A stretch of 64,000 nt of DNA from Vicia villosa (lineage: Eukaryota > Streptophyta > Magnoliopsida > Fabales > Fabaceae): NCBI RefSeq assembly GCF_029867415.1, contig NC_081186.1:30259915-30323914 (forward strand), given 5' to 3'. The notes below the pieces were generated by a model. The model was not told the origin of the DNA and searched no databases. It saw nothing but the letters and a program-made list of their open reading frames with translations. The translations under genes and the position numbers were made by a program. Of this stretch, positions 1-64,000 are shown one piece after another. Each line of letters begins with the position of its first letter. Positions within the stretch are counted from its first letter, which is position 1.

Positions 1-1069
1 ATATTGGATTTAGAATCCAGTGGATGCAAGGATGTCGTGTCGAAGAATTATAACTCTTTTGAATAATTTCCGAGATGATGAATATGTTATTACGGTTGTA
101 CGTAGTTAACGAGTATGTATTCGGCGAAATTAAAACGAAGAGTTGATGCTATATGACGTTGTAATAATTTTGTGTTGTTGTTAAGGGGTTATTGTAGATT
201 CCATAAATAATGAGGAATTATACTCTATGAAGGGAGAAATTGATTTAATTCTTAGAAAAGAGCGAAACTCAAATTGAGTTGTTTTGTAAGAAATGTCGTA
301 TTGAGACTGATGAGCGTGATTATAATTACTTGTGTGCACTCGTTCCGATGGCCGGGATGTTTAATAGATGTAAAAACTCAAGAATTTGTTTTTGAGTGCG
401 AGTAAGTATTATTGAGTGGTAAATTGGTACCATGAATGATGAAGAATGATTCTTGAAACGAATGAGTAAAGAGAGTCGGAATCGGGTAAAACTCAGAAAT
501 CTAATTGGTATAGATGATTGTGATGAGTAGTCAGAGTAGTGCGGAAAAAACGGAATGTAAAGTGTTGGATAATCGATGGCTTGACTTAAGAGGAGTCAGA
601 TAATTGGAATTCAATGGTAAAGGAATATAAGTATTGAGTTTCTTGAAGGAAGCAGTTGGTAAAAAGTGTAAGTATTATTTTATCGCTCAGATGGAAGAGT
701 GTGTCTAAGGTTGGTATGTTTGGTAGATGGAATGCATTACTGCAGTGTTGATCAATGTGATCATACCATGGTTGCGTAATTATATTATTCAGTTATTGGG
801 CGTATTGAATGGGTTGTACCTCAATGTTCTATTGTTATTAACCTTTTAGAGGTATAACGAGTAGTACACCTTTGGGTAGTCAAATGCGACGTAAGAGCTG
901 AGATTGAATGTGTGAGATGTGTTTCCTGTTGGTTATGTCAGATGGATTTTGAGGATTGACTGATGGAAATGTTACTTGGGAACTGGAGAGCCAGATGAAA
1001 GACTCATATCCGGAACTCTTTGATTGAAGGATGTTTTCGAGGACGAAAACTCTTTTAGTGGGGGAGAGT
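1..1069 (+). mobile_element. Degenerate 3' pol tail of Tekay-like chromovirus
   Basis: This is the end of the internal region of a plus-strand Ty3/gypsy chromovirus that continues beyond the left edge. Only about 960-1020 is recognisable: it translates as a tract containing TWELESQMKDSYPELF, the last part of the chromodomain seen in the two better-preserved Tekay elements of this window. A stop follows, then the TTTTCG-AGGA-CGAAAA hairpin at 1034-1049 and a purine-rich tract at 1057-1068. Upstream of 960 I see no open frame or motif, so it is either badly mutated or rearranged. The element belongs to the same family as the one at 46627-63906, since the sequence from the hairpin to the LTR is nearly identical. 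Confidence 0.7.
1057..1068 (+). other. Polypurine tract before 3' LTR
   Basis: AGTGGGGGAGAG lies directly before the TGTAACATCCC start of the LTR. It matches in position and sequence the tracts at 48545-48557 (minus) and 60952-60964 (plus), and would prime plus-strand DNA synthesis. Confidence 0.8.
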
Positions 1070-1917
1070 TGTAACATCCCAAAATTTATTATTTAATTAA
1101 TTTAATTAAGTTTTAAATTAATTAATTTGAATTAGCATTTTATTGGAATTATGTGGGGAAGAAATAATAAAATGTAGTGTTGGGCCATTGGTGGAGTTAG
1201 TAAAGTGGGGGTGTTAGTGTGAAGAAGCCCATTACTAAATTATGTTATGTTTTGATAAAACAAGAAAATAAGAGAAAATTGAGAAAGGGAAGAGAAAGAC
1301 CTAAGAGGGAGAGAAGAAGAACTCATATACAAAAGCCATTTTCGTATTCATGGTGCAGCCTTCACAAAGTGGGTCATAACTCTCGGCTCGTAACTCCAAA
1401 TCAGGTAATTCTCGAAGATTCGGATTCTACACGAAATTTCCTTCGATTTGATATATTAATTCGTGTCAGGGAGGTTCTCGATGAGGGATATAAGCGAGTT
1501 TGAAGATGGGAGATTCTTGCTGAATTTGAGGGAAAAGGGCTTACGGGTTTGATGAAGAAGAAGGGGAAAAGTCCAGATTCTTGGCTAAGGTAAGGGGGGA
1601 CTCTTCCGATTAACATCTATTATCGGGTTATGGATAATAGGACTGATATAGATATATTATTTCATGTCAATTGAGTCGTATGATAGAGTTGGGATTTTGG
1701 GGATGTTTGTTGATAATTATCTGTTTTGATGAATCTCCGTGAATTTGGTGTTGTATGATGTTTAATGATGCATAATATATGTTATATGTGTGTATGATAT
1801 ATGTTGTGTGGCTGTTTTGTGGTGTTTGATCAACTTGAATCGATTTGGTCAAGGTTGAGGAATTTGGGATTCAAGTTCGTATGCCGTCATTTTGCGATTG
1901 AGAATCTGTGAAATCGC

Positions 1918-2070
1918 CAGTTCGCGCCGCGTCCATGGGTTGGCGCCGCGAACTGCTTGGCAGAAAGCTTAAGGAAAGTTATTTTACTCAGTTTGCGCCG
2001 CGTCCCTTGTTGGCGCCGCGAAGGCGTCGTTTCCTGGCAGCGCGTCGCGAACATTGTGTGGCGCCGCGTG
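1918..2070. repeat. GC-rich palindrome/GCGCCGCG cluster in LTR
   Basis: The motif GCGCCGCG (or one-base variants) recurs five to six times in 150 bases of otherwise AT-rich LTR. CAGTTCGCG at 1918-1926 and CGCGAACTG at 1947-1955 form an inverted repeat. The cluster ends just before CATAACTTTTGAATCG (about 2100), the motif that also follows the palindrome clusters of the other two Tekay LTRs. Confidence 0.7.
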
Positions 2071-2631
2071 CTGCTAGAGATTTTGGAAAGTTTAAAGATG
2101 CATAACTTTTGAATCGTTGGCCTGTTTTAAGTACCGTTTCGAGCAGGATGAAGATTATGAAATATTCTTTGTGTTATAATAATGAAATAAGCAGCATCTT
2201 GAATTTATTTTATCATCATTTGCTTGTTTTGATGTATGACGTGTTGTGGATATATATGATAAGACATGACGATGTATGCTGTGTTTAAAATATGAGTCGT
2301 ATGACGATTTGTTTGAATTGTATGAAGAAGCTTATGAGACATCCTATGCGAGGATATGAGTATGATGTGAATATTTTGTTAGTTTGATGAATGACGTATT
2401 GTTGACATATATGATGAAATGTGACAATATAAGATGTTGTTTTGAAAAACATTATTAGGTGATGATTGTTGAGAATTGTATGATGATGATTGATTGTTTT
2501 TGGAATGATGTGGATACATGTATGTTATTTCTTATTGATGATGATGATTGATGTGAATACATGTATGTTCTTTAATAATGATGATGATTGATTGATTGTA
2601 TTTGAATGATGCTAATGTATATAAACATACT

Positions 2632-2661
2632 TTGATGATGATGATGATGATGATGATGATT
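2632..2661. repeat. (GAT)n microsatellite
   Basis: About ten uninterrupted GAT triplets sit inside a longer GATGATTGAT-rich stretch (2450-2700) of the LTR. Confidence 0.9.
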
Positions 2662-2787
2662 TGAGTATTAGATGATGTTACTCATAGACTAGACGATGGT
2701 ATAAGTATGTTTCATATATGTTTGCATTCATTCATATTCATTGTTGATGCTGTATCCATGATGATGTGTTGGATCAGTGAAGGGCAT

Positions 2788-2887
2788 GATTCCCATTGTG
2801 TGGAATCTGTGCTGGCAGGGCCGTATCTTGATGATGTTGGATCGGTCATGGGTTATTCCCATTTGATGATGTTGGTACCACATGCAT
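2788..2887 (+). other. Stem-loops and conserved 14-mer in LTR
   Basis: GATTCC (2788-2793) pairs with GGAATC (2802-2807) around an 8-nt loop. ATGGG (2848-2852) pairs with CCCAT (2858-2862). GGTACCACATGCAT at 2874-2887 is identical in the other two Tekay LTRs (minus strand 47190-47203; plus strand 55801-55814 and 62513-62526). Confidence 0.6.
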
Positions 2888-3482
2888 AGTGTCAGTTGCA
2901 TTCATATGCATGACTTTTATAACATGAATGGATGTATTCCAGTGTTATAAATATTGATGATGTGTTGGTGGATTGTTTTGTGATGATGAAACTTGTCTGA
3001 ATGTCTGTTTATGAAACAATTGGGTGAATGATGTAACTATGATGTGTTATTATTTATGATTCAATAACATTTGTTAATTTGAATGAGACTCACCCTTACT
3101 GTTGACATTTTCAGATTGGCGAGTAGCGGCTTTAGCTTTGGTGAGGATAGCTCATAGGCCAATTTGTTTAAGTATAGCGTCGGTGTCATGCTCTGATATT
3201 GTAACACTGGGGGAACGCTAGTTTAGAGTTTATGATAATACTCTATTTTTGTTATTATCGGATTAATTTTGTGAGATATTGCATAGATGATGTTATGCTT
3301 ATCTGTTGATTAATGTTCCGTTGTGTAGAAACATGATTTTGTTAAATTGATAATTTTGTCCCTAAGTGAAGCATGACAATCGATTTATGATAATTGTTTT
3401 AAATTGAATTGTGGCACCCTTGTTTTCATGTTTTACTCTGAATCATTTTATAAATTTCCGTGGGGTTTAGAAGGGTGTTACA

Positions 3483-6248
3483 ATGGTACTGGCCATTTCT
3501 TGTAGAGTCCTATTCTATCGCTCTACAACTCCATTTTGCTGTGGAGTTCTAGGCAAGAGAAATCATGGGAAATACCATTTTCTTTGAAATACTCCTCAAA
3601 GAATCTGTTCCCAAATTCGCCACCATGATAACTTCTGACCTTTATGACTTTACACTCTTTCTCAGATTGAATCTGAGTGCAGAAGTCAAAGAACACTTGT
3701 GTTTCAAGAACTTTACCCAAGTTCAACGGCTATAATCATCTACGATGACTAATCCATATTTCTTCCCTCTGACAGAAGCTGTTTTGACTGGGCCAAACAG
3801 ATCAATGTGCAAAAGTTCTAGCGGCCTAGAGGAAGAAACAACATTCTTAGACTTGAATGCAGGTTTGGAGAACTTTCCCTTCTGACATGCTTCGCAAAGA
3901 GCATCTGATTTATATTTCAGATTTGGGGGTCCTCTGACCAGATTTAGTTTGTTAATCTGAGAAATCTTTCTCAAACTAGCATGGCCTAATCTTCTGTGCC
4001 AGACCTATTGCTCTTCGCTAATAGACATAAGACAAGTTACCTTATGATTCTTAAGATCTTGAAGATCAATCTTGTAAATGTTGTTCTTTCTCTTGCCTGT
4101 AAATAGGATTGAGCCATCCTTCTAATTTACAGCCTTACAAGACTTTTGATCAAAGATTATGCCATAACCATTGTCACTTAATTGACTTATGGACAACAAG
4201 TTATGAGCTAATCTATCTACTAGAAGAACATTAGTTATAGAAGGAGAGTTACCAGTACTTATGGTTCCTGAGCCAATTATCTTGCCCTTCTGATCTCCTC
4301 CAAACTTAACTTCTCCAGCAGATTTAAGCACCAGGTCTTGGAACATAGACCTTCTTCCCGTCATGTGTCGAGAGCGCCCAGAGTCCAGGTACCATGACAT
4401 GCTTTCCTTTGTCTTCTTTGCAGCCAGGGATATTTGCAACGGGAATAATCTTTTCCTTAGGTACCCACATTTTCTCGGGTCCTATCTTGTTAGTTCTCCT
4501 CAAGTTCTTATTGAACTTGGGTTTAGCATTATAATTAACAGGAGGTACAACATGATATTCCTTAGGTTGAGTCACATGATATTTTCTAGGTTGTGTCACA
4601 TGCTTCTTAGTGTGTGTAATGTGAAATCTTTTGGCATGTGATGTGAGCCTAATATCATGGGAGTGGCCATACTTGAACTGATCATACAATGGCTTTTCAT
4701 ATCATCTACAGGTTCAAGTTTGTATGGGGTATCACCCTCATAGCCAATGCCAACTCTCTTGTTTCCAGAAACAGCATATATCATAGAAGCAAGATGACTT
4801 CTACCAAAACTTCTAGATAAGAATTTCCTGAAACTCAAGTCATATTCTTTAAGAATATGGTTCAGGCTTGGAATAGATTCTTATGAACCAGAAAATGACT
4901 TAGCATCTTTGGATAGTTTTAAAACCTTTTCTTTAAGTTCAGAATTTTCTAATTCAAGCTTCTTAGTTTTGGATACAAAGAGCTTTCTTAGCTTTTTGTA
5001 CTTGATACTAAGCTTAGCCTTGATTTCAAGAATTTCAGCTAAACTGGAAGCAAGCTCTTCTCTAGTTAGATCAGAAAATACCTCTTCAGAGTCAGATTCT
5101 GATTCTGATGTAGATTCTGCTTCATCATCCACAGTAGCCATCAGCGCAATGTTAGCCTGCTCGCCTTCAGAGTCTGATTCTAATTCTGATGAATCTGAAT
5201 CATCCCAAGTTGCCATAAGACCTTTCTTCTTATGAAACTTCTTCTTGGGTTTCTCCTTCTGAAGCTTTGGACACTCACTCTTGTAGTGACCTGGCTCATT
5301 GCACTCGAAGCAAGTGACCTTCTTCTTGTCAGATCTTCTGCTTCCAGAAGATTCTCCTCTTTCAGACTTCTTAGAACTTCTGAAGTTCTTGAACTTCCTT
5401 TGTTTCCTCTTCCAGAGTTGGTTTACCCTTCTGGAGATCATGGACAGTTCATCTTCTTCTTCTTCTGATTCTGATTCTTCAGAATCCTCTTCTTCTGCCT
5501 AAAAAGCGTTAGTGCATTTTTTATTTAAAGATTTTAATGCAATAGACTTACCTTTCTTTTGAGGTTCATTAGCATCCAGCTCAATTTCATGACTCCTCAA
5601 GGCACTGATCAGCTCTTCTAAAGAGACTTCATTCAGATTCTTTGTTATCTTGAATGCAGCCACCATTAGGCCCCATCTTCTTGGCAAGCTTCTGATGATC
5701 TTCTTGACGTGATCAACCTTTGTATACCCTTTGTCAAGAACTCTTGATCCAATAGTTAGAGTTTGAAATCTTGAGAACATTGTTTCAATGTTTTCATCAT
5801 CCTCCATCTTGAAGGCTTCATATTTCTGGATCAAGGCAAGAGCTTTGGTCTCCTTGACTTGGGCGTTTCCTTCATGAGTCATTTTCAATAATTCATATAT
5901 GTCATAGGCAGTTTCTCTGTTTGATATCTTCTCATATTCAGCATGAGAAATAGCATTCAACAGAATAGTCCTACACTTGTGATAATTTTTGAAATGCTTC
6001 TTTTGATCATCACTCATTTCTTGTCTTGTGAGCGTTAAACAACTAGCTTTCACTAGATGTTTGTAACCATCCACCAGAAGATCCCATAAGTCACCATCTA
6101 AACCAAGAAAGTAACTTTCGAGTCTATCTTTCCAATATTCAAAGTTTTCACCACCGAATACTGGTGGTCTAGTGTAGCCATTGTTTCCATGTCCATTGTG
6201 TTGCTCAGCAGAGCCAGATGTAGATGTAGGTGGTGGAGTTTCAACCAT
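3483..6248 (-). pseudogene. Sirevirus (Maximus/SIRE-like) gag-pol relic
   Basis: Reading on the minus strand, an open gag segment (6248-5499, 249 residues with the UBN2-type core) is followed in another frame by an acidic and coiled-coil stretch with one zinc knuckle, CFECNEPGHYKSEC (about 5315-5270). Next comes a protease-like site WYLDSGRSRHMTG (near 4385), then a GAG-pre-integrase region and the start of the integrase core with HIDLFGP and VIVDDYSR (3974-3723). Breaks include a stop after VIVDDYSR, a frameshift near 3535 and a stop in the NRT region. The integrase stops at 3483 where the chromovirus LTR begins. Reverse transcriptase and RNase H are not in the window. The DSG..SRHMTG form and the single knuckle fit the sirevirus lineage. 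Confidence 0.85.
5499..6248 (-). CDS. Sirevirus Gag N-terminal half (open segment)
   Basis: This open segment of 249 residues begins MVETPPPTSTSG, about 80 bases downstream of the primer site, the normal place for a sirevirus gag start. It carries the conserved FGGENFEYWKDRLESYFLG motif near residues 33-51 and the IRSLPRRW motif near residue 190, both typical of copia capsid proteins (UBN2/Retrotran_gag). The frame closes before the zinc knuckle, so no complete Gag can be made. I list it separately because it is the least damaged part of this relic. Confidence 0.75.
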   Translation of the reverse strand: MVETPPPTSTSGSAEQHNGHGNNGYTRPPVFGGENFEYWKDRLESYFLGLDGDLWDLLVDGYKHLVKASCLTLTRQEMSDDQKKHFKNYHKCRTILLNAISHAEYEKISNRETAYDIYELLKMTHEGNAQVKETKALALIQKYEAFKMEDDENIETMFSRFQTLTIGSRVLDKGYTKVDHVKKIIRSLPRRWGLMVAAFKITKNLNEVSLEELISALRSHEIELDANEPQKKGKSIALKSLNKKCTNAF

Positions 6249-6318
6249 CTTGACTTAGCGTTTTTCTCTTCCTGAATCTTTTCTAAAGACGGTTAAGTGC
6301 TTGATCCTTAGAACCGGC

Positions 6319-6331
6319 GCTCTGATGCCAA
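6319..6331 (-). other. Sirevirus primer binding site
   Basis: On the minus strand TTGGCATCAGAGC resembles the complement of the initiator tRNA-Met 3' end (usual form TGGTATCAGAGC) with one change. It directly follows a CTATCCTTCA end of a sirevirus 5' LTR. Confidence 0.75.
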
Positions 6332-6333
6332 TT

Positions 6334-6380
6334 GAAGGATAGAAAAACACTTAGAAAGGGGGGGTTGAATAAGTGTATGT
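6334..6380 (-). repeat. Truncated sirevirus 5' LTR end
   Basis: Only the last 45 or so bases of the LTR remain on the minus strand, including the run of C (ATTCAACCCCCCCTTTC) common at the end of legume sirevirus LTRs. It joins Ogre-type sequence near 6380 without a visible LTR start, so the rest was deleted. Confidence 0.55.
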
Positions 6381-6420
6381 AATATGGTGAACTAACTCTA
6401 TTTGAAATGTACGGTAAGCA

Positions 6421-6430
6421 AGAGTCGCCA
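6421..6430 (-). other. Ogre-type primer binding site
   Basis: TGGCGACTCT on the minus strand, within GGTGGCGACTCTTGCTTACCG, is the primer-site context of Tat/Ogre elements (tRNA-Arg type). The same context occurs at 19118-19127 (minus), and TGGCGACTCTGG at 32143-32154 (plus). Confidence 0.65.
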
Positions 6431-7395
6431 CCGACTTTTATTTTATCCAATTTTAGGAAAGGCTAAAAGAACAGGAAAAGGCCTTAAAAAGATTTTGAGT
6501 TCGGGGGGGTAAGTTATACAACGGGAAGGTGTAAGGCACCCTTTGCATCCATGGTTATCCATGGGCTCTTAATTTCTTAGCTCACTTTGTTTGTATTGTT
6601 TGAAAGAGTGTCGTGTGTGAATAGTAAAAAACTTCGTTAAGGACTTTAGCTTGTAAATAAGCGTAGCCTTGTTTTGAATAGTTTTGAAAGGAGGTGTGAA
6701 AAGTATTTTGAATTTTTGAATTTGAAAAGAAGAGCAAGCAATTAACAGCAACTATCCTAAGTTAGAAAAATTGTTCTTTTAGTCTTTCGGGCGAAAGGGT
6801 CTATCCATACAATGAGAGGGCAGGAAGTCTTTCAATTGGATATTGAAGGGTCATCGAGTTATCATTCTCCATAAGACTGTCCCTTGCCATAAAGAGGGCA
6901 GGTAGTCTAAGGGAAGGATATAATAGTCATTAATCTTTTTAGGCATCATGCGAGGATACCTTAGCAATTGAGACAATCATCATGTTTCCGAGGCAACATC
7001 GAGGGAGTTTCAATAACTTTAAAGGCAGCAGGCAACATTGCTTTAAAATACAAAATTAAATTTCTGAATTGAAACAAAAATATTTACGTAGTGTATTTTA
7101 AACTAAAACGACAATTGAATATTTTTATGGATGTTAATTCTCACTACTATAAAATTAAAATTTCAAAATCCTATTATGATAAAAAACTAAAGTTAAACGT
7201 TAGTAGTAATCTCCATAAAATGTGATTAGTTGATAACCCAATGCCCTTTATATTAAAACCACAAATTAAGTCAATATTTTATATTAAAACCATAAGTTAA
7301 GTCAATATTAAAATCACAAATAGAATAAACTCATATTAAAAAATGGTTAGACTTTTTCAACCTCGTGGTTACACACCAATACATACCGCAACACA

Positions 7396-7930
7396 TAGGG
7401 GTGGCAAAACAGGCTGGGGCCCGCCGGGCCGCCCGCGCACCCGCCAAAAATTGGCGGGTTGGGTTGGGATTTTAGGCTCGCCGCTCGCCAAAGCCCGCCC
7501 TGCCAAAACCCGCCGCCCGCCATACCCACCCTGCCAAAGCCCGCCGCTCGCCAAAACCCGCTCCTCCTCCAAAACTCACTCTTTTTTTAGTTAATTCAAG
7601 TAATTGCAATTTTTTATGGTTTATTTTATACATTTATTTATAAATATATGTAATATTTTTTAGAGTAAATTTGTTAAAAAATTACTTTTATAAAAAATTG
7701 TTTAAAAAAATAAGTGAAAAGTTTAATTAAAAGGTAAAAAAAGCATATTAATCTATTAAAAAAATATAAATAAAAATAGGCGGGTAAGCCCGCCGCCCGC
7801 CATCTTTGCGGGGCGGACATAATTTTGATGCCCATTTTACTTGGCGGGCATGCCCGCCCCGCTCGTTTTTTGACGGGCAGAAGGCGGGTCAGGCGGCGGG
7901 CGGGGCGGGCGGCCCGTTTTGCCACCCCTA
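7396..7930. mobile_element. hAT-like MITE, 535 bp
   Basis: Inverted ends TAGGGGTGGCAAAAC are perfect over 15 bases. The flanks gcaacaca (7388-7395) and gcatcacc (7931-7938) look like an 8-bp target duplication with two changes, which points to the hAT superfamily. The interior is GC-rich (GCGGGC-type subrepeats) at both ends and AT-rich in the middle, with no coding capacity. Confidence 0.8.
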
Positions 7931-8019
7931 GCATCACCTGTCAGTATTATTTTCCTAATAAATAACAAAATATGAGCAATAAATAATCAAAGAGAGAAGA
8001 CACATCATACTTTACTGAG

Positions 8020-8470
8020 TTTTATCTCCTTCGCTCTCTTCTATTCTCATCTTTACGGTGGTGGATTTGACAGTGAGCGGCGGTGCTGTGGTGGTGTTCA
8101 TCAGAGGATGACCGGCCGTGGAAGTGTATCGCGCGTGAGTGCGAGTACAGAAGCCTCACGATTTTGGACGAAGGTCCGGCGTTGTGGTGTTGGATCCGGC
8201 GAGGTTGCTAGGCGGAGCAGCTGTGTCGTCGGTTACGTGGTCGGCTGGTGTGTGAATCGGAGGTAGTTTCGTTGTAGAGACTGCAGCGCTGTGCAGTGGA
8301 CCGGTACGATTGCGTCGGGGTTTGCAGATCATTTCTATGTAAGGAGGAGATCGAAACGGGTTCTCGAAGAAGGTGGCTCCGATCGATTGGGATTCTTTTC
8401 CTTCTTCTCTGCTTTTCTGCAAAAGAAACAAAAACAAAAGACAATATTTTATACAAGGTTAGCTTGTTGC
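8020..8470. other. GC-rich, gene-like segment of unknown origin
   Basis: This is an island of about 50 percent GC in an AT-rich surround. No open frame can be matched to a family. On the minus strand it lies just downstream of a TATA-like sequence within the Ogre-type LTR, so the simplest reading is the transcribed leader of that LTR. Bases 8471-8970 are AT-rich LTR-like sequence with no gene. Confidence 0.4.
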
Positions 8471-8972
8471 TTGTGTTAAAATTTGTGATGAGGAATGGTG
8501 AGTTATTGAAAGGTGGGGTTGTTTTATGCTGTTGTTAGTAATCTGAATGATTTTACAGGTTATGTTGGGAAATTGGTATGATGCTTCAATGGAAAGGTGA
8601 TGATAATTTTGGTTATGGTTGAAGTGGTCATGTGAATGGCTGAGTTGGTTTTATGCTATGGTTTTGAGTTGTTGAATTTTGGATTTTGAAGCATGGTGTT
8701 GGAAATATAAAAATGGTGTTACTGTACGTGATTTGTAGGTGAATGGTCAAGAGATATTGGAATTTTTTTGGTTTTTATTTGTATGAGTTTGTGAGAGTGA
8801 GATATAATGGTGAGAGGTGTACTGGTTAGAAATTTTTGGATGAATGATAGAAGGTTAAGAAAAGTTATATGTGTGATGAAAATTTACGGTGAGGTATGGT
8901 CGAGAATAGGGTTAGGAATTGTTGGTCAATTGTTCCTCCCTTACAATGAAAATAACATGCCTTTTTTATATT

Positions 8973-9107
8973 ACTACCTCCGTTCCTATATATAAGAGAC
9001 ATTTCATTTTTTAGGTTCATTGAATAATCAATGTATCTGGTATGTATATTGACTAGATACATTAATTATTCAATGAATCTAAAAAGTGAATTGTCTCTTA
9101 TATAAAG
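8973..9107. mobile_element. Stowaway/mariner-like MITE
   Basis: CTACCTCCGTTCCTATATATA at the left end and a long palindromic body (ATTCAATGAATCTAAAAAG against its complement, centred near 9037) are typical of Stowaway MITEs. The right terminus is degraded (TATATAAAGGG). TA target dinucleotides are plausible but not provable. Confidence 0.65.
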
Positions 9108-10757
9108 GGTAAAAAATTAGGTCAAAACTTATTAATTAACATAATCAAACATTTAAACTACATTTGATTTGATCTTAACTAGATTGTTGACCCGTGCGAT
9201 GCACAAGTACTTTAGGATTGAAAAATATAATATTTATAAAATTTAATATATAATAATTATTATTGTTGTTATTACTTATTATTATTAGTGTTAATTTATA
9301 ACAATTACATTACTATATCAAGATATTTTTTAAATTTAATTTTAGTTTTTATAGTTATAATAATTATAATTAAGATATTCATTATAAATTAATAAATTGA
9401 AGCGAATTTAATTCTTCGATTCATTGTAGTCAGATTTAATTCTTTAATTTAATGATTTTGTCCTTTGATATCACTATGTTATTCTTTTTATTAATTTTTT
9501 TATTTCAATAGTTTTGTTTTAAAGGCTTATTATTTGTATTAAAATATTTATTACAAAATAAAATTGTTACATAGAAGTAAAACATTTTCATATGTTTTTT
9601 TAGTATCTATTAAAAATTTTGACGTTGTCGTTGTTTAAATAAAAATAATCTAAATAAAATGAAATATATTATTAATGGTATATATAATTATATAAATTTC
9701 GAGTTAATGAGATGTTATTGTAACATTTAATATGGATGATAAATATGAGAAATTCTATAAGAACAATTAATTTATATAATTTATATAACATGTATATTTT
9801 GTTCTCCTACAAAAAAAATCAACAAATAGGGTGGTTAGGCATTTTTTTTAAACAAACCTTCTGTTAGTTGACCTATAATTCTAAATATGTATATGTTGTT
9901 CTCGTGCACACAAAAACAACAATTATGAGCACACATGTCAATTAATAAATATAGAATATAAAAATAATAAAGATTTTATGACTCATGTCTCAAATATAAT
10001 AGAGTATCATATTTGTAATAGAAAGATGAGTGATAAACTATTTTAAAAAAAGAAATAGTTGGGAAAAACTTAATTTATAATGTAAATAAATTCGTTTTGC
10101 TTAGTTATGTTTAAATTATACCATATTTAAATGATTTTAATTTTGATTGACATAATATTAATGAAATCATTGAGAAAGATATGAATATAATCATCTACTA
10201 TTTCTTTTTGTCTTAAAAAAGAAAAAAAATAAATTCGCTTCATTGAATAAGATATAGGGAAAAAACGAAGAAAAAAAGTGTAAAAGTGATAATTAAATAA
10301 TACGTTTAGGATTAGTCGTGAATATAAAGGTGACGAAGAATGATAAAATTCACTAATATTATAAGTATATTGAAAAATAATAAATAAGATTTTAATTTTT
10401 AAATTTATTTTGAATATTGATATTCTAAAATTGATTTTAATAACTTGAGTAGTTAAAAATAATAAATTTAAATTAAGTATATGTTTCAATCCAACCAAAT
10501 TTAATTCTTTACTTAAATGTCTTTTAACCGATTTTAATTGATTGAGAGGTTAACAAATTTAATCAAATTTAATTCTTTGTTTCAATTAAGTGGAATGTAA
10601 TTCTTGATTTCAATGTCTCTATGTTATTCTTTGCATCAAATTTAATTTTTATAATTTAAAACTTATTATTATTATTAATTTTTTTTATAGCACTGGCTTA
10701 ATATCTAATAATTATATTAATTATTATTATAATATCAATTTAATAAATAATATAATT

Positions 10758-10761
<4 letters not shown>

Positions 10762-10809
<48 letters not shown>
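10762..10809. repeat. (TA)n microsatellite
   Basis: About 24 uninterrupted TA units lie in the Helitron body. Confidence 0.95.
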
Positions 10810-10813
<4 letters not shown>

Positions 10814-11550
10814 GAATTGTATCGTAGATTGTAATAAGCACATTAAAATATATATTTAAATTGTAGTGTGAATTTTCAAAAGAAAATGCTGCAAATAAAA
10901 ACAAAATATTGTATTTATATTTAAATTTTTATACCTAGAATTGACAAATATGTATTAAACCATAATAAAATAAATAAATTATATTTGAATGTGAAATTAT
11001 AATTAATATAATAGAGATATTATTAGTAAATGATATAAATTTCTACGTGAAACATAAATATAATATGCTAAAAATATTGGCAATATAATATAATTTTTGA
11101 GAAAAATTAATGATTGTATAGTGTAAGGTAATATATTTTATATGGATAATCTTACAACAATATTAAAAATTGAATCATATTGTTAGTATCTTCAACTTCC
11201 ATTTATGACCAACTTACAATTATCTTTATAACTGTAGTAATTCTTTAAGATAGCTATCAGGCTTGCTTACATATATGATCGACCTTGAAATTCTCTTAAT
11301 AACAACATTAATTTATTAAGATAGCTATGAGACATGAAACATCTAGAAAAATTAGTATAAAATAATTTTAGAGAATATAGATGTAATAGCAAGAGAAACC
11401 CATACTTTTGTTGAGAGCATTGAAAGACAATTCCTTGAATGTGAATATAGAATTACATTCAGACATCTGTATAAAAATAACGATAGGTTAAATTTGTGGA
11501 TGAACATTGAAAGATAGATATTTGATATGTTAAAAACATCAAAATACTTA

Positions 11551-13071
11551 GGGATAATAGCTATTTTGCCCCCTGCCATGTGGGCGAAGTTTGAAAAACG
11601 CCCCTGTAAAAAAAAAATTGGATTCGCCCCCTAACATATGAAGATTCCTCGGTTTTGCCCCTTCAAGAAATTTAATATTCAAAATTATTGACGTGACAAC
11701 CATTTTTTTATTTTTTTAAATTATTTATAATGACGTGGCATGCTTAGTTAGAATTTTTTATTATTTTTAATAATTTTTAATGACGTGGCAGGCTTAGTTG
11801 GATTTTTTATTTATTTTTTATTTATTTTAATTCCATGTGGCATGTTTTATTATTATTTAATTATTTGTTTGTTAAAATGTCAAATATTAAAGCCAAAATT
11901 TTGTCTCCCATGGGTATTGAACCCATGACCTATTAATTACGAGGGGGCACCACCAACCACCTTGATAGCTATTTGGGATAATAGCTATTTAAATAATTAT
12001 CAAGGTGGTTGGTGGTGCCCCTTGTAATTACTAGGTCATGGGTAGGGGTGGGAATAGGCCAGGCCGACTAACAGGGGCCTATGGCCCAGCCTACATGGGC
12101 CTAGGTTAGGCCAGGCTTTTTAGATAAATAGAAAAGGCCTAGGCTTTTTTATAAGCCTATTTAGCTAAAAAGGCTAGGCCACATGCCACATAAAAAGCCT
12201 TTTAAGCTTAAGAGGCCGGCCTATTTAAATACATATGAATAATTTTATTATTATTATATTATATTTTTTACTTTGAATTAAAAATATAAAAATAAATTTT
12301 AGTTATTTAGAAGAAATTATGAAAATAAGATGAAAAGAATCTTATGAACAATGTCATAAGTTGTTTCGATAAGTTCTCTCAAACAAATAATATCACAAAA
12401 TTTATGCTACTAGGTAAACTCAAATAAACTAATGCAAACAAACATTTAATCTCATTGATCTTTTAATTTGTTAATCTATATAAAGACGAGTTGAATGACT
12501 TATTTACAAAGGTTCAAATGAAATAGGTTTTTAAGTAGGCTAATAGGCCAATCAGGCCTTCAAAAAGGCCAGACCCAGGCCAAAAAAATAAGCCTATGAT
12601 AGGCTACAGGCCAGGCTTAGGCTTTGAATATTATAGTAGGTCAGGCTCAGGCTTGGCAAAGCCTAGCTCGGCCCAGCCTATTCCCACCCCTAGTCATGGG
12701 TTCAATACCCATGGGAGACAAAATTTTGGCTTTAATATTTGACATTTTAACAAATAAATAATTAAATAATAATAAAACATACCACATGGAATTAAAATAA
12801 ATAAAAAATAAATAAAAACTCCAACTAAGCCTGCCACGTCATTAAAAATTATTAAAAATAATAAAAAATTCCAACTAAGCATGCCACGTCATTATAAATA
12901 ATTTAAAAAAATAAAAAAATGGTTGCCACGTCAATAATTTTGAATATTAAATTTCTTGAAGGGGTAAAACAGGGGAATCTTCATATGTTAGGGGGCGAAT
13001 CCAATTTTTTTTTTACAGGGGCGTTTTTCAAACCTCGCTCATATGGCAGGGGGCAAAATAGCTATTATCCC
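11551..13071. mobile_element. Foldback Mutator-like element (MULE-MITE)
   Basis: The ends GGGATAATAGCTATTTTGCC form near-perfect inverted arms of about 420 bases each, meeting at a short centre near 11974-11999. A perfect 9-bp target duplication, aaatactta (11542-11550 and 13072-13080), supports a Mutator origin. There is no transposase frame. The right arm is split by a hAT element at 12043-12692. The centre repeats the terminal motif (GGGATAATAGCTATTT at about 11977-11992), as if two copies had fused head to head. Each arm also carries GGGTTCAATACCC, which resembles the B box of tRNA genes. Confidence 0.85.
12043..12692. mobile_element. hAT-like MITE nested in the MULE
   Basis: Inverted ends TAGGGGTGGGAATAGGC are perfect over 17 bases. 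The flanking 8-bp duplication gtcatggg (12035-12042 and 12693-12700) is exact. The interior is made of repeated AGGCCTAGGC-like units and AT-rich filler, with no coding capacity. It shares the TAGGGGTGG terminus with the elements at 7396 and 21063. Confidence 0.9.
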
Positions 13072-13601
13072 AAATACTTACCTGAGATGCCATTAACAAA
13101 TGAATAATCTTTTATCCTGTAACAAAAATAAAATTAACAATCAATACATATGTATAAAGTAAGAAATAGGAGATAAAAACTATGATACAAATTTAAAGAT
13201 TAGCATAAAAATGAAGTTCTGAAACTAAAGTTACATATTTATACTAACATCAAGAAAGAGGTCCAATAGAAATTAATAAAATAATAACAGAAAAATTCTT
13301 ATTAAAATTTGATATTAATACAATTATTATGTGAGCAATTATAATTAAAGAGTTTTATAAACATTAAATTCAATAAAAATGTAACAGAAATATTAAAATT
13401 AATTTATAGTTATGTAAGAATTAAATTTTAAAAATAGTATGATAAACCGTCAATTCATGATTATTTAAAGGAGAAATTAATGAAAGGCGTTATAAAAATA
13501 ATTTTCAATTAAATTATATTAAAGATAAAAAATTATAAAAATTAATTTATAGTTATATTAGTGTTATTATTTTTTATAATTTATATTATTAATATATTAA
13601 A

Positions 13602-14646
13602 TAAAATGCATATAAACTTTAACTATTATATCAATAAGTCTTTAGTATTTTTTTTAAATTATTAAATTTTTAAAAATATTTATCTACTTTAATTATTTAA
13701 CGCATATTTTCTAGTTTGGTAAAAACATTTTTATTTTATATTATTAAAATGAAATGCTTAAGAATTTTAGACTATCCTATTATTTAATCTTTAGATCCAT
13801 TTTTAATTATTATTTTTATAAAATTTTATCTACTTCAATTTTTTAACATATATTTTTTTATTTCAAAGATTTTTTTTAATAATTATTATCAACATGATTT
13901 TGGATATTTTAAAAATAATTGTAATTTAATATCTTATAACTAAAGTAGTAAAAAAATTGAAAAATATTTTATAATATTAGTTACAATTTAAATAATCATT
14001 AAAACAAAATTTCTCTTAAATTTTTATTTTGTATATTTTTATTATTGTAGTGTTATTAACTTTTATAATTTTTATATAATATTAAATAAAAACTAAAATT
14101 TCTTTTAAAAAATAGAAAACATATCACTATTGTACATTTCAAATTTAAAAAATTATAAAGTATAAATATTTTAATATATATGAAAAAATTTGTTTTATAA
14201 AATGCATATAAACTTTAAACTATTATATCAATAAGTCTTTAGTAATTTTTTTAATTATTATTTTTAAAAATACTTTATCTACTTTAATTATTTAACGCAT
14301 ATTTTTTAGACTAGTAAAAACATTTTTATTTTATATTATTAAATTATTAAAATGAAATGCTTAAGAACTTTAGACTATTCTATTGTTTAATTTTTAGATC
14401 CATTTTTTAATTATTAATTTTATAAAACTTTATCTACTTCAATTTTTTAACATAAATTTTTAGATTTTAAATTTTTTTTCTAATAATTATTATCAACATG
14501 ATTTTGGAAACATTAAAAATAATTGTAATTTAAAGTAGTAAAAATATTGAAAAATATTTTATAATATTAGTTACAATTTTAATGATCATTAAAATGAAAT
14601 TTATTTTAAATTTTTATTTTATATATTTTTATTATTGTAGTGTATT
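13602..14646. repeat. Direct repeat, period about 596 bp
   Basis: The sequence starting TAAAATGCATATAAAC at 13602 recurs at 14198 and stays alignable for about 450 bases with scattered changes and small gaps. It lies inside the Helitron and is non-coding. Confidence 0.8.
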
Positions 14647-15344
14647 AGGTACAATTTGTAAATTATTATTTAATCTTAATTTCAAATTTCAAAAAGCATT
14701 TTTACTTTTTTGTAAAATATAGAATAAATACTCTTAAGAATGAAAAACTTACAACGTAACTACAAATATTTTCAAAATATCCTTATAAAATTGTTCTTAA
14801 AAAATATTTATTTTAGTATTTTAGCCAATCATTTCATTAAAAATTATTTATTTATTATAATAAAATTAGGGTATTAGATTGGATAAATATAATGATTTGA
14901 GGTGAAGAATAAAAAAACTATAAAAAAAATTCAAAATTTAATAGGTTTCTAATATTATATGCCACATTGGATTAAGGTTTCTATTATGATGCCACATTGG
15001 ATTTAGGGTTAGGGTTGTGTTCAAGGTTGCTATCATAACAACCTTGGATTTATATTAAGTAGATTATTTAGTTAATTACAAAGATTTTTTTTTTAAAAGT
15101 GACAAACTATTCTAAAAATGTAATATTTAGAAATAAAAACAAATCTTTTTATTTTATGATTTTTTTGATGTTTTTATGAATAAAAATGAAAAAATTGAAA
15201 AATTAATATTTTAAAAAAAGCTTAAATAATAAATACGAAAATTAGAAATTAAAATAATAAAAATTCTTTTTTTTGTGATTTTTGAATATAAAATGAAAAT
15301 AAAATTAAAACTAAAGTTAAAAGCAAATAAAAGGGAAAAATGTT

Positions 15345-15412
15345 AGAATTGAGATTCGAACCCGGAATTTTGTACCTGTCAGCCTTACCTCCTTACCAAT
15401 TGGACTATGTCA
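15345..15412 (-). other. tRNA-like sequence (A and B boxes)
   Basis: On the minus strand TAGTCCAATTGG fits a pol III A box and GGGTTCGAATC a B box, about 35 bases apart, as in a tRNA or a tRNA-derived SINE head. The acceptor stem does not pair convincingly, so it is not a functional tRNA. It lies near the start of the Ogre-type LTR. Confidence 0.4.
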
Positions 15413-15470
15413 CTTAATCGAAATAAAATGACATTTGTAATTAAATAAGGGCAAATTTTGGGGTACAACA

Positions 15471-15979
15471 GGTGGTGTTGTGGAAGAGTTGTTGAGCTGC
15501 AATCATAAGTTCTGATGTGTAGTTTGGGTTAGAGAAAATTGATGGAAGAATTATTCTTTGACTTATGAAATGTTCAAGTCAAAGATGTGTTGACATAATT
15601 AAGATTACACAAGATGCAAGATTATTTCGATGGGCGAAGAGCTTCCTGCCAACAAGGAAGTTAGACCATGAGTTCTTAACCTGGTTTTCGGCATGTGAAA
15701 ATTCTTGGAGTGGTTTAGCTTCAAGTGAAATTAATTCTTCATGATAAAGTATATTATTGTCGGTGATGATAATGTGAAATTCTTGGAGTGATTTAGCTTC
15801 AAGTGAAATATATTCTTCATGAGAGAGTATGATAGTTTTTAAAACTATGACTGTCGGTTAAGACAATATGGAAATTCTTGGAGTGGTGTAGCTTCAAGTG
15901 ACTATACTCTTTATGGTGGAGTATGATTGTCGGAGAAGACAATGAAAGTTGATGTATTATTTTCAATCAAGGTGGAGAT
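15471..15979 (+). mobile_element. 3' internal end of a copia-like element
   Basis: This non-coding stretch ends in a purine tract AAGGTGGAGAT directly before an LTR start. AAATTCTTGGAGTG followed by TTAGCTTCAAGTGA-like sequence recurs three times (about 15698, 15769 and 15872), and TGTCGG.GAAGACAAT.GAA recurs with it. The left side is cut by the Ogre-type LTR. No pol sequence is left. Confidence 0.5.
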
Positions 15980-16516
15980 TGTTAAGATTGGTTGAAAATA
16001 TGCATGTTGATACTCTTTATGTAGGAGTATGATTGTCGATGAAGATAATGGAAGCTTATGTATTATTTTAAATCAAAGAAGTCCCACATCGGTTAGTTTT
16101 GTGAAGGAAGAGGGAGTCCAAGGCTATATATAGGATTAAAAGTTCTTAACACCCACATCGTTTAGTTTAGTGATGGAAGTGGAAATCCAAAGCTATATAT
16201 AGGATTCAAGTTTTTCTTTACAAGATGCACCAGTGAAAAGCACTTTAAGCTTGTATTGACTTTCTTTGTTCTCTTATCCTCTTGTATTATAGTGTTGCGA
16301 GATGTAGTTAAATATTTCTTTGGAGGGTGTGAGTGTACTGGGGGCCTGGGGTGTTTGAGGGTATATTATGTGTTGTAACAATTTTCACATAGTAATATCC
16401 TCTTGTTGTCAATTGGCAACGTTCGTGGTTTTTCTACTATTTTGGAGTTCCCACGTTATTTTCTTGTATTGTTATTTTGTTTCTCTGTTTTATCTATGTT
16501 TGTTATTTTCCTAACA
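15980..16516 (+). repeat. Copia-like LTR, 537 bp, with duplicated promoter
   Basis: It starts TGTTAAGATTGG after a polypurine tract and ends TTTCCTAACA, giving TGTTA/TAACA ends. It contains two tandem copies of a promoter-like block: CCCACATCGGTTAG with CTATATATAGGATT (16083-16138), then CCCACATCGTTTAG with the same TATA sequence (16152-16208). It abuts the receptor-kinase pseudogene. Confidence 0.7.
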
Positions 16517-16584
16517 ACATATAAGTTACAAAATCTCAATTTGGATGGATCAAAAAAATTTGCATTAATTGGCGTCTCACTACA

Positions 16585-17250
16585 AGGAAAAATTAGAAAG
16601 ATCCATCTTTAGGTGATTTTACTTTTCATTTGTTAGACTTGACAAAAATCCTGGAATACTTTTATGGGAAGGTTCAGTTGAATTCTACAGAGGAGGACCA
16701 ATGATTGATGTTATGTCTAATGGTTATTTTTATAGTTTTAGCCATTGTTTCAATAGTTATTGAGACATTGTTGGCATTCTTTATATATAGAACCAAGATA
16801 AAGTATAAAGGTACTTTTCTTACCCATAGAGCATGTTATTTTTCACAAGATTTGGTTTATTTTTTAAATGGATACCTTCAATTTCTCATAAACATATTTC
16901 ATCAACATGATTGAACATTTCTTACCATTATTTAGAATTCAAACTTTCAAATATTTATTTTTACTTGTTTAACTTGCTTAAGTATTTTTGATTTATGGTT
17001 TTAAATTGCGAATGCGGTTGCGAGTGTCATGATTGAGGTCATTATGGTTGATTCGATACGCAATACTACTATTGTAGTGTAAATTTTAATCGGTAGAGGT
17101 TCAATATATGAAGTTGCATATCCTTGGGTAGATTGAATTGAGGTCATTGTGGTTGATGCGATATGTTATGTGGTTGTTGTAGCGTAAGTTTTAATTGGGA
17201 GATGTTTAATATATGAAGTTGCATATCTCTGTGTAGATTGTTGAATGTCC
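16585..17250 (+). pseudogene. Truncated S-domain receptor-kinase pseudogene
   Basis: Bases 16590-16725 closely resemble the lectin/S-domain part of the intact gene (its 33955-34085), and 16725-16915 resemble its transmembrane exon and the start of intron 2 (its 34936-35100). Everything between has been deleted, so the extracellular cysteine-rich part is missing. Further intron-2-like sequence (GCGATTGTG.. type) lies at 16990-17250, where a block of about 118 bases is present twice. The kinase exons are absent. The remaining frame (IETLLAFFIYRTKIKYKG) matches the membrane segment of the intact protein. It is a dead copy of the same subfamily in the same orientation. Confidence 0.8.
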
Positions 17251-17299
17251 CTAACACATGCAGGGGGAACACCCCCCCCCCCAATATATTTATTTTGTT

Positions 17300-19080
17300 A
17301 CTTGTCATATCAATTTGGTTTATTATCGTTTATTGAGTCTCCCGTATGATTGTACATCTTTTGAATCTAAGTTGAAATCGATTTGTTATTCGTTTTACCA
17401 TGCATAAGTAAATATTTATGTTTGAACTTGATCAATATGATTTTAGTCAATTGCATGAGTCAGTGCAATAAAAACAATGTGTGTTTTTACTCAAGTTAAG
17501 TGCAAAGAAAAATCTCAAAGTACTTTAAAAACCATGAAATATTGAGATTATGTCTATTTGATTCACATCATACAAATTAAACACACATTCTGATTCAAAT
17601 CAAACTAAGCATGGCCAAAACAATGATTTTTTTTAGCAATTTGATTAGAATCAAAATTTGTACTTGATTCAAATCAAGCTCTTCCTGGTCACCCTGTTTG
17701 ATTTGTTTCAAATCAGACTTTACAGCTGATTCGAATCAGAGCATTTTTTAGCATTTTTCTTAAGGGACTGTTGCACTTGATTTGAAATAGAATTTGAACA
17801 TGATTCAAATCACGGGGTCTTGGATTTGAAACAAACATTGGTCTTGATTTGAATCAAACGTGAGATGGGTCAAAAATATGATTTTCTTTTATTCCATTCA
17901 CTTGCTCATTTAATTCAAACCATGTATTGCTCTTGATTCAAATCTAACCAACTTTTACCACTCAATGTGTTAAACAATTTGATAATGAAAATTTAAATGC
18001 AAGAGATAAAGAGATAGAGAGAGGACACGAGGAGTTATTTAGGAAATTCATCAATTGTTCTCTCTACGGCTAAGTCTGTCCGCAAATCCAATTTGGAATT
18101 GAGATGTCACTCTTACTATGCAAAAAATTGTTTGCAAGAGATGTGAAGTAATCCAACCCTACAAACCCTATGTTTGATGTTGATCCTTTCCCTTCTCTTC
18201 CCTTGATCTAAGTTTGATCAAGTCACCCAACAAACACTAATTGATTCACTGTCTCATGCTACTCATTTGCAAGAAACTACCGTTCTTTAATGCTTTCACT
18301 CGGTCGAATCTGAATTGTGATTTATCGTCACACAAGATTACCAATTGATTCACTGTCTCACGCTACTCCTTTACAAGAACCTCTTGTTCTTGAAAGCTTT
18401 TCACTCGAACGATTCCAATTATGTTACTCTTGTCAAAAACCCCAAATTAATACCTTGATCTTGGAGTAAAAACCCTAATATTTTTTCCGATGAAACACCC
18501 TAAGATTCTCAACCCAACCTTAGATTACAACCAACCTAAATTGAACATTATCAACCAAGTCTAGATGGCACCCAAACAATGAAATATCATGTGTATGTTT
18601 TTTCTGTGTATCCATAGATGCAAGGCTTAAGATGATAAGTAATGTTAGTATGTGTTTATAGTTTTATCAAATTGAAAATGATGAATGTATAAGGTGTTTA
18701 TAGATGTGAAAGTTAGAGGCAAAAGGGAAACTTAGAAACTTGTAAAAGAATACAAATTTTCATAAAAATAGCAGCATGTGTCAACCTATGTAAATGCATG
18801 TGTCCGCCTATATCAGGTCATGTGTCGACACATTCAAACAGAAGCTATAGGCTTCAAATTGGTAACATATGTGTTGACCTGAAATACGTATGTATCAACA
18901 CGTAGTAGTAATTTTGAGTACATGTGTCGACCTAAGAAGTAGTATGTGTCGACAAATACATACAGGAGCCAAAAACTTCATTATGGAAGCACATGTGTCG
19001 ACCTGAAGCACATATGTGTCGACACATGTACTTGTGTTTTAAGCTAAAAATGATTTTTTAAGCTGTAGCGGCGGAAAAAT
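17300..19080. repeat. Unclassified LTR-like relic rich in palindromes
   Basis: No coding frame is visible. The left half (17540-17960) repeats motifs around TTGATTCGAATCAA, including a perfect 14-mer CTGATTCGAATCAG at 17726-17739. The right half (18770-19030) repeats TGTGTCGACACA-like motifs (perfect at 18831-18842 and 19015-19026). Composition and the AGAGATAGAGAGAGGACACGAG stretch near 18010 recall legume sirevirus LTRs, but the ends are not visible. Two similar blocks of CACTGTCTCA.GCTACTC lie at 18247 and 18352. Confidence 0.45.
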
Positions 19081-19117
19081 TTGAGTTTAAGCTATTGATT
19101 AACTTAACTCACAAGCA

Positions 19118-19165
19118 AGAGTCGCCACCGAACTTTATTATTTCCAAAAGAGGAAAGGATAAAAT
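19118..19165 (-). repeat. Small Ogre LTR-end/primer-site fragment
   Basis: On the minus strand GGTGGCGACTCTTGCTT follows an AT-rich LTR end, as at 6421-6440. Only this short piece is recognisable. Confidence 0.5.
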
Positions 19166-19216
19166 ATCAATAACACTCACAAAGAGTCTCCATCGACCTT
19201 TTTTTTCAAACTCTTT

Positions 19217-20704
19217 TCATAATAAAACCTTGACTTTTATCATATGACCTTTTCAAACTCTTTTGGTGCACGTGTACTCTTTTTCTTTTAAAACCTTTTG
19301 TTAGAACAAGAATGAGATCTATTGTAGAAATCCTCAAGCTTCTGAACCGTCTTATAAATCAAACTTGCTATGCAATCCTTATTCATAAGTTTGCTACACT
19401 AAGACAGAAGTTCTGAGATAGAAAAGAAACTAAATGAAAGTATATCTCATTGGTTATGCCTTATTATATCAAACAATATCCCGCAACATCAATTAAAGCA
19501 TATCCAAAAGATGAGATACTAAAAGAAAAGAAAAAGATTGGAGAAAGGGAAATAAATATTGAAGAACACAATTCAAACCCCCCTTTCTTGTGTTTTTCTC
19601 CACCTTCAATTGGTATCAGAGTAACAACTCAGTGTATTCAATTTCTTTAGTCATTCAATGTGAAGATTCTATGGACCAATCATGTATTTGTAGATATCTC
19701 TTTATTCCTTTGAAGCATTTTGCATAACATGCAGATTTTTTTGTTTCTCTCTTAAGATTTCAATTTCACAGGCTGATGTTGTGTTTTCCAACATACTTGT
19801 TTTCTCATAACACACTTCGTGTATGTTGCCTCTTATGGTGCAATTTAATTTTCTTACACTATCTTGCTTGTGCACACATCCGTTTTCACTTTCAAGGCTT
19901 TGTTCTTTATATAGACTTCTGGTATATTACCGTTGGAGCATAGTCGTTGAATCATATTTTAATATTTAATGCTTGATATAGATTGAGTCAGGAAATATCT
20001 ATTTCCAAGACGAATCTCATCATTGGTGTTTGATAGAGTGTCTTCTTCAATTTTCTTCTTCCAAGATAATTACTTTAGGTGGCGTGTCTTCTTTCACTAA
20101 GATGTAGACCAAAATAGATATCATAATTTTGTCTTTACTTTGAGTACAGTGATTTCTTCCACATGACTTAACTGGACCAATTTACGATGTTCTTAGAAGT
20201 TACTGATTATTAGGTCAGAACATCTTTTGTTGGCATTGCTTGTTCTTCTGAGAAAGCTTATCGAGCTTTTGTTTCTTTGATGACTTCTGATCTTTTGACT
20301 TTAATTGTTTGAACTTGCTTTCATTTAGAACATTTTATTATTTGACAATGTTCCATTTTTTATCTTCTTGTTGTTTTTAGTTTTCATGCATCTGATATTT
20401 TTGGTTTATCCTTTGAGCTTGTCTGATACATTTTCTGATCTATTTTATTCCTCATTCTTTAAGCCTGTCTCTGATATAATTATTATGCTTGTTTTTGGTG
20501 AATGTCGTATAAGGCCTTTAGCATAACACCTGCACGCTCAATGAAATCATTAGTAATAAAATTGTTACTCACAAAATATATGCTTGTTATCATCAAAACC
20601 AGATTCTGAACATAGATCTCAATCTTGTTCTAATAAAAGGTTTTAAAAGAAAAAGAGTGCAAGTGCACCAAAAGAGTTTGAAAAGGTCACATGATAAAAG
20701 TCAA
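19217..20704. repeat. Head-to-head pair of sirevirus LTR pieces
   Basis: About 95 bases at 19217-19316 are the reverse complement of 20611-20704. Inside each arm sits a sirevirus LTR start (TTAGAACAAG). On the right arm, reading minus, it continues through GGTTTTGATGATAACAAGC and a TATA-like TCTATATAAAG near 19920. The left arm, reading plus, is short and ends ACCCCCCTTT..CCACCTTCA at about 19604, followed by a primer site ATTGGTATCAGAG (19605-19617). There is no gag or pol between the arms. Confidence 0.55.
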
Positions 20705-21062
20705 GGCAATCGGCTTACAAATATTGGGCTATGGCTTGGTATGTGGACCAAGAATGAGGGGGATCACAATTTATTCGTGCAAATAAGCAAGCAAGCAAAT
20801 AAAAAGCTAAAGATAAAGGAAGGGGTAAAAATATTACAAGGCTTCGGGAATGGGGGAAACAACTTACCAAATGGGGATGGAATAAAAGTAATGTCCATAC
20901 AAGTCCATACAAACAAGTTTATACATCCATACAAGCAAGCATAAAGATTAAACATGAAAGGATTGAACTACTAGTGTAAGTGTACTAGCCAAAGACTAGC
21001 CTTCTAAATGACCAGATTGAACGATTAATCGAGTAGGTGTCTAGTGTAAGAAAGCCCATGAT
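20705..21062. other. Intergenic, nothing recognised
   Basis: Moderately AT-rich sequence with no conserved motif, repeat pair or convincing reading frame. Confidence 0.4.
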
Positions 21063-21160
21063 TAGGGGTGGCAAAGCGGACGACCCGTCCCGTTTAGGCC
21101 TGTCCAAAAGCAGGGCGGGGCGGAGGCGGGCCAACTTAGGCATATTTTCTGATTTTTTAA
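21063..21160. mobile_element. One-ended hAT-like MITE fragment
   Basis: TAGGGGTGGCAAAGCGG at the left end and the following GC-rich GGCGGGGCGGAGGCGGG block match the left end of the element at 7396. No matching right terminus was found before the copia element at 21374. Confidence 0.55.
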
Positions 21161-21373
21161 AATTAAATGCAAATGAACATATAAAATGCTATATATTATT
21201 TTTTATTTATTTTTTTAATAAAGATGAAAATTAATGAATTAATAGAAAATATGCAAAAATACTGATTTTATGCATCAGTTGAAAATAACAAGGGAAAAAT
21301 GGTAATATACAACTCTGATACGAGCTGACGTGACCTAGTTTTAATCTGCATATTGCAATATGAATCAACTTAC

Positions 21374-21745
21374 TGTTGAAATATAAACTTGATTTGGGCC
21401 TAAATTAATTATTTGGTTCCTTGGGCTTAGTTATTTTGGGCTTAAGTAATTATGGGTCATGTTTCTAGAGAATTCTTGTAGTGTTTGGAGTGTCTAGATA
21501 TTTCTTATGGTTGTAATATTATCTAGAATACTCTTTGGATCTCTAGAGTTGAGAACTCTCTAGAATTAGTGTGTCTAGAGTTCTCCTTAGAGTAGTATAA
21601 ATAGAGATGTAATCCTACACATTTGTATAAAGCAAAAATACAAAGTTCTTTCTTCCATAAAGAATTCTCCTACCTATCAAGTTTCCATTAAAGCCTCCAA
21701 TATTTCTGAACAATTTCCCTCATCACAAAGGCTTTATTTCCAACA
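21374..21745 (+). repeat. Copia 5' LTR
   Basis: 372 bases from TGTTGAAATATAAAC to TTTCCAACA, with a TATA-like AGTATAAATAGAG at about 21593. TCTAGAG/CTCTAG short palindromes recur seven or more times between 21475 and 21590. Confidence 0.92.
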
Positions 21746-21747
21746 AA

Positions 21748-24700
21748 GTGGTACCCGAGCTTCAAGGTCCTCAAAAGATTGCAAATGGAGGTTTTCATTT
21801 TCAAATGTGGATGCTCACAAAGAACAACTATGATAATTGGAGTATCAAGATGAAGGCGCTACTAGGATCTCAAGATGTGTGGGATGTCGTTGAGAAAGGC
21901 TTCAAGGAGCAAGATGAAGCCTCACTAAGTCAAGGTGCAAAAGATACATTGAAGGAGTCAAGAAAGAGAGACAAGAAAGCTCTCTTCCTCATTTATAAAT
22001 CGGTGGATGAAGATACTTTTGAGAAGATATCCAACGTAACGACGACCAAAGAAGCATGGGACAAGCTTCAAACTTGCAACAAAGGAGTTGATCAGGTAAA
22101 AAAGATTCGTATTCAAACTCTTAGAGGTGACTTTGAACATTTGTTTATGGAGGAGTCCGAGTTATTTTCTGATTATTTTTCTCGAGTATTGGCCGTAGTC
22201 AATCAACTTAAAAGAAATGGTGAAGATGTTGATGATGTGAAAGTCATGGAGAAAATAATTCGCACTTTAAATCCAAGTTTTGACTTCATTGTTACCAACA
22301 TTGAAGAAAATAAGGATTTAAAGACCATGGCCATAGAGCAACTCATGGGTTCCTTGCAAGCATATGAAGAAAAACAAAAGAGAAAAACTAAACAAAAGGA
22401 GGATATAGAGAAACTACTACAACTCAACATAAAGGAAGCAAAAAATGTAAACTACAAGAGCCAAAGAGGACGAGGTCGTGGCCAAGATCGTGGACATGGA
22501 TGAGGACGTGGAGGAGAAGGAAGAGAAGGTTACAAAAACTACTCTAACAACTTCAACAATGGAGAAAGAAGTTGGAATCCACAAGCGACAAGAGGTCGGG
22601 GAAGAGGAAATTCATGGTCGAGGTGCGAAAAATCACAAATCAAGTGCTTCAACTGCAACAAGATTGGTCACAATGGATCCGAGTGTAGATTCTCGAAGAA
22701 GGTTGAAAAGAAAACTAACACTGTTGAAGAAAAAGGTGGAGAAAAAGAAACTTTGCTACTCGCATGTCAAAACCAAGTTGAAGAGAAAAGAAACAAGTGG
22801 TGCCTCGACACAAGTGCAAGCAACCACATGTGCGGCGATCGAAGCATGTTTGTAGAGATCAATGAAGCGGCAACTGGCGATGTCTCATTTAGAGATAACT
22901 GGAAGATACCGGTCAAAGGCAAAGGTAAAATTCTCATACGCTTGAAGAATGGTAGTCATCAATTCATATCCAATGTCTACTATGTGCCTAACATGAAGAA
23001 TAATATTTTGAGCTTGGGACAATTATTAGAGAAAGGCTATGACATCCACTTGAAAGAACATAGTCTTTTCTTAAGAGATTGTAGACATAACTTGATTGCT
23101 AAGGTGCCTATGTCAAAGAATAGATTTGAACATTCAAAATGATGTGGCAAAGTGTCATAAGGCTTGCTATACGGATTCTTCATGGCTATGGCATCTATGA
23201 TTCGAGCATCTCAACTTCGATGGTCTAGAACGTTTGGAAAATAAGGAGATGGTGAGAGGCTTGCCTGGCATCAACCACCCAGACCAACTCTGTGAAGGAT
23301 GTCTAATTGGGAAGCAATTCCGAAAAAACTTTCCAAAGGAATCAACTTCAAGAGCCACAAAGCCGCTATAGCTCATACACACAGATGTGTGTGGACCAAT
23401 CAAACCCAACTCTTTTGGAAAAAGTAAGTGCTTTCTCCTATTTATTGATGATTATTCCAGAAAAACATGGGTTTATTTCTTGAAGGAGAAGTCAGAAGTG
23501 TTTGAAAACTTTAAGAAGTTCAAAGCCCTTATGGAGAAATAAAATGGTCTTTCCATTAAGGCCATGAGATCTGATCGAGGAGTAGAGTTCACTTCAAATG
23601 AGTTCAACAAATATTGTGAAGACCATGGAATTCATCATCCACTGATAGTGCCAAGATCGACACAACAAAATGGAGTAGCAGAGAGAAAGAATCGAACCAA
23701 ACTTAACATGGTGCGAAGCATTCTCAAAAGCATGAAGATGCCGAAGGAGTTTTGGGCCAAAGTCGTGGCATGTGCGGTTTACTTGACAAATCGCTCCCCA
23801 ACAAGAAGTGTGCACGAGAAGACACCACAAGAAGCATGGAGTGGAAGGAAGCTCGGGATCTCTCACCTCAAAGTGTTTGGAAGTATTGCCTACACCCATG
23901 TTCCAGATGAAAACATAAAGTGGAGAGACGCCATGGACGAAGAAATCAAGTCAATCACGAAGAATGTTACGTGGGAACTTACTACACTTCCACGAGGACA
24001 CAAAGCAATCGGAGTAAGATGGGTGTACAAGGCGAAGAAGAATGCAAAAGGAGATGTGGAGAGATATAAAGCAAGATTGGTGGCGAAAGGATATAGTCAA
24101 AGACAAGGAATTGACTATGATGAGATATTTGCTCCCGTTGCTCGTCTTGAAACTATTAGACTGATCATTTCTTTGGCAGCCCAAAATAAATGGAAGATCT
24201 ATCAAATGGATGTGAAGCAGCCTTCTTGAATGGTTTCCTCGAAGAAGAAGTTTATATTGAGCAACCATTGGGTTATGAAGTAAAAGGGCAAGAAGAAAAA
24301 GTCTTGAAGTTGAAGAAGGTGTTGTACGGTCTTAAGCAAGCACCAAGAGCTTGAAATGTTCGAATCGACAAGTAATTTCAAGACAAGAACTTCATCAAGT
24401 GTCCATATGAGCATGCACTTTATATCAAAGCGCAAAGTGGAGATATTTTGATTGTGTGCTCGTATGTAGATGACTTGATTTTCACAAGGAACAATCCAAG
24501 CATGTTCGGAGAGTTCAAGAAAGACATGTCAAATGAATTTGAGATGACAGATATAGGGCTCATGGCATATTATCTCGGCATCGAAGTAAAGCAAGGAGAC
24601 AAAGGAATTTTCATCACCCAAGAAGGCTATGCCAAAGAAGTACTTAATAAATTCAAGATGGATGACGCCAATTTAGTTGGGACCTCGATAGAATGTGGAA

Positions 24701-25410
24701 GCAAGTTAAGCGAGCATGAAAATTGAGAGATTGTGGATCCAACTCTTTACAAAAGTTTGGTTGGAAGTTTACGTTACTTGACATGTACAAGGCCGAATAT
24801 TCTCTATGCCGTAGGAGTCGTAAGTTGCTACATGGAAGCTCCAACAACAACTCACTTCAAGGCGGCAAAGAGAATTCTTAGAAACATCAAAGGTACAACA
24901 AACTTTGGCTTGCACTATTACTCTTCTAACAATTATGAGATAGCTGGCTACAGTGATAGTGATTGGACTGGAGACTTGGATGATAGAAAGAGCACTACTG
25001 GTTTTGTATTCTTCATGGGAGATACTGCTTTCACTTGGATGTCAAAGAAGCAACCTATAGTCACCCTATCAACTTGTGAAGCCGAGTATGTCGCCGCCAC
25101 ATCATGTGTTTGTCATGCAGTTTGGCTAAGGAACTTGCTGAAAGAGTTAAAGATGCCACAAAAAGATCCTATGGAAATATGTGTTGACAATAAATTAGCA
25201 CTTGCTTTAGCAAAGAATCCCGTCTTTCATGAAAGACGTAAGCACATCGACACCCGTTACCACTTCATAAGAGAATGCATTGAGAAGAAGGAGGTAAAGT
25301 TGAAGTATGTGATGTCTCAAGATCAAGCTGCCGACATTTTCACAAAGTCACTCAAGTTGGAAACTTTGTTGAAGCTAAGGAGTATGCTTGGAGTCACAAA
25401 TCAAGTTTAA
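21748..25410 (+). pseudogene. Copia gag-pol pseudogene
   Basis: Capsid coding runs from about the ATG at 21805 (or upstream of it) to an in-frame TGA at 22504. The same frame then continues through the zinc knuckle CFNCNKIGHNGSEC (22645-22686) and the protease site, here CLDTSASNHMCG instead of the usual D-[ST]-G. A frameshift follows near 23140. The integrase ([29 protein letters not shown]) is broken by stops near 23202, 23370 and 23540. The integrase C-terminus and the sequence linking it to RT are deleted at about 23920. RT has a frameshift near 24217 and stops near 24353 and 24375, but keeps the YVDD site at 24463-24474. RNase H (24733-25410) is open to its natural stop. No functional polyprotein can be made. 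Confidence 0.9.
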
Positions 25411-25417
25411 GGGGGAA

Positions 25418-25789
25418 TGTTGAAATATAAACTTGATTTGGGCCTAAATTAATTATTTGGTTTTTTGGGCTTAGTTATTTTGGGCTTAAGTAATTATGGG
25501 TCATATTTCTAGAGAATTCTTGTAGTGTTTGGAGTGTCTAGATATTTTTTATGGTTGTAATATTCTCTAGAATACTCTTTGGATCTCTAGAGTTGAGAAC
25601 TCTCTAGAATTAGTGTGTCTAGAGTTTTCCTTAGAGTAGTATAAATAGAGATGTAATCCTTCACATTTGTATCAAGCAAAAATACAAAGTTCTCTCTTCC
25701 ATAAAGAATTCTCCTACCTATCAAGTTTCTATTCAAGCCTCCAATATTTCTAAACAATTACTCTCGTCACAAAGGCTTTATTTCCAACA
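25418..25789 (+). repeat. Copia 3' LTR
   Basis: 372 bases, the same length as the 5' LTR, preceded by AAGGGGGAA. It has about 15 substitutions against the 5' copy and no gaps by eye. Confidence 0.92.
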
Positions 25790-26861
25790 TTTACCTCCCA
25801 TACCTGCCACAAATAATGAAGGGGAACCAAGTGAGAGAGAAGCACATCATATATGGTGGATAACAATCACGTATACATGAACGATTCTTGTTCTTCCCAT
25901 GTGACATATGCAAGGTTCATAGTTTGTGAGTCACGATCAGCATCAGATATATAATGTTCAGGAATTTGTGGAGAAACAATGTACTTTTCGCCCCTTTTGT
26001 GCCTTGAAGCACACCTTCAACAAGTTTAACTAAATTCGTAGTTTTAAAGGAGAGGCTACAACCGAGAGAGATTGGTCATTGCTGGAGTTAGTTATGAAAA
26101 GAGAAGGACTATAATTGGTCATTGCTTTTGTGCCTTGAATTAGTATTATTTACTAATATGATTCTTGTTTTACAAGGAAACTCCTCAATTAGTACAGTTT
26201 CATGAAACAAGACACAAGTTTCCTAAAAAAAATATCCCAACAGAAATAATGCCAACTTGTACCCTATTTTTCTCTATCAATTATCAATGTAATTTATAAC
26301 TACCAGTGCCTATGGTGAAGAAACTTGAGTCTAGTTTCCAATTTCACTTAAATAAGCTCAATCCTATTAATATACATGTATACATCATTAACTAGAACTT
26401 ACAACCAAATTATCTCAACCAAAATTTAACAAAATCAGGACATTCCAAAGAGTAATTCACGTAAAAAAATGTGTGTAGGTTTTAATAGATCAAGTTTCAT
26501 CCAAGAAAAATATATATAAATAAAATTACCAAAAGTATACACATATCAACTCATAGACAACATAACATTATTTCTATACTGTAACTTGAAACTAATATTT
26601 CTCCCCCTTTGCATAACCTATTATAGTCCTTCTAAAGCATATCTTTGCTGAATACTAATTCACTAACCAGAACTTACAGCCAAATTATCTCAACAAAATT
26701 AGGACATTCCAAAGCCTATTTCACATAAAGAGGTTTTATTAGTTCATTTTTCATCCCAGAACAATAGGTATAGAGAAAGTTATGAAGAAATTACCAAGAG
26801 TATACACATATGATAACATAACACTATTTACATCCTTTAACTTGAAATTAATATTTCTCCA
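25790..26861. other. Intergenic with a 276-bp-period direct duplication
   Basis: No gene is visible. The block starting near 26385 (CTAGAACTTACAACCAAATT) recurs at 26661, and both copies end in ACTTGAAA.TAATATTTCTCC (about 26607 and 26862). The second copy stops where the chromovirus LTR fragment starts. Confidence 0.7.
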
Positions 26862-27465
26862 TGCATAGTGTCAGTACATTGCATATATACATTGTTATAA
26901 TATGATTGGAAGATTTTCAGTGTTATTTCCTGGTGATATGATTGATTATAATTGGTGTTGTTGATGAATGTTTCTGAAAATCTAAATATATTGAAGTTGG
27001 GTGAATAATGTGCTTATGATGTTTTATTGTTTATGAACTCATAACATTTGTTAATTGCGAATGAGACACACCCTTACTGTTGACATTTTTCAGATTGAGG
27101 AGTAGCGGCTATTGAGCTTGGTGAGGATAGCTTATAGGCTAGTCTGTTTAGTCGTAGCGTCGGTGTCATGGTCTGATTTATAACACTGGGGAACGTTTGT
27201 TTTAGAGTTGTTTGATAACTCTTATTTTATTTTGTTGAATAATTTTGTTAAGTTTTGGAGATGATAAACGCTGGTTTAATATTATTCAACTTCTGAACCT
27301 TATTTCCGCTGTGTTAACATGTTTCGGTGAATATTACTTATTGAGTTCCTCGTGGTAAGCATGACATGTGTCTTAAAAATGATTTTTGGCGAGTTGTAGC
27401 ATCCTTTTTCACATGTTACTCTGAATTATTTATTATATTCCGTGGAGGTTTAGAAGGGTGTTACA
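26862..27465 (+). repeat. Truncated 5' LTR
   Basis: It begins in the ATGCATAGTGTCAG part, which lies right after the 14-mer in the 3' LTR at 1070, contains the acceptor-like TTGACATTTTTCAG ending at 27093, and ends GGGTGTTACA. The first 1.8 kb of the LTR is missing. Confidence 0.85.
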
Positions 27466-27469
27466 ATAG

Positions 27470-27481
27470 TGGTATCAAAGC
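27470..27481 (+). other. Primer binding site
   Basis: TGGTATCAAAGC matches the initiator tRNA-Met type site with one change, five bases after the LTR end. Confidence 0.8.
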
Positions 27482-27600
27482 ATAGTCGGTCGTTGTGACC
27501 AGAGTCTTATCGTTATTATTCCTTTGTATACGACTAGTGTGATGTTTACATTGTCGATACTTTTGTTCTAATAGAATTTGTTTTGTGAATTAGCAGAAAA

Positions 27601-28331
27601 ATGGATGGAAGAAGTGGAAGAAACGATGATGCAATTGCCGAAGCTTTGGGCATGATTACTGGTGTGCTGGGAGGGAATCCCAACGGAGCTGCACTGGGTG
27701 CTAACAGGCAGCTGGGAGAATTTTAGAGGAACAATCCTCCGTTGTTCAAAGGCACTCAGGATCCTGAAGGTGCTCAGAATTGGCTGAAGAAAATCAAAAG
27801 GATTTTCCGAGTGATAGATTGTGCTGAGAACCTGAAGGTGAGGTATGGTACTCACATGTTATCTGAGGAAGTTGATGACTGGTGGGTTGCTACTAGAGTT
27901 GAACTGGTGTAGCAATCACTTGGGTGGTGTTTAGGAGAGAATTTCTGAGGAGGTATTTTCCGGAAGATGTTCGGGGAAGAAAAAAGATTGAATTCTTGGA
28001 GCTGAAGCAGGGTAATATGTGTATTCCTGAGCATGCTTCAAAGTTTGTAGAATTTGCTAAGTACTATACTCACTACATAAATGATGAGGCTAGTGAATTC
28101 TTGAAGTGCATCAAATTTGCGAATGGCCTTCGTGATGAAATCAAGCAAGGTATCAGATATCAGAGGATTCACCGATTTGCTGACTTGGTGGATTGTAGTA
28201 GGATCTTTGAAGAGGATAATATCAAAGTGAAGTCATCCCACTCTCGCGAGTTGGTTGACAAGAAAGGGAAGAAACATATGGACCGAGGTAAACTATATGG
28301 TAGAGGAAATCCTAAAGTTGGTGATCTGAAC
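27601..28331 (+). pseudogene. Tekay-like gag fragment
   Basis: The frame starts [17 protein letters not shown] and is clearly homologous to the gag at 52954-51338 (minus). An in-frame TAG at about 27724 and a frameshift near 27905 break it. The capsid motifs FKGTQDPEGA, WFRVID-like [10 protein letters not shown] and the [13 protein letters not shown] tract are still visible. The frame ends before the zinc knuckles, at the deletion junction. Confidence 0.88.
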
Positions 28332-28497
28332 CTTATTTCCAATGTGTTAACATGTTTCGGTGAATGTTACTTATTGAGTTCCTCGTGGTAAGCATGACAT
28401 GTGTCTTAAAAATGATTTTTGGCGAGTTGTATCATCCTTTTTACATGTTACTCTGAATTATTTAATATATTGCTTGGGGGTTTAGAAGGGTGTTACA
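28327..28497 (+). repeat. 3' LTR end fragment
   Basis: The last 170 bases of the LTR, ending GGGTGTTACA, with about 90 percent similarity by eye to 27293-27465. Confidence 0.85.
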
Positions 28498-31400
28498 TCA
28501 AGCATATGCACAAAACACATGCAAAATAATCTAGCACATTCATACCTGATCAAATACTTGCAACCATATAAAATACACACTTCAAAGCCAACATCAATTC
28601 GACATATCAGCGCAACCCGAGCCATCGTATTTTGCATCCATCCGAGAGAAAAACCCGTAGTGATACTCATGATCACGCCTGCCCCAAAAACTAATAATAT
28701 TGGTTCAATAATCCAGTGCACTAGCTAACAATCGTCTCCTCACAATAGAATTCCTAACAGGATTTCTAAACAATTCTCTAACACTAATTAACCTCTCCTA
28801 ACTAGTCTGCAGCTATGACAAACAATCTTCATATCTTCCTAAACTGACCATTCATGCCAAAGATCCTGCAGCAAAGAAAAAAATGCTCCAAAACCGGTTG
28901 TTACAAATTAAACTGAAACAAGGCTATGCCATACGAACATCACCCTGCACAAACCGGTCCCTTCCTCAAACTCACTATAACTACATCAATTATGCGGATC
29001 CATGGGGAAACCGTTTCACTGCTAGCCGTACATACACCAGCCCTACAATTTCATTCACAAAAACCATAACAAAATTAGTTCACTAATCCTAACAGAATTT
29101 TGTAACTAACTTCCTTAGAACAAACACTTCCAGCCAACTGTCAACCTCTTAACCAAATACTAACTAATTCTAATTACCTCTCAACCAACTGCCACCTCAT
29201 CAATAAATCGTAACTATCATTTTGATCTACTGCACACCATTTAACCAGTCCACATCCCAAGCACTTCACTTAGAGTAGAACAAAGACAAAACGGTCATAA
29301 ACTAACCTTTCCCTAACACTCATTGCACCTATAGCCAACCCTAAACACCCATAACAGTCTCAACTAACAAACTTATAACAGAAAATAGCTAACTATAATT
29401 GAATCCTACAGAAAATCTCTAACCTCTCGCCTTCATAACTAACTGAGTCAGCACTCTAACCAACTAACTCAGTGAGTTAACCACCTGAGTTCAACCAAAC
29501 AAACTCCAAGCCTAGATCTAACAAAAACCGATCCTAATCACCACCAAAACCTATCTCCAAGCCAAAACTCATCCGAGCCTAAGCATTATATAAACTCTCT
29601 TACCTCCATTTTTCATACACACGCTTCATTCATCACCTTCACCTTTCATCATATTCATCATTCTCTCCAATTAATTCATCACTCTCCATCCACTTCTCTC
29701 TCTCCCTCCCTCTCTTCATCACCCTCTCACATTCACCACTCTCGCAGTTTTTCAATCTCCTTCAACCTTCACCATCACCTTCATCTTCCTTAAACATCAC
29801 TATATGCTCTAATCACTATAGTTGCTAGAGTTTCAACCTCTAAAACTCTAACAACTGAGCTAAACCTCAAGCAACTATGCAGTACAACTCAACAACTTAG
29901 AGTTTCACAAATAAAAAAGAAGAAGAAGATGATCGAAGGAATTAGAGGACGGAGAAGAATCAAGAACAAGTAAGAGCTCAGAGTGCATGTTACCTAAAAT
30001 TCTCCGTCGCCTTTGTATTTGCTTCAAGCCAAGGTTTCTCTTCAAGACTCCGCGTTTATTTCGCGTCGTGCTGCTGGAATCTCATCTCTGGGTTTCCGTT
30101 ACCATCGTCGCCGTTGAAGAGTCATTGGAACTGCTCTGGACGGTAAGCCTAAAACATCCTCTTTGTTGCTTAAATCACTTCACCTCCTGGTTATATACAC
30201 TATGTAGAGTAGAAACCCCCACCTGGTTGCATGATTCTTTGATTGAGGATGATTTAATTGCTATTAGATGTTCCTAGGGTTTCCTTTTGAGATCTACGAT
30301 CCCGCTTCCTGGAGGAAAATCCCAGAGATTTGAATTCATATTCGTATAGAGCGTTAGAGATAAGGTAGGGCTTGTGTTCTAATTTTGTTGAATGAGAGGG
30401 TAGGGATAGCGATCCACAGCGAAGACAGGCCACCGGAAATCGCTCCAGTGAGGCAAGCAAGAGAGTGGGACGAAGGAAGACAAGGCATGTTTCGAATGAA
30501 ACTGAAGCTGAGTAGTCACTCTGAGCCTTATTAGAACGCCACCGTTTCAACTTTTTTTTGTTTATTTAATTTTATTTTTTATTTTTTTTGTTTCGATATT
30601 GATAAAATGTAACAATGATAATGATGCTAAAAATTCATAGAGAGATTTGGAAATTGCATTGGGCTCAAGCTATAATTCCTGTTCTCACCACCATTGAGAG
30701 CCCATCACACGCACTTTTTTTGGTAACATCGGCAAGCTGAAACAAAAATCCATCCTAGGCCTCACTCTGTGGGGCCAACGCCAATTCACTTAGGCCAACC
30801 ACCTTGTTTCAGGATTGTACCCCCCCTGATCCACTCGCTTTTTCTCCAATTTCTTTTATTTTCTTTTTTACAAAAAAACTTTTAATAAATCTCCTAAAAA
30901 TACTAATTTTTCTCTTATTAGGTGTAAGGATTTAACACAATTTCAACATTAAAAAATCATGAAAAATATTAATGCACTTTAGGTTAACTTTGTATTAATT
31001 TTGAGTTGTTTCTTATATTTTTTTATACCAACTTCAACGTGATTGTGTTGCTTGATCTTTTTGGTTGATTTGTGAGTTGTAATTTCATATTCCCTTAGGT
31101 AATTTTAGGTCAATTAAATTGAACATTTCGCTTGATTGAATTGGACTAAAACATAGCTTTTTAGGTCTTTAACCAAAACCTTTTGTATGATAACATTAGG
31201 TAGCTTTCCCTATATTCTAAAAACTCTATGATCATTTAGGTAGAATTAATATTAGGATAGAATTTCCCTTCTTTCTTTTTCTTTTTTAAATTTCAAAACA
31301 CCTAATAAATCATGATTTGAATCACACTATTACAAACCTTAGTGGGAGAGAGATGAGTGGGTGTAGTCCCTAATCTGTTTCTCTATCACTCACATACTTT

Positions 31401-32142
31401 TGTGTGATTCAAGTCGCAAATTAATTCCCTTTAAAAAACACCAACCAAAAACACATAAAATACTTAATAAATATTGATGAGAACCATGCTTTCATCTACA
31501 CAATGGAGAGAGACGAGTGGGTGTGTTCCCTAATTTGCTTTCTCTTCCATTCACACACTCACATGGTTCAAATCTCAGAGTTTAAACAAAGCAGAGAGGT
31601 GGTGAGTGTCCCGGTAGTGGGACTCGTTCATCACTAATCTACATAAAAAAAACAAAAACCAATTCATTTTCTATTTCTTTTAAGAACATGTTATTTCCTT
31701 TCCAGGAATTAGGCGGATAAGTCTCCAGAGGTCGAGCATCGGTGGAATGTGAACTTAGTATCTTTCACCTAAAAAACACAAAATAAATGGAAATTGTTGA
31801 GCCGAACTACGGCGCTATGGTTCATGAAAGGGATGCGTAGGCATCAAGTTGCGGGGCTTGAACAAGCCCAATTTTGTAAATATTCCTTCTTTTCCCCGTG
31901 TTTTCCTTTCCCCTTTTTGCATGCATTTCCCTTTGGCATTATGCTTTTCAACATTATTAAACACCCTTTGATTAGAAACAAACATAGGTGGATCCCGTCG
32001 AGTACGACGGACGTGAGGGGTGCTGATACCTTCCCCTCGTGTAACCGACTCTCGTACCTTGTTCTTTAGTCGTAAGCCCTTGTTCTTATTCTTGTTAGGT
32101 TTTATGATATTCCTTTCCCTTAATAGGATAAATATATACTAG
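28498..32142 (+). repeat. Probable Tat/Ogre-type LTR (plus)
   Basis: The last part (31795-32142) carries GAGGGGTGCTGATACCTTCC and ends at a TGGCGACTCTGG primer site (32143-32154), as in Ogre/Tat LTRs. Upstream, a C/A-rich region (28500-29580), a TATA-like ATTATATAAACTC at 29586 and a CT-rich leader (29600-29800) recall the layout of the minus-strand LTR at 6381-15470. The tract 31340-31440 is loosely repeated at 31500-31610 (GTGGGTGT.TCCCTAAT). The left end is not identifiable, so the extent is uncertain. No internal Ogre genes follow, making it a solo or truncated LTR. Confidence 0.45.
29985..30550. other. GC-richer, gene-like segment without a recognisable product
   Basis: A plus-strand frame of 96 residues (29987-30277) and a minus-strand frame of 98 residues (30550-30254) overlap partly, neither with recognisable motifs. 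The position, downstream of a TATA-like site within a probable LTR, fits a leader region better than a host gene. Confidence 0.35.
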
Positions 32143-32154
32143 TGGCGACTCTGG

Positions 32155-33391
32155 TTATTTTTTCGCCGTAGCGACAATTGTTAGTTAATGAAGAGGAGCA
32201 TAACATTAGCCAAGAGCAATACACAAGTGACAGACACCACATATTCACCTAAAATTTTAAAGTATCTAATGTATGAGTTCTCCCACTTATAAATGTTCAA
32301 GTCTCTACAATTATAACTAATATGAATCTCCAATTCACACTTGACTTATTATTCTAAACATAAATATCATATAATATTTGTGAATGAACTAAAATATCTT
32401 CATTAACTTAAATGAAGTAGGAAATTATTATAACCAAATTAATTAATAAGATAGCTTGTCAAATGAGTCAACTTCTCGTATATGAAAACATTCATTTTAC
32501 ATTGAAATTTGTAAAATAATTAAAACTTTGACTGATTGATATTATTATTAGGCTGAAATGTTACCTACAGTAGACTAGACTTTTATATTTGTTGACCAGT
32601 TTACGCAAAAAGTTTACTTGTTATTCAGGTGTTTTTTTACTAAATACACATGGTTGGCTGGTAATAAATACTCCATTTTAGTAAAAAATAATGCCGAAAA
32701 GAAGTATTTCTATTGTTTATTTATATTTACATACATATATTTTTTTTTTCAGTGACACGCACAGACACACAGTATTTCTAAAAGGAAATATCTTAATTCA
32801 TTCCATAATATTTTTGGATATGATGCACAATTACATTTATGTTTTCTGTTTTTGTAAATACATTTTTGAAAGTATTTTTTTTCTTTCAAAATTTAAGTTT
32901 TTATAGAGATACATATATGAAAGTATTTTAAATTGAAAAAACAATTCCGTAAACTTATACAAAATAAATCAATGTAAAATAAAAAAAAATATTTCAGAAA
33001 ATACACCTTTACAAATTTGATATCACTCCTGATATATGAGAAATCTATGAAGTGAGATAAGATATTCTCTAACTAAAAATACTAAAATAATCATTCTTCC
33101 TTACATAGAATACTCTATTTTCTTCTCACTTGATAGCCTTATGGCTTGTAAGACAAGTCAACCTTCTAAAATAAATGGTCTTGAAAAGCTGCTTTCTAAT
33201 AAATATATGTATATAAAATAATTTCCTCAATTAATTGAGTATAATTAATGATTTCTTCAAATAGAATTTCTTCATATTTTATTGTCAAGTGGCAACTCGC
33301 ATAAGAACAAAGTTCAACCACCTAAGAAAAATGGCCCCTCTGAATTCATGCTATTGAAAAATTGCTTCTTATTAGTTTCTGCAATTTTATC
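32155..33391. other. Intergenic and promoter region of the receptor kinase
   Basis: AT-rich sequence without recognisable transposon ends or genes. The closest promoter-like element to the downstream gene is TATATAAAATA at 33210-33220, about 180 bases before the ATG. The small open frame at 32691-32906 has no features of a gene. Confidence 0.5.
33210..33220 (+). promoter_or_regulatory. Possible TATA box of the receptor-kinase gene
   Basis: TATATAAAATA lies 172 bases upstream of the chosen ATG. The surrounding sequence is AT-rich, so this is weak evidence. Confidence 0.3.
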
Positions 33392-37173
<3,782 letters not shown>

Positions 37174-38149
37174 AGAAATTTTAGTCTACTTTTGAGCATT
37201 ACCTAGTGTAGTTATTTGATGTGAATTGAATTTTGTTAGCGTAATCCTCTACTTTCTTACTAAAGCAATACTTAACATGTGTTGTAATTCCTCCTAAACC
37301 TCTAAACCTCTATGTGTAGATAGAAATTAAGTTATATTTTGAGGATTAATTTTTGCAGTAATGAAAATATTCATTTTAGTAAAATATTCTCCTATTTTAC
37401 AAAACAAAAAGTAAAGAATTTCATTGGGAATAATTAGTTGGGCATCTAAAAAATAAAAATTCAATTTAAAAAAATAAATTTTACTAGCTGCAGATGTGTG
37501 CACCTAAGTAAAATTATAATCACTCTCGCTAATTTATCCTTTTTAGCATAAAAAGGGCATGCAAAGATATCCCAACTATGATACTAAGTAGAACATTTCA
37601 ACTCCTAACTACAATATACAACACAAATAATAACAACCAAACTTTATCATATAAGAGAAGTCAGTTGTTTAAGTTAAATTTTGTCGTAGTGTTCTAACCA
37701 AGATCAAATTTATGCAAGACACTAAGTGATAATTATTAAAAGAAAGGAAGCAAATAAAAAACATGGATACATGATCCATGTTGGGGAATCATGCATATGA
37801 GTTACAAAGAGAGTTCTTTGCGCCTCTAACATTTTCATATAATGCTAAGAAAATATTTTCTACAGTTTTAAGTACTTTCTTGAAATCTGAATATAATTTT
37901 CACCACACATCACCTATTATAGTGTTCTCCCTTAAACACTAATAGATTTATTAGTAATTAATTAAAGGTTGTTTTACATAAAGTTCATGTTCTGATGGTA
38001 CTTGTATTAGAACATCTTCTGAAATGAGAAACATATAATTAGAGTACCACATTTACTTATACAAAATTTATTTAATTGTTATCATCAAAACACTAAGATA
38101 TGATTAGAACCAAACTATGTTCTGACATCATGGTCAGGGGAAAGATTCA
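37174..38149. other. 3' flank of the receptor kinase, intergenic
   Basis: AT-rich with no gene. Near its right end (38080-38130) GTTATCATCAAAACAC and GTTCTGACATCATGG resemble reverse-complemented sirevirus LTR starts, consistent with the sirevirus relic that follows. Confidence 0.45.
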
Positions 38150-38720
38150 AAAGAGAAAACAGAAAGAAAACAATCAAACAAGAAGATATCATGACTGATG
38201 CATGTGAATCTGATGAAGAGTCTGATACTGAGTCATACGTTGGAGAACTTACTATGTGTGAACTTGCATCAGGATTCTCAGAGACATGTTTGGAAAATGA
38301 AAAGGTTCGTAAGAGAGTAATAGAGCACAGAAATGTTGTTGCTCTACTACAGGATGAGAAAAAGAAGCTTTTGGCAATGATTGAGGATCTTAAAGGAGAT
38401 GGTGTGCTATTAAACTCAAACCAACATAACATGACTCAAGTGACAAGAAGGTCAAGTACTAGTACCAGTCTCCTAAGTGAAAAAGTCCCTGAGAAAACAA
38501 GAAACCTTGACTCTAGAAGTCAAGTTGGGATGAAAATTAAGGAGGTCCCTCAAAGGCAGAAGCAGAAGATGTCAAAATCTATGTCACAACATTTGAAGGG
38601 AGCCTAGAAAAGGTACGATAGCCCTCAACATAAATACCTTAAATGCGATCATTGCGGCAGGATTGGTCATTCAAAGGCTACATGTTACAATTTGACAGGA
38701 TATCCCAAATGAATGCTATC
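38150..38720 (+). pseudogene. Sirevirus gag C-terminal relic
   Basis: An open segment of 138 residues (38191-38607) begins in an acidic ESDEESDTESY stretch and runs into a heptad-rich, coiled-coil-like region (LQDEKKKLLAMIEDLKGD), as in the C-terminal part of sirevirus Gag. A stop at 38605 is followed in another frame by a zinc-knuckle-like CDHCGRIGHSKATCY and GYP (about 38645-38710). The N-terminal capsid, protease, integrase and RT are not found nearby. Confidence 0.65.
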
Positions 38721-40447
38721 TCATCAAAGGAAACATACTAAGATGAATCTAACGGCAAAAAAAGTTTCCATTCATGGGACATGTGTGAAAACTATGTCTC
38801 GAGACATAAGCCATGTTATGCATGGAAGAAGATTCAAGTCTATGAAGGCTGAAGGCTCAAGAGGAAAGAAAGATGCATGTGTCATAAGTGATAGCCTCTC
38901 TAAGGCCAAGATGGTGAGCTCAGACAAGAAGAAGTCTGAGGATTCCAAAGCCATATTTTGCAAGGTAGAGAACTGTGACCTGACCAAGTCCAAGAAGATG
39001 ATGAACTCTACAAATATGATCACTGACTCTTCCAGAAAAGAGAATACTGTGAAGACAACTATAGCATCAATTGGAGTAAGTTGTGCTAAAGATGTCTCAA
39101 CATCTGATACCGACATTAGAGAACCTAGTGCAAATGCTTAAGCTGAAGAAACTCAGATAGATGTCAGAGATCTGGTTTCTAGAATGCAAAAAGATCGGTC
39201 TCAAAAATAGGGGTTTAATGTTCCTAGTCAAAGAGCTATTTACAAATCAAGGGAATATTTCTCAAGTCCCAGTTGTGTCTCAAGGTATGACAATAAATTA
39301 GTGACCTAAGAGTCCTAGGTAAATGGGAAGGAAGTTGAACCAAGTCAATATAAGAGGAATGAGATAGGGAACCCGATACCAAGAGACGACGAGGTGCATA
39401 TCCTAAGTAAGCAAGACATTGCTTCTCAAGCTGAAGAAAGTCTTTTTTTCAGAATGGTTGTCCAGGTGAATATCAAAGTGAAGAGGTCGATATCAGTGTT
39501 CAGTGAGTGCTTGAACTCATATTCAAGCTGAGAATGTGTGTGTGTGTGTGTGACATGAACCAAGATCCGAGGAGATGGTATATGATGTTGACCGAACCCC
39601 AAGTCAGTCATGAATATGGAGGGAATGAAATTGGCAAAGCTCTCTGTGTCAAGGAAGGGATGTCAGATGAAATGATCCAACATCTTATCAAACAAATGCA
39701 GTTGAGGTTGACAAAGTTTCTATGATCGCGAGCTAAACAGATGGAAGAATCAATTATCCACTATCGAAGCAAGTATGCAAAGAACGGTTGTCTAGGGACT
39801 CAGTCTGGAAAGTACTAATTATGGAGGAATTTCGATCTCCTGTCACCAGAAAGGTTCTAAAGATGAAGAAGGAGTAAGTAGTTATCAGAATCTGCATCAA
39901 AGCATGACTAGGATGCGTCTACATTTTACTGCAACAAGATCAGATATAACTTCAGAAATTGGTGGACCGAAAATGAACCACCTCAATCAAGCCGAAGGAA
40001 GTCTGGAGTTAGTATTGAGTACAAGCAAAGCACTATATCCTTGTGATTCCGACTTTATTTTGGTAAAATGTTGTGTTGAAGATCATGCTAATAGTGTTGC
40101 TGATAGAAACAATACTTCTGAAGAAGTTTGTCTTTTGGAAAATAATGTCTCTTGGTCTAGTGACAAGTATAATTGTGTCACCTTGCCTATGGATGAAACT
40201 GTTGATGGTCAACAAATGATGTCTAAGGATAATTCTTCTCTAAATGTCATGACATTGTCATGCGATAACTCGAATGTCCTCAATACTCACAAGGATCCTA
40301 GTCATCTCAATAGAGATACTAGAGATATAAGGACTATGATTCTGGAGCATGGTAATACTGAAAGGAAGCTTGTTATTAGTCCTCTGAAAGGTATGAATAA
40401 TACTCACCTCAAGAGACCTCTTGGGGTATGTGATCAGTCACCATTTT
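38721..40447 (+). pseudogene. Unrecognised coding-like sequence after sirevirus gag
   Basis: Two plus-strand open segments dominate: 38713-39141 (Lys/Ser-rich, 142 residues) and 39904 to about 40447 (Asp/Asn/Ser-rich), linked by shorter broken frames and a (TG)n run at 39536-39552. Composition is less AT-rich than flanking intergenic DNA and reads like decayed coding sequence. I recognise no domain. The place, downstream of a sirevirus gag, would allow a highly mutated, rearranged internal region, including an env-like ORF, but nothing in the sequence proves it. The last frame runs on into the Athila LTR, which probably truncated it. Confidence 0.35.
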
Positions 40448-41812
40448 TGATAGTATTTCACCATTTAAAAAGTAAGAATTCAGGTAAACTGTTTGATTTA
40501 ACACGTGATTTTAAGTTATCTTAGTTCTTTTCAGTAAAAAGTATTTTGCTTAAGACAATCTCTTTCTGGTTCCTTTTTACGCTCTTGTTGGTATAATTAG
40601 TGGTTTCAGGTTTATGAGCATGGATGTCCAAGAATAGTAGCACAAAAGCTGAGACAAGCAAGAAAGAAAGGAAGAAAATCCAAGTCAAGGCAGCCCATAC
40701 GCGTATGGCCCTCCTGATACGCGTATGGCTCAATAAGCCACAAGCCCCATACGCGTTCCTAAAAGTCCAAGGCAAAAAACAAGACTGCTCATACGCGTAT
40801 GGGAATGTCATACGCGTATGACCCCTAGCATATACGCGTCTCATACGCGTTTTGTAGAAATCATGTGCAAAATTGGCTCTGCCCATACGCGTATAGGGAG
40901 CATCATACGCGTATGAGGCCCAAAATATTGCCCATCTCAGACCTATATAAAACAGTACTGCGAATTTCACCGGGTTGGACGATTTTTGACTGAAAAGACA
41001 CGTTCAGAGCGCTGGAGAACTCAGAATTTGGCAAGGGTTTCACATCATTCAAGAGTTTACACAATTGAAGATTGATTCCTCGACAGATTTTGTAATGACA
41101 ACAATTCTTTTCATTGCTTTGTTTTTGATTATGAGTAGCTAAACCCCCATTTGCTAAGGGGGGTGACCCAGATTCTGAATGTAATGAGTTCGTATTTGTC
41201 AATGCATTAATTTTTGTTATTCATTGTTAAATTGATTTGTTCTAGTTATCGTTCTTAATGCGTAAACCGTCGGAAAAACGGATTTTGAGTTTTTCTAAAT
41301 ATTAAGCTGGGCAGCTATTGTTTATCGACTTGAATAAGAACATTTGATAATAAATATTATCTAGGACTAGAAATATTTTATCTTGACCGGAAAATTCTCG
41401 ATATTTGATTGCTTGATCATTACCGTAATTGACTATGGACATAGAAGTTAGGGTATGTGTTCAAAGATCTTCTGACTAAGGATTTAGGCTTAGATGCTCT
41501 AGAGAACCGGTAATCAATTGCTGTGAAGTATATTATTGCACTGATAAGTCGAAATTATTGCAGGCAGAATCATTCACCTACCCTTAGCATATTACTCATA
41601 TCTGTTATTCGTTTAACTAATTTATTCGCTCTTTCTGAATTGCATATTTTAATCATTTTCTTGTAAACCAAACCATTTACCAGTGATCTTTTGTTTAATT
41701 GAAATCATATTCCAACTCTATATCCTCAAGCAGTCCTTGAGATCGACATTCGGAGAAAACTCCTTTTATCACTACAATAGGCAAAAATAGTACACTTGCT
41801 ATTTTCCTATCA
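40448..41812 (+). repeat. Athila 5' LTR
   Basis: The right end CTATCA is fixed by the Athila primer site seven bases later. The left end is placed at TGATAGTATTTCACC, giving TGATAG/CTATCA inverted ends and a length of 1365 bases. It contains a TATA-like CCTATATAAAAC at 40941 and a cluster of CATACGCGTATG palindromes (40696-40915) just upstream of it. The left boundary is inferred from the end motif only. Confidence 0.6.
40696..40915. repeat. CATACGCGTATG palindrome cluster
   Basis: Perfect 12-mers CATACGCGTATG occur at 40696-40707, 40790-40801, 40809-40820 and 40904-40915, with near-perfect copies at 40716-40727 and 40884-40895 and half copies near 40748, 40831 and 40841. The cluster ends about 25 bases upstream of the putative TATA box of the Athila LTR. 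Confidence 0.92.
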
Positions 41813-41818
41813 AGTTTT

Positions 41819-41836
41819 TGGCGCCGTTGCCGGGGA
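41819..41836 (+). other. Athila primer binding site
   Basis: TGGCGCCGTTGCCGGGGA is the diagnostic Athila primer site (tRNA-Asp type) and fixes element family and orientation. Confidence 0.95.
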
Positions 41837-41958
41837 CTGCCAAAGATAATAGAGTTAACAGAATTATTTCAATTAAAATTTTGTTGCTCCGCGACTAAAA
41901 TTTTATCATTATAGTTACTTTTGTACTTTTATCATACTAACCTCTGTCTAATCTGTTT

Positions 41959-43400
41959 ATGCGAGGTAAGGCCTCAGCTGATTTTCATTTTGACGCAGAA
42001 CCCGAAAGATCTTTGCGTGCTAGGCTCTGACAAGCTAAACGAGAAAGACTGGCAGAAGTAGAAAGAGAGGAAGAAATCATTGTTCACTCCGAACATTCAG
42101 ATTCTGAGTCAGACACAGGTTCACAACCAGAAGTTCATATCATGGCTGACTTACCTCCTCCGGAAAGACTTTTGGGTGATTATGGCAGAGAAAATAATCC
42201 AGCAGTGAGATTGACAATAGTCAATCAACCGGTAAATGTTGCTCACTTCCAGTTGCACCCGTCAACCATTCGTCAGCTGGAAAGTAAACCTTTTTCAGGA
42301 AAAGTCAATGAAGATGCCAACAAGCACTTACAAAAGTTCCTGACGATGACCACATCATTAAAAATTGAGGGACACTCAGATGAAGCAAAACGGTTGGTCA
42401 TGTTTCCCTTCACCTTATCTGAGGACGCCGAAGAATGGTTTTATTCCCTACCTGCAGGAAGTATTACTACTTGGCAACAAATGGAAACAGCATTTCTGAA
42501 TGAGTATTTTCCAGCTTCTGTGTATATCCGCAAGAGGTATGACATTTTGAATTTTAAACAGAAGGATGGAGAGTCACTGGGAGATGCGTACAAAAGGTTT
42601 AAGAGGTGTTTAGTTGCATGTCCCACTCATAATCTGGACGCAACTGAACAAATGCAAAACTTTGTGAATGGGTTGAAATTGAAGACAAAGCAACTTATTG
42701 ATACAGCTGCCGGTGGCTCAACTAATTTCTCAACAGCCACTGGTATTAAGAAGATTATTGAGGCTATTGCTGCTAATGAGCATTTGGAGCTCTATAATCG
42801 TACTGTGAGTCAACCTGAAGGAAAAATTGATTTAAAACTGGCGAATCAGGTTGTGAACATGGAAGATCAAATTAAAGCTGAAGTGGAAAGAAGACTGAAA
42901 GGTATGAATTTAGGTACTCAGACGGTAGCTCAAGTTCACCTGCTCAAGCGATGGTTTGTGAAATCTGTGCTGGACCACACTTTGCCATTCATTGTGTTGC
43001 TACTGCAGAACAAGTGGAGGATATAAAGTTCTTGAGGCAAAATAACCCCTACTCCAACACTTATAATCCAGGGTGGAAAAATCATCCAAATTTTTCGTGG
43101 AAGGATCAACAGGGTAATGTCCAAAAGCAAGTTCCTCAACAACAACAGTACATGCCTCAACAACAACCACCTTACCAGCAACAATATCAGCCACCTCAGC
43201 AATCCTATCAGCAAGAAGGGCCGAAGAAAGCAGATTGGGAGATAGCCATTGAAAAAATGGCAGTGTAGAATGTTAAATTCCAGGAAGAGACAAGAAATAA
43301 CCAAAGGAACACTAATGCTTCTATCAAAAATCTTGAACTTCAACTTGGACAGATAGCACAGCAGATCACGAGTTCTCAAGCACCAGGTGCTTTACCAAGT
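41959..43400 (+). pseudogene. Athila gag pseudogene
   Basis: The frame starts at the ATG at 41959 (MRGKASADFHFD) and meets a TGA at 42028, then is open to 43026 with the retrotransposon Gag core (LTLSEDAEEWFYSLP-like and WQQMETAFLNEYFP near 42410-42510). A frameshift near 42940 moves coding to the frame of 42951-43265, which has CEICAGPHFAIHC, a degenerate CCHC knuckle, and a Gln/Pro-rich tract. A TAG at 43266 interrupts this frame before it continues into the protease. Three lesions therefore block Gag. Confidence 0.88.
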
Positions 43401-43406
43401 GCAACT

Positions 43407-46400
43407 GTGACAAATCCAAGAGAGCATAATAATGTGTGTGCAGTAACTACAAGAAGTGGAAAAGAAAATGAAGTTCTTGAAAAGAAAGTTGAGGAAGAAG
43501 ATACACTGCTTGAAGTGGATTTGGAAATCTTAGAAAATAAAACACCACCAACGGAAGAAGTCATATTGAAGCCAGTTGTGAAGGAAAAGTCCACTGAGCA
43601 AAAACCCATAATAAAGCTCCCATTCCCACAAAGGAACAAGAAGCAGAAGCAGGACGAGAAAAATTTTCAGAAGTTTGTAGAAATGTTCAGGAAGTTAGAA
43701 ATCAACATCCCATTCTCCGAGGCACTCGAGCAAATGCCTATTTATGCCAAATTCATGAAGGACATCATATCCAAGAAGCGCACCACTGACACTGACTCTG
43801 TTATACTAACTGAAACTTGTAGTGCTATTTTGCAGGGTATGAAGATTCCAGTTAAAAAATCAGATAGAGGCTCGGTTACCATTCCTTGCACCATTGGAGA
43901 TAGGTCCTTTAAAAGGGCTCTGATTGATTTGGGGGCTAGTGTGAGCCTTATGCCTTTGTCCATTTACAGGAAACTCGGGATTGGAAGAGTTCAAGACACC
44001 AGAATGACACTTCAATTTGCCGATCACTCAGTGAAGAAACCCTTTGGGATTGTTGAAGATGTTCTGGTTAAAGTTGATAAATTTGTTTTTCCTGTTGATT
44101 TTGTAATTCTGGAAATGCCAGAAGATGAGGAGATAACCCTGATCTTGGGTAGACCATTTTTAGAGACAGGTAGGTGTATGATAGACATTGAGAATGGTAC
44201 TATGACTCTTAAGGTTTATGATGAGGAGCTGAAAATTAATGTGAGAAGCACTATGAAGCACAAAGAGGATGTAGGTACAAATCACTCAGTGGAAGTGATT
44301 AATCAGATAGTAGACGATAACATTCAGAGTGGTTTTCCAGAATCACCATTAGAAAGAGTTCTGTACTTGTCAACTGAGGAGATGGAGGAGAGTGATAATG
44401 AGAAGGAAAAAGAAATTCTTGCTCTACTTGATGCACAACCACCTTGGTTGAAATCCAAACCACACCGGTGGGAGGATTTAAGAGGTTCACCAGAAACAGA
44501 AGATAAAAAGGAAAACAAAATAGGTACAAGTTCTGAGTTAAAACAACTACCTGTTAATCTTAAATATGTTTTTCTAGAATCTGGAGAAAAATGTCCTGCT
44601 ATTATCAATTCTGAGTTAAATGAAAAAGATGAAGAAAAGTTGATACAGGTACTTAAGAAGCACAGGAGTGCAATTGGTTGGACTATCGAGGATATAAAAG
44701 GAATTAGCCCCACGGTATGCATGCATAAAATACTGATGGAGGATAACCAGAAACCGGTAGTGCAACCTCAGAGGAGGTTAAATCCAGCAATGAAAGAAGT
44801 AGTGAGGAAAGAAGTTGTAAAGTTGTTGGATGCATGATTAATTTATCCTATTTCAGATAGTTCTTGGGTGAGTCCAGTACATGTGGTACCGAAGAAAGGA
44901 GGAACCGCAGTGATCTTGAATGAAAAAAATGAGTTGATTCCAACTCGCACAGTAACAGGGTGGCGAGTATGCATTGATTACAGAAGACTCAACACTGCGA
45001 CTAGGAAGGATCATTTTCCTCTTCCTTTTATTGATCAGAGGTTAGAGAGACTTGCAGGGTATGAGTATTACTGTTTTCTGGATGGATATTCGGGGTACAA
45101 TCAGATTGTTGTAGCCCCAGAAGATCAGGAGAAGACTGCATTCACATGCCCTTATGGTATTTTTGCTTACAGACGGATGCCATTTGGGTTATGCAATGCC
45201 CCAGCCACTTTTCAGAGATGTATGACATCTATATTCGCCGACATGCTTGAAAAGCATATGGAGGTGTTTATGGATGATTTTTCTGTTTTTGGTTCTTCTT
45301 TTGATATTTGTTTAGATAACTTATCTCTTGTTTTGAAAAGGTGTCAGGAAACTAACCTTATTCTCAATTGGGAGAAATGCCATTTTATGGTGCAGGAAGG
45401 TATCGTGCTTGGCCACAAGATTTCCCATAAAGGAATTGAAGTGGACAAAGCCAAAGTGGAGGTGATAGCTAATCTTCCACCCCCCGTGAATGAAAAGGGG
45501 ATAAGGAGTTTTATAGGACATGCAGGCTTCTATCGCAGGTTTATAAGAGACTTCTCAAAAGTGGCCAAACCATTAACTGATTTGCTGGTTAAAGACAAGC
45601 CCTTTAATTTTGATAGTAATTGTTTGGCAGCTTTTGAGACTTTAAAGAGTAAGTTGAGTACTGCACCTGTTGTAATAGCCCCCGATTGGTCATTACCTTT
45701 TGAAATAATGTGTGATGCTAGTGACATTGTTGTGGGGGCTGTTTTGGAACAAAGAAAGGACAAACTATTACATGTGATATATTATGCTAGTCATGTCCTT
45801 AATCCGGCCCAAATGAACTATGCAACTACCGAAAAGGAGTTGTTGGCCGTGGTTTATGCTTTTGACAAATTCAGGTCTTATTTGCTTGGGTCTAAAGTTA
45901 TTGTTTATACTGATCGGCTGCTTTAAAGTATTTGTTTGCTAAGCAGGAATCCAAACCCAGACTTTTGAGGTGGATACTTCTCCTTCAGGAATTTGATCTT
46001 GAAATCAAAGATAAAAAGGGGTGTGAGAATACAGTTGCAGATCACTTATCTCGCATGAACCCGATTAAGGAAACTGAAGAGGAGCATCCAATCCAAGACA
46101 CATTTGCTGATGAGAGAATTCTAGCTGTGACTGGAACCCCATGGTTTGCTGACTATGCAAATTACTTGGTAGGTGGAGTTATACCTGATGATTTTAGTGC
46201 TAACCAAAAGAAAAAGTTTCTCTATGATTGCAGGTTTTATTTGTGGGATGACCCATTCCTATACAAAAGGGGAGTGGATGGCCTAATCAGAAGATGTATT
46301 CCCGAAGGAGAGCAGAGAGATATACTGAAGGCTTGTCACAATTCCGAGTATGGAGGACACTTTAGTGGAGATAGAACAGCAGCAAAAGTCCTCCAATCCG

Positions 46401-46626
46401 GGTTCTATTGGCCTACTCTATTCAAGGATGCCTATTACTTGGTCCGAGAATGTGACAGATGCCAAAGAACAGGTAACATCACGAGGAGAAACCAGATGCC
46501 ACAGAATTCAATGTTAGAGGTAGAGCTGTTTGATGTGTGGGGTATTGATTTTATGGGACCGTTTCCACCATCATTCGGAAAGAACTATATTTTGGTGGCG
46601 GTCGATTATGTCTCCAAGTGGGTAGA
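43407..46626 (+). pseudogene. Athila pol pseudogene, 5' part (PR-RT-RH-IN start)
   Basis: 43407-44837 encodes the linker and protease with the Athila-type active site ALIDLGASVSLMPL (about 43918). A TGA at 44835 interrupts the frame, then 44868-45926 carries RT (CIDYRRLN, FMDDF at 45270) and RNase H (CDASDIVVGAVLEQ, YATTEKELLAVVYA). A one-base loss near 45918 shifts the frame, and 45932-46626 continues RNase H and the integrase zinc region (H-x-[10 protein letters not shown]) into the core with [10 protein letters not shown] and the DYVSKWV motif. Coding is then cut by the minus-strand chromovirus and resumes at 63912. Confidence 0.9.
46622..46626. other. Target duplication gtaga, left copy
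   Basis: gtaga at 46622-46626 and again at 63907-63911 flank the minus-strand chromovirus exactly, showing it inserted into the Athila integrase. Confidence 0.95.
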
Positions 46627-47251
46627 TGTAACACCCTTCTAAACCCCCGCGGAAAATATAATATTATCAGAGTAATAACACATCAAGGATGCTACAATTA
46701 TTAGATAAATAAAAACATCAAGTCGATTGTCATGCTTTATTAGAAATTAACCAATATCAAACAAGTGTTTAGCACAGCGGAACTTAATTCAACAGTATTA
46801 GGAAACAACTCCACACAAATACTCAATACATAATCCATAGCCAAAATGGCAACAAAGTATAACAAGTAACTCTAGACTAATCGATCCCAGTGTTAAAATC
46901 AGAGCATGACTCGACACGAACTACGGGCTAGCCTACAAGCTATCTTCACCCAATCAAGACGCCTCTCCATCCTTAATCTGAAATCATCAAAGTAAGGGTG
47001 AGTTTCATTCGAATTAAGAACCATTATACAATCATAAGCAATAAGATCTCATAGAAATTATCATCCATTCAACATACTTATAATCGGAAATTATTATAAC
47101 AGGCAAACATCAGCACATGAGCATCATCTATCACACCACACAATCATCCAATTATATCAAGCTATAATGCAATGAATGGACTGACACTCATGCATGTGGT
47201 ACCAAGATTCGTGAATCACATCACAGGACTTCTCTCTTTGATACTGCCCTC

Positions 47252-47354
47252 TAGTCGCTCACACCCCACATGGGCACACGACTACTGCCTCATCGCTCAC
47301 ACCCCGCATGGGCACACGATGACTTCCCGCTAATCTCCGCACAATGGGAATTAG
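47252..47354 (-). other. Three stem-loops, two with covarying stems
   Basis: In plus-strand coordinates: TAGTCG (47252-47257) pairs with CGACTA (47279-47284), and TCATCG (47290-47295) pairs with CGATGA (47317-47322). Both enclose 21-nt loops that differ at one position (CTCACACCCC[AG]CATGGG...). CTAAT (47330-47334) pairs with ATTAG (47350-47354) around a related loop. Two stem positions differ between the first two hairpins, and both partner bases differ to match. Confidence 0.75.
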
Positions 47355-47750
47355 CCTTCCAATGCAAATGATTTATGAATAATGCACACATGACACATAC
47401 TTACATCATCATACATCATCATCATTCCGATGCTTAACATCGCTTATCACCTCTTACCAATAACATCATAACAAGTATGTACATGTATAAGCATCATTCA
47501 ATCATTCACAAACATACACCACATCATCACAATAACATACACATCGCATTAATGTTAATTGCCACCTTAATCCAATTCAACAATAATTTAATTGAATAAA
47601 TAAATAAGTCGGCCACTGCCCGTATTATTACTTCATCAAATAAAGCATCTCATTAGCTTCGCAACGCCCAAAACGGCACATAAAACGGATACTCGGATCA
47701 AAAGTTATGGGTTTTTGAAAATAAAACATTTTTATAAAATATGCTGCAGA

Positions 47751-47927
47751 ACCCGGGTTGTCCCTACATGGGAACCGGTTCCTGGCAGTTTCCCAAAACA
47801 CGCCTCTGATTTTTACTATGGGGAACCGAGTTGTCCCTACATGGGAACCGGTTCCCAGCTACCCAGAATCCACACGCTCTGTTTTTTATAAGGGGGAACC
47901 GGTTCGTCCCACATGGGAACCGGTTCC
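47751..47927. repeat. GGAACCGGTTCC palindrome cluster
   Basis: Perfect palindromes: AACCCGGGTT 47751-47760, GGAACCGGTTCC 47771-47782, GGGAACCGGTTCCC 47843-47856, GAACCGGTTC 47896-47905 and GGAACCGGTTCC 47916-47927. They are joined by GTCCC(T)ACATGGG, itself an inverted repeat, so the unit occurs about three times. In the other LTR the cluster is split by the nested element (first copy at 54233-54244, the rest after 63164). Confidence 0.93.
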
Positions 47928-48544
47928 TACGTACCTGCACAGCCAAATTCACCATTTTGACAGCATTTACCCTATCCCATTTCCCCAATTTCAGGTACAT
48001 ACGAACATAGCACACAAATACCATCAATTTTCACATCATCACACATTTCAGACAAGTTTTATCCAAGTATTAACAGCATATATCATGAGTATTGACAGAA
48101 TCATGTAATTCATACAAATTCATCAAAACCTAACAAAATTCCCAAACCCGACACGTACGATTGGACTAGACAATAATCCTAATCAATCATACTACCTATA
48201 ATCGCATAAGGATTACTAACCCGAAGAATCCCCCCTTACCTCAAAGTCGAATCTTCGAAGTTCTTCTCCCCCTTTGGCTCTTCTCACTTTCACGTGTTCT
48301 TCCTTTCTCAGACTCTGAATCCTTTGCTTCTACTTCCTCTTTTCCCAAATCCTTTTATTTTATGAAAAATAAAATAAATATTATAATGGGCTTGCTTAGC
48401 TAACACCCCCCTTCTGCTAATCACCACTCTAGCCCAAACCAAATATTTCATCATTTTCCACATAATTCCCAAAAATTATTAATTCTTATAATTTAATTAA
48501 AGAAAAATAATTAAATTAATAACAAGAATTAACGGGGTGTTACA

Positions 48545-48557
48545 ACTCTCCCCCACT
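48545..48557 (-). other. Polypurine tract of outer chromovirus
   Basis: AGTGGGGGAGAGT on the minus strand directly precedes the 3' LTR, with the TTTTCG-AGGA-CGAAAA hairpin at 48580-48565 just upstream. Confidence 0.85.
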
Positions 48558-48586
48558 AAAAGAGTTTTCGTCCTCGAAAACATACC

Positions 48587-51351
48587 TCAAATGAAGAGTT
48601 CGGGATAAGAGTCTTTCATCTGACTCTCCAGCTCCCACGTAACATTTCCACCTGCAACTCCTTCCCAAGCTACTCGGACTAAAGCTATTTCTTTACCACG
48701 TAGTTGCTTTATCTTCCGATCTTCAATCCTCATAGGCAACGCCTCAACCGTCATATTATCTATCACTTGCACATCATCCACCTGGATTACATGAGACGGA
48801 TCCGCAATATATTTCCTCAATTGAGATATATGGAATACGTCATGTAGGTTCGCAAGTGTTGTTGGTAAAGCAATGCGGTAAGCCACCTCTCCTACTCTTT
48901 CCGTAATCTGAAACGGACCAATGAAACGCGGCGTCAACTTCTTTGACTTTAGTGCTCGACCAACACCCGTCGTAGGAGTTACTCTCAGAAACACATGATC
49001 TCCCTCTTGAAATTCAAGTGTTCTTCGCCTTTTATCATGATAGCTCTTCTGACGACTTTGAGAAGCCTTCATCTTCTCTTGAATCATCTTAATCTTTTCC
49101 GTCGTCTCTTGAAAATTTCTGGTCCAATCACTGCACCTTCACCAGATTCATACCAACACAGTGGTGTCCTACACCTCATACCATACAGAGCTTCAAATGG
49201 AGCCATACCAATACTCGAATGGTAGCTGTTGTTGTAAGTAAACTCAATCAACGACAAATAACTATCCCACGCACCACCTTTTTCCAATACACAAGCACGC
49301 AATAGATCTTCCAATGATTGAATCGTCCTTTCAGTCTGACCATCAGTCTGTGGATGATAAGCAGAACTCAACCTCAATTTAGTACCCAAGGCCTTCTGTA
49401 ACCCTTCCCAAAATCTGGATGTAAATCTTGGATCTCTATCTGATACGATACTCGAAGGAATACCATGCAAACTTACTATTTTCTCAATGTACAACTGTGC
49501 CAACCTTTCCATCGAATAATCCATCCTCATCGGTATGAAGTGAGCAGACTTCGTCAGTCTATCCACAATAACCCAAATGGCTTCATAGTTCTTAGCTGTT
49601 CTTGGCAATCCAGATAAAAAGTCCATGGATATGCTATCCCACTTCCATTCATGAATAAATAAAGGTTGCATAGTCCCATACGGCTTCTGATGTTCGATCT
49701 TTGACTTCTGACAAGTCAAACAAGAATAAACAAATTCAGCTATTTCCTTTTTCATTCCCGGCCACCAGAATAACTTCTTCAAATCATGGTACATCTTAGT
49801 AGCACCAGGGTGAATACTCAATCCACTACGATGTCCTTCTTCCAAGATACTCTTCTTTAGTTCAGTAACGTCAGGAACACAAACACGGTCGCCAAATCTC
49901 ATTATGCCATTCTCATCAATTCTGAACTCACCTCCTTTTCCTTGGTTAATCAAAGTCAATCTGTCAACTAGTCCCACATCTTCCTTCTGCCTATCTCTGA
50001 TTTCATCAAGAATTCCACTTTTCAGCTTTAGCATACCTAGCTTAATACTATTCGAAGTGCCTTCACATACCAAACTTAAATCCCGGAATTGTTCAATCAA
50101 ATCTAGTTCTCGCACCATCAACATCGACATATGCAAGGACTTCCTACTCAAAGCGTCAGCAACAACATTCGCCTTACCCGGATGGTAATTCAGCTCAAAA
50201 TCATAATCTTTAAGGAACTCTAACCACCTCCTCTGTCTCATATTAAGCTCCTTCTGGTCGAATAGGTACTTAAGACTCTTATGATCACTAAATACCTCGA
50301 ACCGTGAACCATAAAGGTAATGTCTCCATAATTTCAACACAAACACCACTGCTGCCAACTCCAAGTCATGAGTCGGGTAATTCTTCTCATGCACTTTAAG
50401 TTGTCTCGACGCATAAGCGACTACCTGTTGGTTCTGCATTAGTACACCTCCAAGTCCCATTAATGAAGCGTCACAATACACCACAAAAGATTCTGCTGGA
50501 TTCGGCAAGATTAAAATAGGAGCACTGGTCAGCCTCTTCTTTAATTCTTGAAACCCTTCTTCGCACTTCGAGTCCCAAACGAATGCTTGACCCTTCCTAG
50601 TCAACTTTGTCAATGGTAGAGCTAACTTTGAAAATCCTTCTATAAACTTCCGATAGTAACCTGCAAGACCCAGAAAGCTACGAATTTCAGTCACGGACTT
50701 CGGAGCTTCCCACTGAGACACAACTTCTACCTTTGCTGGATCTATGGCAATACCGTTCTTGGAAATTACATGACCCAGGAAACTCACTTCACTTAACCAG
50801 AAATCACATTTCGACAGTTTGGCATAAAGCTTCTTCTCTTTCAACACTCCCAGTACAATTCTGAGATGCTCTGCATGTTCTTCTTCACTTTTGGAATATA
50901 TCAGAATGTCGTCAATGAACACCACGACAACTTTGTCAAGATAAGGATGAAAAATCCTATTCATATATTCCATGAAAACACCAGGTGCGTTAGTAACTCC
51001 AAACGGCATCACAGTGTATTCATAATGACCATACCTTGTTCTGAACGCAGTCTTCTGAATATCGTCCGTCTTCACACGAATCTGATGATACCCAGACCTC
51101 AGATCAATTTTAATGAATATACTAGCTCCGACCAACTGATCCATCAAATCATCAATCCTCGGCAGTGGATACCGATTCTTGATAGTAACTTTGTTCAGTT
51201 GTCTGTAGTCTACACAGAACCTCATAGATCCTTCCTTCTTCTTTACCAATAACACCGGTGCACCCCACGGTGACACGCTCGGACGAATGAACTCCTTCTC
51301 CAACAATTCTTCGAATTGAATCTTCAATTCGGTCAATTCAGATGCAGACAT
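48587..51351 (-). pseudogene. Outer chromovirus pol (RT-RH-IN-chromodomain), one frameshift
   Basis: The 755-residue open segment 51351-49084 holds RT ([30 protein letters not shown]), RNase H ([27 protein letters not shown]), the integrase zinc region ([16 protein letters not shown]) and core (DFLSG, SDRDPRF, E in DGQTERT). A one-base insertion near 49086 sends it out of frame after GPEI. The last 166 codons (49087-48587) continue in another frame with the integrase GPF/Y-type region (TPRFIGPFQITERVG) and a chromodomain ([11 protein letters not shown] to TWELESQMKDSYPELF). The first codon of this segment is not a real start, since it continues gag after another one-base insertion at about 51347. 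Both lesions are single bases in runs of identical bases. Confidence 0.9.
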
Positions 51352-52954
51352 TTCTATAAGGTGCCATCGATATAGGACTGGTTCTAGGAACTAACTCAAT
51401 GGCAAACTCTACTTCCCTTTCAGGTGGTAGCTCTCTAACATCTTCTGGAAAAACTTCTGGAAATTCTCGTACCACCGGTAGTTCATTACTCATTATTCTT
51501 CCTTTCACTTCCATCGACGTAAAAAGCATAAACACGGCTGCCCCGTCTTGAATTGCTTCACCCACTTGTCTTGCAGTCATTGCCAACTCATCGATATTAA
51601 CTTCTTCAGGAAAGATGACCGTCTTCGTAAAACAGTTGATATGAACTCGGTTAAATTGCAACCAGTTCATCCCCAAAATAACGTCAAGTTGTTTGAGTGG
51701 AAGGCACACTAAGTCCATTCCAAACTTCCTACCAAATATATCAACAGGACAGTTCAAACATGCAGATGAAGTGGTCACTGAACCCGACGCAGGAGTATCA
51801 ATAACCATACTTCCACCAATCTGTGATATCTCTAAATTTAGCCTCTTAGCACAATCCAATGAAATAAACGAGTGAGTCGCACCAGTATCAATAATCGCAA
51901 TTAAAGGTGTGTTATGTATGAAACACGTACCTTTAATCAGTCTATCCTCCGGAGTAGTTTCTGATCCAGACAAAGCAAAGACTTTCCCTCCAGCTTGGTC
52001 CTTCTTTGGTTTGGTGCACTGCGGACTGATATGACCCTCTTCGCCACAGTTATAACAAGTTACTGTTCTCATTTTGCAGTCAGCACCAATATGACCCATT
52101 CTGTTACACTTGAAGCGCTTCTTCTCTTCTTTCTTGCACTCATTCCTCTTATGTTCTGTTTCACCACAGTTGAAGCACCTAACGGGAGCACCAGAATCTC
52201 CTCCACTAGGCCTTTTCCAATTACCAGCTCTTGGGTTTCCCCTACCATATGGTGTACCTCTGTCCATAGGCTTCTTACCCTTCTTATCAACTAACTCGCG
52301 AGAGTGAGATGATTTCAGCTTAAGACTGTCTTCCTCAAAGATTCTGCTACAGTCCACTAAATCAGCAAATCGGCGAATTCTTTGATACCTGATACCCTGT
52401 TTGATCTCATCACGAAGACCATTCTCAAACTTGATACACTTAGAGAATTCTCCAGCTGCATCGTTGGGGTAGTGTATGTAGTTCTTAGCCAATTCCACAA
52501 ATTTGGAAGCATATTCCGGCACTGTCATACTACCCTGTTTCAGCTCCAAGAACTCAATTTCCTTCCTTCCCCGCACATCTTCAGGGAAGTACTTCCTCAG
52601 AAATTCTCTCTTGAATATGGCCCAAGTAATCGCAATCCCATCTGAATCCAACTCAGTCCTAGTAGTAACCCACCAGTCATCAGCTTCTTCTGATAGCATG
52701 TGAGTACCGTACCTCACCTTTAGATTTTCTGCACAATCAATTACTCGGAAGATCCTCTCGATCTCTTTCAACCATTTTTGAGCACCATCAGGGTCATGAG
52801 TGCCTTTGAAAAGTGGAGGATTGTTCCTCTGAAAGCTGTTCAACTGCCTGTCACCACCAATCGCAGCTCCATTAGCATTCCCTCCCAGTACACCAGCAAT
52901 CATGCCTAGAGCCTCCGCGATAGCGTCATCGTTCCTTCCACCTCTTCCAGCCAT
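51338..52954 (-). CDS. Outer chromovirus Gag-protease (open to frameshift)
   Basis: Starts [17 protein letters not shown], 119 bases after the primer site, and runs 538 codons. The capsid domain (about 20-230) has [10 protein letters not shown] and [13 protein letters not shown]. Three zinc knuckles follow ([25 protein letters not shown] lacking the usual first spacing, [14 protein letters not shown]), then protease with [11 protein letters not shown] near residue 360. It ends at the frameshift just before RT. In the intact relative at 56582 these domains are continuous with pol in one frame, so here it would yield only a Gag-PR product. Confidence 0.9.
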
Positions 52955-53072
52955 TGTTCTGCTAAATCACAAAACAATCTCATCAGAATAAAAGTATCGA
53001 CAGTGTTTACCTTACACTAGTCGCATACAAGGGAACACTGACACTAAGACTCTGACTCTAACGACCGACTAT

Positions 53073-53084
53073 GCTCTGATACCA
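53073..53084 (-). other. Primer binding site of outer chromovirus
   Basis: TGGTATCAGAGC on the minus strand is an exact initiator tRNA-Met type site, a few bases after the 5' LTR end at 53089. Confidence 0.92.
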
Positions 53085-53088
53085 CTAT

Positions 53089-54262
53089 TGTAACACCCTT
53101 CTAAACCCCCGCGGAAAATATAATATTATCAGAGTAATAACACATCAAGGATGCTACAATTATTAGATAAATAAAAACATCAAGTCGATTGTCATGCTTT
53201 ATTAGAAATTAACCAATATCAAACAAGTGTTTAGCACAGCGGAACTTAATTCAACAGTATTAGGAAACAACTCCACACAAATACTCAATACATAATCCAT
53301 AGCCAAAATGGCAACAAAGTATAACAAGTAACGCTAGACTAATCGATCCCAGTGTTAAAATCAGAGCATGACTCGACACGAACTACGGGCTAGCCTACAA
53401 GCTATCTTCACCCAATCAAGACGCCTCTCCATCCTTAATCTGAAATCATCAAAGTAAGGGTGAGTTTCATTCGAATTAAGAACCATTATACAATCATAAG
53501 CAATAAGATCTCATAGAAATTATCATCCATTCAACATACTTATAATCGGAAATTATTATAACAGGCAAACATCAGCACATGAGCATCATCTATCACACCA
53601 CACAATCATCCAATTATATCAAGCTATAATGCAATGAATGGACTGACACTCATGCATGTGGTACCAAGATTCGTGAATCACATCACAGGACTTCTCTCTT
53701 TGATACTGCCCTCTAGTCGCTCACACCCCACATGGGCACACGACTACTGCCTCATCGCTCACACCCCGCATGGGCACACGATGACTTCCCGCTAATCTCC
53801 GCACAATGGGAATTAGCCTTCCAATGCAAATGATTTATGAATAATGCACACATGACACATACTTACATCATCATACATCATCATCATTCCGATGCTTAAC
53901 ATCGCTTATCACCTCTTACCAATAACATCATAACAAGTATGTACATGTATAAGCATCATTCAATCATTCACAAACATACACCACATCATCACAATAACAT
54001 ACACATCGCATTAATGTTAATTGCCACCTTAATCCAATTCAACAATAATTTAATTGAATAAATAAATAAGTCGGCCACTGCCCGTATTATTACTTCATCA
54101 AATAAAGCATCTCATTAGCTTCGCAACGCCCAAAACGGCACATAAAACGGATACTCGGATCAAAAGTTATGGGTTTTTGAAAATAAAACATTTTTATAAA
54201 ATATGCTGCAGAACCCGGGTTGTCCCTACATGGGAACCGGTTCCTGGCAGCTTCCCAAAACA
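53089..54262 (-). repeat. 5' LTR of outer chromovirus, distal part
   Basis: This is a near-identical copy of 46627-47799. It is interrupted at 54263 by the nested element and continues from 63164. Confidence 0.95.
54258..54262. other. Target duplication aaaca, left copy
   Basis: aaaca at 54258-54262 and again at 63159-63163. The uninterrupted LTR (47796-47800) has a single copy, so the duplication is exact. Confidence 0.95.
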
Positions 54263-55061
54263 TGTAACACCCATAAATGTGTTTTTCTGATTAATTGTGA
54301 TGTTTGCTACATTTTCCTAATTTTACCGTTTTCGAGTCGAGTCAGTCGGTAAATATTAATTATGTTAATATTTTACTTATTACTTTCCATGTGTGTAATT
54401 ATTATGTTTTGGGTGTTAATTGGTTAGAATTAATGTTTAGTGACATTTGGGCCAAAATTAGAATTTATGAAAGTTGAGTGGGGGAAAATGAGAAGTAGAG
54501 AAATAGAAAGAGATATTTTGATATAGAGAGAAAATGAGATATTTTGAGATAGAAAGAAAGAAAGAGAACTTGGGAAGAGAAGAGAAAGAAGAGAAAAACA
54601 AAGAGAAGAAGAGAGTGTAGGAATCCAAACCAAGCTAGAGCCAAGAATCCAACCAAGGTAAGGGGGGTGAATATAGTTTATCTTGATTGTATGGTTCTTG
54701 TAGTTTTGTATGCTTTGTTCTTGTTCTTCCTCTTTTCCAAGCTTGCTCAACAATGGCAAATTGTGTGTTTTGTGAGTTTTGAAGATATAAACTTGATTTT
54801 GTGGTGTGTATGTGTACTATGATGATAGATATTCCCATGGATCATGTTTGTTTTTCATTTCTCCATGTTTTCTTGCTTATGAAGAAATTTAGGTCAAAGA
54901 TAATATGTGATGATCCAACCATATGATAATCATGGATTAGGTGTATATATAGCATGTTTGTGTTGTATTGGTGTTGGGATGAAGGTTTAAATGGGTTTTG
55001 AATGGTTTAGAGGGAGCTGAGACGGTCTGTTGCAAAACTGGTTTTTCTGGGTTTACGCAGG

Positions 55062-55183
55062 TCCGCTGAGCGGAGGGGGTCCGCTGAGCGGAGGTTCTTT
55101 TGCAGGAGATCTCTGTCTGGGTCCGCTGAGCGGAGGTTCTGTATTTTTGTTTGGTGATTCCCTGTCTGGGTCCGTTGAGCGGA
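55062..55183. repeat. TCCGCTGAGCGGA palindrome cluster
   Basis: Copies at 55062-55074, 55080-55092, 55122-55134 and 55171-55183 (last one TCCGTTGAGCGGA), plus a half copy AAGCGGA at 55188. The 3' LTR has the same set from 61765, with a change in copy two. Confidence 0.93.
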
Positions 55184-55596
55184 GCTCAAGCGGACTGTGT
55201 GAAATTTTGTTTTCCAAACTTTGTTTTGTTGTATCTTTTGAACCGTAGGTCGTTTCTACGCGTCGTTTGAAGTATTATGAGAACCCTTGAGTATGCTTTA
55301 TGATAAAGAGGAGTGTGTTGGTGGTTGAATGATTTTTCATATATGTATTTTGTGAAATGATATTTGCTAATCAAGTATGTTTTGACGGTATACGTGTGCT
55401 GTGTGAATATGAACGCCTGAGTGGCAATTTTGATGATGTATCCGTGTAGAATAATATAACCGGTGTGATGTAGATATGTGACCGAGTTATATTGTTGTTG
55501 TTGTTGTTATGTAATTGAGTCGTTTGTATGCACAGCATGACATTTCATTACGTTAATGGCGGAATGCTATTAACAGGTGGCCTGAATTGGCAATTA

Positions 55597-55778
55597 TTAC
55601 CAGTGGGAGCTTAATGCTAGGTAAAAAGGTGTATTTGCCCGAGTGGCAAGAGGTCATCAGTGGGGGCTAGATGCTCGATGACGGTTAGTCGTAGCTTACT
55701 GCTCGACAAAGGTGTATTTTCCTTAGGGAAAGAAGTCCCAGCATAATGCTCGGCAAGGTGTATTTGTCATAATGACAA
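55597..55778 (+). other. Array of seven small stem-loops
   Basis: Pairs: TTACC 55597/GGTAA 55620; TTGCC 55635/GGCAA 55645; GTCATC 55653/GATGAC 55677; GTCG 55688/CGAC 55704; TTTCC 55718/GGAAA 55727; GCAT 55741/ATGC 55746; TTGTCAT 55764/ATGACAA 55772. Loops and linkers repeat (AGTGGG.GCT.ATGCT and GGTGTATTT ahead of the second, fifth and seventh), while stem sequences differ from unit to unit. Confidence 0.65.
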
Positions 55779-56464
55779 GGAGGAGTTTTACTCCGGATTT
55801 GGTACCACATGCATACGCATAGTCGAGTCTCATTCATCATCGTCGGTCTTTATAATTTATGTTAACATTCATGTACCGCATTACTTATATATTGTCTGTG
55901 GTTGACTCGTTGGATTATCTTGTTATATGATTCTTAATGATATTTGTTGGCATTACTATATTGATCATGCTTTCTTTATGAATTATATTCTCACCCTTCT
56001 GCCTTAATGTTACCTACTCGTGGGTAATGTGCAGGTGATCTGCAGGTGTAGGTGCTCTCTTTGTAGTCGTCCGTTTTGGTGTCGTCCGCTCATGATACGT
56101 AACACCTAGGGGGGGGGGGATCGAACACTTATTTTGTAGATAATGCTTATAGGATCCTTTTGATGTATATTTGATCCTTTAGATGCATTCGTATCATGTA
56201 TTTTGAATACCTTCTCATGCGAAGTATTTTGGAAGAATGTTGTGGATATTTTGTTTACCGATGCATTTATATAAGTATGAATACATTCAGGTGTTTATGA
56301 GTATCCGTCCTCTTTGATTATTTGTGTTACGCATCTTTTGCGAGTATGCTATGTTTGGTTACGTGGTTACTTAAGTGTAACGCCCTAATTATTTTTATGA
56401 ATTTAATTTTTATACTCTGATAATTATACCTATATGCCTGGGTAGAATTGGGGTGTTACATTAG

Positions 56465-56476
56465 TGGTATCAGAGC
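56465..56476 (+). other. Primer binding site of inner chromovirus
   Basis: TGGTATCAGAGC, exact initiator tRNA-Met type, four bases after the 5' LTR. Confidence 0.95.
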
Positions 56477-56581
56477 GGGTCGGTCTTGTCCGACCAAGTG
56501 TCGTGTCATTTGGTCTAACAATTCTTGTGTTATTTTTTTTTTTTGGGCTTACTTCTCTTGGTGTTATTGTGAAGTTTAGAG

Positions 56582-59500
56582 ATGGCTGGACGTAATGACG
56601 CTGCTATTGCTGCTGCATTGCAAGCTATAGCTGAAGCTATGCATACGGATGAGAATGCAAGGTCTCGGAGTTTAGCGACTTTCCAGAGGGAGAATCCTCC
56701 TGTGTTTAAGGGAACGCATGACCCCGAGGGAGCCTTGACTTGGATGAAGGAGATGGAGAGGATCTTTCGTGTGATGGATTGCACGCAAGAGCAGAAAGTC
56801 AGGTATGGCACTCATCAGTTAGCTGTGGAGGCTGATGATTGGTGGCTGGAGACTTTGGCAAGGTTAGAAGCAACCGGTGAAGAGATTTCCTGGACGGTGT
56901 TCAAGAGGGAGTTTTTGAGGAAGTATTACCAGGAGGATGTCCGTGGAAAGAAAGAGACTGAGTTTCTGGCTTTGGTTCAAGGCAGCATGTCTGTGTCTGA
57001 ATATGCGGCAAAGTTTAATGAACTTGTGAAATTCTACCCGCACTTTGTTGGTGAGGCAGCAGAATTTTCTAAGTGCATTAAGTTCCAGAATGGGTTACGT
57101 TCTGATATCAAGAAGGCGGTAGGGTATCAGAAGATTCGGGTGTTTCCAGATTTGGTGGACAGCTGTAGGATTTATGATGAGGATAATAATGCTCATCATA
57201 AGGTGATTAATGAAAAGAGGAACAAAGGTCCACAGAATCGTGGGACGCCGTATGATGGAGGGAAGGGTAAGCAAAGGATGAATTATGGACCAAGGTTTAG
57301 TGGGGGAGATGCTCCTGCTAAGATTGTATGTTTTAAGTATGGTAAGCCTGGCCACAAAAGTAATGTCTGCTTTAGTGACGCAAAGAAATGTTTCAAGTGT
57401 GGAAGGGTAGGACATGTGTCATCCGACTGTGCATCCAAGGGAGTAGTGTGTTTTAATTGTGGTGAAGAGGGACACATGAGCGGTCAATGTCAGAAGAAGA
57501 AAGTTCAAGCTGGTGGGAAGGTGTTTGCTTTGGCTGGAACTCAGACGGACAAGGGTGATCGACTGATCAGAGGTACTTGTTCTATTAATGGCATTTCTTT
57601 AATTGCTATTATTGATACGGGTGCTTCGCATTGTTTTATAGCCGATGATTGTGTTAAAAGATTAGGTCTTGTTCTATCTGACCTGGGTGGTGAGATGGTT
57701 ATCGATTTACCAGCAATGGGGTCGGTGACTACTTCTTTAGTCTGTAAGAATTGTCCGGTATCAATCTTCGGTAAGGACTTTACTGTTGATTTGATTTGTT
57801 TGCCGATGAGCGAGTTAGACGTGGTTCTGGGAATGGATTGGTTGATGAATAATCGTGTCCATATCGATTGTTATCATAAGTTGGCGAGGTTTCCATTTCT
57901 TGAGAAAGATGTGGAATTTGATGTCTTATCTACCAAGGAGTTGAATCGACTGTTAGAAGATGGGGCACAATTGTTTGGTGTGTTTGCATCGTTGACTGTG
58001 GAGAGTCGAGCTGCAGTTGGGGATTTTCCAGTAGTGCGAGAATTTCCCGAAGTGTTTCCTGAAGACTTTTCTGATGTGCCGCCAAAGAGAGAGGTGGAGT
58101 TTTCCATAGATCTAGTTCCTGGTACGAGGCCTATTTCTATGGCGCCATATAGAATGTCGGCATCAGAGTTAGTGGAATTAAAGAAACAATTGGAAGAGTT
58201 GCTAGCAAAACATTTTGTGAGGCCTAGTGTTTCACCATGGGGAGCTCCAGTGTTGTTGGTAAAGAAGAAGGATGGAAGCATGAGGTTGTGTATTGATTAT
58301 CGCCAGTTGAACAAGGTGACGATTAAGAATAAGTATCCGCTTCCTAGGATTGACGACTTGATGGATCAGTTGGTGGGAGCCAGTGTGTTTAGCAAGATTG
58401 ATTTAAGATCTGGTTACCATCAGATTCGGGTGAAGGAAGAAGATATTCAGAAGACTGCGTTTAGGACTCGGTACGGGCATTATGAGTTTTTGGTGATGCC
58501 GTTCGGAGTTTCTAATGCACCTGGTGTGTTTATGGAGTATATGAATCGCATATTCCATGATCAGTTGGATAAGTTTGTTGTGGTCTTCATAGATGACATC
58601 TTGATTTATTCTAAGTCTCCGGAAGAGCATGAGGATCATTTGCGTGTTGTGCTACAGGTTTTGAAGGAGAAGCAGTTGTATGCTAAGTTATCCAAGTGCG
58701 AGTTCTGGTTATCAGAGGTGAGTTTTCTTGGTCATGTGATTTCAGGTAACGGGATTGCAGTGGATCCATCCAAAGTAGATGCAATGCTACAATGGGAGGT
58801 TCCGAGATCAGTTACTGAGATCAGAAGCTTCTTAGGTTTGGCAGGTTATTACCGAAGATTCATTGAAGGCTTTTCGAAGTTGGCACTTCCGTTAACTCAG
58901 CTTACTTGCAAGGGTAAGGCGTTTATTTGGGACATAGTTTGTGAAAGGAATTTTGAAGAGTTGAAGAGAAGGTTGACTTCAGCTCCGGTTTTGGTTTTAC
59001 CTGATCCTGAGGAACCGTTTGTGGTGTATTGTGATGCATCGCATATGGGGTTAGGTGGTGTTTTAATGCAGGAAGGTAAGGTGGTGGCTTACGCTTCGAG
59101 GCAGTTAAGGATTCATGAGAAGAATTATCCCACCCATGATTTAGAGTTAGCTGCAGTGGTTTTTGCATTAAAGATTTGGAGGCATTATCTCTACGGTGCA
59201 AGGTTCGAGGTCTTTAGTGATCATAAGAGTTTGAAATACTTATTTGATCAGAAAGAGTTGAACATGAGACAACGTAGGTGGTTGGAATTCTTGAAGGACT
59301 ATGACTTTAGCTTGAATTACCATCCTGGTAAAGCTAATGTGGTTGCCGATGCTTTGAGTCGGAAATCTTTGCATATGTCCGCTATGATGGCGGAGGAGTG
59401 GGAACTTTTGGAGCAGTTTTGTGATCTTAGTTTAGTATGTGAATTGACGCCTGGTAGTGTGAAGATGGGTATGTTGAAAGTGACGAATGACTTTCTGTCG

Positions 59501-60970
59501 ACCGTTAGCGAGAGACAGAAAATGGATGTGAAACTTGTTGATTTGTTTATGGTGGCAAATCAAAGTGATGATGGCGACTTCAGAGTGGATGGTCAGGGTG
59601 TTTTGAGATTCCGTGGTCGAATTTGTGTACCTGATGATTCCGAGCTGAAAAAGATGATTTTAGAGGAAGGTCACAGAAGCAGTTTAAGTATTCATCCGGG
59701 AGCCAATAAGATGTATCAGGATTTGAAGAAGATCTTTTGGTGGTCTGGTTTGAAAAGGGATGTGGCTCAGTTTGTGTATGCGTGTTTGGTATGTCAGAAG
59801 TCGAAAGTGGAACATCAGCGTCCTGCAGGGTTGTTGCAACCGTTGGATATTCCAGAGTGGAAATGGGATAGTATTTCTATGGACTTTGTGACGAGTTTAC
59901 CAAATACTGTGAGAGGTTTCGATGCGGTTTGGGTGATTGTTGATAGGTTGACAAAGTCTGCTCACTTTATTCCTATTAACATCACTTTTCCAGTTGCGAA
60001 GTTGGCTGAGATTTATATCAAGGTGATTGTGAAACTACATGGTATACCGTTGAGTATTGTGTCGGATAGAGATCCAAGGTTCACATCAGATTTTTGGAAA
60101 GGTTTGCAAGAGGCTCTGGGTTCTAAGTTGAGGTTGAGTTCGGCTTATCATCCTCAGACAGACGGTCAGACCGAAAGGACTATTCAATCGTTAGAAGACT
60201 TGTTGAGGGCTTGTGTTCTAGAGAAGGGAGGTTCGTGGGATACTTATCTTCCGTTGATAGAATTCACTTACAACAACAGTTTTCATTCCAGTATCGGAAT
60301 GGCACCTTTTGAAGCGCTATATGGTCGTAAGTGTAGAACTCCATTGTGTTGGTTTGAATCGGGCGAGAGTGTGGTACTCGAACCTGAAATAGTAAGAGAG
60401 ACTACAGAGAAGGTGAAATTTATTCGTGAGAAGATGAGAAGTTCACAGAGTAGGCAAAAGAGTTATCATGACAAGCGAAGGAAAGATTTGGAATTCCAAG
60501 CCGGTGATCATGTATTCTTAAGAGTTACACCTATGACTGGTGTTGGACGAGCTTTGAAATCGAGGAAGCTTACTCCGCGTTTTATTGGTCCTTATCAGAT
60601 ATCGGAGCGAGTTGGCAAAGTTGCGTATCGGGTGGCGTTACCGCCAAGTCTTTCTAATCTGCACGATGTATTCCATGTGTCTCAGTTGAGGAGATACATT
60701 GCGGATCCGTCCCATGTGATTCAGATGGATGATGTGCAAGTGCGTGAGAACCTGACGGTTGAGACGATACCGGTGCGTATTGAAGATCGTGAGACTAAGA
60801 CTCTGCGAGGCAAGGAGATCGCCTTGGTGAAAGTCGTATGGTTAAGTGCGGCAGGTGAGAGTTTGACCTGGGAGTTGGAGAGCAAGATGCGAGATTCCTA
60901 TCCTGAGTTGTTTGTAGCAGGTAATCTTATTTTCGAGGACGAAAATCTTTTAAGTGGGGGAGGGTTGTAA
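56582..60970 (+). CDS. Intact chromovirus Gag-Pol polyprotein, 1462 aa
   Basis: A single unbroken frame from [14 protein letters not shown], 105 bases after the primer site, to a TAA that overlaps the 3' LTR start. Order: capsid (about 20-230), three zinc knuckles at 250-303 (the first is [14 protein letters not shown], with Tyr in place of one Cys), protease D345 in IIDTGAS, RT (about 530-740) with FIDD at 669-672, RNase H with [11 protein letters not shown] near 817, integrase zinc region (about 1035-1080) and DDE core (Asp near 1100, Asp in SDRDPRF near 1161, Glu in DGQTERT near 1197), and a C-terminal chromodomain (about 1370-1440, [11 protein letters not shown] to [16 protein letters not shown]). 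Chromodomains of this clade guide insertion to heterochromatin. Lineage Tekay/Del by chromodomain and LTR type. Catalytic residues appear intact. Confidence 0.96.
60930..60964 (+). other. Hairpin and polypurine tract before 3' LTR
   Basis: TTTTCG (60930-60935), AGGA, CGAAAA (60940-60945), then AAGTGGGGGAGGG (60952-60964). Here the hairpin is inside the coding frame; in the outer element the same bases lie after the stop codon. Confidence 0.8.
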
Positions 60971-63158
60971 CGCCCATAAATGTGTTTTTCTGATTAATTG
61001 TGATGTTTGCTACATTTTCCTAATTTTACCGTTTTCGAGTCGAGTCAGTCGGTAAATATTAATTATGTTAATATTTTACTTATTACTTTCCATGTGTGTA
61101 ATTATTATGTTTTGGGTGTTAATTGGTTAGAATTAATGTTTAGTGACATTTGGGCCAAAATTAGAATTTATGAAAGTTGAGTGGGGGAAAATGAGAAGTA
61201 GAGAAATAGAAAGAGATATTTTGATATAGAGAGAAAATGAGATATTTTGAGATAGAAAGAAAGAAAGAGAACTTGGGAAGAGAAGAGAAAGAAGAGACAA
61301 ACAAAGAGAAGAAGAGAGTGTAGGAATCCAAACCAAGCTAGAGCCAAGAATCCAACCAAGGTAAGGGGGATGAATATAGTTTATCTTGATTGTATGGTTC
61401 TTGTAGTTTTGTATGCTTTGTTCTTGTTCTTCCTCTTTTCCAAGTTTGCTCAACAATGGCAAATTGTGTGTTTTGTGAGTTTTGAAGATATAAACTTGAT
61501 TTTGTGGTGTGTATGTGTACTATGATGATAGATATTCCCATGGATCATGTTTGTTTTTCATTTCTCCATGTTTTCTTGCTTATGAAGAAATTTAGGTCAA
61601 AAATAATATGTGATGATCCAACCATATGATAATCATGGATTAGGTGTATATATAGCATGTTTGTGTTGTATTGGTGTTGGGATGAAGGTTTAAATGGGTT
61701 TTGAATGGTTTAGAGGGAGCTGAGACGGTCTGTTGCAGAACTGGTTTTTCTGGGTTTACGCAGGTCCGCTGAGCGGAGGGGGTCCGCTGAGCAGAGGTTC
61801 TTTTGCAGGAGATCTCTGTCTGGGTCCGCTGAGCGGAGGTTCTGTATTTTTGTTTGGTGATTCCCTGTCTGGGTCCGCTGAGCGGAGCTCAAGCGGACTA
61901 TGTGAAATTTTGTTTTCCAACTTTGTTTTGTTGTATCTTTTGAACCGTAGGTCGTTTCTACGCGCCGTTTGAAGTATTATGAGAACCCTTGAGTATGCTT
62001 TATGATAAAGAGGATTGTGTTGGTGGTTGAATGATTTTTCATAAATGTATTTTGTGAAATGATATTTGCTAATCAAGTATGTTTTGACGGTATACGTGTG
62101 CTGTGTGAATATGAACGCCTGAGTGGCAATTTTGATGATGTATCCGTGTAGAATAATATAACCGGTGTGATGTAGATATGTGACCGAGTTATATTGTTGT
62201 TGTTGTTGTTATGTAATTGAGTCGTTTGTATGCACAGCATGACATTTCATTACGTTAATGGCGGAATGCTATTAACAGGTGGCCTGAATTGGCAATTATT
62301 ACCAGTGGGATCTTAATGCTCGGTAAAAAGGTGTATTTGCCCGAGTGGCAAGAGGTCATCAGTGGGGGCTAGATGCTCGATGACGGTTAGTCGTAGCTTA
62401 CTGCTCGACAAAGGTGTATTTTCCTTAGGGAAAGAAGTCCCAGCATAATGCTCGGCAAGGTGTATTTGTCATAATGACAAGGAGGAGTTTTACTCCGGAT
62501 TTGGTACCACATGCATACGCATAGTCGAGTCTCATTCATCATCGTCGGTCTTTATAATTTATGTTATCATTCATGTACCGCATTACTTATATATTGTCTG
62601 TGGTTGACTCGTTGGATTATCTTGTTATATGATTCTTAATGATATTTGTGGGCATTACTATATTGATCATGCTTTCTTTATGAGTTATATTCTCACCCTT
62701 CTGCCTTAATGTTACCTACTCGTGGGTAATGTGCAGGTGATCCGCAGGTGTAGGTGCTCTCTTTGTAGTCGTCCGTTTTGGTGTCGTCCGCTCATGATAC
62801 GTAACACCTAGGGGGGGATCGAACACTTATTTTGTAGATAATGCTTATAGGATCCTTTTGATATATATTTGATCCTTTAGATGCATTCGTATCATGTATT
62901 TTGAATACCTTCTCATGCGAAGTATTTTGGAAGAATGTTGTGGATATTTTGTTTACCGATGCATTTATATAAGTATGAATACATTCAGGTGTTTATGAGT
63001 ATCCGTCCTCTTTGATTATTTGTGTTACGCATCTTTTGCGAGTATGCTATGTTTGGTTACGTGGTTACTTAAGTGTAACGCCCTAATTATTTTTATGAAT
63101 TTAATTTTTATACTCTGATAATTGTACCTATATGCCTGGGTAGAATTGGGGTGTTACA
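60966..63158 (+). repeat. 3' LTR of inner chromovirus
   Basis: 2193 bases, TGTAACGCCC start and GGGTGTTACA end. It differs from the 5' LTR by about twenty substitutions, a shorter G run (7 against 11, near 62811) and one base near 61920. Confidence 0.95.
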
Positions 63159-63163
63159 AAACA

Positions 63164-63906
63164 CGCTTCTGATTTCTACTATGAGGAACCGGGTTGTCCC
63201 TACATGGGAACCGGTTCCCAGCTACCCATAATCCACACGCTCTGTTTTTTATAAGGGGAACCGGTTCGTCCCACATGGGAACCGGTTCCTACGTACCTGC
63301 ACAGCAAAATTCACCATTTTGACAGCATTTACCCTATCCCATTTCCCCAATTTCAGGTACATACGAACATAGCACACAAATACCATCAATTTTCACATCA
63401 TCACACATTTCAGACAAGCTTTATCCAAGTATTAACAGCATATATCATGAGTATTGACAGAATCATGTAATTCATACAAATTCATCAAAACCTAACAAAA
63501 TTCCCAAACCCGACACGTACGATTGAACTAGACAATAATCCTAATCAATCATACTACCTATAATCGCATAAGGATTACTAACCCGAAGAATCCCCCCTTA
63601 CCTCAAAGTCGAATCTTCGAAGTTCTTCTCCCCCTTTGGCTCTTCTCACTTTCACGTGTTCTTCCTTTCTCAGACTCTGACTCCTTTGCTTCTACTTCCT
63701 CTTTTCCCAAATCCTTTTATTTTATGAAAAATAAAATAAATATTATAATGGGCTTGCTTAGCTAACACCCCCCTTCTGCTAATCACCACTCTAGCCCAAA
63801 CCAAATATTTCATCATTTTCCACATAATTCCCAAAAATTATTAATTCTTATAATTTAATTAAAGAAAAATAATTAAATTAATAACAAGAATTAACGGGGT
63901 GTTACA
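63164..63906 (-). repeat. 5' LTR of outer chromovirus, proximal part
   Basis: Continues the LTR interrupted at 54262. It holds the remaining GGAACCGGTTCC palindromes (about 63206-63288), the donor-like site and the GGGGTGTTACA terminus, which abuts the gtaga duplication. Confidence 0.95.
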
Positions 63907-63911
63907 GTAGA

Positions 63912-64000
63912 AGCTGTAGCATTAGCCACAAATGATGCTAAAGTAGTTGTGAGTTTTCTCAGACACAATATCTTTTCCCGGTTTGGGGTACCAAGAGTTT
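63912..64000 (+). pseudogene. Athila integrase, continuation after the nested insertion
   Basis: Reading in the frame that left off at 46626 (counting one gtaga copy), 63907-64000 encodes VEAVALATNDAKVVVSFLRH and then FSRFGVPRV, the integrase stretch that follows DYVSKWV. This shows the Athila element is one unit split by 17.3 kb of nested chromovirus. It runs off the right edge. Confidence 0.92.

Follow-up and report, generated by a model that had tools for sequence, protein, structure and literature searches.

The 64,000-nt window of the hairy vetch (Vicia villosa) genome, the whole stretch of DNA analysed here, contains LTR retrotransposons that we call elements A to D. They have the structure of Ty3/gypsy elements, with LTRs ending in TG..CA, a primer-binding site (PBS) and a PPT, and we provisionally label them as chromoviruses of the Tekay clade. 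Pfam searches with five pieces of elements A and B returned gag, protease, RT, RNase H and integrase domains, each in A or B, with the rve match of B below the curated cut-off. No chromodomain was reported by Pfam in the C-terminal piece of A; the relative P0082 has PF00385. One scan of viral contigs found no plant relatives. Element A has inserted into the 5′ LTR of B, splitting it into 53089..54262 and 63157..63906. The features, including putative donors (D1, D2) and acceptors (A1, A2), are as follows:

1070..3482, +, element C 3′ LTR (TGTAAC...GTTACA), with PPT GTGGGGGAGAGT at 1058-1069
1251..1263, +, element C TATA-like TTTGATAAAACAA, 335 nt 5′ of D1, a putative promoter element
1588..1599, +, element C donor D1, AG/GTAAGGGGGG, last exon 1 base 1589
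1590..3114, +, element C putative intron 1 (D1-A1), with 100 ATGs versus 37.5 expected
2874..2887, +, element C 14-mer GGTACCACATGCAT, exact match
3089..3097, +, element C CTCACCCTT, 5′ of A1, branch-site-like, a candidate branch site
3115..3140, +, element C putative micro-exon 2, 26 nt, A1 to D2 (TTTG/GTGAGGAT), proposed from conservation and a D2-A2 join at L094
26860..27470, +, element D truncated 5′ LTR, 3′ part, the fourth LTR of the window
27094..27120, +, element D putative exon 2
27470..27481, +, element D PBS, one change
27590..27596, +, element D A2, TTAGCAG, with the gag ATG at 27601
46627..48544, −, element B 3′ LTR
46977..46950, −, element B 3′ LTR putative exon 2 (28 nt), A1 after 46978
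47190..47203, −, element B 3′ LTR 14-mer
48230..48241, −, element B 3′ LTR D1 motif
51338..52954, −, element B gag-protease ORF
52951..52966, −, element B acceptor A2, TTTAGCAG/AACAATGG, adjoining the gag ATG, with a same-site join in L065
53073..53084, −, element B PBS TGGTATCAGAGC, presumably matching initiator Met-tRNA
53089..54262, −, element B 5′ LTR, distal part, A1 after 53440, putative exon 2 at 53439-53412
63157..63906, −, element B 5′ LTR, proximal part with D1 (63592-63603) and a TATA-like word (63717-63729)
54263..56460, +, element A 5′ LTR, 98.9% identical to its own 3′ LTR (60966-63158)
54656..54667, +, element A donor D1, AG/GTAAGGGGGG, last exon 1 base 54657
55801..55814, +, element A 14-mer
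55990..56034, +, element A, CTCACCCTT through acceptor A1 (GTGCAG/GTGATC)
56465..56476, +, element A PBS
56569..56585, +, element A A2 region, GTGAAGTTTAG/AGATGG, with the gag ATG at 56582, a weaker acceptor by eye
54658..56579, +, element A stretch proposed to be excised, D1-A2, 1,922 nt, from the L065 join and ATG counts

Three of these features go beyond the first-pass annotation of this DNA: the acceptor A2 just 5′ of the gag start, a conserved donor D2 and the truncated LTR at 26860-27470.

The sequence motifs examined among those that the first-pass annotation had described as common to otherwise divergent LTRs (the D1 motif, the 14-mer, CTCACCCTT, the CAG sites and ACTTTTGA/TCTTTTGA) are real and general, the last three lying where it had placed them. 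The 14-mer occurs exactly at 2874, 55801 and 62503 (+) and at 47190 and 53652 (−), and at up to two mismatches there are six matches in the window versus 0.28 expected. Across the 2.03-Gb V. villosa genome it is present in 27,794 copies (13,878 and 13,916 on the two strands), the reversed 14-mer in none. Since every LTR that we sampled was found via the 14-mer, its presence in all of them is by construction; the sampling did not select on D1, A1 or A2. Conservation, which the same annotation had suggested scoring across many elements, extends to D1 and A1: among 26 non-redundant LTRs, eight of them cut 1,500 nt upstream, AGGTAAGG (at D1) is found in 21 and CTCACCCT (before A1) in 22. Ten shuffles of this set gave a maximum of 18, reached by T-rich words, and ATGATG-type and A+T words likewise reach 20-23 in the real set. 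Folding of 194-nt pieces around the 14-mer from the 26 LTRs yielded no consistent fold and, by eye, no common hairpin; mean unpaired probability was 0.46 for TGGTACCA and 0.22 for ATGCAT, compared with 0.36 overall. On these figures a hairpin for dimer initiation or packaging is hypothetical.

The D1 motif AGGTAAGGGGGG lies at 1588-1599 (+), 54656-54667 (+), 48230-48241 (−) and, in the other LTR of B, 63592-63603 (−), so the exon borders proposed earlier (1589/1590, 54657/54658 and 48240/48239) have the right coordinates. When the GT sites of each of the three window LTRs (178, 151 and 193) are ranked by U1 pairing energy, D1 comes first every time; 28-32 of the 6,550 GT sites in the window equal or beat it. 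The putative introns have the GT..AG borders and U1-pairing donor of the U2 type, with a weak A2 acceptor in A. An alignment of 15 B/C-type LTRs gives the D1 island a score of 0.87, compared with 0.55 and 0.64 for the sequence on either side; it is outscored by several islands other than splice sites, and the conserved islands include TGTCATGCTCTG and the 14-mer, neither of which is a splice signal. The final 120 nt before D1 are free of ATGs in 14 of 20 natural D1-bearing LTRs, a set that excludes L065 (element C has three in this stretch). Ten of the 20, element A included, showed no TATA-like word.

At the other end, A2 adjoins the gag ATG, 3′ of the PBS; of 15 PBS-bearing leaders, 13 have YAG at this site. 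Excision from D1 to A2 would remove about 1.7 kb in B (the inserted A not counted) to 1.9 kb in A, PBS included. The unspliced leader of A holds 63 ATGs; in A and B alike, the 95 nt of exon 1 next to D1 are ATG-free, so that D1-A2 splicing would leave no upstream ATG within that stretch. Between these sites, D2 follows A1 by 26-28 nt in B, C and D, and the likeliest role for A1 is that of acceptor for a skippable micro-exon of this length ending at D2. The sequence just 5′ of the gag Met differs among the gene models P0213 and P0227 (pea) and P0179 and P0183 (vetch), a weak hint in favour of splicing.

Exon-exon joined molecules of this kind are found as genomic copies, one full (L065) and several as short footprints (L056/L057, L061, L062 and L094). 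L065 runs from the LTR start through 305 nt ending in TTGGCTAAG and continues directly into gag AACAATGG, a base-exact fusion of exon 1 to gag at A2. Relative to L006/L036, its nearest relative among the sequences compared, exon-1 homology stops exactly at D1 and gag homology begins exactly at A2, with only AG (2 nt) shared between the breakpoints. It is the sole full intron-less copy found, and is itself broken after part of gag by a later LTR insertion in reverse orientation. Repeat-mediated deletion is an unlikely origin for it, because the 9-nt repeat present in L056-type leaders is missing from that of L006. Three further leaders, of two exon-1 types, bear their own exon-1 end at A2, as judged against their D1 regions (L088-L091): GATTCATCGAG in L061 (11 nt), ATTCATCGAG in L062 (10 nt) and TTGGCTAAG in L056/L057 (9 nt). 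L094 carries at A2 the 11 nt ATTAGTGCTTG, identical to the last bases of its own exon 2 (27 nt), as in a D2-A2 join; it was the only match of its search pattern (control, 0), and the D2 site was known before that search. The partial joins comprise 9-11 matched nucleotides; 2-5 of these are shared with the ordinary leader, and the search pattern itself fixed some. L094 has six informative positions, four of which were pattern-set. Some partial joins could stem from mutation or microhomology repair, at a rough chance of 0.0013 per lineage. For L059 we did not find its own D1, and the D1-A2 junction pattern of the element A family had no match in the genome search.

How would such a leader operate? 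At the DNA level, splicing of the leader is well supported, and a very abundant group of hairy vetch elements seems to carry introns reaching from inside the LTR to the first codon of gag. We think it probable that the 5′ leader of these LTR retrotransposons is split and that splicing divides their transcripts into messenger and genome pools. Transcription would start in the LTR at the purine-rich exon 1, which ends at the strong donor D1. In one form D1 would be joined to A2, immediately 5′ of the gag ATG, dropping the remainder of the LTR, the PBS and dozens of upstream ATGs to give a translatable gag-pol mRNA; in a second form the 26-28 nt micro-exon near the 3′ end of the LTR would be included or used en route. 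Unspliced RNA would retain the PBS and the whole LTR sequence and, being the sole form copyable into an intact new element, would constitute the genome pool beside the messenger pool. Here we infer the start site, the splicing efficiency and the division of labour.

The leader intron of the first-pass annotation ran from D1 to A1. Genomic joins bear out its start at D1, but not A1 as its other end, for the full join in L065 is D1-A2; the D1-A1 interval is better taken as only part of a fuller D1/A1/D2/A2 arrangement, and as a single intron we demote it rather than reject it. A single D1-A1 intron within the LTR, whose spliced RNA would keep the PBS and a long 5′ leader, is quite improbable. 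D1 and A1 are conserved islands, and A1 is likely used, because D2 comes after it and a D2-A2 join exists; against this, the joins found end at A2, removing D1-A1 alone would leave 14 (A) and 9 (B) upstream ATGs before gag, and no D1-A1 join was seen among the exact matches fetched (five of nine, all five with point-mutated acceptors; one-mismatch matches number at least 100). Stepwise (recursive) splicing, with A1/D2 as a ratchet point and, in some A-like families, AG/GT at A1 in place of an exon, would account for the GT directly after A1 in A, L003, L009, L013, L016 and L019 (not in L001) and for the closeness of D2 to A1 (at most 28 nt) in B, C and D. AG/GT is, however, common at ordinary plant exon starts, and we regard this version as unlikely.

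Alternatively, D1, the 14-mer, CTCACCC and A1 might be kept for transcription, as an enhancer/promoter array of the LTR with an incidental splice-like look. That the 14-mer and islands such as TGTCATGCTCTG are not splice signals fits this idea, as does CATGCA, which we take to resemble the seed RY motif; yet the exact D1-A2 and D2-A2 joins and the A2 sites before gag would go unexplained, and we consider it very unlikely. We give equally little credence to the view that the joined copies arose as DNA-level deletions or point mutations rather than from spliced RNA. The joins are few and short, the D1-A1 matches fetched are plain point mutants, and the ambiguous L063/L064 leaders may be point mutants too. 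The breakpoints of L065, however, fall precisely on D1 and A2 and have just 2 nt in common, and the footprints match the element's own exon-1 end in L056/L057, L061 and L062 and its own micro-exon end in L094. Returning to the split leader, its extension to the whole of this very abundant plant Ty3/gypsy group has, in our estimate, a slightly better than even chance: gag-pol would then be translated only from spliced RNA, through two leader introns with a micro-exon of 26-28 nt or, for A-like families, a ratchet site instead, making splicing a switch between protein and new copies.

In retroviruses whose major splice donor is located in R or close to it, the packaging signal lies 3′ of the donor and unspliced RNA serves as the genome. 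By analogy, the vetch intron could plausibly tag the genomic RNA to be packaged. Retroviruses make Gag from unspliced RNA, whereas vetch gag-pol would come from spliced RNA. Among plant elements, the EVADE intron lies within the coding region and that of Ogre between gag-protease and RT, whereas the vetch intron would start in the LTR and end before gag. Both are likewise LTR retrotransposon introns that, according to the accessible parts of PMC12786077 and PMC6317226, control which protein is made. The system of PMC3735527, in the text available, also keeps messenger and genome RNA apart, splicing included, but does so through a pair of promoters plus an intron of 104 nt at the gag end, whereas in vetch the splice would lie upstream of gag and remove the PBS. 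Soybean Diaspora, as far as its available description goes, has predicted LTR donors and acceptors flanking the gag start, but belongs to another lineage (Athila) and is a prediction without conservation or joined copies. Genomic copies of 5′UTR-spliced RNA were recovered with a junction probe for human L1 (SpIREs; PMC5860796, in part), which differs in being a LINE that uses target-primed reverse transcription and whose splices lead to crippled copies. Drosophila iERVs, in the accessible text of PMC12992720, share a Metaviridae donor upstream of gag, with a short exon spliced to env; there the acceptor serves env, in vetch gag.

A 2025 review, in the portion available, describes plant LTR elements as generally intron-less, with Ogre and EVADE as notable exceptions (PMC12786077), and a 2005 paper, likewise in part, gives an intron upstream of gag as unreported at that time. 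The accessible text of the literature searched (including PMC3059260, PMC9097378 and PMC1142308) held no demonstration of an intron 5′ of gag for any plant LTR element, leaving aside the spliced isoforms of a sunflower study. That study, in its available part, has Tekay elements absent from the expressed set (PMC7730604), a point against the split-leader reading. It has long been asked of LTR retrotransposons how one transcript can act as both messenger and genome. If true, removal of the PBS by splicing 5′ of gag would be a simple answer for these very abundant plant repeats, and the exact junctions given here can now be looked up in existing long-read RNA. Such elements might also offer a route to exon trapping, for which L058 and chimeric gene models are the only hints.

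Do the LTRs of these elements contain an intron and, if so, where does it end? The 64-kb window carries elements A, B and C, which are related LTR retrotransposons, together with fragment D of a fourth:

1070-3482: 3' LTR of element C, at which the element ends
26860-28497: fragment D
46627-48544, minus strand: LTR of element B
53089-54262 plus 63157-63906, minus strand: second LTR of element B, in two parts
54263-63158: element A, its own LTRs 98.9% identical

The second LTR of element B is split because element A inserted there, leaving A nested within the 5' LTR of B (53089-63906). Parts of gag, zinc knuckle, protease, RT, RNase H and integrase were detected (Pfam, five pieces), and the elements carry both a primer-binding site (PBS) and a PPT.

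The first-pass annotation placed a donor, an exact 14-mer common to the window LTRs, CTCACCCTT, CAG and TTTTGA motifs in these LTRs, and all sit at the coordinates it gave. The 14-mer has 27,794 exact copies in the genome (reversed control, 0). From 100 listed places we took the first 30, extended 20 of those and added the downstream side of 20 others, so that all sampled LTRs were picked through the 14-mer and from one genome. In 17 of the 20 extended loci the motif of D1, the donor ending exon 1, stands 3' of the LTR start and ahead of the 14-mer; L036, among the remaining three, has GTAATGG at that position. A CTCACCC-like site, under patterns tolerating small changes, lies downstream of the 14-mer in 26/30 and 16/20 further loci. 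When words were counted across 26 non-redundant LTRs, those recovered included CTCACCCT (22), GGGTGTTA at the LTR end (22) and AGGTAAGG (21), with ATGATG-type and A+T words on the same scale, as well as the 14-mer, itself the selection criterion. Window LTRs are absent from seven of ten single-linkage clusters. B/C-type LTRs also share a strongly conserved TGTCATGCTCTG ... TGTAACACTGGG island (3184-3211 in C, 69-97 nt past A1, the acceptor near the LTR 3' end), which splicing does not explain.

Two further sites emerged. Acceptor A2 immediately precedes the gag ATG, roughly 100-140 nt past the PBS start, and reads TTATTCTGATGAGATTGTTTTGTGATTTAGCAG|AACAATGG in element B. YAG occupies this position in 13 of 15 PBS-bearing leaders (10 and 5 from two samples), three of the 13 coming from nearly identical A copies whose site is weaker; among the 15, L085 has AAG, the leader of L008 is interrupted, and in L012 the gag ATG itself is altered. 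L075 and L079 keep A2 without a gag start in the stretch read; LTR, PBS and leader are of the same kind, with a shared GTGTTNGATTGAAACAAGTGGGGGAG after A2 instead, and they are perhaps non-autonomous partners. Donor D2 follows A1 by 26-28 nt in elements B, C and D, thereby delimiting a small exon 2 (conservation 0.87 across 15 LTRs). In L052, near 1500, the LTR stops roughly 20 nt past the exon 2 start, giving way to sequence that, read by eye, resembles an integrase end.

If splicing does occur at such sites, joined genomic copies should occasionally arise when the spliced RNA is reverse-transcribed, as with human L1 SpIREs. The D1-A1 join, the D1-A2 join and the D2 site were all named before the genome was probed for joins; the control was the reversed pattern only, and the patterns that found footprints resembled them. 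The D1-A2 pattern gave ten matches with no more than one mismatch (control, 0). L065, the sole full copy found, runs from U3 through exon 1 directly into gag. Against its nearest relative among the sequences compared, L006/L036, exon 1 aligns exactly to D1 and gag exactly from A2, with only AG common to both sides of the breakpoint. L056/L057, L061 and L062 keep the unspliced leader, in which the terminal bases of each element's own exon 1 stand in place of the leader's last bases (TTGGCTAAG, GATTCATCGAG and ATTCATCGAG, respectively); these are three leaders with two exon-1 types, L061 and L062 not necessarily being separate events. L059 and L060 resemble L056, the D1 of L059 not being found in the stretch examined, and L063 and L064 (D1 region examined for L064 alone) may be joins or point mutants. 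The D2-A2 pattern matched once, at L094 (control, 0), whose pre-ATG ATTAGTGCTTG is identical to the last bases of its own 27-nt exon 2; the ATTAG part also occurs in the normal leader. Mutation or microhomology repair could account for some of the short footprints (rough chance, 0.0013 per lineage). The A-family D1-A2 join had no match across the genome. For D1-A1, nine exact matches and at least 100 at one mismatch were obtained, and the five exact matches inspected were all acceptor point mutants. The proposed D1-A1 intron is thus supported at its donor by L065, whereas A1 is less likely to be the only partner: the joins seen among the matches inspected are D1-A2 and D2-A2.

L058 (G000:C2, match at 13008772) has gag fused exactly at A2 to sequence ending ...CCAGAATTTCAAG, without match in the LTRs compared, and could be a chimeric retrocopy with a foreign exon spliced to A2. 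Gene models P0213 and P0227 (pea) and P0179 and P0183 (vetch) have N-terminal sequences that differ a few codons ahead of the gag Met.

The footprints, taken with L065 and L094, imply that D1, A1, D2 and A2 would all be used. Reverse transcriptase may have switched from spliced to unspliced RNA at the few bases shared beside the junction; were this the source, joined RNA must exist and reach the particle. Two spliced products would be expected, D1-A2 with exon 2 skipped and one using exon 2. Unspliced RNA would retain the PBS and the entire LTR sequence, so that it alone could yield intact copies, which would be enough to preserve LTR introns over evolutionary time.

Upstream ATGs were counted between D1 and A1 (observed versus expected: C, 100 vs 37.5; B, 65 vs 29.8; A, 49 vs 30.2). 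Removing D1-A1 alone leaves 14 ATGs ahead of gag in A and 9 in B; removing D1-A2 leaves none in either, with exon 1 counted over its final 95 nt, which hold zero. The final 120 nt before D1 are ATG-free in 14 of 20 natural LTRs having D1, and C has three there. Six natural B-type LTRs, and L065 too, have a TATA-like word 116-127 nt 5' of D1; four natural LTRs have one at other positions, and none was found in 10 of the 20, A among them. The start site is therefore an inferred one.

How does this compare with known systems? In the portions of the literature cited here, human L1 SpIREs are genomic copies of RNA spliced in the 5'UTR (PMC5860796), and a 2025 review describes introns as generally absent from plant LTR elements, with Ogre and EVADE as exceptions (PMC12786077). 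BARE1 relies on promoters and an intron at the gag end to divide its RNA pools (PMC3735527), insect elements splice a short exon 5' of gag to env (PMC12992720), and sunflower has spliced isoforms for two elements, with no Tekay members in the expressed set as reported there (PMC7730604).

The window also holds direct repeats of 372 bp each (21374-21745 and 25418-25789; 4 kb apart, with 96% identity), which may belong to another LTR element, and a 382-nt inverted repeat (11548-11929 and 12693-13074; 97% complementary, 763 nt between arms), perhaps a fold-back element.
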